Assembly (NCBI GenBank): GCA_037951105.1
Contig: JBAMJV010005485.1
Span: forward strand, 62,001 to 126,000
Direction: 5' to 3'
DNA length: 64,000 nt
Origin: Echinarachnius parma
Taxonomy: Eukaryota; Echinodermata; Echinoidea; Clypeasteroida; Echinarachniidae
This document shows, piece after piece, positions 1 to 64,000 of this stretch. The notes under the pieces were generated by a model. That model saw only the letters and a list, made by a program, of their open reading frames with translations. It was not told the DNA's origin and did not search any database. The position numbers and the translations under genes were made by a program. Each line of letters opens with the position of its first letter. The stretch's first letter is position 1.

Positions 1-855
1 TAGGCAGGTTGGCTGCTATAAACAGGTGGCCTCTAAGATAGGCAGGTTGGCTGCTATAGACAGGTGGTCACTAAGATAGGCAGGTTGGCTGCTATAGACA
101 GGTGGCCACTAAGATAGGCTTGACTGTATAGGCAGGTTGGCTGCTATAGACAGGTGGCCACTAAGATAGGCAGGTTGGCTGCTATAGACAGGTGGCCACT
201 GCTATAGACAGGTGGCCACTAAGATAGGCAGGTTGGCTGCTATAAACAGGTGGCCACTAAGATAGGCAGGTTGGCTGCTATAAACAGGTGGCCACTAAGA
301 TAGGCAGGTTGGCTGCTATAGACAGGTGGTCACTAATATAGGCAGGTTGGCTGCTATAGACAGGTGGCCACTAAGATAGGCAGGTTGGCTGCTATAGACA
401 GGTGGTCACTAAGATAGGCAGGTTGGCTGTTATAGACAGGTGGTTACTAAGATAGGCAGGTTGGCTGCTATAGACAGGTGGCCACTAAGATAGGCAGGTT
501 GGCTGCTATAGACAGGTGGCCACTGCTATAGACAGGTGGCCACTAAGATAGGCAGGTTGGCTGCTATAAACAGGTGGCCACTAAGATAGGCAGGTTGGCT
601 GCTATAGACAGGTGGCCACTAAGATAGGCAGGTTGGCTGCTATAGACAGGTGGTCACTAAGATAGGCAGGTTGGCTGCTATAGACAGGTGGTCACTAAGA
701 TAGGCAGGTTGGCTGTTATAGACAGGTGGTCACTAAGATAGGCAGGTTGGCTGTTATAGACAGGTGGTTACTAAGATAGGCAGGTTGGCTGCTATAGACA
801 GGTGGCCACTAAGATAGTTTTGACTGTATAAGCAGGTTGGCTGTTATAGACAGGT
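1..855. repeat. 38-bp minisatellite, about 22 units
   Basis: Head-to-tail copies of a 38-bp unit beginning TAGGCAGGTTGGCTGCTATA. Units differ at a few positions: ATAGACAGG versus ATAAACAGG, and GGCCACT versus GGTCACT or GGTTACT. Some units are cut to a 20-bp half, as near 200 and 520, and variant junctions containing TGACTGTATA lie near 120 and 815. The array runs off the left edge and stops 20 bp from the splice donor of the XRN1 exon at 875-985, so it lies in the following intron on the minus strand. Confidence 0.97.
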
Positions 856-874
856 GGTCTAAGGTTTGACTTAC

Positions 875-985
875 CAAGTCTGAATCAATTCCATAGATGC
901 AATGCCTTGTGTTGGAGTCATAGTCCTTCCTGGCTTTCTCTGCTCGGATGAAATCCATGATCTTGTGTTCTCCCTCACCAGGTGT
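875..985 (-). CDS. XRN1: XRN1-like 5'-3' exoribonuclease, coding exon 5 (downstream copy)
   Basis: This 111-bp exon (37 codons, phase 0 at both ends) starts after TTTTGTACAG and ends at TTG before GTAAGT. It reads TPGEGEHKIMDFIRAEKA, followed by NTRHCIYGIDSDL. In the XRN family this segment carries four of the metal-binding acids: both Glu of GEGEHKI (residues 172 and 174 here) and both Asp of GIDSDL (202 and 204). They coordinate Mg2+ for stepwise removal of 5'-monophosphorylated nucleotides from decapped mRNA in the cytoplasm. The human match is about four residues longer upstream, so numbering shifts by four. The next exon should lie beyond the left edge. The minisatellite occupies the intron that follows. 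Splicing is inferred from sequence only. Confidence 0.93.
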
Positions 986-1677
986 CTGTACAAAACCAAA
1001 CAAATTATTCATAACAGGGAATAATTTTCCTCCTCAAATTTGATTAGCAATTTCAGCCGATGGATAAATATTTCAAATGAAATTCTGTACACTTCTATGG
1101 AAGAAAACTGCTACACAAAAGATATTTTGTATAGCAGTCATGCAAAAATGCATAGCAAATTGCGATGCGATACATGGGAAGCAAGGAAAGGTATCTTGTG
1201 GTAGGATTTTAACTAGCATCCTGAACACTGCATATCAAGAGCTTGACTAATAATAATAATAACAAGTCAACGCAAAGCGTACTAAGGCTGAGTCATTACG
1301 GATATTTTATAAACCCGGTTCCGATCGTTTTGCAACGGTCGGAACCCGATATTCCGATTAAAAAAATAAATGTTAAAAAATTCCAAACACCCTGTAGTGT
1401 TGTGGGAATCACACTGGCCTAGGCGCGAGCCTATATGTGCCTACTACTTGAAGGAAAATTTAGCAACATGTATAATTTTCTCTTATTCAAAAAATGACTA
1501 GTAAAAAGTTAGGTCATGTATATTCATGACTCATGAGTCATGAATATTCATAAGATAATTTTTGACTAACCACTTGTTTTATATGAGAAAATTGTATATA
1601 ATATGCTGATAAATGCTACTTTAAGTCCCGGTTTCGTTTTTTTCGGAAACGGGCTCTGTACAACAAAAAAAAATATA
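986..1677. other. XRN1 intron 4, distal part
   Basis: AT-rich intronic sequence with no coding signal. From about 1,283 it contains the end-like motif AAGGCTGAGTCATTACGG and CCGGTTCCGATCG-type sequence. This resembles the termini of the hAT-like element at 11,969-12,948, so a decayed relative is likely here. Confidence 0.5.
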
Positions 1678-2821
1678 TACCGTATTTGTCGGTGTATAAC
1701 CCGCACCTTTTTTCTCAAAAAAAAGCTCCAAAATGGGGGGAGCGGTTAATACACGGAGATAGGAAAATTGTACACGCAAATTGCCTAGCCAGCGCCGGGC
1801 CTTAATTACTACACGGAGATAAGATTCACAAGTGACCAAAGTCCACCTCAGCAAGGCATTCATACTCATACGATGCACGGAAAATACAAGCATATTCCCC
1901 CCAAAACAAGTCATGCAGTGTCTTTTATGTTTCTCTTTTACCTCTTCCTAAATATTGCTCGTTGTTGCTGCGAAAGCGGCTTGGAAGATTCACGATCTTA
2001 GTACGAATCCTAACATGCACCCGCGCGACTGGCCGAGCAGCTCAGGCGGGAATTCTCTTTCCTGACGCGACCCCCGGCCGCCGCCCCGCCGGTGCGCGCT
2101 GGCGGTGTGCATGCTAGCGCTGCAGGTAGCACAGGCGCGCATTCGTTCAAGTGAAAGGCCACGCCGCTGAATGCACACACGTGTGCGATTTCCGCATGTG
2201 CTAAATAAGAAATTGGTACGTTGTACACTGTAGCACTCGATATGTCATCAAAATTATGCTAAACCATTGAGTGCTAATACTCAAAATAATAATAATAATA
2301 ATAATAATAATAAGAATACCAGCTTTCGCCATGTCTTCAGACAATGCACTCGCAAGTAACGATCGTAATTTCTTATCCCCTGAAACAGTTTTCAAGAGTA
2401 GATTCAACATAATTTGAACTAGAAAGAAGGAATAACATTTAAGGTACAGTTTTTTTTAAATCTCCGTTCTGATTGTTTTATTGGTGAAATCTTCGTTTTG
2501 TTGTCTAACGTTTTATGTAGTCCCATGTGTAGTGATCCGTGTGGCAAATTCAACAGATGTTATAGATTCTTCTGCTGTGAAGAAGGCCTGATAATTTTCT
2601 TTATTTACTTCGGAGGCTTCAGTAAATAAAACAAAATTCATAGGCAAAAATTCTCTGATAGATAAGCTATTTTTGGTACCTTTCCTAAGAAAATGCTGAC
2701 CATCTAAAGACTAAAAATCAAGAATTATACTATCAAATTTTTTTTTTTTTCATGGAAAAACGGCCAAAGTTGGGTGTGCGGTTAATACATCGGAGTGGGT
2801 AATACACCGACAAATACGGTA
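1678..2821. mobile_element. TA-flanked inverted-repeat element (TACCGTATTTG family)
   Basis: The ends are inverted: TACCGTATTTGTCGGTGTAT at the left, and the complement of the same motif, ending ACAAATACGGTA, at the right. TA lies at both edges, as expected for Tc1/mariner-like non-autonomous elements. Inside each end is a second, similar inverted block with GCGGTTAATACA. The interior has a GC-rich stretch near 2,040-2,170, an (AAT)n run near 2,286-2,312 and no transposase. Confidence 0.75.
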
Positions 2822-3274
2822 TATATATTTTCGCATATATATTTAATGAGCTATGACCTTTGACCTACTCCGAAATCGAACTTAGGCTGTATTTTGATAC
2901 CATGTACCTTCGCATCAAATTTCATTAAACATTAATAAAGTTATCGAACGGAAACCAGATTTGTTACGGAAGTATGGACGGACAGACGAAGTTACTAAAT
3001 CCCCTCCGACTTCATCCGCGAGGGGATAATAATAATACAGGTTACTTATATAGCGCTATTCACAACGTATCATAGCGTTTACAATTATAACAATTAAAAC
3101 AACAAAAATTACAAGACAGACCTTTCTTTGTTTTGGGGGCAGTGTTAGCACAACCAACAAGCTAAACTTCTTGATTCTACTTATCCAGTTTTAGGTGTCA
3201 GTCTAGATATGCCTCAATTCATTTGTCGTTCGAAAGGGCGATTAACAACAAATTCTGAGTGACATTTCACCCAC
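2822..3274. repeat. Decayed TGACCTTTGACC-type repeat followed by a LINE 3' tail
   Basis: At 2,850-3,030 there is TGACCTTTGACC followed by a stretch ending ATGGACGGACAGACGAAG, the same plan as the elements at 30.1, 45.7 and 49.5 kb. At 3,027-3,070 lies (AAT)n followed by TATATAGCGCTATT, the inverted 3' tail typical of CR1/L2-type LINEs or SINEs using them. No reading frame is left. Confidence 0.6.
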
Positions 3275-3470
3275 CTCATGTCCTGACAAGAAGACCCTAA
3301 CTCCCTGCCACTTGGTGTCGCTTGTGATCTTCATGTTGACCAGGTACTTGAGCTGTTCTTGGAGTCGCACCATGAAGGGTGTTCCTGGAGTGATGCAGTT
3401 AGCATCAAATCTCTTCTCATCAGGGAGAGTCTCTCCCCTACTTATAGCCTCCTCCTCCTGTTCTTCTGTC
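3275..3470 (-). CDS. XRN1: XRN1-like 5'-3' exoribonuclease, coding exon 4 (downstream copy)
   Basis: This 196-bp exon starts after AATGTGTAACAG and ends at GAG before GTGGGT. Its first base completes a Gly codon split by the previous intron, and it then encodes 65 residues. RGETLPDEKRFDANCITPGT and VNMKITSDTKWQGV match the XRN1 catalytic domain, where human has GETLPTEARFDSNCITPGTE. It ends SGHE, and the next exon supplies TPGEGE, so the join is seamless. The linker before RGETLP (TEEQEEEAIS) is acidic and three or four residues shorter than in vertebrate XRN1. Confidence 0.95.
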
Positions 3471-4024
3471 CTGTTACACATTATCAACAAATCACAATTA
3501 AGAACACAATTAACTGATTGCTGCTCTCTACTCCGGACTATAAATGATAATTGAAGAAACGGGACCCGAGTTTGAACTTAATCAATGCCCCAGTATTTTA
3601 TGCCCTTCAGCAAGGCATTTAATCCACATTGCTGCTCTCTACGGAGGAGTAGAAATTGGTACTTGGCCGGGTGTAAAATTTGCCTGTGGCGCTCTGCATC
3701 ATAGGGCAGCTTTGGCTAGTATGCTCCCCTGGAAGTCAAGATGGTGCACAAGAAAATTGTGCAGGTTTAAACTGTACCTGATGACCAAGAGTAATAATGC
3801 ACCTCTAATAGGGCACCTAGATACATGGCATTCTATAAATGATTATCATCAACCAACTTCTTAGTTTGAAAAGAGAATTCTCCAAGAGAGTTAATAGTTA
3901 GTTCTCAACACACACCCATATTGCCATGTCAATCCCCTAATCATAACAACCGTGAAAGATAAAATAACCTTTAAAAGTCCAAACTTCTTTTCCTAATTTC
4001 AACCATCTTGATTCCCAACTCTTA
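3471..4024. other. XRN1 intron 3, unassigned
   Basis: No coding signal and no repeat recognised apart from the exon-3 copy that follows at 4,025. The plus-strand open frame at 3,544-3,864 has no recognisable composition or motif and is probably chance. Confidence 0.5.
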
Positions 4025-4093
4025 TCTGAATCTCCTTCTGTGCTGCTGGTTCATCTTAGCTCTGGGAGCCACACCATCCACGGCCATGAAGAA
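4025..4093 (-). pseudogene. Partial second copy of XRN1 exon 3
   Basis: Sixty-nine bases encode FFMAVDGVAPRAKMNQQ, followed by HRRRFR and then TAA. This repeats the second half of the true exon 3 about 200 bp away, including the catalytic-Asp segment. It is closer to the vertebrate sequence (PRAKMNQQRGRRFR) than the spliced exon is (PKAKLEQMRGGRF). There is no AG acceptor just before it, and AG-ATAAGA replaces a GT donor. I therefore read it as an unspliced duplicate. An alternative or formerly mutually exclusive exon is possible. Confidence 0.7.
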
Positions 4094-4221
4094 CAACAAG
4101 TATATAAACAATTTCCTGGTCGAACAGAGTGTATAGACGATGCATGTGTTGGCAAGTCTCTGCCAACTACCTGCTACATTGTCCATGCATTGCCTACAAC
4201 ACACAACTATATGTAACTTAC

Positions 4222-4322
4222 CCGAATCTACCTCCACGCATCTGTTCCAGCTTAGCTTTGGGCGCAACACCATCCACGGCCATGAAGAACACCTTGCGGG
4301 GCTTGATGATGCGGAACAGCAC
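4222..4322 (-). CDS. XRN1: XRN1-like 5'-3' exoribonuclease, coding exon 3 (downstream copy)
   Basis: This 101-bp exon lies between TGCCTGCCAG and GTAAGT. It encodes VLFRIIKPRKVFFMAVDGVA, then PKAKLEQMRGGRF and two bases of a Gly codon. VFFMAVDGVAP is an XRN hallmark. Counting from the initiator Met, its Asp is residue 86, the position of a catalytic metal ligand in XRN1. The end differs from most XRN1 proteins: KLEQMRGGRF replaces KMNQQRGRRFR, which removes one basic residue of the RRFR cluster. The neighbouring unspliced copy at 4,025-4,093 keeps the more usual version. Confidence 0.94.
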
Positions 4323-4911
4323 CTGGCAGGCAACGGAAACACAAAGGTTTATAGCCAATTAATGATTATAAATACTAAAGCTATGCGCTTTACAAATGTA
4401 TATAGTGTCTCCAAAGGACCCCAAAATACTTAAAAAGTAGTAGTAAAAGGTGTATTCTTCATATGGTTAGCATCCAACTATTCTTCATTTCAGTCACCAT
4501 AACCAATTTGCTGATTATTATGATTCAAAATCTGGGTTCTGGGAACAAAATAAAATATGTTTTCAGGAGCTACTTTTCAAACTTGCTCTAAAATGTGTTT
4601 TTCATTGAAATCTATGAAAATGTATGGGGGCTCCTTTATGATTTTGGGGAGCTCTTTTGGCATTTCAGGGGCAAATTTTCCCTGAGACCCCGTGTATTTT
4701 GTCCCTGATTGGGTTTCTAAAATCCTTCCAAACTGTAAACATGATTATCTCTTCCTCTTCCACAATTCCAATGTAGTCCTACTTCAGACAATACTAGCCA
4801 AGTAGACAGAAGGTAAACACATTTTCATTCATTTTTGGACTTGTCATTTTAACATGTCATTGACATTGGCTAAGATAATACACTGTTCATGGCTAATCAT
4901 AAACTGATTAT
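4323..4911. other. XRN1 intron 2, proximal part
   Basis: AT-rich, with no coding signal and no recognised repeat. The large inverted-repeat element begins at its far end. Confidence 0.5.
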
Positions 4912-5929
4912 GGGCAAGTCCAAGATAACGCGCGTGTTACGTATGGGACATTTCAGAGACTTTCACCCCCTAAAAAATAATGTAGCTCGGGACTTTGATA
5001 TTATTCTTTTACCATCTCCATTACTGGTATCTATGAGAAGAATTACCATGGTAAAGATGGTGAACTTTGACCTTTGCAATAATATTTTATTAGATAAAAT
5101 GTATGGCGTTACGTATGCGACCAGAAGAAATGAGGTTGAAAACTCTGTGAAAGTAATTTAGAAGACAAATTGTAATTCAGTGTGGTAGAGGGTACATTAC
5201 TCGGGTTTATTAAGGCAAAGTTTCATTTCATTATGAAGAACGCTTTTCTTGCAGGCTCAAACTAATTTTGGTAAAGACGTGTTACGTATGGGACAGTTAC
5301 CGGGACATTTTGTCCCCATTCGTTTAATGTAGGGAAATCAATATTAAAGGCAAATTGAGGGTATTTTGGCAAATTAAGGGTATTTTGTAAAAATAACGAG
5401 TTGGGATTGTGATTGGTGTAAATAAACTTATCAGAAATGGTATTGTCATCCCTTAAAACCTTATAAAAGAGGTATCACTCATTAATTTGGCATTCCTAGA
5501 TCAGATCAATACAGTTTTACAGGAATTTGAGAAATGCAAATTAGGTTATAAATTATGCAACTCATATGCTTTGTATAATGTTTTTGGAGTCAAAGTAAGT
5601 TAACAAATCTTACATACATACTAGGAAATGATTAAATCCAATTAATACATTGTGTGTGTTTGTAAGCTACTGTTTAACAGTATTATTCATAAATATGCAA
5701 ATTAGGGGCAGCCATCTTGGATTTCAGGGCTTTACTAAAGTGGTATGCAAATGTGAAGTAGAAATGGCTTCCTTTGCCCCAAATACCTTAAATGAAATGT
5801 TGGAACATTTTACATTACATTTTCTGAATACAAATAGCCATCTTGCTCTAATTCATATGCAAATTAGCTAATTATCTTTAAAAATGGCTGCGGAGCCTAA
5901 AATCTATTATATTAATACGGTAAGCTTCA

Positions 5930-7130
5930 ACCCCCCAAAATGGTTCCCACTCGAGATATCCTCACCTCGAGGATTCGGTGACTCCCCGACCGTCGCGATC
6001 GAAGGATATACGTTTTACGGAGGACAATAAGGCATTCCCGCGTCGCTCCCGCCCTGTGGTCGTCATCCAGATCGAAGAAAAGGGAAAGTCAGCAATGTCA
6101 ATTGCCCGTTTAAGACGCCGAGCATTGACTAACGATTTACCGCCGCAACTTTGTTCGACGAACATAAAGCGGAGTCGATAAATCAAGTATTATATTGTGA
6201 AGCCGCCTTACATATAACACGTTGCAAAAATACCCAGGTTTTGATAAATATCAATATTTATATTGCGCGGATGGTATGGTAATGATCGCTATTCCCGATT
6301 GGCATCGTGCTAGCACGGGCATGAACGACAAAATGACGACAACTTCAATTTGGCTGCACTTATACCACGCATGCAGTATACTCCGTGCCCGTACAACCGT
6401 GTATATGTTACGGAATCATCTTAATCACCCCCACCGTATCGCGTCTAAACTGCCTTCGGCTAACAGGCCCGTGTTTATTTGCATAGTCTGTTGACCAAAG
6501 AATCAAATTAATTCCTACCCCCGACCGTGGTATAAGTGCAATATCGCCATCCCGCGGCAATGTGTTAATTTGCAGTGGCCAACTACCATGATATACAAAT
6601 ATTGATGCAAACTACCCATTGTATAGTTCAATGGAAATACCAGGGGTGGGGGTGGGGGGGGGGGGGGGGGCGGAGGGGAGAGTCGGGGAAAGTATCCGCT
6701 CCTGATCGCTGAAGCAAACTCCGTCCAAGGGAATATATCCCCGGGTTTCAAAAGAATATGAAAAACGAATACAATTTCATGAAGTGCATATTAAATGACA
6801 TATGTATTTCGTCATTAGTCTTTTAATACACCCACTATTATCGAATTGCGTCATGATAGTTGTAAACATAATGTACGGAGGATGGGGTTACACGTTTACC
6901 GACAATCGTTCGGATTGGGAGGAAATTCTTTACTTGCCTTTTTACAACACGTACAAGGAAATAGTTAAATATCTCGCAATCCGCACAGGATTGACAATGA
7001 TTGATAATACGACATACGAGTATAAAGAGTGTCATTTTATTAAATGCATGAAAAGCCAGCTATACTCATTCCCTCCGGCGCAATTATATATCCCCGGGTT
7101 TCACAAGAATATGATAAACGCATGACAGGG
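5930..7130. other. Unassigned segment inside the 7-kb element
   Basis: Base composition is less AT-rich than the surroundings. A roughly 32-bp direct repeat beginning TATATCCCCGGGTTTCA occurs near 6,734 and 7,086. A poly-G tract lies at about 6,646-6,671. Open frames here lack family motifs. Confidence 0.35.
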
Positions 7131-7257
7131 GATAATACTGTTAAAATCGGAAATCAAACCTATAGGACAACATCCTGCAGATTTGGAAAAGGGGAAAGGT
7201 GATCACTGTACCCCTACTAACTTCGTATAATTATTATAGTTAACATTCAAAAAGAGT

Positions 7258-8736
7258 GTAATAATAATAATAATTTCAGCTTATATAGCGCATATAACCA
7301 AATTGGTTCCCTATGCGCTTTACAATATTTACAAACATTTCAAAAGTATATATAATACAGTCAATTTAACATGAACAAAAACACGAAACTAATTAGAAAA
7401 CAAGTGGGTCTTAAGTACGGTTCTAAAAGAAGATAGTGTTGATGCCGTGCGGATGTGAAGTGGCAGATTGTTCCAAAGGGTTGGTGCGATAAAAGAGAAT
7501 GATCTATGTCCATATGTCTGAGTGCGAGCACGGGGTATGTGCAGGAGGTGTTGGTTCTGGGAACGAAGGGTGCGACGTGGAGTGTATTGAACTAGAAGAT
7601 GTGAGATGTAGGAAGGTGCAAGTCCGTGAAGAGCTTTGTAGGTCATGAGAAGAATTTTGAAATGAGTTCGTTTGTCCATTGGTAGCCAGTGTAGATTGTG
7701 CAGAATTGGTGTGATGTGGGATGTGCGTCTGGCCCGTTCGGTGATTCGTGCAGATATATTTTGAATTCTCTGGAGATGTTGGATGTCTTGGTCTGGCATG
7801 TTTGAGAGTAGTGCGTTTCCTGAGTCTAGGCGTGAAGTTACAAATGCGTGAATGAGTTTTACGGTGGTCTGTTTGTCGAGCTGGTTACGAATACGTCCTA
7901 TTTTATGGATGGCTGCTGTAGCTGTGCGACAGATCTTCTTAAAGGGAGAGATCCACTTTTGCAAGCCAAAATTCAAAAGTTGCGAGGTTATTGTCTTATA
8001 TGAAAGGAAATGTCATTTAATAGCATGCCTGAAAAAATTATGGCTTGAAATCTCTTTTTCGTGGAGTTATAGACCTAAAACTGAATAAACTGAGGGACGT
8101 CGGTTAATTATGTACATACGTATTTTTGGCCGGTGAGTAAGTTCGTACATAGATTTCACGGAGTGCCAGATCGGTATGCATGACCCCTACGTGACCCCCG
8201 CTAGCTACGTGAGCCGCGCATAAGTACTAATGTGTGAGCGTTTACCAAGCAAAATACCCAAACTTCGCTTAAACTGACTACATGTAATTATATATTCTTT
8301 CTTTTTGAGATCTTTTTCCGTGACATACGTTAACAAATGTCGGCTTCACAATACCTTTACGAGAATTAGTACTATATTGTTGTAATATTATGCTAAATCA
8401 GTTGAACTCCTTTATTGACCGATATATAGTTTAAATGGAGGGACGCATTCGTTTTTCATTCGTAGAATCCAAATTAGAGGGCTGTTCGCTCTGAATTTTT
8501 TTTTGCGTGTTACATTGATCCCCATCCGTCAACTGAAAGCTGTTCAGACGTTTTGTAAAAGTGGATCTGTCCCTTTAACATGAGGTCGCATTGTCATGTG
8601 CTCATCAAACACGGCCCCAAGATTCCTGACTTCGGATGATGAGTGGACGAGTGCATCACCAACTGTGAACAATGTCGGAGTTGGAGCGCTGGGACGGAAA
8701 CGTGAGGACAAGTGTATCACCTCAGTTTTACTATCA
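7258..8736 (-). mobile_element. CR1/L2-type LINE, 3' fragment, interrupted
   Basis: The 195-codon frame at 7,389-7,976 encodes the end of reverse transcriptase plus the C-terminal region: AAIHKIGRIRNQLDKQTTVK, LDSGNALLSNMP, HNLHWLPMDKRTHFKILLMT and ending FRTVLKTHLFSN. Farther from the 3' end, 8,555-8,740 gives NDSKTEVIHLSSRFRPS and EVRNLGAVFDEHMTMRP from the same family. The 3' end has (AAT)n and TATATAGCGC. The two parts are separated by a TTAA element at 7,943-8,574. A second small TTAA element marks the point where homology is lost, so the copy is 5'-truncated. Its sequence differs clearly from the LINE at 50-54 kb. Confidence 0.88.
7943..8574. mobile_element. TTAA-flanked inverted-repeat element inside the LINE fragment
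   Basis: TTAA lies at 7,939-7,942 and 8,575-8,578. The ends are AGGGAGAGATCCACTTTTGC and its inverse with one or two differences. The TTAA target and ends starting AGGG or CCC resemble piggyBac-type non-autonomous elements. No transposase. Confidence 0.8.
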
Positions 8737-8740
8737 TTAA

Positions 8741-8898
8741 AGGGCATCAAGCGTGGGGATGCTACATAGCGGGTCGCCATTTTGAACTGGGTTAGTTTGC
8801 GCGCACCGCATGACACTGAGCTAACGTGCATTACGCACCGTGCGCAACGCGTATGCAAGATGGCGCCGCGCATCTCATTTGACGAATCTGAACTACCT
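8741..8898. mobile_element. Small TTAA-flanked foldback element
   Basis: 158 bp between TTAA at 8,737-8,740 and 8,899-8,902. The interior pairs GCGGGTCGCCATTTTG with an inverted CAAGATGGCGCCGCGC, and GCGCACCG with CGGTGCGC. The outer few bases match only as AGG/CCT. Confidence 0.55.
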
Positions 8899-9043
8899 TT
8901 AAGGGCAAGTTTGTTTTTGGTGTACCGGGGATATCCAATGGGTCAGGTTTATAGTGTTCACTGAAAGGATGTATTGCAATAACATGTGCAAAAGAGCAGG
9001 GTAGAGGAGGGATAGAACACCCGTGTCACTTTCGTATTTTAAC

Positions 9044-9136
9044 TACCGTAAAACTCCGTGTATAAGGCGCACTTTTTTCCGTCAGAAAAAATTTCAAAGT
9101 CGGGGGTGCGCCTTATACACAGGTACAGCAAAAAAA

Positions 9137-9230
<94 letters not shown>

Positions 9231-9684
9231 TGGGGGGGGGACACCGTGTAGTCATGTTCAATGTGTATTACACTGGTCTATAAGGCATGACAAGAGCTTG
9301 ATGTGAGGGGAACATTTATCAACATATAACTTTTTCCTACATACAAATGATAGTGGTTAGTAAAACAAAATACAAGTTTTGTAAGCAGTTACACTGCAAC
9401 TAATTGATTATTCAATGTTCATGAGTAGCAGCATTCATTTAATATTCAATTTTCTAACCAGTGGTCATACATTTTTCTCATTAAAAAACAGTTATTAATG
9501 AATTTAGCATTTTGCATATTTAATGAGCATTGCTATCTAATGAAAACATGAATATTCATGAGCAGCAGTTTTGTAAAAAAAAAAAAAAATAAATATTATT
9601 TTGTATTTTTTATTTTATTTTTTTTAGAAAGTTGGGGGTGCGCCTTATACACGGGGTGCGCCTTATACACGGAGTTTTACGGTA
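9044..9684. mobile_element. TACCG-ended inverted-repeat element
   Basis: Inverted ends TACCGTAAAACTCCGTGTAT continue as AAGGCGCAC. The right side repeats the inner GTGCGCCTTATACAC block twice. The middle holds a long A run followed by a long T run (9,143-9,229), itself hairpin-forming, and GGGGGGGG. It has the same plan as 1,678-2,821 but different ends. Confidence 0.75.
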
Positions 9685-10257
9685 TGTGGATAGGGAAGTT
9701 TGAAATAATTTTTAGAGGTCGGTGTGTTCTTAAAATCGTGATGGCTCTTTCTGACTAAAAACCCCGCGGATTTCCGCGGGTGCCGGTAGTATTGTTTTAA
9801 TATTTAAATAGCTCCACTTCTAAAAAAAAGGTTATGGACCTAATTACTTCCTCTATACTCATTTACATTGATATATCATGACAATATCACTCCCAAAATA
9901 AATATTTGCCTATCTGCCACAGAGGCTCTGGGCAGCTACATTGACTTTGTATGTGATTGTCCCATACGTAACACATTGTCCAATACGTAACACTTTCTAT
10001 AAATTCTAATTTTCTTATAAAACTAAGGTCTTATACAAATGTCCCAGCTTATTATAGTATTTTACTTTTAAAATGCATAAATTAGAACTTCCCAAAACTG
10101 CACTAGAATAAGTATTAAATTATTTGAGAAAAAGTTCCTCATTTTGTTACGTATTTCATTTCATGCTAAGACATGACCTAATTTGCATAATTAATTAGGT
10201 CATGACTTAATGTAAATGTAAAATTTATACGGATGGTTGAGTGGTCATGTCTATATA

Positions 10258-11672
10258 CAACGCTCGAAATTAACTTTTTTTGCTGGTGGCCCGGTCGGGC
10301 CAGTAAAATTAGTATTTTTCCAATTTTGGTGGCCCGAAACCAAAATCTACTGGCCCGAAGAAAATAAAGAAAAACAAAAGAAAAAAACGAGAAAATTCAT
10401 AGCACATTCAAAACTGTGGAAAAGTGGACAATTCACTGTTATTATACAAATTTGACCTCAACATTCTGTGTATGTCATGTGAAAATCTCAGACATATAAC
10501 ATGTTTTTAAATTGTGGTGTTTTAAGCTAATAATTGTAAGTCAAAAAGCCGATTCATCGGCTGCAAACATTGACAAGTCACCGATCTACTGTATCCGATT
10601 TCGAATACGGCAAACATGATTTATTGAGTTTTACATGCATAACAAATTTGATTGATAATGGAAATTTGTACTTATATATCAGACTTTTAATCTCACAATT
10701 GCGTAGAATATTGTTTTGAAACCCGTCATGAATGACACATTTTTCAAATTGTGGTGCTATATTTGTAAAACTGTTAGTCAAACATTTATAAATTCTTCGT
10801 GAACTTACGGACACAGTCACAACATCGGCGGCAACACAAGACGTAGACAATGCAGACACAACATAGGCTATGTTGAATTTTACATGCGAACCAAATTTGA
10901 TCGATTATTAAAATATCCTCTCACATTTCAGACTTTTAACCTCACTTTTCCATGGATTATTGTTTATAAACCTCACATAAATTAAATATTTTCAAATTGT
11001 GGGTTTTTGTTGTTGAAATTTTGGTGTCAAACATTGATGAATTGATCGTAAACTTTCTATGCTCACGTAAATTGCATGCACACTCACTACATGTTTTTAC
11101 ATTCCATATTTGGAATTGGAAAGCTCTATTCACAAAACGGGGGTGTGGGGATAAACAGAATGGAAAAAAACACAAATTAAACTTTTACAAATCGGACAAC
11201 ATTTCTCTTAACTTATTTCCGCAAGTATAGAAAATATTATTCTTGATATTTCCTATTATTTATTCAAGTTTTATATACAAACTGAACTGATAACAGAATT
11301 AATTTGATATCCTTCTACCTATCCCAAGTGGAACATGCTGTACAAATTTTACATGTGGGGATCGGATGGGGGGCGGGGCAGAAATAATGCTAATCATAAT
11401 AATTTGCGCCTTTTCTAAGCTGTCGGCAGAAGAAAAAAAATCACACAAAACTGTTCATTATTGACCTCTCTTTCCTATCTTTTTAAACCACAAATCAAGT
11501 ATTTTCTGTGAGGTATCAAATTTGCAATAAGAACCATAATATTGTGCACAATTGTTTCAACACATGGTGGCCCGATCGGGCCAGCAAACATTGGAATTAT
11601 GAGTTTTTTACTGGCCCGACAGCAATTTTTGGTGGCCCCGGGCCATCGGGCCTGTGCTAATTTCGAGCGTTG
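10258..11672. mobile_element. hAT-like non-autonomous element
   Basis: Inverted ends CAACGCTCGAAATTA are flanked by CTATATA on both sides (10,251-10,257 and 11,673-11,679). Inner arms carry GGTGGCCCGGTCGGGCCAG-type sequence in mirror orientation. CAGGGCTCGAAATTA-like termini and 7-8-bp duplications are typical of hAT elements. A segment of about 290 bp near 10,590-11,100 is tandemly duplicated and diverged. No transposase. Confidence 0.75.
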
Positions 11673-11968
11673 CTATATATGAATAAAATATCATATTCTT
11701 CCCTTTGATTTTTTATGAATTTTCATAATTGTCCCATACGTAACGCTCTATTTCACATTTATGCAAATGAGGCCCTTCAAATTTGCAAAAATTTACATTA
11801 ATTTTGTTAATTTTTTTTTATGGAATTCAAAACTTCAACTCATGGGCTTCAATATGATGTGAAACATGTCATCAGTAAATCAAGATGAAATTTCAACAGC
11901 TAGGTTGACCTTATCTTGGACTTGCCCTTATTCTTTCACTTTCACTGTAAATTGAGTGTGATGAGCAC

Positions 11969-12948
11969 TAGGCCTGAGTCATGTCGGAATTTTTTTGTTC
12001 CGGAATCCGCCGGTGTTGTGCCGGTCGGAATCCGGTATTCCGATAAAAAAAATCTGCCAATGAATGATACAGAACGAACACGCACTATAGAAGGTCTGCC
12101 ATGGTTTCGGCAGCGCAGGCATGCAGGCCCCGCGCTGCGAGACAGGCCAACTCAACTCAACCACCTTGACCTTGCAAGCAAGTTGCACTCTTAAAAAGTG
12201 CCGAAAAGGAACGAAAATGTCTCTTATTTTACATGTTTGAATGGCTTTTAAAATAAATACGAGAACAATTACCTGCAAAAACAGCAACAACAAAAAATGC
12301 GCTGATTATATCTCGAACATTTTCTAACTCGCTCGAAACTGCATGAACTGAAGCTAATACAACGACACGAATAAGTCAACACTAACTTGTATACTTTGCG
12401 TGCAGGCTATAGGGTCTACTTTCCTACGCGAGATCCATCCGCTGGGGATTTCCCTAATTCCCGGCGGATCGATCTCGCGCAAGAAAATAGACCCATAACC
12501 TGCACACAAAGTATACGAGTGATATGGCGGGCTTTGTCGGAGCATTAGTACCGATATCGATAGAGGGCGAACTGGATGTCAACGTTTGAGAAACGTTTGA
12601 TGACATATGGTACGGCGCAGCTAGCTAGCTCTGAGTGATAGCAGCTGCATGACTGTGCGGGCCGCGTAGCTAGCCTAGTCGATCGTAGTAGTACTAGCTC
12701 GCTAGATATATCGGCTTTCATATAAACGCAGCGGATTTCTTGTCGTTGTAAGTTGCATTCGACATCGTCTTTCTTGTACTTTTTTGTCATTTGTTTTCTT
12801 CTGTTAGTTTTCTACTACAAAATATGAATTTTTGAGGAAAAAGAGGTTTTCCGTGATTTTCATCGGAATACCGGAATGGAGAAAACAAAACCGGAACACG
12901 CACACACCGGACGGATTCCGGTATTCCGTCCGTTCCGACCCAGGCTTA
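11969..12948. mobile_element. hAT-like non-autonomous element with 8-bp duplication
   Basis: The ends TAGGCCTGAGTC and the inverse of TAAGCCTGGGTC are flanked by identical ATGAGCAC at 11,961-11,968 and 12,949-12,956. The inner arms contain mirrored GGAATCCGGTATTCCG motifs. An eight-base duplication is the hAT signature. A separate hairpin (12,388-12,512, arms starting TATACTTTGCGTGCAGG) sits inside it and may be another insertion. Confidence 0.82.
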
Positions 12949-13473
12949 ATGAGCACAATGTGATTGTGATGTACTTGTAACTGGGTTGACACCATCTGAA
13001 GTATAAAAAGTGACTTGATTGATTGTTCAATTTTATTTCAAATTCATTAAAACAGGTAAAATCATTTAAAATATTTAATATTTGAAGTAATAACAAAGAT
13101 ACAAATTGTGGAAAAATGTAATGGGTGTATCAGTAAACTTTAGATGTGGCTTGACAAGTTGATACACCCATTACAGAGTGAAAATAGATTCCTGATAGCT
13201 GATTACTAAATATATATAATTGCATTTAACTATATAGCCTCCTCTTTCTCAACCCACGATCCAGTCATAGACCTGCTAACCAATGCAGGAATTATGTTTT
13301 TTTATTTTAGGGGGCTACTTTTCCAATCTGATAGATGTCTAGAAAATGTTCACATACAGATAACACCCGGTAATTTTAGGGGCTACCTACTGCTTTCAGG
13401 GGGCTATTTTGAAAATTAGGGGGTAAATGGCCCTCAGCCCCCATAGTACATATTTCTGACCCTGTTAACATAC
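12949..13473. other. XRN1 intron 2, distal part
   Basis: AT-rich. ACCCATTACA motifs occur on either side of 13,140 as a short inverted pair (TAATGGGTGTATCA and TGATACACCCATTA). No coding signal. Confidence 0.5.
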
Positions 13474-13605
13474 CTCTATGAAGTGGAAGATGGACCTGAA
13501 CATCTGTTCTTCAGTCATGCGGAAGTGGACGTCCTCATCGTTGGGATGCGTGCAGTTGTGGATGATGCCGTTCATATCCAGATACAAGTTGTCATACTCA
13601 GGTAT
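13474..13605 (-). CDS. XRN1: XRN1-like 5'-3' exoribonuclease, coding exon 2 (downstream copy)
   Basis: This 132-bp exon (44 codons, phase 0 both ends) follows TTTCTTGACAG and precedes GTATGT. It reads IPEYDNLYLDMNGIIHNCTH, then PNDEDVHFRMTEEQMFRSIF and HFIE. LYLDMNGIIH is the first signature of XRN nucleases. Its Asp falls at residue 35 counting from the Met in exon 1, the expected metal-binding position. Agreement of Asp35 and Asp86 with family numbering supports the start codon and every exon boundary used here. Confidence 0.96.
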
Positions 13606-13958
13606 CTGTCAAGAAAAGAAAGTGATGGCAATTAAGGGCCACAAAAAGTTAGCTTCTGGCTACCAAATTTTATCATAATATAAACATTCTACTGATTTTG
13701 TTTTCTTTTTTAGTTATCAAACTCTGGAGTAAATAGATTGGGTTACTAATTGTGGCAAGTCTGTTTCAAATAATCCACGATTATAATCTGACGGTTGTTA
13801 GTTTGTCATGCCACTGACTGTATGATCAGGCTACCAAATATGGCCCATGCTGTACTAATAACATGGCCCCCCTGTATATCAGCACTCTAAGGTCTATGCC
13901 ATACAGCCGAACGGCAGAGGAAGATCGGCCCTGTACTGAAGCGGGGATTTTATTAATA

Positions 13959-15034
13959 CAGCGTACCGACTCCGGTTTGACCCCTACCGTAGGGCTCTCC
14001 GAGAAGACCCTTTTTCAAACGACGATATCTCCTTTATTTTATCACTTTTTTGCGCTCTGTTTTTTGAAATATCATAGTAAATATCTGGAGTTACTGAATA
14101 TTTAAGTATATTTATTATACGAATCTTGTAAATAATTAAATTTCTACGTTAAAAATGTGCTTTTTTACAAAGACAAAAACTTTGCAAACAACTCGAATTT
14201 TGACACATAGTTTTATTTTTGAGCCCAAATGAAAGTCTAACGTATATAATCGCAATTTATTCCTCTTTCCGAAAATATAATCATGGGGGTGTAAATGTTT
14301 TAATATGGGTCAGGATCCAGCAAAATCTACCCCAACTACAATGTCAAAAACTCCAAGAACATACGGTACCACTCAAGAATGCGAATGAGCATTCTCATTG
14401 GATGATACGAAGGAGTGTACGAATTCAAACAACGCAACACTGCACCAGAGTCCAGCTCAGAACAACACACGCGCGCTGTGCGTGAAAGAGAAAATCTCTC
14501 TCCCCTTCTCTCTTCATCACGGGGAATCACCTGACGTGGATCACCCAGATTCACAAAATGACGTCATCATTCTACCGCTAACTGGCCAATCACAGCGCTA
14601 GATCGAGTATTTTCCTAAACTGCGAGTCGTTACGATTTTGACAGTGTAGTTGGGTTAGATTTTGCTGGATCCTGACCCATATTAAAACATTCACACCACC
14701 TTATTTATATTTTCGGAAAGAAGAATAAATGGCGATTCTAAACGTTAGACTTTCATTTGGGCTCAAAAATAAAACTATGTGTCAAAATTCGAGTTGTTTT
14801 CAAAGTTTTGTCTTTTGTAAAAAACACATTTTGAAGTATTTGAACGTGAAAATTTAATAATTTACTGGAATCCTATAATAAATATTTTTAGATATTCAGT
14901 ACCTCCAGATATTTATTATGATATCGCAAAAAACAGAGCGCAAAAAAGTGATAAAATAAAGGAGATATCGTCGTTTGGAAATGTGCCTTCGCGGAGAGCT
15001 CTACGGTAGGGGTCAAACCGGATTCGGTACCCTG
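13959..15034. mobile_element. TA-flanked palindromic element, 1.08 kb
   Basis: TA lies at 13,957-13,958 and 15,035-15,036. The ends are CAGCGTACCGACTCCGG and the inverse of CAGGGTACCGAATCCGG, followed by GTTTGACCCCTACCGTAG in both arms. The arms of about 430 bp mirror each other, including TGGGTCAGGATCCAGCAAAA near 14,310 and 14,660, around a non-palindromic centre of about 220 bp. No coding. Confidence 0.85.
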
Positions 15035-15084
15035 TAGAATGAAATAGACGTGATTTTGCACGCCTGAAGATTGGCTGCATATAG

Positions 15085-15895
15085 AAAGCACAGTAAACAA
15101 GTTTGTGAGATTAACCAAAAATGTAAAAATATTTCTAGCTATAATAAAGTATCATCTCACCAAATAAACCAACTGTGGATAGTAGGAGGGTAGAATTAAA
15201 CACAATTTGAAACTTACATTGAGCCTTCTGATGTAAAAAGTACTTTTAATTACTATTTGAGAATTGTGATCTTTAGAAATACTGCAATGGATCTGATCCA
15301 ATCTGTGCCCTCTAAATGCAAAAGTAGACCAGTTGTTTACATGTTTAGGCTTATGCCCAGTAACATTCTTAAATTTCTACTGAAACTGCAGAACAGTGGT
15401 ACAAAAAAAAATCAATGACAAGGTGACTGAAAGGATCTTGTCCATTGTCTGTGAATGTGTGAATTGACTGCCTGGCCATAGGCCCTGGTTTAGCTTTTGT
15501 ATAAGTGTAACAAAGAATGTAGGTCAATCTGTGACTATAAAGAATTCTTAAATCTGTACAGCCAGCTTTGATTCTACTTATAAGATTAACATGGTCATGA
15601 TTCAATGAAGCCTTCATTCAATCATGACCATGTTAGTTCAAAGTTTGTAAGAATTCTTTAGATTGAAGACATGCTATAATTGTTTGTTGAACAAAGCCAG
15701 ATTTTGCTATTACAGCCATAACACAGCATCAAATTGATAGTGTGAAAAACATCTAGTTTAAGGCTAGGCAGACAGGGGATTTCCCCAGTGTTTACTGGGA
15801 CAATGAGGGCAGCTGACTATCAGGCTTTTTTACCAGGCAATGGAGACGTAAGGGGTTAATGCAGCATGCTGTTAACCCCTTGTCTTGTAGGGGTG
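15085..15895. repeat. Diverged direct repeat, copy 1
   Basis: Matches 18,310-19,052 in the same orientation, from CAGTAAACAAGTTTGTGAGA to CCCCTTGTCTTGTAGGGGTG, with many substitutions and indels. Copy 1 carries an extra palindrome at 15,588-15,637. Both copies end with a hairpin built on AAGGGGTTAA, CAGCATGCTG and TTAACCCCTT. No coding and no TG...CA termini. Confidence 0.8.
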
Positions 15896-16932
15896 GTATA
15901 TCAGCTGATTAAAGCAGTCCTGCAACTAGCAAGTCAAGGGGCTTACTGGCTGATTAGTGTAAATGCAACGCATTCTCAGTCTCAGTTTTCTCATCCCTGC
16001 AAATCAAGGGGCTATTAATGGTGCAGTTTTCTAAGATGGTGCGCATGAGCACTCGGCTTACCCCTCGTGCAATGCGTACACTGAGAAAACATCAAGTACA
16101 CGTGGCATTTACACAACTCACTCTAGAAGTTACTATCCAGAGTATACAAATAAACACAAACATTGCTAAAACTTTTTTTCTTCTCTCCTCTTTTCTTTCT
16201 CTTCCAATCTCTTACAATCGTATTTACTCATTTTTTTAGACAATATAATATATTTGTTATATGTTCATTGTAAATTGAGCCAATTATTTTGGCCTGCTAT
16301 CTGTTAATTGTTTTCCCTAAGTAAGTAGATCTATAACTTAATTCAAGGCTCGACACTCAAACTAGCCCGCTAGCCCGCTGGCCCGGGGCCAGTGAAATTG
16401 CACTTGGGGCCAGCAAAATGTATAAAAGTCATATTTTGGTGGCCCGATCAGGCAAGCAGATTTGCAACCCGACATTGACAAACTGAAAAAATCTTATTTT
16501 CTTTTATGTTATGCTTCATCTGTAATTAGGAAAGAGTGATATTTTGAATACAGAATAGTAAAAAGCTTACTCATGAAATACAATTTTGGGGCCAGTAAAT
16601 TTTCTGTCAGGCCACCAGAATAGGGGAAAAAACTATTTCACTGGCCTGACCGGGCCACTAACTAAAAAGGTGAGTGTGGAGCCCTGGCTGTATAAGTATA
16701 ATTATGCTGATTATATTGTTGAGAATTTATAGGAGACCCACAAATCAATCTACAAACAATGTTGGCATTGGCATTGCGCTTTTTAGAAGACCTCCTTTTC
16801 CAATTTGTTCCACCATATTCATTATAAACTTGTAATCCCTGAATATTTCTGAAGGGTAAAATAGAGTTTGACAATTATGTAGCCCCCAAATTAGGATTCT
16901 TACAAATATTTTCACATTCTGAGATACATCAT
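15896..16932. mobile_element. XRN1 intron 1 sequence with a hAT-like fragment at about 16,345-16,690
   Basis: At 16,345 CAAGGCTCGACACTCA is mirrored at 16,670-16,686 by TGAGTGTGGAGCCCTG. Between them lie GGCCCGGGGCCAGTGAAATT and its relatives, the same sequence class as the element at 10,258-11,672. No clean flanking duplication was found. The remaining sequence is unassigned. Confidence 0.6.
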
Positions 16933-17877
16933 TAGGGACACTGATTTTCCGTTTAAAAAAAAGGCCGTTTCCGTTTCAGAAAATCTGGAATTCCGTTTTT
17001 ACCTGCCTGAAAAACGGAAATTCCGTTTTGCCATTTCTTGTATGATTGAGTAACCCCCGCATCGGCACACTAACACATTTCCGACAGTATAAGACTTAAA
17101 AATTGTACACATTTCTTGAAATTGTACTCACACATTGAGAAAATAGTGCAGATTCCGATGCGATGTATTAATTATATTTTGAGATAGCGCCTTCGAACGC
17201 GCGCGTGGTTTTTTGGCTTCACAAGTTCGAAGTGTTTTCAATACCGGCACCCCCTCAACTCTCGTTGACAATGCACGCAACTCCAAATTTCTTGTGCGAT
17301 GCTAATTTTATTGGCATCATTTCACAAATTTACTCGTAGCGGACGATCTACGCATTATTTCTCCTCAAAATTTCGACCAGTTTAGTTTTTAAGGGTAGCG
17401 CGCATCATCACATGCGCGATTTTTCACAACACGCGCAAAAACAAATATTACGCGGTGTGCCGATATTAAAAACAGTGCCGATGTGTAGTACACCTACCAT
17501 ACATGTGAAAAACTGCATATTCCGTTTACATAGAACTCCATACAAAATTCAATGAGTAGGGTAAAATCATGATTTTCACCCACAAATCATCAAAATTTTG
17601 GGGGAATGTGTCATGCCTGATATCAGGAAGGACTTAGGCCAGAGAGTAAATATCTTTAAAATGTATTCAATAATGATTAAGGCCGAGTTGGTTCGTTCGG
17701 TCACACCGGTTCCCGACCCTCACCATCGGGTCCCGGTTTCGTTTTTTTCCGGAACGGGCTCTGAAAAAAAAAAAAAAAAAAAATATAGAGATTTTTTTTT
17801 TCTTTTTTTTTTTCCGTTTTCCGTTTCAAATGGTCAATTCCGCGATTTTCCGCGATCGCGGAAAATTAGTGTCTCTA
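16933..17877. mobile_element. Inverted-repeat element with TAGGGACACT ends
   Basis: The left end TAGGGACACTGATTTTCCG is mirrored by CGGAAAATTAGTGTCTCTA at the right. CATCAT directly flanks both ends, extending to TACATCAT if the terminal TA is counted with the flank, so the duplication is 6-8 bp and probably hAT-like. Near 17,690-17,780 it contains CCGGTTCCCGACC and CCCGGTTTCGTTTTTTTCC, motifs also seen at 1.3-1.65 kb and in the 11,969 element. Confidence 0.7.
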
Positions 17878-17929
17878 CATCATACTATACAGGACAGAAT
17901 ATTGTATATTAAGCAAATAACCATCGACT

Positions 17930-18045
17930 GGGAGGGTGATGGCAAAACTATACGTGCCGAGGTGATCTGCGTACGCCTCGGCATGATAGTACCTTCGCAG
18001 ATCACCGAGGCAACGTATAGTTTTGCATCCATCACCCGAGTAAGG
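17930..18045. mobile_element. Short hairpin element
   Basis: GGTGATGGCAAAACTATACGT and GGTGATCTGCG are mirrored about 40 bp later as CGCAGATCACC and CGTATAGTTTTGCATCCATC. The overall length is close to 115 bp, with an inner CCGAGG/CCTCGG stem. Confidence 0.65.
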
Positions 18046-18309
18046 AGATTTGGTTATATCCCTCATATCATTTTGATCACCAACGTCGACCTATAACTAA
18101 CCCAAAGTGCTCAAATGTGTGCTCAAATGTTCGGGATATTAGGCAATTGATTAAGTTTTTTATTTCAATTTTGTCAATCCTGCACATGCACATGAACAAG
18201 ATTTATGAGTAAAAGGCTAAGACGCTTAAATACCATTGTCTATTAAGCGTAGCCGCGCGTAAACTTTGCGCACCAGCGCACTACCCACCCTAGGGTCACT
18301 CTCATAGGC

Positions 18310-19052
18310 AGGCTGCAGTAAACAAATTTGTGAGACTGGCAAAAATCATAAAATCATTTCTAGCTAAAATCTCACCAATTAATCAAACTTAACATAACAG
18401 GGGGTTAGAATTGAATATAATTTAAAACTTACATGAGCTTTCCAATGACAGAAGCACTTTAAATTCCAGTTTTTACATTATTTGATCTATGACTTGAAGC
18501 TCCAATCTGAGCCTGAGCTTTCTGACTGTGCAGCCCTCAACACAGGTTTTAGAACAGTTGTTTACATGTTTAGGCTCGTCTGCCAGCCAGTATTATCAAA
18601 AGGCTGAAGGGATTATTTCAGAGATTAGTGTCTGAATGACCTAACTGACAATGGGTTTTGCAAAGTACTCTGACTAGGTGTCTAGACAAGACAATAGTCA
18701 ATAGTGGCTTTTGTATCACATTCCAAAGTATATAACAATGAATATAGGTCAATTTGTGACTCTAAGGAATTCTTTACAACCAGCTTTGAACAGATTAACA
18801 CAATGATTCAATGAAGGCATGCTATAATTGTTTGTTGAACAAAGGCCAAAGCAATTGTGCAATTTATACAGACATACACAGCATCAAATTGATCAATAGT
18901 GTGAAAAACATCTAGTTTTAAGGCTAGGTAGACAGGGGAATCCCCCAGTGTTTAATTGGACAATGAAGGCAGCTGACTATCAGGCTTTTTTCAAGGCAAT
19001 GGAGTAAGGGGTTAATGCAGCATGCTGTTAACCCCTTGTCTTGTAGGGGTGC
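18310..19052. repeat. Diverged direct repeat, copy 2
   Basis: Second copy of the 15,085-15,895 repeat, ending in the same AAGGGGTTAA...TTAACCCCTT hairpin. Both copies lie within XRN1 intron 1, between exon 1 (19,562) and exon 2 (13,605), so the intron grew by an internal duplication or a twice-inserted unknown repeat. Confidence 0.78.
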
Positions 19053-19561
19053 ACACTACCTTTCTGCGCACAAACGCGCGCACGCGTACTTGCGCGCCCA
19101 CAAGCGTTCGCATTGGCTGCCGCTGCGTTCTGGGTTGTCATGGGAACAAAAAAACTGGGTTGTAAACGTTCGCTGATTCCTAATTTAGAGGTCGTTAACA
19201 ACGTGCCCTATGAGATCACATGCGTAGCAGCAATAAGAACTGTACAAAAGAACTGTACAAAAGTACTATATGAGGTTGTTGGAATTTGATGGGAGAAATT
19301 ATACTTGAACACGTGACGGCGTTTCGACCAATCACATGGCTAGAACATTCTCATGAGGGATATAATGTTTGTTGAATGTTGTTGAAAATAAATGATTCAT
19401 TCATTCATTCACGATTGTCAACTGTGTGTCATGATCATGCCACTGGTAGCTGTACGCTGTATTACTATTGCCTTGGCATGCAATGACAATAGGCCATTGC
19501 TTTGCCATTGACTTTGACTTTGTAATTGTAGACTATAATTGGTATTGACTTGTCAACTTGC
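19053..19561. other. XRN1 intron 1, start
   Basis: Unique-looking sequence with CG-rich patches (CGCACAAACGCGCGCACGCG near 19,070), a direct AACTGTACAAAAG duplication near 19,236-19,262 and no coding signal. Confidence 0.45.
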
Positions 19562-19636
19562 CTGGTTCTCCTTGACGGCTTCACTGAGACACGGATATCT
19601 CTCTCTGTGCCATTTGAAAAATTGTGGAATACCCAT
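19562..19636 (-). CDS. XRN1: XRN1-like 5'-3' exoribonuclease, coding exon 1 with start codon (downstream copy)
   Basis: Seventy-five bases from ATG encode MGIPQFFKWHRERYPCLSEA, then VKENQ. XRN1 proteins start MGVPKFYRWISERYPCLSEVVKEHQ-like, so the start is secure. The family's N-terminal helix packs next to the active site, and its Arg/Lys residues contact the 5' phosphate region of RNA. WHRERYP replaces the usual WISERYP. The donor is GCAAGT, a GC-AG intron, and the next exon starts after a good CAG acceptor 5.96 kb away. The 5' untranslated region and promoter would lie above 19,636. Confidence 0.93.
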
Positions 19637-20000
19637 CTTTGTGACTTTGTATTCAGTGTTCCGAGTCTTGATTATTTGCACATTCCATTTCTTAGTCCAG
19701 ATTACGGTATAAACTGCTCATTCGATCCAAAATATGAGTCGCGAAAGCACAGACAAAACTCAGAAAAAAGTTGGAGTGCCAATTACACGCTACGTGCGTG
19801 CAACCAAAGACACTACAAGTGGAAGACTGGACACTGCATGCATGCGCCGGTTAATTTGTACAGCGATCGATGAAACGCTGAATTTCGTACATGGGGAAGG
19901 GCGCCCCTAGCGTTGGGTAGGTAAACTTCTTGTTGTTTTCGCGCGTAGCCATTGAAAACACAATAGGGAACTGGTAGTGAAGTATCAAATTCCTTCTTAT
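19637..20000 (-). promoter_or_regulatory. Probable 5' flank / 5' UTR of the downstream XRN1 copy
   Basis: Sequence immediately upstream of the start codon. It includes CGCGCCGG- and GGGCGCCCCTAGCG-rich patches in otherwise AT-rich DNA. The part from about 19,795 to 19,982 recurs in opposite orientation at about 21,700-21,875. No TATA box or transcription start can be assigned with confidence. The promoter role is inferred only from position. Confidence 0.35.
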
Positions 20001-21699
20001 TTTTGCTTTTTTATCTCAAAATGTACACCAAATATTAAAAGGAGTTTGTTTCTAAGTTTGTCTGTTTACAGGTGAAAATTTCCAAGAAATATTTAATAGT
20101 AGACATGCAGAATCAAGTCAACATTCACGTACAAGTTTCTTTGCTTGCTGTTAAAAACGAACTCGTCATCAAGATTGTTGCAGTTACCTGTGTCATGGTT
20201 TGAAATCAAAATAGTAACATTTATTTAAATACCTCTTTTCTCTTTATATGAAGAATTGCTGTTAACAAGAGTGTCACGTCATCTGAAACACAAGCATTTT
20301 GTTAACTGTCACATCGGAAATGCGATGCCTCAAAAAATAGGGTAGACCTACACTCTTACAGCTAGAATTTGGGTGGAAGCAAGGGTATGGCCGCACGGCA
20401 GCTGGAGGGGGGGGGGGGGGGGGGGGGGGTCCCCTAGAAATCTGTTGTTTTGTTTTTGGTGTTTTTTTTTTAATAGTTAGTGTGCCACAGCATTTCTAGT
20501 TCTGAATTTAAAATCTCCATGTGGGAAAGCTGCCAGAAAGCTGGTCATTAATTGTAGACACATACACACACAAACACATGACACATCAGCATACATATAC
20601 ATGTACTATGTAGGCCTACAAACATACAAACACATACACATACTATCACATATACATACACAAATGTATATACAAACACACACACAAATGCACAGACATA
20701 TACAAACACAAATATACACACACACACCAACAAAATAAACGATGCAATGAGATCTCAGTTTGATCTAAATTTTAATTACACCTTAAATTAAATAACTGCC
20801 TTTGTTACCTACAATTTTTAAAAATATCAAAGCTAATTTATATTAGGCCTATATAATGGCAAGGATTCATAAAACGTTCTGTTGATTAACTATATATATG
20901 GTCATTTTCACAATCAATAGTATAAAAAGTGGTACAAAGGGTTACATTTTAGAATTGATAATTTGAAAATTCTTCAAAAAAGTTTCTTGGTATTGAAATT
21001 GTATGGAACAATACGTTTTGGAGCTTAATCTTATTCTGTTTTCATTCACCATGGATACATAATTGTTCGAAATAGCCCATTATATGATGCATCAAAACTG
21101 TTCAACATTCTACCTATTCATTTACGAATTATACACGACGTAAAGGAAATAATGATAACCATACTAGATTTATAATTCATGTGCATATTAGCTGTTCAAT
21201 GATTGTTATACTCATGTACTTATGCCTTTTGGTTTCCTCGTTCATTCTGATTAATATTTGTAAATTATTATTACCCCTATCTTTGTAAATATGTTTTTTC
21301 TGTTTTTTTTCTTCTCTTAAATAACCTGTTTGTAATGTATATTTTGTATTATTTTATCTTATGTATTTCTGTATTCTTATGTTTCACGGCCCTGCTGAAA
21401 ACAGATTGTAGCTGAAAGCGGGCATTTTATTATTGTATATATACCGTGATTAAATAAAATAAACAAACAAACAAACAATAAATGGTCATGTGTCATGAAC
21501 TCGCCTCCCAAATAGGGTGGCACCGTTACATTTTGGGATTTTTTGCAAACATTTTCTTAATTTGTTTCAAAACTACAAAACCTTTCCTAACAAATTTGGT
21601 ATCATTTTAAAGAACTACCAGAATGCTATCTGTATGCAAAGTGTCAAAGGTACACCTCTTTCCAAAATGGAGATTTTGCTATTTCAGCTATTTTCGACC
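20001..21699. other. Intergenic DNA with G tract, CA-rich satellite and LINE-like tail
   Basis: A long G run starts near 20,407. About 20,560-20,725 is a CA/TACA-rich simple repeat. The stretch ending at 21,477 has a plus-strand 3' end of LINE type: a GGCCCTGCTGAAAACAG-like segment, then GATTAAATAAAATAAAC and (AAAC)n. No reverse-transcriptase motif remains upstream of the tail. Confidence 0.5.
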
Positions 21700-21890
21700 T
21701 GCTCGCCATTGTTCCCTATTGTGTTTTCAATGGCTACGCGCGAAAACGACAAGAAGTTTACCTACTCAACGCTAGGGGCGCCCTTCCCCATGTACGAAAT
21801 TCAGCGTTACACAAAATCCCCGAAGTGTCCAGTCTTCCCCTTGTATTGTCTTTGGTGCAACATAATAAGCGCGCGGCGTGTGAATTCATG
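21700..21890. repeat. Inverted copy of the XRN1 5' flank
   Basis: The reverse complement contains ACGCTGAATTTCGTACATGG, GGAAGGGCGCCCCTAGCGTT and GCGTAGCCATTGAAAACACA. These match 19,860-19,975 almost exactly, with a more divergent outer part (AAGACTGGACACT). The two arms are about 1.7 kb apart. The inverted arm is not followed by an XRN1 first exon that I can recognise. Confidence 0.8.
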
Positions 21891-22575
21891 AAGCGCTGAG
21901 CTGAATTGCTTGAATTGTTTGATTGACACACAAGTCAAATCCTCAAGAATTGTTTGTTATGAAACACCGTTTGTACATAAGGGGTGGGTGCTTAGCTCCG
22001 CGGTAGTAGCAAAGCGATTTACCCTGGGAGGTCGTTTTTTATCACCCTATGCTATCTTGCTCCCCAGGGAGTTCAGGCTGAGGGAGTTGATATGATTCCC
22101 AAGTCGGATTGGGTAAGGGATCACTTTATTAATTTGCTCCTCTTCCATTTAAATTACCTTACATTTTGATAACAAATGATTTCCTTTGAATGTTATATCA
22201 GAGGGTTTAAAAAACAGACAAATGGTGCCCATACCATGATCAATGCAGTAGCGTAATTATTCAGTGGGGTGGTGGGGGGGGGGGGGGGGGGGGGGGGGGA
22301 GGGGGGTCACCCGGGGACCTTCATTTTCATAAGGGAAACGAAAGTCTTTGGGGTAACGGGAGAATTAGTATGGTTAAAGCGGGATTGACAGAAGGACTCT
22401 AGCCGCTCCACTATGCAGGAGTGGAACTATATAGACCGAAAAGCAGTCTATTCCGAGGGTATAGGTCCACTGAGACTGGTCTTGTTTCCGTATTATCATT
22501 TTACGCTATCTTAAAGGTAACGTTGAGTATTGGTAATTTCCAAAGTGATGGAGGGGATAGTATTACGTCATAATA
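21891..22575. other. Unassigned intergenic DNA with a G tract
   Basis: Contains GCAGTAGCGTAATTATTCAGTGGGG and a long G run (22,265-22,310) resembling poly-G hAT-like elements such as that at 27,959, but the partner end was not found. No coding signal. Confidence 0.4.
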
Positions 22576-22654
22576 TTAAAAGGGGTAGTACATTTTTGGT
22601 AATTGGCTGAACTTTAGTAACCAAAACCTGCACAGTAACATTACGAACCGTAAT

Positions 22655-22895
22655 CAGGGGCGGATCTAGCTTTTTGGTAAGGGGGGGGGGGGGGGGGTTG
22701 ACCCAATGACGATGCGGAGCATCGTCCACGAGCCGCAAAGCGGCAAATTTTTTTTGCTATATTGAACCCCCGTAAGTGATTTTTAAAAACTTGTTTCACT
22801 TATAGTCGAGGAGCGGCGATTTTTTTTTCCGATTTTGAACCCCCGTAAGTGATTTTTTGTCACTTTTGTCACTGATACATTTTCACTTGGCAGCC
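22655..22895. mobile_element. hAT-like element CAGGGGCGGATC, one end lost
   Basis: Starts CAGGGGCGGATCTAGCTTTT and has a G tract, then repeated CCCCCGTAAGTGATTTTT units and TCACTTGGCAGCCC, as in the complete copy at 37,983-38,399. The far end is missing where the host element resumes (CGAAATGTATACAAAATTAC). Confidence 0.75.
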
Positions 22896-25190
22896 CGAAA
22901 TGTATACAAAATTACAAACGACTATTATAAAGCCTGTTATGATTTTTTTTTTTCAATGATATTTATTTTCTCCACAGTGCTTTTTACAAACAAATCAAAA
23001 TAACAATAACAAACAACAACATCCTACATAAAATAATCTATGATTTTACATTCACATCTAAATAATACAAATTAACTTTTACTATTTACATCAAATAAAG
23101 CATGAAACGTGCATGCATGAAGAAAGCATGAACATAAAAAGGGGAAAATAGGAGAGAAAAACCATGCCCCCCCCCAAAAAAAAAAACAACACAAAAACAC
23201 CCATACAAGCACTTACATACACACATACACACGCGTGCACAGATCCGGCACAGATACCCATACACACATCCGCTGAAAACATGCCTACATCTTGTGAGAA
23301 TCTCGACCATTTCCATGTTCATCTTCTATTCGCCTTCCCTATTTTATTCTGCACGAAGCTATAGTATTCTAAATTGTCCCACTTTCTAAAATGTATACCT
23401 CGGTCCCCAGCTAATTTCTTCTCCTCCTTTATATTTTCTAATAATCTTTTCTTAATCTCCAAAGGAGTTGGTGGTTTATTTTTATTTTTACTATCTATAA
23501 ATATCATATATTTTATCAAAATTATTATATGATTTAATAACTGTTCCTTCCCTATGTTTAACTCAACTATCCCTACATGATACCTTTCCAATTTATATTT
23601 TGTAATCTCTACTAAGTTAAATAAATTCCCACACTCTTCCCAAATTTGTTTTACTTTCTCACAAAGACAAAATAAATGCTCGTAAGTTTCTGCATATTTC
23701 CCACAAAAAGAACATAAATTACTATTAACCATTTAAAATGTAATGTAATTTAGTATATATAATATTATAAAGCATTTTAAATTGAAATTCTCGAAGCTAA
23801 TTACTATTCAAAGTGCAATTTCTAAGTCTTACAAATATTGATTGTATATCTTTCCCATTAATATTATAAATCTGGTCTAAATATCGTTCTGCATATGATT
23901 TTTCTACTCTCTTATTTAATAAAAATGCAGATATAATTTTTGAAGTAATTTGATCTAATAAATATACCCTTTCAAAAATTGAAAAGTCCATATCTAATTC
24001 CCTATCTATACCGTATTTGAGTGAATATTTTTATTTAAAAATTGTTTCCATGAAGGGGGAATGCCAAGAAAAATACGTTGTATTTTAGTAATTTCTAAAG
24101 TATTTAAACCATTTCTTTGAAATTCCTCATTTGCTTTTATTGCCTTCTCCATCAACAATATGATGCAACTTATAAACATTTTTTTTTAAATAGTTGTTCA
24201 TCAAAAGGAACACGACCATCAATGAAATAAAACAAATCTATTATTATAAATAATCTCATTCCTCTTAGATGTATCTTTTTTTAACAAAAATGTTTTCGTG
24301 GCCATCCAAACGTCTAACATATCTCTATGAAATGCTGGTAATATATACTAATTCAGATATGCCTACGGTTGCATTATTATAAAATATCAAACTTCCTCCA
24401 ACATCTTTAGTTAAATAATTAAAATACAGTTTCCACCCCATGTTTGCATTCCCCGTTAAGAGTCGCTTTACCCACATAATCCTTTGCACTAAAATAAATA
24501 AATGAAAGTCTGTTAGTCTAAGTCCACCGTTACAATAATCCAAGAACATAACATTTCGTTTGATCTTATCTTTTCCATTCCACAAAAAGTCAAAAACCAA
24601 TTTATCCAAATCTTGAAATACCCAATTCGGTACTGGTGTCAGCGCCGATACATAAATCAATTTTGACAAAATAAACGTTTTTATCAGTTGGATTTTCCCC
24701 ATTAAAGTTATAGGCCTCTTTGTTTCCACCAAGACAACAACTTTTTTTATTCTACTCCAAATTTCTTTATAATTTGTCCTTTCCTGAACTTCAACATCTA
24801 AATAAAAGTAAATACCCAGAATCTTGACTATTTGTACTATTTTACCAAATGGAAGAATAATACTTTCCTTTTGAGAAGGGCCTAACAATAATATAAAAGT
24901 TTTTTCTTTATTAATTTTCAATCCAGAATTTCTAGCAAAACCAAACAATTTCTCCACCTTTTAAAATGATTTGGAATCCCGAATAAAGAGAGTCATATCG
25001 TCTGCATAACGAATTTGTTTTACTTGTACATTATCAAACATAAATCCTTGAATTCTTGGGTCTTTGTATATTGAACGGGCTAAAATTTCAATACAAAGTA
25101 TAAACAAATATGGGGACAGGGGGTCCCCCTGTCTAACACCTATCCAGTAGATGCGCCCCCATTAAAAACACAACTTTGAGCATTATTATA

Positions 25191-26706
25191 TACTCCGCAA
25201 AAAAAGAAACTGGACACTTGTATAAGACCAAATATTTCATATTCATTTACGATAAAATATATGATATTGTATATCAAATTAAAGATAGAATTCGACCCTC
25301 TTCAATATCGGCATAACATACAGATGAAATCATTCATACATGAATTGTCACGGTCAATTAACCACAGCAAGCTCTGTTTTAAAAAATAGCAAAAATGGAA
25401 CATCCACTCAACCATATAAATGTTGATAAGCATAATCTAAAACGCTATTCATGACATGGCATAATTTTTCAATACAAATGTGACCTTTTCTATCTCCATC
25501 TCAATAAAAAGTATAAATGAAGACAACTGTGAACGTTATAGGTTTTATTTTCATCCAAAAGTAACAAAATGGGGAATTCCATGGCAAAGGTTTATTAGTC
25601 GAAAACACAGTTTGTGCCCTTATTTCAACATGAAAAATGTTATAAATTATTCTCAAGGATTTTACCGTAGTCCAAATATCTTCAAAACCTGATGTCACCA
25701 TTGGTCAAACAGTTGGGCAGTCTTTAACATGACATTTCTCTAGGTAACTAGGTATGGTTAAAATTACAGGGGACACACTCAAACAGACAAGCTTCATGCC
25801 TCTAATACAGACCAGTATGATGATGCTCTCATAGCCTGGCCCTGTTTTATTGAAAAATCTGTATTTTCAGAGTTTGTTCATAACAATAAAGTTAAATAAT
25901 GTCATAATTTACTTGCACCGCACATCTTGTTTTAAGTGAAAAGCTTACTATCATCCTGATCATTTCAGTCGAATGGTGTGGTATTTGCTATTTTTGAAAA
26001 CAGACCTTGCTATGGTTAATTGACCATGGCATTCCATGCATGAACGATTACTTTAATTTATACCCTGCATGCAGAGGACTAAATTCCCTTTAAAGGGGTA
26101 GTTTAGTTTTGGTAGAGAGGGCGCTGCACATCACAATTTTTTTGTGAGGTAATGAAAAACTGAGTGTCGAATTTGAGAGAACATGCAATTTTAATGGCAG
26201 AATAAACTTTATTTGGTCAAAATCGACCCAGAAACGGCTGAAATATCAATAATAATTATTTGGGGCCCAAATAATTAGATGATTTTTAGAAAAAAATTTA
26301 AAAAATGCTTGCACTTTTTCAAAAATTTTCAAAAGGGTTTTTAAATAGTTGTTGATGATCTCGCTATTTAATCATTATATCAATAAAACATCAAATGCAT
26401 AATTTTGTATGAAAAATGGTTGAAACCAATGCCTTTTTAAAAAGCGCCCTCTTGTGTTTTAATGGCTCATTTTGAATGATAACAGGCTTTTTACTTAGTC
26501 GTTTGTAATTTTGTATACCTTTCGAGCATGGTGGAGTTATAACTATTAGTTTATAATGTTACTGTGCAGGTTTTAGCTACTAAAGTTCAGCCTTACCAAA
26601 ACTAAACCACCCCTTTAATTTGATATATGGTAATCTACACTTTATAGTACATTTATATGAAATATAACAGCTTATACAAGTGTCTAGTTTCTTTTTTTGC
26701 GGAGTA
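25191..26706. mobile_element. TA-flanked palindromic element within the L1-like LINE
   Basis: Ends TACTCCGCAAAAAAAGAAAC and its inverse are embedded in TATA on both sides. Long arms mirror each other, including GGTCAATTAACCACAGCAAG near 25,352 and its inverse near 26,010. A TTAA element is inserted in the right arm. Tc1/mariner-like by target and structure, without transposase. Confidence 0.85.
26094..26614. mobile_element. TTAA-flanked AGGGGTAGTT element, intact sister copy
   Basis: 521 bp between TTAA at 26,090-26,093 and 26,615-26,618. Ends AGGGGTAGTTTAGTTTTGGT and the inverse of AGGGGTGGTTTAGTTTTGGT. Same family as the split copy at 22,580-27,796, in opposite orientation, and nested inside the LINE that split that copy. 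Confidence 0.88.
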
Positions 26707-27958
26707 TATAATAGTTTCTACCCATCTACAAAATGATGGTCCAAAGCCAATTGAAATCAAAACCTTCTGCAAACAAATATATGAAACGGAATCAAATGCT
26801 TTTTCAAAATCAATTATCATCATATATCCAAGTATTTTATTGACCGATGTATGATGAATTATATCATCTATCATTCTTATCGCTTCGCCAATGTTTCGGC
26901 CTTTCAAATATCCCACCTGATCGACAGAAGTATTTAATTTAAAACTTTTTAAATCCTTATCGAAAGCACGAATCTTATAATCTACATTTAATAAAGATAT
27001 TGGTCTATAATTTGTTTTATATATAAGGGATCTTTTCCTTCTTTATGAATCAAACTAATAACCGCCTGCTTTTGTGATGAAGAAAGTTCCTTCTTTTCAA
27101 AAGCTAAATTCAAAGAATCCACTACTAAATTTCCTATAAGTGGCCAAAACAGTATATAAAATTCAACACTCAAACCACCATTCCCCGGAGATTTATTAGA
27201 TGCCATTTCTTTCATGGCTGCAATACATTCTCCGTTTGTAATTTTACCTTCACATAATGTACCCAAGTCTGGACTTAATTTCGGCAAGTCCTGAAAAAAT
27301 CATCAACAAAATCAATTTCCTCTTCCACTTAGCTTACTATAAAATGTGTGTATTTCTTGCATAATCTTATTTTGATCAAAACTTATATATATATTCATCT
27401 TTAATATGTTATCATCTTGTGTTATCATTAAAAAAGAGCCACTAAAACACAAGAGGGCGCTCTCTAAAAAAGCACTGGTTTCAACCATTTTCCATACAAG
27501 AGTATGCATGTGATGTTTTGTCAAAATAATGATTAAATAAAGAGAGATCAACAACTATTTAAAAACCACTTTTGAATTTTTTTGAAAAAGTGTAGGCCTA
27601 ATCATTTGTTTTCATTAAAAAAAAACAATCGTTGAATAAATTTGGGGCCCACATTTATTACGATCGTATATATTTATTGATATTTCAGCCATTAAAATCA
27701 TTAAAATGTTTTTTTCAAATTTGACACTCAGTTTTTCATACCTCACACAAAATGTGTGCTGTGCAGCGCCCTCTCTACCAAAACTGAACTACCCCTTTAA
27801 AGGATCCCTCCAGAACGAGATGGATTTTACTGTCTAGAGTGGCACCTGCAGCTAATTAATCCAACAAAAACAGGAAAAGTCGCCTGGCTTGGACATAGTG
27901 AGGATTGACAGATTGAAAGCTCTTTCTTGATTTGAACAGATTTATAGATCACCCCTAC

Positions 27959-28135
27959 AGTGGCGTAGCGTGGTCGGACTGATTGGAGAGTTGGGGGGGG
28001 GGGGGGTACAAAATTAATGCGGGGGCAAACTTTATGTATTTCTTTATTTTTTCCCCAAAACATTTCCCCTTATATACCTGTATGTTATTTATATGTTTAG
28101 GTCAACCAGTGCCCCACCCCCGTAGCTACGTCACT
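27959..28135. mobile_element. Small poly-G element with CAGTGGCGTAGC ends
   Basis: CAGTGGCGTAGCGTGG at the left is mirrored by CCGTAGCTACGTCACTG at the right, with GGGGGGGG inside. CAGTGGCGTA-type ends are widespread in hAT-like miniature elements. Flanking duplication is not clear. Confidence 0.6.
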
Positions 28136-28400
28136 GCCTCATAATGACGAATGCTTTATGTTTCACAAAGACAATTGTCAATTATGACTTCATCCATTCT
28201 TTTGTATGATTTGTAATGTTGAAATGTTAATTATTAATAGTTAATTTCATGGGTTAATTGTCTGTGGCTAAGTTAAGGGAAGATGGGAGTTATCATAGTT
28301 TGGTAGTGTGTATCCGTTGTCCAGGTAATAATCGTGTAAAGCGCTATGATCCCCACGGGAATAGCGCTATATAAATAACCGTTATTATTGTTATTAATCA
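28136..28400 (+). mobile_element. LINE/SINE 3' tail
   Basis: Ends AATAGCGCTATATAAATAAC followed by (TTATTA)n, the forward version of the tails at 3.0, 7.3 and 50.5 kb. No protein-coding remnant. Confidence 0.65.
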
Positions 28401-30070
28401 TGGATCTATAATTGTAAATGGGATGAGATGTTATTTAAGTATTTGTGGTAATAATTGGAGATTTTTAGTGTTCGTTTATGGGAATAAGAGGTTGTTGATC
28501 AATATACTGTAGTAACGTTGTACTGTTTATGTGTTATTAGCAGGTTTGGACAATTTTAATATTTTGTTTGTATTGAGTATCGCATAATTAGGTAGAACAT
28601 TGTAAGATACATAGTTGGTACCTCATTTAAGGGAATGTAGAGGATATTTCAACAGACACATATTAGACAAGTTACAAACCAACTCAAACAACATCAAACA
28701 CAAATATGCCCAGAATAAAACAAACGGATGCAATATGGTTTTATCGTTATTAAAACAGTATGTTTCCTTTATTGCAACATACATTCATGTATCAAAAATG
28801 AAGCGTAGTGCCAATAAAATAATTACATCTTCTTTGATCGCTAGAACTCCTGCAATAGTTCTCAAATTGACAACTTGTGCACATTAATATACAATCTGAT
28901 CAAATTTGTTATTTGTGGCAACATGAAATAGCAAATCAAGTTCACGTTCACATTTGAGCAAATTGTCGCCACACACAATAATGCAGTGAAAAGGGAACCT
29001 CATACATGTATATAAACTATAAACAAGCTTAGACCATTCAATTCTCATACAAGGAGTAGGTAGGGAAAGAATGTACTCACTGTGTCATTGCAAGTGGAGG
29101 TTTAGGTTAACCCGTTCCCTACAAGTTTGTGAAATCCCCATAGACTTTGTACACAACCCACTCGGTTCCAGTGGTCAAGGGGTTAATAGAACAAGACACA
29201 ATTCCATGAATGACATTGGTGAAACTGTTACATTTTCCCATAACTGAACAATTAAACTACATTTTTGAATGGTGCATGTACATTGTATGTTATCAATTCC
29301 ATCACACAATATATGACATTTAAAACAAACTTTGTAATAAATACTAAATAAGAGTACGCATGGCTTATAGCATTCTTGAAGCTAGTATACTATTATTGTA
29401 AGTACATAATAATAATGCAGTACTCTTTTGTACATGATACAAACAAGTTTTGTTGTTAAAGACAGTATGTACATTCATAAAATTACATGTCATATCTCAC
29501 AGAATATTTACATATCTTCCACAAGGCTTTCAGCTAACAAGACAATAATTCATACATAATTTGATTCTTTGTAACACTATCTACAACAATAACAATAATT
29601 ATTGACCAAGTTAATAAGAACACGTGGAGTAAAGCCACTTACAAACATTTCCAGTTAACATATTGGTCAAATAATTAAGAACACTTAATGCAATTATTTC
29701 AGTTTATCACTAGGTATAACTAAATACACACATAGATGCAACTATAATCTTGCATTTATAATAATGCACCTTAACTCCACCATATTGAGCTAGAATTCTC
29801 ACATACATGCAACTATAATCTTGCATTTATAATGCACCTTAATTCCACCATATTGAGCTAGAATTCTCACATATATGAATAAATTACTTGAATACATGCA
29901 GAGGGCAAAGCCTAATCTGTGGCAAATACTGCGCAGAAAACTGAGAGCAAAGTTACCTTTCACCGGTCTGGAGATGGTTAATTTTCAAGTGATGCCTATT
30001 ATAATAAAGGTCTAAGAAATAAAAAGGAACAATGAAAATTATAATCAGAATATACTTTACAGGTTGAATA
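28401..30070. other. AT-rich DNA without a recognised gene
   Basis: Long AT-rich stretch. A tandem duplication of about 70 bp (GCAACTATAATCTTGCATTT...GCTAGAATTCTCACATA) lies at 29,735-29,873. The sequence could be 3' UTR or intergenic DNA of the upstream XRN1 copy, but I see no last exon or clear poly(A) signal that decides this. Confidence 0.4.
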
Positions 30071-30856
30071 CACCATACCTGCCAACATTTGAAAATTAAC
30101 TAGATGGATCTTCGATAGCGCGCAATCGAAAATTATGCCTCCGCTATCACGCGAATTTAATATCAAGCCCAAATTAACATGCACTGATTTAATTTTTAAA
30201 AATATTTTTCATATATTTTGAGTCCTGTGACCTTGACCATATGACCCCAATCTTTGATGGCTCCCTAAAAACATTCAGGTACCAAGTTTGATTGAAACCT
30301 GACATTTAGTTCTTGAGATTTTGCCATTACAAGCCATTTTCGCAGACATATTGAGCCCTGTGACCTTGACCTTTGACCTCATGACCCCCCAAATCTAATC
30401 AGATCAGTGGCACCCCGATATGTACACTCAAACCAAGTTTGAAATTGATCCGTCAGCCGGTTATTGAGATATCGCAAGAACGAGGCATTTTTGCACATAC
30501 ATTGAGTCCTGTGACCTTGACCTTTGACCTCATGAACCCCACAACCTAATCAGATCATTGCCACCCCAATATCTACACTAATACCAAGTTTGAATTTGAT
30601 CCATCAACCAGTTCTTGAGATATCGCAAGAACGAGGCATTTTTGCATATATATTGAGTCCTGTGACCTTGACCTTTGACCTCATGACCCCTAAAATCTAA
30701 TCAGATCATTGTCACCCCAATATGTACACTCATACCAAGTTTGAAATTGATCCGTCAACTGGTTCTTGAGATATCGCGAGAACGAAAACGGGACGGACGT
30801 ACGGACAACACAAAAACATAATGCCTCCGGCCACTTTGTTGGCAGAGGCATACAAA
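30071..30856. repeat. TGACCTTTGACC-type element with internal 150-bp repeats
   Basis: Three or four internal units of about 150 bp each contain TGACCTTGACCTTTGACC, TCATGACCCC, ACCAAGTTTGA and GTTCTTGAGATATCGC. The outer ends read ATGGATCTTCGATAGCGCGC at the left and GGGACGGACGTACGGACAAC, then TAATGCCTCCGGCC, at the right. The ends share ATTATGCCTCCG/AATGCCTCCGG. Related copies are at 45,650-46,020 and 49,487-50,060. Confidence 0.8.
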
Positions 30857-32771
30857 TCTTACTCTCATGTGAGCGAAGCGCACTTCACGAGCACGAAGTC
30901 CTTTGCGGCCGGGGTCCAGGCTCTAGGGTTCTAGATGCTCTCTTGTGCTATCTTAGCCTTATTTTTCAACATTATTTTTTGCCTACACTGAACAACCTTT
31001 TCACTCTAACACGATGATATGGAGATGTACAAAGAGTAGATTCAAATTATTCAAATAAGTGAGATGTATTTCGCATAGAGGTCATACAACCCATTCTTAA
31101 TTTGCAAGAACTTGTTAGTTTTATATTGTGTATATGGTTGCCGAATAGTAGGTCTGGCAGAAAGCTGCTCAGTTAAAAATAGTTAAAAACATAGTTAGTT
31201 CGTTTTCTAAGGAGGTAATACTAAATATAATATTGAAATAAATAGTTTCAAAAGAAAGACACCATATAAACTTTCTATGTACACTATGCTATCTCTGCTC
31301 AGTTCAAACATCTCATAGCCTGAAAGCAACAAACATTCAAATAAATACTAAAATGTACCAAGATAAATTCAGCTTGACTCATATGCAGGCAGTGTCACTA
31401 TTGAATCATTAAATAAGTGAATCGACAATAGTACCATAAACAAACTTGGCAGTACTAATATGCAGTAACACACACAGATGGTTTCATTACATCTTATTAA
31501 GACTTTTTAAAGAATACAGTCATATTCATTTTGAATAACACAATTGGGATAACATAACATCAGCATTTATGTATCACTTTTCAAAAGTGTTACAAAAGGC
31601 ATCACCAAAATATTACAGTAGATACCAGTTTCTCTTTGACTTAAAATTTTCTTTAAAAAATAAGAAATAACATTTTCTATCCAGTAATTTGCAGGTACTC
31701 ACACAAGGTTTTCATCATTTCTAAATGGGAAATAATTCTGTGATTGAAATGAATACTTTAATTTAGTAATGATTATAAGCTGATGTGGAATTAAAATTCT
31801 TCTAATTTTGTCTCACGATTTAATTTCTTTCACAAATAAAACAAAAACAAACATGTAGCCTTAGATAGGCAATGGTCATATTATACCAATTAATACATTC
31901 ATAAAATTGCTTAAAATCTGCTTCATCATGACATTAAAACAATAACTTTCTCCACTGAAAAACATACTAGTACTTTCAACAATGAGAAAAGAACAAAGAA
32001 CATTATCTTATGGTTCAGTCCATATAAGGCCTGATGGCATACCCAATATCTCACAGCTATGTGATTTGTTAAGTTCTTCATAGAATCAGAACATTAAATA
32101 TATTTATACAATTATTTTTGAAGTATTTGTTGTTCTAAGTCTGTATGATACAATGTAGTCTCTATTAGTACAGACTCTACAGAGTCGATCTATGAGTTGA
32201 TCTTTTAAAAGTATAATAAAAATGAGGACGAATATTATACAAACCACTGTTAAAAAATGAATGCAATAAAAATGAGTTAAAATGAAGTTGTAAAGATGCA
32301 TTTGTTAAAAAATGAGTTAAAAATGAAGTTGTAAAGTAAAAATGGCATAACTGCTTCATTGATTACTTTTAAAATAGCATCCAAATTTCAAACGCACTAA
32401 AAATATCCAATCAATCAATATTTCAGTCTGCAGATGAATACAAGGCTTTATTTCTCTTAGAATTTTTACAATTAGTACTTTCTAGAAACAAATTTGTTTG
32501 AATTTCGCAGTTCAATATGGAAACATTTCTTTTTTACAGATAACTACAACAAACTAGATACTTAGTACTTGAAATCATTCCCACAACAGTGCCAGTGTAT
32601 TTTGTTCTAAGGTGAAGCTACTTTCAATGAACGTAAATACAAAATCTTTCATCACAATTGCCATGGCTATATTAATAGTTTTTGTGCAGCAAAGAATTGT
32701 ACAAGCTTGATAACATGTTAGGAATGCCAGACAAGTCAAAAGTATTTCTCATGTATTAGAAACATCAGGAT
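30857..32771. other. AT-rich DNA without a recognised gene
   Basis: No coding signal. A short tandem duplication of AAAATGAGTTAAAATGAAGT type lies at 32,243-32,345. Possible 3' UTR or intergenic sequence. Confidence 0.4.
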
Positions 32772-32946
32772 TATCGTAAATAATATCGCTAATGATATTC
32801 GTTTGTCTCGCAATGTAAGGTCAACAAGGAATCTAAAAAGATCACAACATTTTGTGCGCCGCTGCAAACGTCGTGATCTTTTTAGATTCCTTGTTGACCT
32901 TACATTGCGAGACAAACGAATATCATTAGCGATATTATTTACGATA
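32772..32946. mobile_element. Penelope-like terminal-repeat palindrome
   Basis: The two arms, 32,772-32,846 and 32,874-32,946, are nearly perfect inverse copies (GATATTCGTTTGTCTCGCAA, GGTCAACAAGGAATCTAAAA, AGATCAC). They meet around GCGCCGCTGCAAACGTC. The same sequence recurs singly at 34,022-34,110 next to a hammerhead-like core. Tail-to-tail terminal repeats of this kind fit Penelope-like elements. The assignment rests on the ribozyme-like motif, since no reverse transcriptase is present. Confidence 0.55.
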
Positions 32947-33997
32947 CTATTTCCGCAATGAATAACATATTTAGGATATTCAGGATTATCTATCTAATTT
33001 TTTGTATAGCCCTAAGCTAAACACCTGCTGTGAAAGCTACAACAGGGTGTTAGTCCTCTGTTTGCTTAGTGGCTATCTCCTACTGTATTCTCTACATGAT
33101 GAGCATCTTGCTAGAATGCAGTAGGTAACATGGAAGTGTTTGGCAGCTGCATAATAAGCATCTCAATATGCTGTTTAGTTACGATTTACAGAGTCCAAGA
33201 GTTATTCAGCTACCATGCTAGAGTGCGCATGACACAAACAGTTCATCTCAAATGATGTACCCACCATTCCAAAATGTGCAAGAAAAATACAGCATAAAAT
33301 AATATGAATTTGATATTAGATGTACCCTGTATGTGCCTAATTTTATGTGTGTGTACAGTGATTTTCCAGAATCAATAGTATCTATAGTTCACACAAACAA
33401 AATTTGGGAGTGTTATTTTCATGTGTCGCGGCTACTGTGGCTACTGATATATTTTAATAGCGACATGGGGCGCTACATAACCCCCTCCCCTATAAAAATA
33501 TGTCCTCGTATTAAAGGACTTATGATCATTTGGGTGGTGAATTCTTTTTTTTATAAAAAAAAACAAACATTTTATACACTTCTTTATTTCAAAGCAATGA
33601 TATACATGCATAAAATACATAACAAGTTCTTTTTTTTTTTTTAAGTTAAAGAATAAGATTTTGATAGATCAGACAGTGTTACCTTTAATTGCCCACTTAC
33701 AGAAATATAATCAGGCATACTTTTAGAACACACGGGACAGGGATACTAATATATGGGAACCAACATCCACACATACTATAAGCATAGACAATCACTTACT
33801 CAATCAAATACAACATGAAGAAACATGTCCTGTTAAAAACTTGTATATTTAGGTTCCATAACAACAATGGAATGTAACCTTTTTTGTTTTTGTTTTTGTT
33901 TAAGGTTGCACCATGCAAATGTTACTACAATATGTACAAATGACTTTTTATTTTTTCACTTTGAATGAATATATTCCCTTGCTTACAGTAGATTTGT
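32947..33997. other. AT-rich DNA without a recognised gene
   Basis: No recognisable exon or repeat. Open frames are AT-rich and lack motifs. Confidence 0.4.
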
Positions 33998-34040
33998 ATC
34001 ACCTGACGAAGTGTTGCAGCGGCGCACGAAATGTCGTGAT
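33998..34040 (+). ncRNA. Hammerhead-ribozyme-like core of a Penelope-like element
   Basis: In order: ATCAC (33,998-34,002), CTGACGA (34,003-34,009), a 18-base segment able to form a short GUG/CAC stem, GAAA (34,028-34,031), one base, GTC (34,033-34,035), then GTGAT, which pairs perfectly with ATCAC as stem I. This is the CUGANGA...GAAA...NUH plan of a type I hammerhead. Stem III is essentially absent and there is an extra A beside stem II, so activity of this copy is doubtful. Minimal hammerheads of this kind are known in terminal repeats of Penelope-like elements. Confidence 0.5.
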
Positions 34041-34125
34041 CTTTTTAGATTCCTTGTTGACCACACATTGCGAGACAAACGAATATCACTAGCGATATTA
34101 TTTCCGATAATATTTTGTATGTACA
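34041..34125. mobile_element. Penelope-like terminal-repeat fragment
   Basis: CTTTTTAGATTCCTTGTTGA and TTGCGAGACAAACGAATATC repeat the arms of the 32,772-32,946 palindrome with few changes. Confidence 0.55.
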
Positions 34126-34213
34126 CAGTTCCATCTGGGAGGCAGATTGTCTCCAATGAACGGGTTGATTCGCTCCCTGATGTGGACCCTGTTGTTCTGG
34201 AGACCTAACTCAC

Positions 34214-34345
34214 CTCTCGTCCTGACTTCAGACTGATTCTGGAGAATCGGTCGTCGACCTCGTCTACTTCCTTGTCGGTCTGTGTTCCCTCATGCTCATC
34301 TGTGTGCTGGCCTCGGTACACATGATCTCCTCCCATTCTAGACAT
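34214..34345 (-). CDS. Candidate exon of unknown gene, possibly XRN1 C-terminal tail
   Basis: 132 bp (44 codons, phase 0) between a CATATACAG acceptor and a GTGAGT donor. It reads MSRMGGDHVYRGQHTDEHEG, TQTDKEVDEVDDRFSRISLK and SGRE: polar, acidic, low-complexity-free and without a known motif. The preceding XRN1 exon on this strand (44,676-45,023) ends in phase 0 and also encodes disordered sequence containing HSRMSYAE, so this could be its next exon. It lies just past the Gypsy integrase tail, so it could instead be element-derived. I do not recognise it. Confidence 0.35.
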
Positions 34346-34399
34346 CTGTATATGGGGAAAATAATGTGAAAACAATGTGTTATGATAAAGACTTACATG

Positions 34400-34610
34400 T
34401 ATATCTCGAAGAATAATGGGGCTCGTCTTTTTCTCTGAGGGTATCTTCGTGGCGGAACATCAATGACCGTGCCAGTGTTTTCCGATTCCGGCCCCTGATT
34501 GTTGTCTGTCGTTATTTGGGTGTGGAGTTCAGTCTTCCAGTCATCAGGCTCATCTCCTATATATGGCTTCAACCTGTCAAAATGAACAATCTTGTGTTTG
34601 AAGCTGTGCG
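34400..34610 (-). mobile_element. Ty3/Gypsy fossil, integrase C-terminal piece
   Basis: Minus-strand reading gives KIVHFDRLKPYIGDEP, and farther on PPRRYPQRKRRAP, the end of a Gypsy-type integrase region. The family usually has DRLKPY followed by a basic tail before the LTR. This piece probably belongs to the broken Gypsy copy at 39.4-44.1 kb and was separated from it by the LINE/tRNA-array block between. Old and broken; no LTR recognised. Confidence 0.8.
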
Positions 34611-34649
34611 GACGTGAAGCTGTGCGGATGTACTTTTTCTTACGCTCTC

Positions 34650-35239
34650 AACGCAATCGATAAAATGCTTTAATTTTCTGGACTAAATTTTGATTTTTGT
34701 CTCAACACAGTGTGTGTTTGTCGCACAACCGATCTGAAAATAGATATCTTACCCAGGAATTTTGAACAAGAAAGCTACATATTAGGACTATTCTAGTATT
34801 TTCTATTATGCCTACTACACGATCGGGCCAATACATGGAACCAGCCACCGCGCCAGTCACGTCACCTATTAATGACCTGCCAACTGGACAATACCCAAAA
34901 GAGAGTGTGGGAGCTACAGAAGGGGGTCTAAACAAAAGCAACGCACCAATCAATCCACTAGATAACATGGCTGATGCCATCATTCAAGCATTCAGTGATA
35001 AAAAAAACCCTTAGCCGGCTTATTCCACCACTAAGCCAGGCTCTGCATGAAGGATTCATGTTGGAAATTGAAAAGAGGGACAAACAAATAGAAAAACTGA
35101 GATCACAGAGAAGCCAAGTGAGGACACCGATTTCATCGTCTGCGACATCGCGAAGACAAAACTCAACCAGGATATCACCATAGCCGACATCGACCGGTCA
35201 CATCGCATCGGACAGCCCGGCAAACAGGCACTGGCACTG
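34650..35239 (+). mobile_element. LINE 5' end with ORF1 fragment
   Basis: From ATG at 34,808 the frame gives MPTTRSGQYMEPATAPVTSP and a low-complexity stretch. It then gives a coiled-coil-like LEIEKRDKQIEKLRSQ, and in another frame DFIVCDIAKTKLNQDITIAD with IDRSHRIGQPGKQAL, ending abruptly at the array. Coiled coil followed by DIDRSHRIG is the plan of LINE ORF1 RNA-binding proteins. The frame shifts near 34,990 and again near 35,110. The matching 3' part is probably 38,405-39,410, with the tRNA array and two small elements in between. Confidence 0.7.
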
Positions 35240-35264
35240 CCTTAACCACTAGGCCACGGGGACC
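35240..35264 (-). pseudogene. tRNA 5' fragment at the outer end of the inverted unit
   Basis: The minus strand reads GTCCCCGTGGCCTAGTGGTT, then AAGGC, identical to the 5' third of the tRNA genes including box A, and then stops at the LINE boundary. Confidence 0.85.
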
Positions 35265-35594
35265 GTGTGATTAAAGACAGATCCAGTTCAGGTCATTGGC
35301 AAGCCAATCTCTCGGCCCTTTGTACTCAAGTATTCATGGGGAAGGAGTTACGAACAATGCAAGCCGCCTTTACTTCAGCTGGATCACAATAGAGTGATTC
35401 AAGTATTAGTTAGAACATATATATATAAGCGAGAAGTGAACTAATACATACAGCTTCGGTTTCTTCCAATATATAAATAATTGCAAAGAGTAATCATAAA
35501 TGATTGAGAAGGAAGAATAATAGTAGGCGTAGCTTAATAAGCAATGTTCCTCCTTTTAATCCACCAAATGAAAAAAGGCACTGGTCGAAAAATT

Positions 35595-35653
35595 GGTCTC
35601 CGCCAGGCTTGGAACGCCGATGCCTTAACCAGGTTCGAGTTCTGGCGGAGACC
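35595..35653. pseudogene. Chimeric tRNA remnant at the inversion centre
   Basis: Minus strand 35,630-35,595 reads GGTTAAGGCATCGGCGTTCC, AAG, then jumps to CCTGGCGGAGACC, losing the variable loop and half the T arm. Plus strand 35,631-35,653 is the T arm and acceptor 3' strand of a second tRNA copy (AGGTTCGAGTTCTGGCGGAG). The two are fused back to back at the centre of the palindrome. Confidence 0.85.
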
Positions 35654-35984
35654 AATTTTTCGACCAGTGCCTTTTTTCATTTGGTGGATTAAAAGGAGGA
35701 ACATTGCTTATTAAGCTACGCCTACTATTATTCTTCCTTCTCAATCATTTATGATTACTCTTTGCAATTATTTATATATTGGAAGAAACCGAAGCTGTAT
35801 GTATTAGTTCACTTCTCGCTTATATATATATGTTCTAACTAATACTTGAATCACTCTATTGTGATCCAGCTGAAGTAAAGGCGGCTTGCATTGTTCGTAA
35901 CTCCTTCCCCATGAATACTTGAGTACAAAGGGCCGAGAGATTGGCTTGCCAATGACCTGAACTGGATCTGTCTTTAATCACACG

Positions 35985-36055
35985 GTCCCCGTGGCCTAGT
36001 GGTTAAGGCATCGGCGTTCCAAGCCGGAGACCCAGGTTCGAGTCCTGGCGGAGAC
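35985..36055 (+). tRNA. tRNA-Gly(UCC)-like gene, array copy 1
   Basis: A full cloverleaf can be drawn by eye: acceptor GTCCCCG/CGGAGAC with a C4-A69 mismatch, D arm GCCT/AGGC, anticodon arm TCGGC/GCCGG around loop GTTCCAA (anticodon TCC at 36,018-36,020, U33 present), a four-base variable loop and T arm CCAGG/CCTGG around TTCGAGT. Box A (TGGCCTAGTGG) and box B (GGTTCGAGTCC) of the internal RNA polymerase III promoter are intact. TTTTT, a Pol III terminator, starts three bases after the gene. It could be a functional tRNA, a variant with altered use, or the head of a tRNA-derived SINE. Confidence 0.88.
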
Positions 36056-36387
36056 CAATTTTTCGACCAGTGCCTTTTTTCATTTGGTGGATTAAAAGGA
36101 GGAACATTGCTTATTAAGCTACGCCTACTATTATTCTTCCTTCTCAATCATTTATGATTACTCTTTGCAATTATTTATATATTGGAAGAAACCGAAGCTG
36201 TATGTATTAGTTCACTTCTCGCTTATATATATATGTTCTAACTAATACTTGAATCACTCTATTGTGATCCAGCTGAAGTAAAGGCGGCTTGCATTGTTCG
36301 TAACTCCTTCCCCATGAATACTTGAGTACAAAGGGCCGAGAGATTGGCTTGCCAATGACCTGAACTGGATCTGTCTTTAATCACACG

Positions 36388-36458
36388 GTCCCCGTGGCCT
36401 AGTGGTTAAGGCATCGGCGTTCCAAGCCGGAGACCCAGGTTCGAGTCCTGGCGGAGAC
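36388..36458 (+). tRNA. tRNA-Gly(UCC)-like gene, array copy 2
   Basis: Identical in sequence to copy 1, including the C4-A69 mismatch, boxes A and B and the downstream TTTTT. It begins 403 bp after copy 1. Confidence 0.88.
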
Positions 36459-36790
36459 CAATTTTTCGACCAGTGCCTTTTTTCATTTGGTGGATTAAAA
36501 GGAGGAACATTGCTTATTAAGCTACGCCTACTATTATTCTTCCTTCTCAATCATTTATGATTACTCTTTGCAATTATTTATATATTGGAAGAAACCGAAG
36601 CTGTATGTATTAGTTCACTTCTCGCTTATATATATATGTTCTAACTAATACTTGAATCACTCTATTGTGATCCAGCTGAAGTAAAGGCGGCTTGCATTGT
36701 TCGTAACTCCTTCCCCATGAATACTTGAGTACAAAGGGCCGAGAGATTGGCTTGCCAATGACCTGAACTGGATCTGTCTTTAATCACACG

Positions 36791-36861
36791 GTCCCCGTGG
36801 CCTAGTGGTTAAGGCATCGGCGTTCCAAGCCGGAGACCCAGGTTCGAGTCCTGGCGGAGAC
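36791..36861 (+). tRNA. tRNA-Gly(UCC)-like gene, array copy 3
   Basis: Identical to copies 1 and 2. The spacer after it has one substitution (AACATTTCTT instead of AACATTGCTT near 36,912). Confidence 0.88.
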
Positions 36862-37193
36862 CAATTTTTCGACCAGTGCCTTTTTTCATTTGGTGGATTA
36901 AAAGGAGGAACATTTCTTATTAAGCTACGCCTACTATTATTCTTCCTTCTCAATCATTTATGATTACTCTTTGCAATTATTTATATATTGGAAGAAACCG
37001 AAGCTGTATGTATTAGTTCACTTCTCGCTTATATATATATGTTCTAACTAATACTTGAATCACTCTATTGTGATCCAGCTGAAGTAAAGGCGGCTTGCAT
37101 TGTTCGTAACTCCTTCCCCATGAATACTTGAGTACAAAGGGCCGAGAGATTGGCTTGCCAATGACCTGAACTGGATCTGTCTTTAATCACACG

Positions 37194-37264
37194 GTCCCCG
37201 TGGCCTAGTGGTTAAGGCATCGGCGTTCCAAGCCGGAGACCCAGGTTCGAATCCTGGCGGAGAC
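37194..37264 (+). tRNA. tRNA-Gly(UCC)-like gene, array copy 4
   Basis: Differs from copies 1-3 by one base in the T loop (TTCGAAT instead of TTCGAGT). This still fits box B. The following spacer is interrupted after about 115 bp. Confidence 0.86.
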
Positions 37265-37394
37265 CAATTTTTCGACCAGTGCCTTTTTTCATTTGGTGGA
37301 TTAAAAGGAGGAACATTGCTTATTAAGCTACGCCTACTATTATTCTTCCTTCTCAATCATTTATGATTACTCTTTGCAATTTTTTTCGTATATA

Positions 37395-37934
37395 CAGGGT
37401 GGCCCAGAAATAACGGAACGGGGCACTTCCCAAAATAAAGTAACAAAATGAACATGTCCATCGGATAGTGTGTCCTTTCCAATGAACAACGATACCAAGA
37501 AAAGTAATTTTGGACGTGTAGTTTTTGTTTTAGGGCGCTTTGAGTGAGACCATGTCAGGTCCCTATTTTTGTCATTTGTTACCAAGTCAGTGCCTGATAA
37601 ATGAGACTTATTGCCCTACATACCACTGAACACGCTAGTATTCCGCGCGCCATTGTTAGTGTGCATTCAGCTGTGTGCCGAGCGGTGCCGAGAGAATGGA
37701 CATAATTATGGAGGGCAGTAAGTCTCAAATATCAGACACTGACTTGGTAAAAATTGACAAAAATTGGAACCTGACATGGTCTCACTCAAAGCGCCCTAAA
37801 AAAAAAACTACACGTCCAAAATTACTTTTCCTGGTATCGTTGTTCATTGGAAAGGACACCCTATCCGATGGACATGTTCATTTTGTTGCTTTGTTTTGGG
37901 AAGTGCCCCGTTCCGTTATTTCTGGGCCACCCTG
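37395..37934. mobile_element. TA-flanked CAGGGTGGCCC element, copy 1
   Basis: TA at 37,393-37,394 and 37,935-37,936. Ends CAGGGTGGCCCAGAAATAAC and its inverse are followed in both arms by GGAACGGGGCACTTCCC. Tc1/mariner-like by target and CAGGG start. A second copy lies at 41,995-42,524. Confidence 0.88.
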
Positions 37935-37982
37935 TATATTCTTTTTCTTCTTCTCCTTCTTTCTGTCCTTTTCTGTCATTAT

Positions 37983-38399
37983 CAGGGGCGGATCTAGCTT
38001 TTTGCTAAGGGAGGGGTTTGACCCAATGACGATGTCCACGATTTTTTTGTTGCTATTTTGAACCCTGTAAGTGATTTTTGTTAACTTTTTACACTGATAG
38101 CCACAAAGCGGCGATTTTTTTGGCTATTTTTGACCCCCGTAAGTGATTTTTGTTCCCTTTTTTCATTTTGTTGCTATTTTGTACCCCCGTAATAAGTGAT
38201 TTTTGTTAACTTTTTTCAGTGATAGCCACAAAGCGGCGATTTTGTGTGTGGCTATTTTGAACCCCCGTTAGTGATTTTTGTTCACTTTTTTCACTGCTAG
38301 CCGCGAATTTTCACTTGGCAGCCCAAGGGGGGGGGGGGGGGGGGGGGGGGTTTAAACCCCATAACCCCCCCCCCCCCCCCCCACGTAGATCCGCCACTG
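37983..38399. mobile_element. hAT-like poly-G element CAGGGGCGGATC
   Basis: CAGGGGCGGATCTAGC at the left and the inverse of CAGTGGCGGATCTACGTGG at the right are flanked by ATTAT on both sides (37,978-37,982 and 38,400-38,404). The interior has repeated CCCCCGTAAGTGATTTTTGT units and opposed G and C tracts that can pair. Confidence 0.82.
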
Positions 38400-38404
38400 A
38401 TTAT

Positions 38405-39410
38405 GTCAAGGTGCATTTTCCCGTCTGGTGCTAATATGTTCGTCTGAGTGATTGATCTTTGTGAAGATTAAATAGTTTACAGACGTTGTAGCAAGCTCAT
38501 CTTCCTGCCCAATATCATCTAACCATAATTTGCATATATCCAAATTATCCCAAAGCACCCCCTGAAAAATTTCTGGGGGTGCTGCAGCACCCCCAGCACC
38601 CCCACTTCCCAGGGCCATGGGAAGAGCTTGCGCTTCCCTTCTTAAAAGATTGATTATTTTACAGAAACAGGCCATTTGCCTTTGCACTGGTTCATTATCG
38701 TACCCATACAAATGTATTATTTAAATGCCTAGATACTATACCTTTACTTGATATGATTACTTACAAAACAGGTATATTCATGTATAAATTAATATAAACA
38801 CAATATGCTACCTCCTGCTTTTGCTAATTATTTTTACTCAAGAAATACAAGAAACCGCTTTCATATTTACCCACCCATTTTTCGGACATCACGTGCACAA
38901 AATCAAAGGAACCAAAATTTGGAATAGTGGAATACCCGCAAATTTAAAATGTCTCTTTTTATAATACTTTTAAGAAAAAATATATCGGAAATGTTTGACC
39001 ATGCAATAATTAAACTTTGTATTTTTATAATATTCGTACTGCATTTTAAAATTAGTAATATAATTTTTCCTATCGTTTTTACTGGACAAATGCTTTTCTC
39101 AGTCTTTCCGTTTTTTGACGTAATTAGCACGTTTATTTGTTGTTTGTTTTGTTAGTTTGTCTTATGGGTTTCTACAGGGATGTGTGTTGTTTTTTGAGCT
39201 TTATTTATTAAATCATTTTAAGTCATTGCTTAATTAATCAATCAATTAGTTGTATTCTGTGAGTTTTATACTAATAATATTTTGCAATCAGATGTATTAT
39301 TATATATGTATTCCCTATATGGCTTCCCTAGATGTGACCCCTATCCTTTGTCATGTTTTTAATGGCAAATTTACCAATAAATGTGAATTCAATTCAATTC
39401 AATTAAATTG
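38405..39410 (+). mobile_element. LINE 3' part with ATTCA-type tail
   Basis: Plus-strand remnants read RLIILQKQAICLCTGS near 38,645 and HVHKIKGTKIWNSGIPANLK near 38,890. These resemble the final segment of LINE ORF2 (LQKRAVR..., ...GPKIWNSLP...). A non-coding 3' region then ends AATTCAATTCAATTCAATT at about 39,405. It is probably the 3' half of the LINE whose ORF1 is at 34,650-35,239. Much of the reverse transcriptase is missing. Confidence 0.6.
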
Positions 39411-41228
39411 TGTTTAGAACAAGGGGAACATTTGATTCTGTACGTAACTTCAGAGAGCTTAGAGATCACTTTCAATGTTTGTCGTAATTCCTTTTCTGTC
39501 AGCGAAGACTCTTCTGACTCTGTTCTGTTACTCTGGAATACACAGCATCCATTCTCGGAGGCTTTCAGCATAATCCGTTCCGATTTCTTTCTCAGGGTGG
39601 TCAGAAAGCAACTTTGTTTCTCTTCCGAACATCATCATGTTTGGTGTTTCCTAGTTCGTCTCGTGTACAGTACTCCTATATGCTGCCGTTGCAAATGCGA
39701 TATGCTTATCCCAATTTCGTTGATTCTTCCTTGGTTCTAGTAGCGTTATCAACATGTTCTGTAGTGTCCTGTTGAATCATTCCACCATTCCGTCTGATTT
39801 AGGATTGTAGGCCGTAGTTCTAGTTTTCTTTATTCCAAGGATAAGACAAATCTCCTTGAAGAGTTGGGACTCGAAATTACGACCTTGGTCTGTGTGAATT
39901 TCCAGTGGTACTCCGTACCTACACACAAACTCTTCTACCATTTCTGAGCCACTGTCCCAGCCTTTTCGCTAGGAATGGGATATGCCTCGACGAACTTGGT
40001 GTAGTAGTCAGCTACAACCATGATGTACTTATTCCCATCGTCAGTTTCTGCCAAGGGACCTAATATGTTTAAAGCGATCCGTTCCATGGGACTTCCACTT
40101 GCTCTCTGTTCTAAGTGTGCCATTCTCCTTTTTCCAGTTGGCTTGCGTCAAGCACATGATGAACACCGTCGTATGACAGATCTGGTATCTGCCTTCATTC
40201 CTACCCAGTATTATCGCACTTGAACACTCAGTGTTTTCGTCATCCCTACATTAAGTGACCAGCCAACGGTCCAGCGTGAAGTTGTTTCATAACTTTGTTT
40301 AAAAGGTTCTATGGGCAGTACCAATCGCCATCTTATTTCTTTTCCATCCTCGGACTCCATTTCCAGTAGAGGATTCCATCTCGGACTACAAGTTGTTCCC
40401 AATGTTCCAGTAGTATCTACACTTTGTAAGACATAGCGGAGATTTCTTCTTTCGACGGTTTAACCTTGTTTTCCACTGCTACTAACTTGATGTTTTGATC
40501 GTTCAGCTGTGCTTTCCTCATTTCTGGCAGCCTTTTGTCGTCTGTTAGTCGGATCGCATATGTCTCGACTGTTTGTCTTTCGTCGGAGTTACATTCTTCA
40601 TCACTTCCATACTGACAACATGGCCTTCTCGATAGTGCATCTGCATTCCCATGACTTCTTCCAGCTCGGTGAACAATCTCTATGTTGTAGGCCGTAATCA
40701 ACTCCTGCCATTGTGCAAGTTGCCCTTCTGGAAGTTTGAAATTGGTTAAACATCTCAGTACTTCATGATTTGTTCGGACTTTGACATGTCTTCCATGCAA
40801 GTATTGCTTGTAATGTTTCAAGTAGACAACTACTACGAGGTGTTCCCTTTGCGTTACACAGGAGTTGCGTTCAGCCTTACTGAGAACTTTGCTGCCGTAA
40901 GCAATTAATCTTTCCTTTCCATCTTTGCTAGCATTCGTATCCAAGATGAACTCTCCTTCTGGACTTAGGTACGCAAGGATAGGTGCTGACATCAATCTTA
41001 GTTTGAGTTCATCAAATGCAGCCTGGCAGACAGAACTCCATACGAACTGTCCGGCACGGTCTTTCTCTGTTAGTTGATGAAGGGGTTTGGCGATACCTGC
41101 AAATCCTTCCACAAAGTGTCTATAGTAAGATGCAAGGCCCAGAAAACTTCTGACTTCTGTCACACTTGTCGGCATAGGCCATGTTCTCACAGATTCAATT
41201 TTCTCTTCTTGTGTTGATACTCCTTTAA

Positions 41229-42531
41229 CCCTATATAGCCCGGGGGGGGGGGGGCTAAAGGCCCCCCCTCGACATTTTTCGCGATAATTTTTTAACGCGA
41301 AAAAAACTTGCGCTGAAATTTCATGACTTTTTTCTATTGGGTCTTGCACATCTTTTGAAATAAAATTTTTGAAAATCGGACCTACCGTTACGAAGTCACA
41401 TGACCTTTTGTCTATGCATGTCAGCCCAAAAATTGCTCAATTTTGTGACTTGTGTACAAAACATATGGAAATATCAGTTTTCATAAAAAGAGATATATCA
41501 TTGGTTATTTGGTCTTGTTTACATTTTAGGTGTTTGTTTTGGGGTTCATAGTAGTTGATTTATCGTTAGAAATAAAATAAACAACAAAAACAATAAAATA
41601 CATAAGCTAAAAAAACAAAGAAATACATAATAAATTATAAAAACAATAGAAAACATAAGGAAGAACCTGGCTCTTCCAAATTTGTTTGTTGTATTATTAT
41701 TCCAAATGGTCTAAAGAACATATGTAGTGAAAACCAATGTTCAATTATGAAGAATATATGATTTATGGGTAAAAATATGAATTTATGACCTTATTTGCAT
41801 AAATTACCATAATTATGCAAAAATAATGCATTTTTCAAAAAATTTAAAATTACCATAGTATTCTATACACTTCACTAAACATGCGTGCAAGTTTTCGCGG
41901 CGAACGGCCGCTTTGCGGCCGAGATCTTAGGGGGGGGGGGCCAAATTAGCCCCCCCCCCCCCGGCTATGCATTTTCAAAATAGCCCGGGATATACAGGGT
42001 GGCCCAAAAAAAACGGAACGGGGCACTTCCCAAAATATAATACCACAATGTTTATGTTCATCGGATAGGGTGTCCTTTCCAATGAAAAACGATACCAAGA
42101 ACAGTAATTTTGGTCAGGTCGTTTTTGTTTAAGGACGCAGTGAGTGAGACCATGTCAGGTGCCGATTTATGTCGATTTCGACCTAGTCAATGCCAGTTTA
42201 ACCGCACTCCTTGCCCGTAATACCATTCAGCGACCAGGCCCATTCTCTCGGCACACGACTGAGTGCACACTAACAAAAGTGCGCAATGCTCAACGATATG
42301 AACGGCGGTTCGTGCAATTCATCAAGCCTTCGCTCAATACAAATTTACGAAAAAGAGAACCTGACATGGTGTCACTCACAGGGCCCTAAAACAAAAACTA
42401 CACGACCAAATTGACTGTTCTTGGTATCGTTGTTCATTTGAAAAGACACTCTATCCGATGGACATAATACATGTGCTACTTTATTTTGGGAAGTGCCCCG
42501 TTCCGTTTTTTTTGGGCCACCCTGTATAGGG
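41229..42531. mobile_element. piggyBac-like TTAA element inserted in the Gypsy fossil
   Basis: TTAA at 41,225-41,228 and 42,532-42,535. The left end is CCCTATATAGCCCGGG. The right end is its inverse with one mismatch once the nested element is set aside. Opposed G and C tracts (GGGGCTAAAGGCCCC-like) follow inside each end. CCC at a TTAA target is the piggyBac pattern. No transposase. Confidence 0.85.
41995..42524. mobile_element. TA-flanked CAGGGTGGCCC element, copy 2, nested
   Basis: Same family as 37,395-37,934. It lies between TA at 41,993-41,994 and 42,525-42,526, inside the right terminal repeat of the piggyBac-like element. The interior GGTCTCACTC/GAGTGAGACC and CGGAACGGGGCACTTCCC arms are shared. 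Confidence 0.9.
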
Positions 42532-44483
42532 TTAATATCTGACACAATGTGGCCTAGATAGCAGACCTTCGTCTTGAATAGATGACACTTCTTCTGTTTC
42601 AATTTCAGGTTCTATTGTCGAAGTCAGTGGAATACTTCCCTCAGGCGGGTAAGTTCTTGTGGTATTGCCTTCCCGAAAATGATTAAATCATCTAAGTACA
42701 CGAGTAGTGTTTCCCAATGAAGTCCAGCCAGTACTTTATCCATCAGTCTCTCAAATGTAGCACGGGCATTACATAAGCCGAACGGCATCACGTTCCAGGC
42801 GTCGAGTCCATTATCTGCTACGAATGCTGATTTTGCCTTAGCATCGTTGTCTACTCCGACTTGCTAATATCCACTTGCTAGGTCAAGAGTTGAAAACCAC
42901 TGTGCTCCTGACAGTGCATCCAAAGTTTTGTCAATGCGTGGCAAAGGGTAGGCATCTTTGACTGTTGCTACATTAAGTTGCCTATAATCCACGCAGAATC
43001 GTTGAGTTCCATCCTTCTTCTTTTTTGACAAGGACTATAAAGGCCCATGGACTATCCGTTGGCTCTAAGAGTCCTTTCTGCAGAAGCTTGTCAACTTGTT
43101 TCTTTATCTTTCCTCTTTGTCCCAGTGGATGTTTCAGTGGCCGCTGTCTTATTGGTCGTTGAGATCCAGTGTCAATCTTGTGTTGGACTAGATTAGTCCT
43201 TCCAATATCGTCATCTCCACTTGAAAATACATCTTGGAACTCCGCTTTACAACGTCTTGGCAATACTGACTTGGTATTTCTTCCATGCTTCTTTCCAGTA
43301 AGTCTTGTAAGTGCTCAGGCACCTCTAAATTAGTTGGCGTTGAGTTAGTTGGTACTTCTGCGACTTCGCTGCTGTCGAAAAGTGTCATTGATGCGATCTG
43401 TGTATTCTTCCGTATGACCTTGTTTGAGCTCGATGAGTTGAATATCCTAACAGGTACGAATTCCTCGCCTGTTTTTATGAGTGATCTTGCCACCAGTAGA
43501 CCTTTCTTTCCAAGTTGTTGGGCATTTCCAGACTCTATAAATCCAATGGAATTTGACTTTATTCTCTCTTTCGTTGTCCCAAGAATTACGACTTCATGGC
43601 CAGCTGGAATTGTTAAAGTCTCAGAGGCGGATATACGGCAAAATTACTTCTCTCCTATCTAAGTTTGACATTCCACCTTTCCGAGTTGAGTGGCAAGTTC
43701 AAAGTTGATAAGATCTATCTTGGCTCCCATTCTTGCTAAGGTGTCTAAACCAAGGATTCCATCGCCACTCACGTCAGCTACTAAGATTGTACTCAACCCT
43801 TGTTTGGGCCAGTTGACATCTCAAGTGTGACTGATCCATCAAGAGGAAGGGGCGTTCCATCCGCTTAGTGAGCCTGTACTTCTTAATGCTGCAAAGGAGG
43901 TTTTCCCTCCATAAGTTTGTACAAACATTTGTATATGTAAGAATCGGATGCGCCTGTATCTACTAAGAACTTGTATTCTTTGCTGTGAATGTGCACTGGT
44001 TCCTCCCCCTGAGATCTCGGCCGTCGAACGCGTGGCCGCCACAAAATTTGGCACACAGATAGCTTGCAACATAATCTACAAGACTGCATTGTTATTTTTT
44101 TGAAAATAATCAATTTTTAATTAATTATGCAAATTATGCAGAAATCCCTTTTTTGTCTGTAAATCACTATATATTGCTCAGAATATGCTAATTTTGTGCA
44201 TGAATATTCTTTATGACTTAATTAACGGTATACCCAGTCATCGCAAATTTGGTCTTAAAAGTTGCGCAAGACTTCAATGAAAAAACTCCTGAAGTCGCAC
44301 GGCCTGGTAAGGGTTAAGGCGTTAAGAGTAACATAAAGTACTTTCAAGAGGTGGACTACGGAATGAAATAATTTTAGGCATCTGCCCATGGTTTATTGTA
44401 CAAAAATGCTTTCTCCACAAACTTGTCACCAACCTTCAAAAAGTAAAAGCGCTGAATTATCACAAGAAACAAAATTGTATAAC

Positions 44484-44579
44484 AGTCTGTATGCCTGTGA
44501 CTACACCACGCAACCCTAGAGGCACAGCAAAGCTCTAACGTTAATGATGCGATCAAACAGGTGGTAGGTTGCATCAGAT
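44484..44579 (-). pseudogene. Decayed copy of XRN1 exon E (fourth copy)
   Basis: Reads like exon E (GATGCAACCTACCACCTGTT, GTTGCGTGGTGTAGTCACAG) but lacks a few bases within the NVREGF segment and has no GT donor after CAGACTG. The flanking 44,580-44,675 matches the 198-bp unit of the 48-kb copies, and its donor sequence (GTAAGTAGACC) is the one used by exon G. Confidence 0.8.
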
Positions 44580-44675
44580 TCATGGATGGGTTATTTGTAT
44601 GACCACCCTTTTATATTACTACATTGGTCTTTATAGACAGGTTTAGGGGCAAGAAACCCTTTTTGGTCTACTTAC

Positions 44676-45023
44676 GCAATTCTCAACGCTCTGTTCCTTC
44701 CCACCCGCTTTTGCTGAGGATTTAGCTGAAGGTTTGGCAGAGGCACTAGTAGTCTTTTCTTTGTCAGCAGTCTGTCTTGGCTGGCCACCTCTGGCTATTC
44801 TCTGACTAGCCGTATTCTGCTTTGCCCTTGCGCCACTGCCTTCTGTTAACCTCTGGCTGGTGGCAGATCCTACTGCTTCTTGAGATCCCTGCTGGGCGGA
44901 GGGAATCTTCCCCGGTGCTTGCATGCCAGAGGCTGGTTGCTTAGCAGCAGATGCCTTCGGCTGGGTGGTTTTAGTGGCTGCAGCTTCAGCGTAGGACATT
45001 CGAGAATGGCTCGCATCCTTCCT
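44676..45023 (-). CDS. XRN1: XRN1 C-terminal disordered exon (exon G, upstream copy)
   Basis: This 348-bp exon (116 codons, phase 0) follows CATTGTCAG and precedes GTAAGT. It starts RKDASHSRMSYAEAAATKTT and is rich in Ala, Ser, Lys, Gln and Gly (KPSAKSSAKAGGKEQSVENC), with no hydrophobic core, so it is predicted to be disordered. In animal XRN1 the region after the SH3-like domain is long, poorly conserved and binds decapping and decay partners. The assignment rests on position, strand and phase after exon F, and on composition, not on sequence similarity. Later exons should lie at lower coordinates. 34,214-34,345 is one candidate. Confidence 0.7.
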
Positions 45024-45649
45024 CTGACAATGATTTACAAGGTTAGATATGTAAGTCTTTAATAATTATAAGACATATTTTCATCATGGTAAAATAAGAA
45101 GATACCTACTGTAAATGTATAACTTTGATATCACAGACTTTGATCACAGGTTTTTCATTATTTCTCCTTGATTTTAAGGGAGGTAACTTGATCCCTGTCA
45201 TTGGTAATGGCACAATTAGAACAATTCTTTTTTTTAATAAACAGTCAACTTGACTTAGCGTTCACCTGTCAGTAGATGCCGCATTGCCAATAAAGGCCAC
45301 CAAACGTGGATCCCCTGCAGAAATACACAATGTCCCAGATCCTGTTTTTAAAGGGCACCTGTCTACTACAGTGGGCAATTATCTTTGAATCCTTTCAGTG
45401 GTCACTGGTATTGCTCAACTCGAGTTGATCAGGTAATGCAACAGTAGACACGAGAACATGATAGCTGCCAATTTGAGGATCTGATATGGCACAATGATTG
45501 ATGGATTTGGACACTTTCCACAGGTTTCACTGTGTTTCATTTAGTATCTCAGATTCCTTCATTCATTACCTTGCTCTGATTGACTGCCTCTTGATTGTCA
45601 CTCTGTCCCCTTTGCTGGGCTCCTCTGGTTAAGCCCAAATTAGATAACG
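45024..45649. other. XRN1 intron, unassigned
   Basis: No exon or repeat recognised between exon G and the TGACCTTTGACC element. Confidence 0.45.
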
Positions 45650-46022
45650 CAATCACAAGCTATTTTAGCATATATAATGAGCCCTGTGACCTTTGACCCC
45701 ATGACCCTAAAATCTAATCGGTTCATTGGCACCCCAAGATACATACATGGGCCACGTTTGGTGAGAATCCGTCAATTGGTTTTTGAAATAACGCGATCAC
45801 AAGCTATTTTTGCATATATAATGAGCCCTGTGACCTTTCACCTTTGACCTCATGACCCCAAAATCTAATCAGTTTATTGGCACCCCAAGATACATATATG
45901 AAATAAGTTTGGTGAGAATCCGTCAATCGGTTCTTGACCCTAACGCGATCACGAGAACGGGACGTACGGACGGACGGACAACCAAAAAACATAATGCCTC
46001 CGGCTACTTCATTGCGGAGGCA
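45650..46022. repeat. TGACCTTTGACC-type element
   Basis: Two internal units carry TGAGCCCTGTGACCTTTGACC or TTTCACCTTTGACC, ATCCGTCAATTGGTT and ACGCGATCAC. It ends GGGACGTACGGACGGACGGA and AATGCCTCCGGC. Shorter than the 30-kb copy. Confidence 0.8.
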
Positions 46023-46349
46023 TAAAAATTAATTATCATCGTAAACACACGCTTGATAAGATTCATCTGATTGAGAAATAGGTGTTGAAATAAAAAATTT
46101 AAAAATCACAATGGACTTACTATTTTGACTTGAATCTTCAAACATCTTCAATGTTCGTCCTCATTATCATCTCTACCATACAGAACATAATCATCAACTT
46201 CATCATCACTGCCTTTGTCAACATCAACATCATCATCGTCATCGCCACCGCCATCACCATCATCTTAATTATCAGTCGTGTAGAAAATGCTTTCTTCCTC
46301 AAATTTTGTCAAACCTTCAAAAAAAACAAAAAAAAAGTCAATATCTAAC

Positions 46350-46531
46350 CTGTGGCTTGACGTCTTCAGTTGACTTTTGTTGACCTTTGACCTTCTTCTG
46401 TCCATACGAGATGTTGATCATGGCTGTTGGGGGCATACGGTAGCCTCGCTTGCCGGAACATCGCAGCTCTAGGGCACCCTCAAACTCCTCATCAAACACA
46501 ACATCGTACAGCATGTCCAAAACGGTTGCAC
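46350..46531 (-). CDS. XRN1: XRN1 exon F, SH3-like domain (upstream copy)
   Basis: This 182-bp exon lies between TTGTGTCCAG and GTTAGA. After completing the split Gly codon it encodes ATVLDMLYDVVFDEEFEGAL, ELRCSGKRGYRMPPTAMINI, SYGQKK and a charged end (KGQQKSTEDVKPQ). Human XRN1 has VLFEVLFDEEFPGGLTIRCSPGRGYRLPTSALVNLS at this point, so identity is clear. The SH3-like barrel supports the catalytic domain structurally in XRN1. Confidence 0.96.
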
Positions 46532-46716
46532 CTGGACACAAAGAGAAAATAATTAATGAAAAGGGATAGCTTTGTTGCACATAAGTATAAGTAAAATAAC
46601 GGCAAGATTGAAAAGAAAAGACAACAGACTCATAGTGATCAGAAAGTAAGAATAGATTTTTAGTGGAAAAAAGCGCTGTAATATATCCAAAAAAACAAAC
46701 TTGTATAACTTTAAAT

Positions 46717-48373
46717 CTGTGGCCATATTCATAAAACCCAGATAAGCTAGTTGGTTGATCAAATTACAATTTTGATGTCCGCTAGGCTTAGCTGGTATTC
46801 ACAAAAGGCCAATAGGCTAAATTCGCTATCGTAGTCAAGGCCCGACCTAGCATGACAACCCATCTGTCAAAATTCCACAAGCATTTGGTATTCCACGACA
46901 TTGTTAGTCGAAATGTGAACAATAACAAAACAATAGATCTGCGGTGCGGACTTATTGCATTGAAATCTATTTATGTGGGACCTTCTGTTGGACTTACAAC
47001 AAAGGCGTGAAGTTGAATGACGACCTAGTACCCAGCTAAATTTTTCTTATTCACAAAAGCCAAATAGGACAAATTTGTAGCGACAACTGGACAAAATTTT
47101 AGAGGTACTCCAGTGTACCTCTAAATCGCTAGCAAGTAACAATCTGCCCGATTATAGTGTGTATGCGTGTGGCGATCACGCGATCGTGAACATGGCAAGG
47201 AGAATATTCGAATAAGGGATATTAGAGAATTTTTTTATGATAGCGTGATGTTAGTTCAAAATAGTTCCCTAAAACATACTTTTCCGTGTTTGTCCTAGCA
47301 TCCTTGTACTTCATCAATAACATCTATTCTTTTATCAGCTTAAATTACATGTCCTGGAGAGTAATTTGCCTTTATTATTTTGTCCTTTTTGTAACATATT
47401 AGCTTACTTTTGCAGTTTGGATTGATTTTATGTGATTTCAATTCTGTTTTGATGAATCTTATCTATATAATACTATTTAGTGCAATTTCGTTCCTGTTTT
47501 CACTGCAATTGAATAGTTTCCCTTGTCATGCTATCATATTATAAGCATGGCGGAGCTTGATCGTAATGAGGAGGGAGATTTAATTGCTTTTGCTTCATTG
47601 GGGTGGCTATAAAAACATGTGCCTACGCGTGATCCCTCTCCTCCCCCCCCCCCCCCCGCCCCGCCCCGAAAAAACATAATTCCTACTAACGCTCATATCT
47701 ATAGTAACACCCTTACATTTAGAAATTCCCTTTCCTGTCCCAACTGTTTAAGAAGCATTATTTATAGCACGCTTTTTGTTTTAGACACAAGTTACACCCC
47801 CCCCCCCCGTTTACCCCAGATAAGACAATTATGTTCTACTACCCCCCCTTACTGTATCACGTTGAAGAACACATAACAAACTCAATAAGACGCTTTTATG
47901 ATTGGAACAATAAGTAACAATTCGTTCATTCACACGTTCGAGTAAACTGCACTTTTATGTGATGTCAAGGGTGTCAAACAAACTTGCAACAGATGGAATG
48001 TTACCATGACAGCCACGATGAATAAATTAGATCATCAGAGTTGTTCGCTTGTTATCGGTATGGTTAGAAGTGCTTCTTGAATTACGATTTAGCAACCCGC
48101 TATGAAGATTTTAAATGGCTATTGTATTACAGGGCTTAGACGCTCGTTGATTGGTCGATATGGTAAGGGCATAGGCAGCGTGCAAAATCTACACACATTA
48201 CAAAAGACATACCCATGTACGTGTGTGTTGTGCACTGGTCTGTGAAAACAAAGGGGATCACCCAAGCGAGTTCCGCGAGTTCGCCGCTAGTTATCGTCCA
48301 AACTGGCATTTTGGCAAGGAGATAAGGCCTAGCTGACAGAGAGGCTATCAGGCTTTTATGAATATGGCCACAG
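46717..48373. mobile_element. Inverted-repeat element CTGTGGCCATATTCATAAAA
   Basis: Ends CTGTGGCCATATTCATAAAA and its exact inverse. Inside are AGCTAG and GCTAGGC motifs and two C tracts near 47,645 and 47,795. It cuts exon E copy 3 exactly where its donor should be. Comparison with the 44,484 copy (TATAACAGTCTGTATGCC) shows the empty site. No long target duplication and no transposase. Confidence 0.8.
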
Positions 48374-48470
48374 TATGCCTGTGACTACACCACGCAACCC
48401 CAGAGGCACAGCAAAGCCCTCTCTGACGTTGATGATGCGATCAAACAGGTGGTAGGTTGCATCAGATTCA
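48374..48470 (-). pseudogene. Copy 3 of XRN1 exon E, donor removed
   Basis: Encodes ESDATYHLFDRIINVREGFA and VPLGLRGVVTGI in the exon E frame, then runs into the inverted-repeat element in place of GTAAGT. It is 198 bp from copy 2. Confidence 0.85.
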
Positions 48471-48564
48471 CTGATGGGGTTATTTGAATGACCACCCTTT
48501 TATATTACTACATTGGTCTTTATAGACAGGTTTAAGAGCAAGAAACCCTTTTGGGTCTACTTAC

Positions 48565-48668
48565 CAGTCTGTATGCCTGTGACTACACCACGCAACCTCA
48601 GAGGCACAGCAAAGCCCTCTCTGACGTTGAGGATGCGATCAAACAGGTGGTAGGTTGCATCAGATTCA
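48565..48668 (-). pseudogene. Copy 2 of XRN1 exon E
   Basis: Encodes ESDATYHLFDRILNVREGFA and VPLRLRGVVTGIQT with an intact GTAAGT donor. The only nearby acceptor (CCCATCAG) would give a 104-bp exon opening in a phase that exon D cannot supply, and the first 29 bases of exon E are absent. An open but probably unusable duplicate. A cassette with another partner is the alternative. Confidence 0.8.
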
Positions 48669-48762
48669 CTGATGGGGTTATTTGAATGACCACCCTTTTA
48701 TATTACTACATTGGTCTTTATAGACAGGTTTAAAAGCAAGAAACCCTTTTGGGTCTACTTAC

Positions 48763-48895
48763 CAGTCTGTATGCCTGTGACTACACCACGCAACCCAAGG
48801 GGCACGGTGAAGCCTTCTCTAATGTTGATGATGCGATCAAACAGTGAGTAGGTAGCGTCAGGGTCCGGGATGAGGTTACCCATTCCATTCATGGG
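48763..48895 (-). CDS. XRN1: XRN1 exon E (upstream copy)
   Basis: This 133-bp exon lies between TTGCCTCTAG and GTAAGT, entering in phase 0 after exon D. It reads PMNGMGNLIPDPDATYSLFD, RIINIREGFTVPLGLRGVVT and GIQT plus one base. The human equivalent is GVIPDRDAEFCLFDRVVNVRENFSVPVGLRGTIIGIKG, the start of the SH3-like domain. Two further copies follow at 198-bp intervals and a fourth at 44.5 kb. Only this one has both splice sites in compatible phase. Confidence 0.96.
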
Positions 48896-49406
48896 CTAGA
48901 GGCAAGCAAACAAAAGATATCTTTCCTTAATTTCAAACTCAGTAGTTGGAGAATGGGAAATTACCTCATACTTTATTGTGATAATGGCTTATTAGCGCTC
49001 ACAAATGAAGTAACGATTGATCGCAATTGTGAAAGATACACACGATTCTCAACAAACTTATCATAATTTTTCTGCTCAGATTTTCACTCAGAATGATTCC
49101 TCCCATTCACTTTATTTTGTAAAAAAACCCGTCAAATTTCTAGGAAATAATCAAAGCGGCTCTGCATTGTTTTGCCAAATATTACAAGCGGAATTTTTTT
49201 TTGGTATGGGAATTATGGTGGTAAATGTTGTGGAGATTCATGAATATAATTGGTTTTATGCACCCAGTGTGTAACTTTTCTGTAGATATTATATCACTTG
49301 GTTAACACCCTTTTCATCTACACACATAATCATAATTTTGGGATTATGATTAGGGTTAGAGGATGGGACTAGGATTGAGATTAGAGTTGGGGTTGGGGAA
49401 GTTTAA
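48896..49406. other. XRN1 intron, unassigned
   Basis: AT-rich, no recognised exon or repeat. Confidence 0.45.
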
Positions 49407-50250
49407 AGGGTACCACCATCAAAAATAATTTTCTTATGAATAAAGGTAACATTTTCAGTTGTACATTCCACCAAAAAGTAAAAAGAACTAGATGGATCTT
49501 CGACTGCGTGCAGTCGAAAATTATGCCTCCGCTATCACGAGATTTTTATATCAAGCCCAAATAAACATGCACAGAATTAATTCTGTAAACTCAATTTTGA
49601 TGGTAATCCATCAACCAGATCTTGAGATATCACTATTACAAGCTATCATTTGCATATAAAATGAGTCATGTGACCTTGACCTTTCACCTCATGACCCCAA
49701 AATTATATGGTTACATTGGCTCACTAAGATGCATTCAGGTACCAAGTTTGATTAAAATCTGACATTTAGTTCTTGAGTTTTTACAAGTACAAGCTATTTA
49801 TTCAATCCTGTGACCTTGACCTTTGACCCCAAATTTGTATGGCTACATCGTCTCCCTATGATTCATTCAGGTACCAAGTTTGATTGAAATCTGACATTCA
49901 GTTCTTAATATTTTGCCATTACAAGCAATTTTTTAATATATGATGAGTCCTGTGACCTTGACCTATGACCTCATGACCCCCAAATTGTACATGGCTACAT
50001 TGACTCTCTATAATACAATTAGGTACCAGGTTTGATTGAAATCTGACGTTCAGTTCTTTGTCTTCTTTTGTCTCCAAACGTACGCATGACGTTTGGCGCG
50101 TACTAAACCATGAGGCCATAATGGCTCTGTAAGTGGTGGTAATTAATTGCATTGTTTATGAGTTTGCAAAGTTTTGAGCATCTATTTATGATATCACACA
50201 ACGGTGCAAAAACATATAATTATGTGTTGTTTTTTGCCTGGTGGTCCCCT
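49407..50250. mobile_element. TTAA-flanked AGGGTACCACC element with nested repeat
   Basis: TTAA at 49,403-49,406 and 50,251-50,254. Ends AGGGTACCACCATC and the inverse of AGGGGACCACCAGG. Same family as 51,903-52,310 (shared CAAACGTACGC, GTAAGTGGTGG, ATTAATTGC). A TGACCTTGACC-type repeat occupies about 49,487-50,060. Confidence 0.88.
49487..50060. repeat. TGACCTTTGACC-type element nested in the TTAA element
   Basis: Begins ATGGATCTTCGACTGCGTGC, like the 30-kb copy, with repeated GAGTCATGTGACCTTGACC, AGGTACCAAGTTTGATT and CTGACATTTAGTTCTTGAG units. The other end (GGACGGAC, CCTCCGGC) is missing, so this copy is truncated. Confidence 0.8.
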
Positions 50251-50316
50251 TTAAGGCATTATCTACATGTAGTAGAACAAATAAGGGGATGACTAAGTGG
50301 GTGTGCACCAATTGAC

Positions 50317-50478
50317 CATAAACCATCATGTGTGGTTTTATTATGCAACAGAACATATAGTGTAGAACTTACCCTGAACAGGAGATGTTGTCTCACTGAG
50401 AGTTTGACCCTCTTCTATTGACCATAAACCATCATGTGTGGTTTTATTATGCAACAGAACATATAGTGTAGAACTTAA
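50317..50478 (-). pseudogene. Decayed copy of XRN1 exon D inside a 102-bp tandem repeat
   Basis: 50,373-50,418 on the minus strand reads AGAGGGTCAAACTCTCAGTG, AGACAACATCTCCTGTTCAG and then GTAAGT, a degenerate match to exon D (GTCAAACTCGTC, CCTGTTCAGG). The surrounding ACCATAAACCATCATGTGTG block occurs twice, 102 bp apart. The second copy ends at the 3' end of the LINE. Confidence 0.75.
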
Positions 50479-53400
50479 TAATAATAATAATAATAAAAAA
50501 ACATTTTTATATAGCGCATAATCACAAAAAATAAATTTAAGTCTCTAAGCGCTTTAAAGGATTGAAAATATAGAAATAGGATAACAGACAGGGAGCGAAG
50601 AAAAGACAAGGTGAAATGAAAAATGACAAAACTTTGACATACAGTGTAAAACCTAATCAATTTACAAATTAAACAAATACGTTTTCAAAAGACTCTTAAA
50701 ATCATTTACTGTGTCAACATGCTTGAGATGGCTCGGTAATTTATTCCATAACTCTGCGGCTGCCAGTTGGAAAGATCTTGCACCGTAAAAATTTGTTGAT
50801 ATTATGGGGGTGGCTAAAAGAGATTTTGACTGAGAGCGAAGGTTTCTTTTTGGACAATATTTTGTTATCAACTGTTGTAAATAAGCAGGGCCTAATTCTT
50901 GCAAGCACATAAAAACCAAAATTAAAATCTTGAAGTCAATTCGCTGCTTAACCGGGAGCCAATGCAATTGTCGTAAGACTGGACTTAAATGCTCATTGAG
51001 TCGAGTGCGAGTAACCAACCTAGCCGCAGAGTTTTGTATTCGTTGCAACTTTTGAATCTCATTGTTAGGCAGACCATACAAAATACCATTACAAAAATCA
51101 AGCCGAGACATAACGTGGGCATGAACAAGCATCTCTGTCGACTTTTTAGAAAGAAAGGGACGAATTGTTCCAATCTTGTGCAAGGCAAATGAAGCAGCTT
51201 TGCATATTTGATTTACATGAGTTGACAGTGTCAGATGCTTGTCCAGTCTCACACCAAGGTTTCTAGCAGAGTCAACAGTTTGTTTCGAAGTACTACCAAA
51301 TGAGATACTATTGATCCTACCACACTGCCTAAATTTACTAGTAAAGTGAAGAACTTCGGTCTTATCTTCATTTAGTTTAAGACCATTATGCGCTGACCAA
51401 TTCTTAATGTCAGCCATACAGGTCTGGAGTTGCGCGATTGCTTCAGTCTGATGACCCTTTTCTACCAAAATATAAACTTGTGTATCATCAGCATACAACA
51501 TACCATTTAATTTATGTTTACAAATAATATCATGCAACGGGGCAACATAAAGGCTAAAAGCAATCGGGCCAAAAACCGACCCTTGCGGGACCCCGAGTGA
51601 AGATAACTTAACATCTGACTTGCAATTATCAATTACAACCGTGTGTGTCCTATTCTCAAAATATGATTTTATGAGTTCAAGAGCTGTACCACTAATACCA
51701 TATCTATCATGCAAACGAGATAACAATGTTTCATGTGCAATTGTGTCAAATGCTGCTTTATAGTCAAGTAGGAGTAGAATTGCCTCTTCACCTTTATCAA
51801 GGCATAGGAGGATATCATTGACAACTCTAATCAATGCTGTCTCACAACTATGATACTGTCTGTAGGCAGACTGAATCGTGTCATACAAGCTGTTGCTCTT
51901 AAAGGGTACCACCACCCAAATCTAATATTCTTATTATAGAAAGGTAACATCTTTAGTAATCCAATCCATCAACAAGTTCACAAAAATAGGTTTTCAGAAG
52001 AAAAAAAATATAATTGGAAAACGCATCACCATTCTAAAGCATGCGTTCATGCGGTCTGAATTGAGTAGACTACTGCGTGTGCAGGAAGCGAATCGCCCGG
52101 GATTATATTGCCTACAAACGTACGCGTGAATAGCATTGACGGACTAGCAAACCAGGAACCAGGAAATAGTAGTGGTTCCGTAAGTGGTGGAAATTAATTG
52201 CTTAGTTTATGAATTATACAACCCTTTGTAAAATGTTGGGTATCTATTTGATATCACAAAACAGTACCAAAACATATAGTAATGTGTTGTTATTTGCCCG
52301 GTGGTCCCCTTTAAGGTAACCAGTCAACTGATGAACCATGATCCTTTCAATTGTCTTGCCAAGAAATTTTAGATGTGAAATCGGTCTGTAATTTTTTAAG
52401 TCATCAGGATCAAGTCCAGTTCCCTTGATAATAGGTGAAATATGAGCCCCTGAATCAGGGAAGCGCCCACTTGTCAGCACCAAGTTAACTATCATTGTGA
52501 TGATTGGAGCCAGTTCATTAATGCAACTTTTTAGTAAATCAGTTGGGATTGGGTCCAATTCGCTAGTGGATGATTTTGAGCGGGAAATAACTGTTTCAAC
52601 CTGCAATGGAGATACATTTTGAAATTCATCAAACCGTAGATCTGTCCTCTGGAACATGACGTCATCGATTTCAGGACAAGATGAAGGATCAAGAGATGAA
52701 ACAATGTCAGCAGTTTTGTTAGCAAAGAAGGTACTAAAGCGGTCAGCTAAAGAAGGCCCATCGACATCATATTTTGGCAGTGTTTTTTGAGATCTCTTAC
52801 ACATGTTATTGACTTTGTGAAAAAATGATCTCGGACCACAGCCTTCTAGTTCCGTTGAGTAAAAAGCTCTTCTCACTCGGATTAAGACTGAATTATAGAC
52901 TGATGCCTCCTCTAGAAATATCTGATGATCAATGTCCAGCTTTGATTTCCGCCAACGTCTCAAGTCTTCGGAGTTTCCGTTTTGCACCACGACACTCATT
53001 AGTATACCAAGGCGAACCAGGTCTGGCAGTAATTGTCCTGATGGTAAGAGGAGCGCGATGATCAAGTATACCTTGTAGTGTAGATTCATACTGTTCAATC
53101 AAGTCATCGCTGTCAAGTTCTGTGTGACGCATGTATAACTCTGAGCTTACAATATCCAATCGAAAAGTGTCAAGATCAATATCCTTCAACTTTCTAAATC
53201 TAATCTTAGTCCTTACAGGATCAGGTTTGTTGACTGAAAGTTTGCACAGAACTGCTGAATGGTCTGAAGGCAGATAACTGGTGCACGAGATCTGGGAGAT
53301 GATGTCATCTGAAGCTCGAGTTATTATCAAATCCAGGGTGCGCCCTTTGAGATGAGTTGCAAAGTCTATGTGCTGAAGCAAATTGACTGATGATATCAGA

Positions 53401-54600
53401 TCAGAGAAGGCAGCAGCATCACGGTCGTTAGGGTCATTGATATGGAAATTAAAATCTCCTGCAATGACAAGTTTGTTGGGCTCTGTTATAAGTTTCTCTA
53501 GGAGAATGGCAAATTCTTCGAAGAATTTTGGGGTCGTAGATGTACGATCTTTTTTCCTTTGAGGCCGGTATACAACAACCAACCAAAGAGGTTTCTGATC
53601 CTTGCTTGAGATAAGGATGTCCATATACTCAAAAGAGTCAGGTTCACATTGTTTTTGTTGTTGTACTATGGTGAAGTTCTTGTGAAGAAAAATGCCAATG
53701 CCCCCACCAGCTCTATCCTTCCGAGGTAAGTGAATGAGCTGGTGGCTGGGTACGGATGAACTCACATCTGCCAAGCAACTGTTGTCCCTCGCATCACCAG
53801 TCAGCCAGGTTTCAGTTAGGGCTAGTATGTCAATGTGTTGAGCATTAACAAGATCGGATATCATGCGAGATTTATTTTTGACCGATCTCGCATTCCATAA
53901 TGCAAATGTCGAAAGAGAAGGCACATTTTATTTTTGCCATTCCCATCCTGCAGGGCTCCAGACGACTGCACTGAAGCTAGTTCTCGTCGTCTTTGAATTC
54001 GACGTCCACCTTTTACCCCCCGGTGGGTACGTCGTTTACGATGATATATTCAAGAAATTAGTCGTTTGCCAGGTTTTCGCATCAATTCTGGTGGTCGAAT
54101 TGAGTGCATGCAGTTCTGTTCTGGTGTATACCTTAGAGGATGACTTTCGATTACTGTTCTCCTTATTTTCTCCAAATACAGGGCCTGGATTGGGATGAAT
54201 ATCACCATGTTGAACCAGTTCTATACGAAAAGTACTTGTACTATTGGGATAGTACAGTATTCTACCCCCAGTGTAATCGCTGCTGCAGTCCTTGGTAGGT
54301 CTATTATAAGCATGAATAGACCTATTCGGATTAGTCCAGTTGAGGGAGATGGGGGAGCACACAAGAAGAATAGCAAGAGCTGTAATCCTCCGGATTAGCA
54401 TTGTGTGAGTCCAGGTCCACCATTCACGGTCAAGCCAAAATGAACACCAATACTGACTGCAGTAAAAGTATGGCTTCCTCACAAATTTACAACAAATTGT
54501 GGAAAAGTTGATGTTCAAAAGTATGGGGTTTCGAGTCCAAGAATCAACTTCAAAATAGTCCAGGCGATGCACCAGATAATTACAAACAAACTGGTACAAA
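50479..54600 (-). mobile_element. CR1/L2-type LINE, nearly full length, broken
   Basis: The 5' frame (54,599-54,036) has a hydrophobic segment (ALAILLVCSPISLNW) and the 2A-like motif GDIHPNPGP at 54,206-54,180. The endonuclease frame from 53,924 opens FALWNARSVKNKSRM and has ALTETWL, GGGIGIFLHK, LVIAGDFNFH and LPSDHSAVL, an APE-type nuclease. RT follows: DDLKNYRPISHLKFLGKTIE, LLLLDYKAAFDTIAHETLLS, GVPQGSVFGPIAFSLYVAPL and LYADDTQVYI, then LHWLPVKQRIDFKILI. The 3' end is (AAT)n before TATATAGCGC. A stop lies just before the endonuclease frame, there is a frameshift near 52,950, and a TTAA element sits at 51,903-52,310. The 417-codon RT frame is otherwise open, so the copy is fairly young. Confidence 0.95.
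51903..52310. mobile_element. TTAA-flanked AGGGTACCACC element inside the LINE
   Basis: 408 bp between TTAA at 51,899-51,902 and 52,311-52,314. Ends AGGGTACCACCACC and the inverse of AGGGGACCACCGGG. Removing it with one TTAA restores continuous LINE reading around HQLTGYL and SNSLYDTIQSAYR. Confidence 0.92.
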
Positions 54601-54632
54601 AATGTTGTAGTATGTCAAAGTAGTCCACTTAC

Positions 54633-54692
54633 CCTGAACAGGTGATGTGGTTTGACGAGTTTGACCTTCTTCTTGCTTGGAGCCTTATTGAT
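54633..54692 (-). CDS. XRN1: XRN1 exon D (upstream copy)
   Basis: Sixty bases, 20 codons, phase 0 at both ends, between TACTTTGCAG and GTAAGT. It reads INKAPSKKKVKLVKPHHLFR, matching human NNKKVRVTVKPHLLYRP. This basic linker joins the winged-helix segment to the SH3-like domain. Position, phase and order between exons C and E are as expected. A degenerate copy lies at 50.37 kb, on the far side of the LINE insertion. Confidence 0.9.
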
Positions 54693-55064
54693 CTGCAAAG
54701 TACAATGGAAGAAACAAAATGATAGTAATGGTGAAGATATTATTTCTACAATTCACATATTTATGCATTACAACCTTGTGGATGTATATTTTGGAAAATT
54801 AATGAAGGAATTGATTATTTATAAATAATTTTATATTTTTAATTATCTTTCATCAGATGCACAGTGCCATTTTGAGAATGCTCTGTGCATGGTGCATATT
54901 ACAAACTGGCTCCATGTTGTGCAAATGTGCCATGTCTGGTTTGAACTAGACTAGTTAAAAATGGCGATCTGTGGTGTGGCATCCCCAAGCTTGACAACCT
55001 TTAACTGAGAATCCAATTGCAATTTTGCTCTTTTGGCTACAAAATTGTGATATCATATCCATTA

Positions 55065-55145
55065 TCTGGTGTACAAAGCTGATAACAGGAGCCTCGAGAT
55101 CCGCAGATCCATTATATCCCTTGGAAGCTTGCTGCATGGATGCTG
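55065..55145 (-). pseudogene. Decayed partial copy of XRN1 exon C (copy 4)
   Basis: Minus strand reads QQASKGYNGSADLEAPVISF, matching KAPKGKIG..LEAPVISLI of exon C. There is no usable donor. Nearby 55,180-55,300 is a 62-bp tandem duplication (GCACTCCTGATAGAGTTAAT / GGGAGGGATGTTTCACAAAG). Confidence 0.75.
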
Positions 55146-55721
55146 CTCTAGCCGACTCTTTACCTGTTCCCTATTAGATTTTGCACTCCTGATAGAGTTA
55201 ATAAAGGACTCACCCAGGGAGGGATGTTTCACAAAGAAGATTTTGCACTCCCGATAGAGTTAATAAAGGACCCATCCGGGGAGGGATGTTTCACAAAGAA
55301 ATATTTTGTCATTGTGACAAATTTGGCATAATGTCATATTTTTAAGAAGGCATTTTAGGGACATTTTGGCAACAATTTTGTGAAAGTTTGGCCAAATTAT
55401 ATGAATTCGACCAAAATATGGCCAAGTTTGTCAAAATTTTGTTCGACATGTCGCTTTAATGCCACCATAAAGAATTTGTCATTTGAAAAAATATTTCTTT
55501 GTGAAACTCACATGCACAGGTTAACTTTTTTATGCGCTACGAACACCATGGTGACATTATGGTGACATCACTATTCTTCTTCTAAAACATTTACACGTCA
55601 CCTAGCAAAATGAAATGAAATTAGCTGATGTAAATTCATAGATACAGCAATATGATTTATATTATGCTATTGACTAAAAATCTCTCAGTACATGAAATCA
55701 AATGGAACTAGCCAGTGTACC

Positions 55722-55815
55722 TGCTCCACCTCTTGTTGTATGAGGCTGATAACTGGGGCCTCCAGATCCGTGGAGCCAATCTTTCCCTTGGGAGCTTTGC
55801 TGCATGGCTCTAGCC
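55722..55815 (-). pseudogene. Partial copy of XRN1 exon C (copy 3)
   Basis: Encodes CSKAPKGKIG, STDLEAPVISLIQQEVEQ, then GTACAC. The 3' half of exon C is well preserved but there is no acceptor or 5' half. Confidence 0.8.
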
Positions 55816-55929
55816 TGCATTTTACATTTTGCATCTAAGTACTATCAACATCATGGTGAAATTACTGTATTTTCTATTTCTCCATTCACAAAATCAGTAG
55901 GTGAAATAAAATGAAACTAGCCAAAGCAT

Positions 55930-56040
55930 ACCTGCTCCACCTCCTGTTGATGAGGCTGATAACAAGTGCTTTAAGATTGGAACCAATCTTTCCCTTGGAA
56001 GCTTTGCTGCATGGCTTCTGCTCTAGCCGGTTCTTAACCC
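55930..56040 (-). pseudogene. Decayed partial copy of XRN1 exon C (copy 2)
   Basis: Minus strand shows TGCAGCAAAGCTTCCAAGGG, AAAGATTGG and CAGCCTCATCAAC...GGTGGAGCAG, then GTATG. One or more deletions break the frame. About 210 bp from copy 3. Confidence 0.75.
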
Positions 56041-56211
56041 GTTTGGTACCCTACTAGACTTTTTACTCCCCATAGATTTATTAAAGGACCGACCATGTTC
56101 CCACATGCATGGGTTAACTCTCATTATCAAACCGCCATGGAGACATTTATTTTCCGCTATACCATTCACTAAATATATCAGTAAATTAGTCTATCAGGTT
56201 ATGTAAAGCAG

Positions 56212-57697
56212 CAATTTTTTTTGCTATAATCTTGGAAACAGTTTTTAATTTGTTCTAAATACATTACTGATGCGAAAAAGTAATGTTTCCATTTTTTATT
56301 TTTGGTCCCAGGGTGCATTTTGGCGATTTTAAAGATAATTAGCTAATTTGCATATTTGTGAAATACGGTCAGGGGTCATTTTCTATCTAGGAATAGTACA
56401 ATATTGATAAAAACTATTATTCTAGGGTATTTTGAGGCAAGGATTCCATTTCCGGTGCTCGTTTGTAAGTGCTGTACGGGAAACACTCTGAAATCCAAGA
56501 TGGCTTCCCCTAATTTGCATATTTATGAATATTATTGATTTTCAAGGGCTACAGCCCCTAATAAGCAATAATTCCGGATTATTATTTGTCAGTTATGTTC
56601 TAAGTATGTATGTAAGTATTTAAGATATCAAAGATGAGTTGCCATCATGGCAACCTCTAGCAATGCATATTATTTGCATAATTATGTATTTTACCTAATT
56701 TGCATATTCCCCCAAATCGAGTATATTAGGAACCCGGCAAGTAAAAAAGACAAGTAATACCACTTTTCCAAGGTTTTAGGGGGCAATGAATCCATTCATG
56801 ATACTTATTTACCTGTATCCCCTCGGGAACCCACATAAATCCAAGATGGCCGCAATTGTCATTTTAAAGTAAATAATGCTATTTGCTACTTAAATGGCAT
56901 TTAATTTATAAAAGTATGATTTGCTTACTTTAAGCAAACAACTACATTGTGATTCAAGTATTCTAGTTGCTCATTCCAATAATTAAAAGTCAAAACATTA
57001 TAATATCAATTTAATATAACCGAAATAATATAGTCGTGTATCATAACATGTGTAATTTAGGGAGCAGTCATCTTGGATTTGAGATGGATGCCATGGTGAT
57101 ACAGGTAAATAAGTATCAAAAATGGATCTGCTGCCCCCCAAAACCTTGGAAAAGTGGTATTATTTGTCTTTTTTACTTGCCGGGTTCCCAATATACTCGA
57201 TTTGGTGGAATATTGAAATTAGGTAAAATACATAATTATGCAAATAATATGCATTGCTAGAGGTTGCCACGATGGCAACTCATCGTTGATATATTAAATA
57301 CATACTTAGAACATAACTGACAAATAATAACCTGGAATTATTGCTTATTAGGGGCTGTAGCCACTGAAAATCAATAATATTCATAAATATGCAAATTAGG
57401 GGAAGCCATCTTGGATTTCAGAGTGTTTCCCGTACAGCACTTACAAACGAGCACCGGAAATGGAATCCTTGCCTCAAAATACCCTAGAATAATAGTTTTT
57501 ATCAATATTGTACTATTCCTAGATAGAAAATGACCCCTGACCGTATTTCACAAATATGCAAATTAGCTAATTATCTTTAAAATCGCCAAAATGCACCCTG
57601 GGACCAAAAATAAAAAATGGAAACATCACTTTTTCTCATCAGTAATGTATTAAGACCAAATTAAAAAATGTTTCCAAGATTATAGCAAAAAAATTCA
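56212..57697. mobile_element. Large palindromic element, arms about 740 bp
   Basis: The left arm starts AATTTTTTTTGCTATAATCTTGG and the right arm ends with its inverse. The arms mirror through CCAGGGTGCATTTTGGCGAT, GAGGCAAGGATTCCATTTCC, CCAAGATGGCTTCCCC and CAACCTCTAGCAATGCATAT to a centre near 56,940. Only a few mismatches separate the arms. No coding and no clear flanking duplication. The right arm is repeated at 63.1-64.0 kb. Confidence 0.88.
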
Positions 57698-57836
57698 CAA
57701 CATTTATTTATACTACATTAGGGGATATACTAAATGAAATGCAATTAGCTGTTGCGCCAACCGGCTCTTAACATCATGTCAATTTTCTGCTTCAACATTT
57801 ACTAGATATAAGTAAGTGAAACTAGCCAAAGTATAC

Positions 57837-58044
57837 CTTCTCGACCTCCTCTTGAATGAGGCTGATAACAGGTGCTTCCAAGTAGGGGGCGCCAATCTTT
57901 CCCTTGGGAGCTTTGCTGCATGGCTGCTCCGCGATCCACTTAATGACGTCATCCAGGTTGTAATCTACACCAGCAAACATCTCTTCTTCATACAGGTCTT
58001 CATTGTATCCCTTGACATTCAGGAAGTCCACTACTGCTGGAAAT
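57837..58044 (-). CDS. XRN1: XRN1 exon C, winged-helix region (upstream copy)
   Basis: This 208-bp exon lies between TTCCTTTCAG and GTATAC. The first base completes a Gln codon from exon B. It then encodes FPAVVDFLNVKGYNEDLYEE, EMFAGVDYNLDDVIKWIAEQ, PCSKAPKGKIGAPYLEAPVI and SLIQEEVEK. Human has ...NSQEDVFYEDDIWPGENENGAEKVQEIITWLKGHP...LDAAIVEKIEEEVEK. The agreement lies in the acidic DLYEEE/VFYEDD part, the IIKW(L) helix and the EEVEK end. Five partial copies surround it: four of the 3' half and one of the 5' half. Confidence 0.93.
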
Positions 58045-58151
58045 CTGAAAGGAAGGGCATACATTCAATGTAATGACCACAATAGATAGGCAACCATGAC
58101 ACTGAATTCCTTATAAACTCTAGTGTAATATGACAGACATTCAAATATCAT

Positions 58152-58275
58152 TATCCAGGTTATAATCGGCACCAGCAAACATCTCTTCTTCGTACAGGTC
58201 TTCATTGAACCCCTTGCCGTTCAGAAATATCGCTACTGCATGGTATCTTGGTAATTAATTTGAAAGAAAGGGCAT
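58152..58275 (-). pseudogene. Partial copy of XRN1 exon C, 5' half
   Basis: Minus strand reads AVAIFLNGKGFNEDLYEEEM, FAGADYNLDN, then diverges. The acceptor position reads TTCAAATT where exon C has TTCAGATT, so that splice site is lost. Confidence 0.82.
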
Positions 58276-58554
58276 ACATCAAATATCAGTACAGTAGTCT
58301 CTGCTTACTTGGGTAGGTTTTAACAAGGTATGTTTTCCTCTTAACAGTTGCACCTGATTAAGTGATGAAAAGGTTAAAAAACATAAGAAATGTTTGGTCA
58401 ACTCCAACCACTTTAACAGATGTACTCCATTAATTGTTACTCTATTAAGCAGAGACTACTGTGCCACAAATAATGGGCAACCATAACAAATGCTTGCAAG
58501 TGCATCAGTTCTATACCCGGGTATGTTTGGAGACAATAGAAGCAGGGTAGAATA

Positions 58555-60880
58555 GGCGGAGGGCCAAAGTCGAAAAAAGTGACTTTATAGGTTGCCAGAT
58601 CTCCACAACAAGTTTAGACCGATTTTAATTGCAAGTATTTTTAATGAGACAACATAATTCAGAGGTCTACCTCAAAAATTTTGTTGCGAACACCTCCAAA
58701 TCCAAGATGGCGTCCAACAAAGCAATTGTTTTGTCTTGCTATAATTGGCGAGATTTCCCTAACGACACCTCAAATCAGCATTATTTTGCAACCATATTAA
58801 AGACAATATAATTTCCTGTAATCTGATACCAAACACTATGGGGTTCAAGATAGTCAACAATATGAAATTATTGATTTACATAATTACGCATAAATCAATA
58901 ATTGCATTAGCAGTTGAATTAATACTTTTCAGAAAACTGTCCAATTATATCAACAATACTCTGTGAAAAATTCAAGTGTGTACCGTATCTGAACACAAAG
59001 TTATAGTACTTGGAAGTCAGCATTTGATATCGACAAAACGGGTAGTTTTGCATGATTTCTCATGCTGTACAGGGTGTCTCAAAAATGTGTAATCTTGATT
59101 ATACGATTTGTATACCAAATGATTGCGTCAATCTCGGGATACCTTCAATTCCAGTTAATATCAACAAAACCACCATTTCCTGTAATATGATGAATATTCC
59201 ACCATCATTTTGCAATCCGCGTAGATGTCGTGTCTGTCTTGTATTTATTTAACTGCATTTATCATGTTTATCATAAATCATGCGCTAATAATGAACTTAA
59301 TTCCACTCCACAAGGAGCATTCCAGTCAGCTGCATACTGACGCGCCTGCTGTGCATATTGCGAATTCGAATCATACTGGGTGCCCATGATGTGTTTAAAA
59401 CATTGTCAAGATCATGTTCATTATCTTGAGTAAGTGTTTTACTGAAGTACATAATATGCGGGACATAATATGTGCAGAGCGTATCTAGATTCGAACACAT
59501 CTTGATCGCAAGGCACGCACCCTTCATGCCCTTCATATCTTATTACATATATCTGGAGACCATACAGGTCTATACAAATAGGCTGACTTAGTATCAAATC
59601 GAAACAAACTCAATTGCTAAACCAATATGTACACCACCGAAAAGCCTCAGCAAGCCGAATGTTTATTTTTTGTGCACTACACTGTACTCGTGTAACCATG
59701 GTAACAACAGCCGATTATGGACAGAAATATACCAAATCACCAAATATTTCTTTTAAAAACTTAAAATTAGCAGGTTAACGGTGTCATTTTACATGTGATT
59801 TGTTTTCCTTCATGTTCACGCGAAAATTAGTGTGCATAATGCGGCTTGTAGTAGCCAGATATATGATTTATTGTATTTCTATTGTTGTTGTTACTATGGT
59901 TACAAATGTACAAGGTGGTACAAAAAGTTATTGTACAATAAACATAATAGCCTATTCAAAGTTTTCTTCGAACCCTGAAAAAGTCTAGCTAACTATGGTG
60001 TTCCAAATAATAATCATTTTAAAAACATAATTATCCAGATAATTATGGTCGGTCCAACTGTGAAGGACGCGCGCCTCTCATTCGAATATTGCACTAAATA
60101 GTACACTTTGTATAATGGATTTATTTTTGCAGTGAAATTACCAATACACTATTTTCGTGTATTGCAAACCGATGGCGGCATATTCATGACATAAAAGAAG
60201 GAAACTGAAGGTTTTATTGAAAACAGGTATAAACAACATGTCATTATTTAGGAGCATTTCTTGAATAAAGTCCGTAAACAAGAATTACATTTATTGGGGC
60301 ACCCTGTATAGCATTCGAAATCGTACAAAATTGCTGTATTTGTCGATATCAAATGCCGACTTCCAGTTATCATAACTTTTTGTTCAGATACGGTACACAC
60401 TTGAAATTTTCACAGAGTATTGTTGATATAACTGGGCAGTTTTCTGAAAAGTACTAATTCAACGCCTAATGCAATTATTGATTTATGCCGAATTATGTAA
60501 ATCAATAATTTCATATTTTGCGGGAAAATGCCTAAAATTTGAGTTTGGGACTAAAAATGACCGTGTTACATATCCTGAAACCCATGAAATTTGGTATCAG
60601 ATTATAGGAAATGTTATTGTCTTTAATATGGTTGCAAAATCATGCTAATTGTTGGTGTCGTTTGGGAAATCTCGCCAGTTATCTATAGGAAGTCAAAACG
60701 GCTACTTCTTTGGACGCCATCTTGGATTTGGAGGTGTTCGCAACAAATTTTTTGAGGTAGACCTCTGAATTAATTTGTCTTATTAAAAATATTTGCAAAT
60801 AAAATTGGTTTTAACTTGTTGTGGAGATCTGGCAACCTAGGTCCTTAAGGAAGCCACTTTTTCGACTCTGGCCCTCCGCC
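58555..60880. mobile_element. Large palindromic element with a TA element at its centre
   Basis: Ends GGCGGAGGGCCAAAGTCGAA and the inverse of GGCGGAGGGCCAGAGTCGAA. TAGAA lies next to both ends as a possible target duplication. The arms mirror through GTTGCCAGATCTCCACAACA, GAGGTCTACCTCAAAAA, GTTCGCAACA-type sequence, CCAAGATGGCGTCC and TTTGATATCGACAAA. The right arm has extra sequence around 60,520-60,600. Confidence 0.85.
59070..60306. mobile_element. TA-flanked CAGGGTG element at the palindrome centre
   Basis: TA at 59,068-59,069 and 60,307-60,308. The ends are CAGGGTGTCTCAAAAATGTG and the inverse of CAGGGTGCCCCAATAAATGT. Inner arms carry CATTCCAGTCAGCTGCATAC and unrelated unique sequence. 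Some further mirrored motifs occur (TTACTATGGTTAC and GTAACCATGGTAAC). No transposase. Confidence 0.75.
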
Positions 60881-61006
60881 TAGAAGCATACATCCTAGAC
60901 AATGGACTAGTCTTCATCTGCAGACCCATGAATAGTTACTATAGTGTTGTGAAGGGTTTTCAAATTAAATAATTTGTCTGAAAACCAATTTTTCTGTACT
61001 TGTTGC

Positions 61007-61605
61007 ATACCTGCCAACATTTAAAAATAAGAAATCTGAACCTTTAGCAGGGGTAGGGGGGCCCCCAGAGGCCCCCAGCGGGGTCATGGTCAAGGTCACG
61101 AGGGCAATTTTGAAGATTTTGAAGACAAAAAGCGCCCTCGTGAAAATGTTCATGAGGGCTGTATTGGGGCTCACAGGGGCTCTTATTTATTTTATTTTTT
61201 TTCATCGTTCTTACTGCTCAGATTCTAATAAATGATTATCGATATGTATCATGATGTAACCTAGGGTAATCTCATACTTGCCAACATTTGAAAGTCAGAA
61301 AACTGAACGCACATTGGAAGGGGTTCCAGGGACCCTAGTGGGGGTGCAGGGGATAACACCCATGGTGGGGGTTCAGGGGGCAAAGCCCCTGTTTCTGCAT
61401 GTTGTGAAACCCCATGATGCTTTTATTTTATGGGTACAAATAGTATAATTGAAAAGGGGGGAAAAAAACGCAAAAAAAAAAAAATGGAACGGTTGGCAAG
61501 TACCTGTAAATGTATGCATCTGAATATTCAGATTTTTTATGTCCTACAAAAGCAGACAATCAGAATATTCTGATTAAATCGGAACAACAGTTGGCAGGTA
61601 TATTG
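61007..61605. mobile_element. Inverted-repeat element ATACCTGCCAAC
   Basis: ATACCTGCCAACATTT at the left and GTTGGCAGGTAT at the right. An inner pair CTTGCCAACATTTGAAAG and GAACGGTTGGCAAGTACCTG suggests two related copies, one inside the other. The interior is rich in GGGGCCCCCAGAGG-type sequence. The same end motif occurs at 30,073. Confidence 0.65.
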
Positions 61606-61683
61606 TTGGTGAAATGGGACAACTAAAACTAAAACACTTAATTGATAACAATATTATTAAAGGGTGTTGGTTCCTTTAACCAA

Positions 61684-62146
61684 GAAGCAGGTAAAGCAGG
61701 TCCAGTGGCGTACCCAGGAATTTTTCAAGGGGGGGTTATTTCGTCAGAAAAAATATCTGTCAGCGGTGGGGGGGGGGAGGGGGGGGGGGGGTAGTCGTAG
61801 AAAAATGTCAAAGCCGAGGCAAAGTACCTACAAAATTTTCGAGACCGAGACCAGGTCAGGTCCGGTCTGGGAGGGGGGGGGAGGGGGGGGGGGGGGGGGG
61901 GTAGTTGTAGTAATTTTTCAAAGCCGAGACCGCAAATTTTCGAAATTTTCGAGGTCGAGACCAGGGTTTTTCGCACTTTTCGAGGCCGAGATCATCGATA
62001 AGGAGGGTCGAGACCGCTATAATAACCTGTTACAATTTGAAAAGGGGGGTTCATACCCCCCCCCCCCCAAACAGTCATTTTTTGGTCAAGGGGGGGGGGG
62101 TTTGGACCCCCCAAACCCCCCCCCCCCCCCCTGTGTATGCCTATGA
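61684..62146. mobile_element. Poly-G element CAGTGGCGTACCC
   Basis: CAGTGGCGTACCCAGGAATT at the left. The right end, CCCCCCCTGTGTATGCCTATG, is the inverse of the same class of terminus (CATAGGCATACACAG). The interior has three G tracts and repeated GAGACC and CGAAATTTTCGAG hairpin motifs. The apparent reading frame through it is glycine-rich and is produced by the G tracts. Confidence 0.6.
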
Positions 62147-62181
62147 GCAGGTCACATACACAAGTAGATAATGCAACTTAC

Positions 62182-62325
62182 TGTTTGAAGAAGTCTTCAA
62201 GGATGTCCTGAAGTGGTTCGGAGTATACCCATTTTGTCAGGCTAATTTGTCTTGTGAAGCCTGGTACCTCCATCTCACTCTTGTTGAATTTGAGGTTCAA
62301 TCCCACTTGAACACCCTTGTCACAC
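62182..62325 (-). CDS. XRN1: XRN1 exon B (upstream copy)
   Basis: This 144-bp exon lies between TGTTTTTAG and GTAAGT. It reads CDKGVQVGLNLKFNKSEMEV, PGFTRQISLTKWVYSEPLQD and ILEDFFK plus two bases. Human XRN1 reads HKANVGLNLKFNKKNEEVPGYTKKVGSEWMYSSAAEQLLAEYLE, so VGLNLKFNK and EVPG(F/Y)T are direct matches. This belongs to the non-catalytic domains after the nuclease core. The phase carries a split codon into both neighbours. Confidence 0.96.
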
Positions 62326-62733
62326 CTAAAAACAAAAGCAAGAGAGAAAGTTCACAGAAAGATTATTTCTTTAGAACTGTAGCAAGTAAATAATCTAAAA
62401 AAATTTTTTTTTAAATCTCAAAAAAAGTCACAAGCATTGAAATTTGTGTGGTGTGACATATTAGAAAACTATCCAGGGAGCCTCCCAAAAATCAAGGAAG
62501 GTTTGCATTTCTGTGTTTTTCATTATTATGTGAGTTATAATACAAACTCAACAGGGCCCCATTGCAGAAATAGTTGCGATTGATTGTTAAGTTGCAATTA
62601 ATTGCAAGTCACATCATGTGAGTAAATGCGCAAATCTATATATTCAAATGTGCATATTTTCTGACATGAAATTAAGTGCAAATTTGCAATTAATTGCAAC
62701 TCTTTCTGCAACAGGACCCTAGTGTGTACTTAC
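62326..62733. other. XRN1 intron between exons A and B
   Basis: Short AT-rich intron with GATTGATTGTTAAGTTGCAA-type near-repeats (TTGCAATTAATTGCAA). No coding signal. Confidence 0.5.
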
Positions 62734-62849
62734 GATGGACGAGGCCCTCTTTTGACGTAGACAGACCCAGTGATCCTTCCTATCTGCGTTGACGAGACCC
62801 CTAGATGCTGTGCAAGCTCATAACCCTCTCGGTACTGCATGGAATGGGA
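62734..62849 (-). CDS. XRN1: XRN1 exon A (upstream copy)
   Basis: This 116-bp exon lies between CTTTTTTCCCAG and GTAAGT. It reads SHSMQYREGYELAQHLGVSS, TQIGRITGSVYVKRGPRP plus two bases. It matches human HKYSIKYNPGYVLASRLGVSGYLVSRFTGSIFIGRGSRRNP. It is the most N-terminal exon of this copy in the window. About 900 upstream residues, including the whole nuclease core, must lie beyond the right edge if the copy is complete. Confidence 0.95.
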
Positions 62850-63116
62850 CTGGGAAAAAAGAACAAAGAAATAGTTAGCATGGTCCCAACACTGTGCAAC
62901 CATGTAGACCTCTAGGTACTACCAAACTGATGTGTGCGCAGCGATGTCCCTTTAGGCAAAATGAAGATTCAAATTGAGCTTAAGAGACAACTCAGTACAC
63001 TCAGGGGCTTGGGAATAGTACTCAATTTCTCTCATTTTATACAAAAACATTTAAATATTATAGTCGACAGCTTTTGTAAAATAAACGTTCCCTTTCTTAT
63101 TAGGAATTATAAAGAA

Positions 63117-64000
63117 AATAAGCAAACAACTACATTGTGATTCAAGTATTCTAGTTGCTCATTCCAATAATTAAAAGTCAAAACATTATAATATCAATTT
63201 AATATAACCGAAATAATATAGTCGTGTATCATAACATGTGTAATTTAGGGAGCAGTCATCTTGGATTTGAGATGGATGCCATGGTGATACAGGTAAATAA
63301 GTATCAAAAATGGATCTGCTGCCCCCCAAAACCTTGGAAAAGTGGTATTAATGTATTTGTCTTTTTTACCTGCCGGGTTCCCAATATACTCGATTTGGTG
63401 GAATATTGAAATTAGGTAAAATACATAATTATGCAAATAATATGCATTGCTAGAGGTTGCCACGATGGCAACTCATCGTTGATATATTAAATACATACTT
63501 AGAACATAACTGACAAATAATAACCTGGAATTATTGCTTATTAGGGGCTGTAGCCACTGAAAATCAATAATATTCATAAATATGCAAATTAGGGGAAGCC
63601 ATCTTGGATTTCAGAGTGTTTCCCATACAGCACTTACCAACGAGCACCGGAAATGGAATCCTTGCCTCAAAATACCCTAGAATACTAGTTTTTATCAATA
63701 TTGTACTATTCCTAGATAGAAAATGACCCCTGACCTTATTTCACAAATATGCAAATTAGCTAATTATCTTTAAAATCGCCAAAATGCACCCTTGGACGAA
63801 AAATAAAAAATGGAAACATCACTTTTTCTCATCAGTAATGTATTAAGACCAAATTAAAAAATGTTTCCAAGATTATAGCAAAAAAATTCACAACATTTAT
63901 TTATACTACATTAGGGGATATACTAAATGAAATAAAATGCAATTAGCTGCTGCGCCAACCGGCTCTTAACATCATGTCAATTTTCTGCTTCAACATTTAC
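63117..64000. repeat. Direct duplicate of 56,932-57,812
   Basis: From TAAGCAAACAACTACATTGT to CTTCTGCTTCAACATTTAC-type sequence at the edge, nearly every base matches 56,932-57,812, with a few small indels (for example TATTAATGTATTTGTC for TATTATTTGTC, and AAATAAAATGCAATT for AAATGCAATT). It covers the right arm of the palindromic element plus about 110 bp of flank. In the first copy that flank runs on, within 25 bp, to the donor of XRN1 exon C. Confidence 0.93.

Follow-up and report, generated by a model that had tools for sequence, protein, structure and literature searches.

XRN1, the principal 5'-3' nuclease acting on mRNA in the cytoplasm, is normally single-copy in animals. In the 64,000 nucleotides of Echinarachnius parma DNA analysed here (the window, carried by contig C5479), two sets of XRN1 exons share the minus strand, the C-terminal exons (g1, from 62,849) being read before the N-terminal exons (g2, 19,636 to 875). 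How many genes do they represent, and are these ordinary XRN1 genes? The order, the strand and the non-overlapping protein coverage of the two sets, as described in the first-pass annotation, were borne out. The matching splice phases were likewise recovered, with 5/5 g1 junctions and 24/24 g2 junctions phase-compatible, an agreement which is a sign of consistency rather than independent proof, as the splice sites were hand-picked around homology matches. It is highly probable in our judgement that the window holds parts of two members of an XRN1 cluster built by recombination, in which one copy (P) is canonical and two (g2 and M) are derived, with a presumably altered function. Upstream would lie exons 17-22 of g1, whose 3' exons come closest to P, and downstream exons 1-5 of g2, the remaining modelled exons of which are found outside the window on the same contig. 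The following features were established (window coordinates).

62734..62849, minus strand: g1 exon 17
62182..62325, minus strand: g1 exon 18
56932..62248, no strand assigned: tandem-duplicated segment (about 98%, matched in two pieces) that takes in exon 19 and a portion of exon 18
57837..58044, minus strand: g1 exon 19
54633..54692, minus strand: g1 exon 20
50373..50414, minus strand: second, short copy of g1 exon 20
48763..48895, minus strand: g1 exon 21
48374..48673, minus strand: two relics of exon 21 in tandem (unit of 198 bp)
46350..46531, minus strand: g1 exon 22 with the SH3_12 domain (C5479:108413-108517)
44643..45065, minus strand: g1 C-terminal tail frame, ending at 44643
19562..19636, minus strand: g2 exon 1, with ATG start (MGIPQFFKW...) and a GC splice donor
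13474..13605, minus strand: g2 exon 2, holding D35 and H41
4222..4322, minus strand: g2 exon 3, encoding D86 and the changed 5'-phosphate pocket (KAKLEQMRGGRF)
4025..4096, minus strand: relic partial copy of exon 3 with a canonical-looking motif, lacking a GT donor
3275..3470, minus strand: g2 exon 4
875..985, minus strand: g2 exon 5 (TPGEGEHK ... GIDSDL); the gene continues left of the window

The C-terminal half that had been predicted to the left of base 1 is present there, as g2 exons 6-22 at C5479 60,265-16,423. The g2 model thus comprises 25 exons (C5479 81,636 to 16,423), each of them open and in phase with its neighbours, and spans exon 1 to exon 22. Two less conserved stretches are covered by weak candidate exons only, so that a frame break may lie there and g2 is incomplete at residue level. 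Two exons each pass the cut-off of PF03159 (XRN_N nuclease domain) on their own, and the SH3_12 domain is located at C5479:16441-16545; a profile search with PF18334 gave no match anywhere, controls included, and was therefore uninformative. A match of 336 amino acids of the N-terminal g2 frames to a solved XRN1 chain (E 1.8e-157) excludes a chance similarity. Among the matches listed, four XRN1 chains (E 1.8e-157, 9.1e-131, 4.6e-121 and 3.2e-116) ranked before 10 other chains (6.8e-84 to 4.4e-75). By sequence similarity, g2 is an XRN1 rather than an XRN2. A separate, more distant locus on contig C425, 45% identical to g2 where matched, is probably the XRN2 gene.

The catalytic residues had been described as intact, which holds for the checked metal ligands and fails for the 5'-phosphate pocket. 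D35, D86, the two Glu of PGEGEHK, D205 and D207, which we take to be metal-binding residues of XRN1, are kept in g2, M, P and the copy on C4564; the check by residue number covered every ligand except the last. The pocket of g2 and M reads K93, M/L97, G100 and R101 (Q97M/L and R100G; Q97M and R100G in g2), whereas P and C4564 keep all four residues. Exon 3 is identical on a second contig for each of the derived copies, C472 for g2 and C99 for M. At 129 positions where four XRN1 chains do not vary and which are represented in each of the four copies compared, 3 changes were counted in P, 3 in C4564, 16 in g2 and 19 in M; Q97 and R100 belong to these invariant positions and are changed in both g2 and M. 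Furthermore, exon 11 of g2 is shorter by 11 residues, from a stretch present in P and C4564. The dependence of XRN1 on a 5' monophosphate is central to the gating of mRNA decay. XRN1 is described as specific for 5'-monophosphate (PMC8850482, PMC3968743), and the pocket residues are printed as K93, E97, R100 and R101 (PMC8850482). Because the pocket departs from the canonical one, we refer to g2 and M as XRN1 paralogues and do not assume that they are 5'-phosphate exonucleases. K93 and R101 are still present in the altered pocket, which counts against altered 5'-end recognition.

The changed pocket suggests a changed job for the pocket-altered copies. g2 and M, which retain the XRN1 architecture, would fold into nucleases whose recognition of the 5' end is weakened or altered and would have other RNA targets or a regulatory role, and P would carry out ordinary mRNA decay. 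Tentatively, and with a chance clearly below even, XRN1 may have divided in this lineage, one branch remaining the canonical enzyme of decay and the other being derived, conserved and rebuilt in its pocket, so that its members g2 and M would act on other 5' ends (e.g., 5'-hydroxyl, NAD-capped or triphosphate) or bind without processive decay, with recombination still swapping the 3' halves. A natural paralogue with a dN/dS well below 1, kept metals and a changed pocket would provide a test of how evolution alters 5'-end selectivity. That g2 and M are instead decaying pseudogenes, their pocket changes being mere degeneration, is in our opinion rather unlikely: their excess of changes at the invariant positions over P, the relic exons nearby and the 11-residue deletion in g2 fit such decay, but 25 open g2 exons with splice sites, a g2-M dN/dS of 0.34, the kept metal ligands and the change of the same two residues, Q97 and R100, in both copies speak against it. 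It was also considered that exon 3 exists in two alternative forms, canonical and derived, which are chosen by splicing in a Dscam-like manner, as exon 3 is followed by another motif resembling it in all copies read (g2, its allele on C472, C99, and P on C1804 with C2309). In g2 and C99 this motif has no GT donor, splicing at the closest AG upstream of it in g2 would put it out of frame (hand count), and in P it is cut short, so that the idea was rejected as extremely improbable. The canonical copy P also carries a relic downstream of its exon 3.

The first-pass annotation had explained the window by a head-to-tail tandem pair of XRN1 genes. The head-to-tail order and the origin from different copies stand, and the proposal is right for g2; for g1 it is unproven. 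Intron sequence common to both identifies g1 and g2 as genomic duplicates, and over exons 17-22 (231 codons) they differ by a dS of 0.342 at a dN/dS of 0.31. The nuclease core that was predicted to the right of 64,000 was not found: only duplicated pieces of exons 18 and 19 occur across the 16.6 kb to the contig end, the other copy of the tandem-duplicated segment lying at 63120-68464 and extending past the window end. Neither exon 16 nor any other upstream exon of g1 was found in the 16.6 kb from exon 17 to the contig end, and no N-terminal set that would fit g1 was found unpaired among the 14,790 contigs of the assembly; judged by their position, the sets on C472 and C2309, for which no continuation was seen, are alleles of g2 and M. 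For these two reasons g1 may be a 3' fragment. The g1 tail frame is 38-41% related to two pieces downstream of g2 (C5479 12122-11802 and 11867-11583), the latter of which crosses a stop.

An alternative to a fragment is that g1 is a full second gene with its 5' half unassembled beyond the contig end, to which we give appreciable weight, short of favouring it. The six conserved g1 exons have open frames, splice sites that could be used and compatible phases, dN/dS against the other copies is 0.28-0.40, and the contig stops 16.6 kb upstream of g1, its end (137.5-141.4 kb) matching no other contig among the best 40 of 7666 candidates scored. Against this, exon 16 lies only 0.6-5.8 kb from exon 17 in 8/8 other sets, its expected place is occupied by the duplicated 18/19 pieces, and the assembly offers no N-terminal partner. 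Where the right flank of g1 does match other contigs, it does so through a multi-copy repeat within the initial 1.5 kb of the query. An assembly artefact, in which a misjoin at 19-45 kb of the window or haplotypes set end to end make one ordinary gene look permuted, is very improbable, even in a fragmented assembly with allelic contigs and mosaic patterns. The allelic contig C472 repeats the g2/g1 order across that interval, which makes a misjoin unlikely, although C472 belongs to the same assembly and reaches only exon 22 of g1; it shares 14 colinear same-strand pieces of more than 400 bases with the window, 13 of them at 94.6-99.8% and one, on a minisatellite, at 85.7%. Moreover, a separate set of exons 17-22, belonging to g2, is present on this contig, which makes the set in the window surplus, and the g1-g2 dS of about 0.34 contrasts with 0.05-0.10 in the likely allelic pairs P1804-C4564 and C99p-C8940. 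C472 carries g2 exons only up to exon 14 and then runs into a multi-copy element, which along its whole length is about 100% identical to an element on C99 (among the best 32 of 7417 candidates scored); accordingly, the 3' half may be missing from one haplotype, or C472 may be misjoined at this point.

With the window read as parts of two cluster members, the proposed duplication of XRN1 was confirmed at the level of the genome, which holds the sets M, P, g2 and g1. One AAA codon read as Asn at a conserved COX1 site points to an echinoderm as the source of this genome. M and P possess both halves and stand head to head (divergent) on one contig, C1804, and g2 is probably a third copy with both halves. 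P looks canonical, and judged from the residues compared the genome appears to hold at least one canonical XRN1 (P) besides the derived pair g2/M. Over 286 codons dN/dS was 0.34 for g2-M, 0.18 for g2-P and 0.29 for M-P. The dS between g2 and M amounts to 0.184 in the 5' halves and to 0.072, within the likely allelic range, in the 3' halves, and these are therefore cleanly separate copies in the 5' halves only. In the tree of exons 17-22, g1 groups with P and C4564 (ultrafast bootstrap 99); matching every short frame of one copy against those of the others gave too much noise for use. The copies seem to have swapped 5' and 3' halves with one another, and unequal recombination between them probably produced the cluster, fragments included. 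Some of the mosaic patterns could stem from chimeric assembly. Gene counts taken from assemblies of heterozygous marine invertebrates can hide real clusters.

Unequal crossing over and gene conversion shape tandem gene clusters, and the arrangement described here resembles their products in its head-to-tail and head-to-head copies, its 3' fragments and its halves with different relatives. It differs in that the literature search returned no report of a clustered or pocket-altered XRN1 among the matches listed. XRN2/Rat1 has the N-terminal nuclease domain in common with g2, the 10 chains listed after those of XRN1 being matched at 6.8e-84 to 4.4e-75, but g2 stands much nearer to XRN1, whose C-terminal SH3_12 domain it possesses. 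With animal XRN1 (Pacman in flies, 2y35; chain 9e70), g2 shares the N-terminal nuclease region, the checked metal ligands, the SH3-like domain and the exon order. g2 and M differ from animal XRN1 by Q97M/L and R100G, g2 also by the 11-residue deletion in exon 11, and the usual single copy of animal XRN1 is replaced here by several.

Two partial XRN1 exon sets lie on the minus strand of contig JBAMJV010005485.1 (C5479; 141,421 bases, of which 62,001-126,000 form the window) in an assembly of 1.2 Gb and 14,790 contigs, at the positions proposed by the first-pass annotation. They belong to two copies, g2 and, upstream of it, g1:

19,636 to 875, minus strand: exons 1-5 of g2
62,849 to 46,350, minus strand: exons 17-22 of g1
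end at 44,643, minus strand: tail frame of g1

The N-terminal translation of g2 matched the XRN1 chains 9e70 (1.8e-157), 2y35 (9.1e-131), 3pie (4.6e-121) and 6q8y (3.2e-116), and the other ten chains among the matches listed followed far behind, at 6.8e-84 or weaker. The annotation had read the sets as halves of probable head-to-tail tandem genes, and for g2 the missing C-terminal half is indeed present: exons 6 to 22 follow in order on the same contig left of the window, and the last modelled exon carries an SH3_12 match (C5479:16,441-16,545). The model comprises 25 exons and 994 residues with every exon open; with splice sites picked by hand, all 24 junctions are phase-compatible and the donors are GT in 24 of 25 cases and GC in one. 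Two poorly conserved stretches yielded weak candidate exons only. A 38-bp minisatellite (1-859) immediately follows exon 5, and relic partial exons lie just downstream of exons 3, 15, 19 and 21 (C5479:37224-37141, 19713-19642, 16815-16700; window 4025-4096), an exon-3 relic being found in the canonical copy too.

The completeness of g1 implied by the tandem reading was not borne out. To the right of the window, in the 16.6 kb from g1 exon 17 to the contig end, no g1 exon was found except duplicated pieces of exons 18 and 19, and the distance from exon 16 to exon 17 is 0.6-5.8 kb in all eight other sets. Whole-assembly searches, in which all first-look candidates were scored (48/48, 60/60, 81/81 and 86/86), left over no N-terminal set able to pair with g1. 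Two N-terminal sets appeared without a 3' half, g2 on contig C472, where the set stops after exon 14, and exon 2 of the copy M on C2309, beside the contig end; their positions mark them as the alleles of g2 and M. Within g1, a tandem duplication of about 98% identity includes all of exon 19 but just a portion of exon 18 (56932-62248 and 63120-64000, continuing to C5479:130464).

Within the limits of this assembly the reversed exon order is real. It is repeated on C472, where exon 22, the sole g1 exon reached, precedes the 5' exons of g2. This contig appears to be allelic to C5479: between 47.4 and 109.2 kb of C5479, 14 colinear same-strand pieces of more than 400 bases were found, 13 of them at 94.6-99.8% and the remaining one, on the minisatellite, at 85.7%. 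The contigs differ by several kinds of change: large indels, a single short inversion and, near C5479 97-99 kb, a rearranged tRNA repeat. Over exons 17-22 (231 codons) g1 and g2 show dS 0.342 and dN 0.106, too far apart to be haplotypes of a single gene; the pairs that are probably allelic, P on C1804 with C4564 and the C99 set (C99p) with C8940, show dS 0.05-0.10. The interval between g1 and g2 holds a tandem repeat with a 403-bp unit that carries four tRNA-Gly(TCC) genes (35629-37385; three on the allelic contig, one inverted, L021 3980-5270), and also frames for an LTR-type reverse transcriptase and RNase H (40417-42863). LINE-like reverse transcriptase and endonuclease frames (50662-54614) separate g1 exon 20 from a short exon 20 copy; a frame upstream of them contains an NPGP motif that resembles 2A sequences.

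The whole-assembly searches gave the following sets.

XRN1 sets by contig
N-terminal: C5479, C472, C1804 (two), C2309, C99, C4564
C-terminal: C5479 (two), C472, C1804 (two), C2309, C99 (two), C4564, C8940

On C1804 the N-terminal sets of M (minus strand, derived like g2) and P (plus strand, canonical-looking) stand head to head, and because they share one contig they cannot be alleles of each other. C2309 carries the N-terminal set of P besides M exon 2, the C99 N-terminal set begins at exon 3 at the contig start, the C-terminal part on C472 is g1 exon 22 only, and one of the two C99 C-terminal sets starts at exon 15. Identity to P is 100% (rounded) for C2309 in 6/6 pieces compared, and for C4564 96-99% in 8/10 pieces, with exons 21 and 22 at 93% and 90%; C8940 matches C99p at 96-99% in 5/5 pieces. 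Provided that C5479 and C472 are the two alleles of g2, as they appear to be, and that the assembly represents one diploid animal, g2 counts as a third copy; it is separated from M by dS 0.184 in the 5' half, but by just 0.072 in the 3' half. Another, more divergent XRN_N locus (C425:501721-511719) is probably XRN2. The single COX1 match in the assembly (contig C14600) has AAA at a site where Asn is nearly universal, a reading of AAA that belongs to the echinoderm mitochondrial code.

The 5' and 3' halves of these copies appear shuffled. In the tree of exons 3-7 (five sequences) M and C99p are sisters with an ultrafast bootstrap of 100, whereas in that of exons 17-22 (eight sequences) M groups with g2 (100) and C99p with C8940 (73). 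The pattern is uneven by exon: for exons 19 and 21 the nearest relative of M is C99p. Beyond the 3' end of M, the main pieces of C1804 6.0-8.8 kb match the DNA beyond g2 at 91.5-98.6%. Exon 22 of C4564 resembles g1 at 99%, whereas its nine other compared exons resemble P at 93-99%. Around exons 13b-14, at 127.3-129.7 kb, C472 is 82-92% identical to C5479, down from 97-99% immediately to the right of 133.7 kb. These patterns would follow from unequal recombination, or from gene conversion, in the region of exons 13-16, and chimeric contigs could also produce them. A multi-copy element directly follows g2 exon 14 (C472:122001-127200), and a copy at C99:102491-107698 is about 100% identical.

More interesting than the exon order, and new relative to the first-pass annotation, is a derived XRN1 branch with a changed 5'-phosphate pocket. 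K93, Q97, R100 and R101 occur in all four aligned XRN1 chains and are all retained by P and C4564; g2 carries M97 and G100, and M carries L97 and G100. Among 129 invariant positions covered in all, three are changed in P, three in C4564, 16 in g2 and 19 in M. In exon 11, compared among g2, P and C4564, g2 reads EYYKHDLDGMVLIPF and the other two versions are 11 residues longer. We propose that g2 and M may be XRN1-type nucleases which retain the metal site and would grip the 5'-phosphate more weakly, and which would accordingly show lower selectivity or processivity or else use different 5' ends. Activity with altered 5' selectivity is the reading we tentatively favor, at somewhat under even chances; binding without processive decay seems rather unlikely. 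Decay into pseudogenes is given a similarly low probability: dN/dS over exons 2-7 (g2-M 0.34, g2-P 0.18, M-P 0.29) argues against long neutrality, without proving current function.

No change is seen at D35, H41, D86, either Glu of PGEGEHK, D205 or D207. Two of the solved chains are themselves altered at these sites: the fly chain has A207, a mutation made for crystallization that inactivates the enzyme, and in the K. lactis chain Gln replaces the second Glu. In PMC8850482, E178Q is described as inactive, the pocket is printed as K93, E97, R100 and R101, and His41 gives direction.
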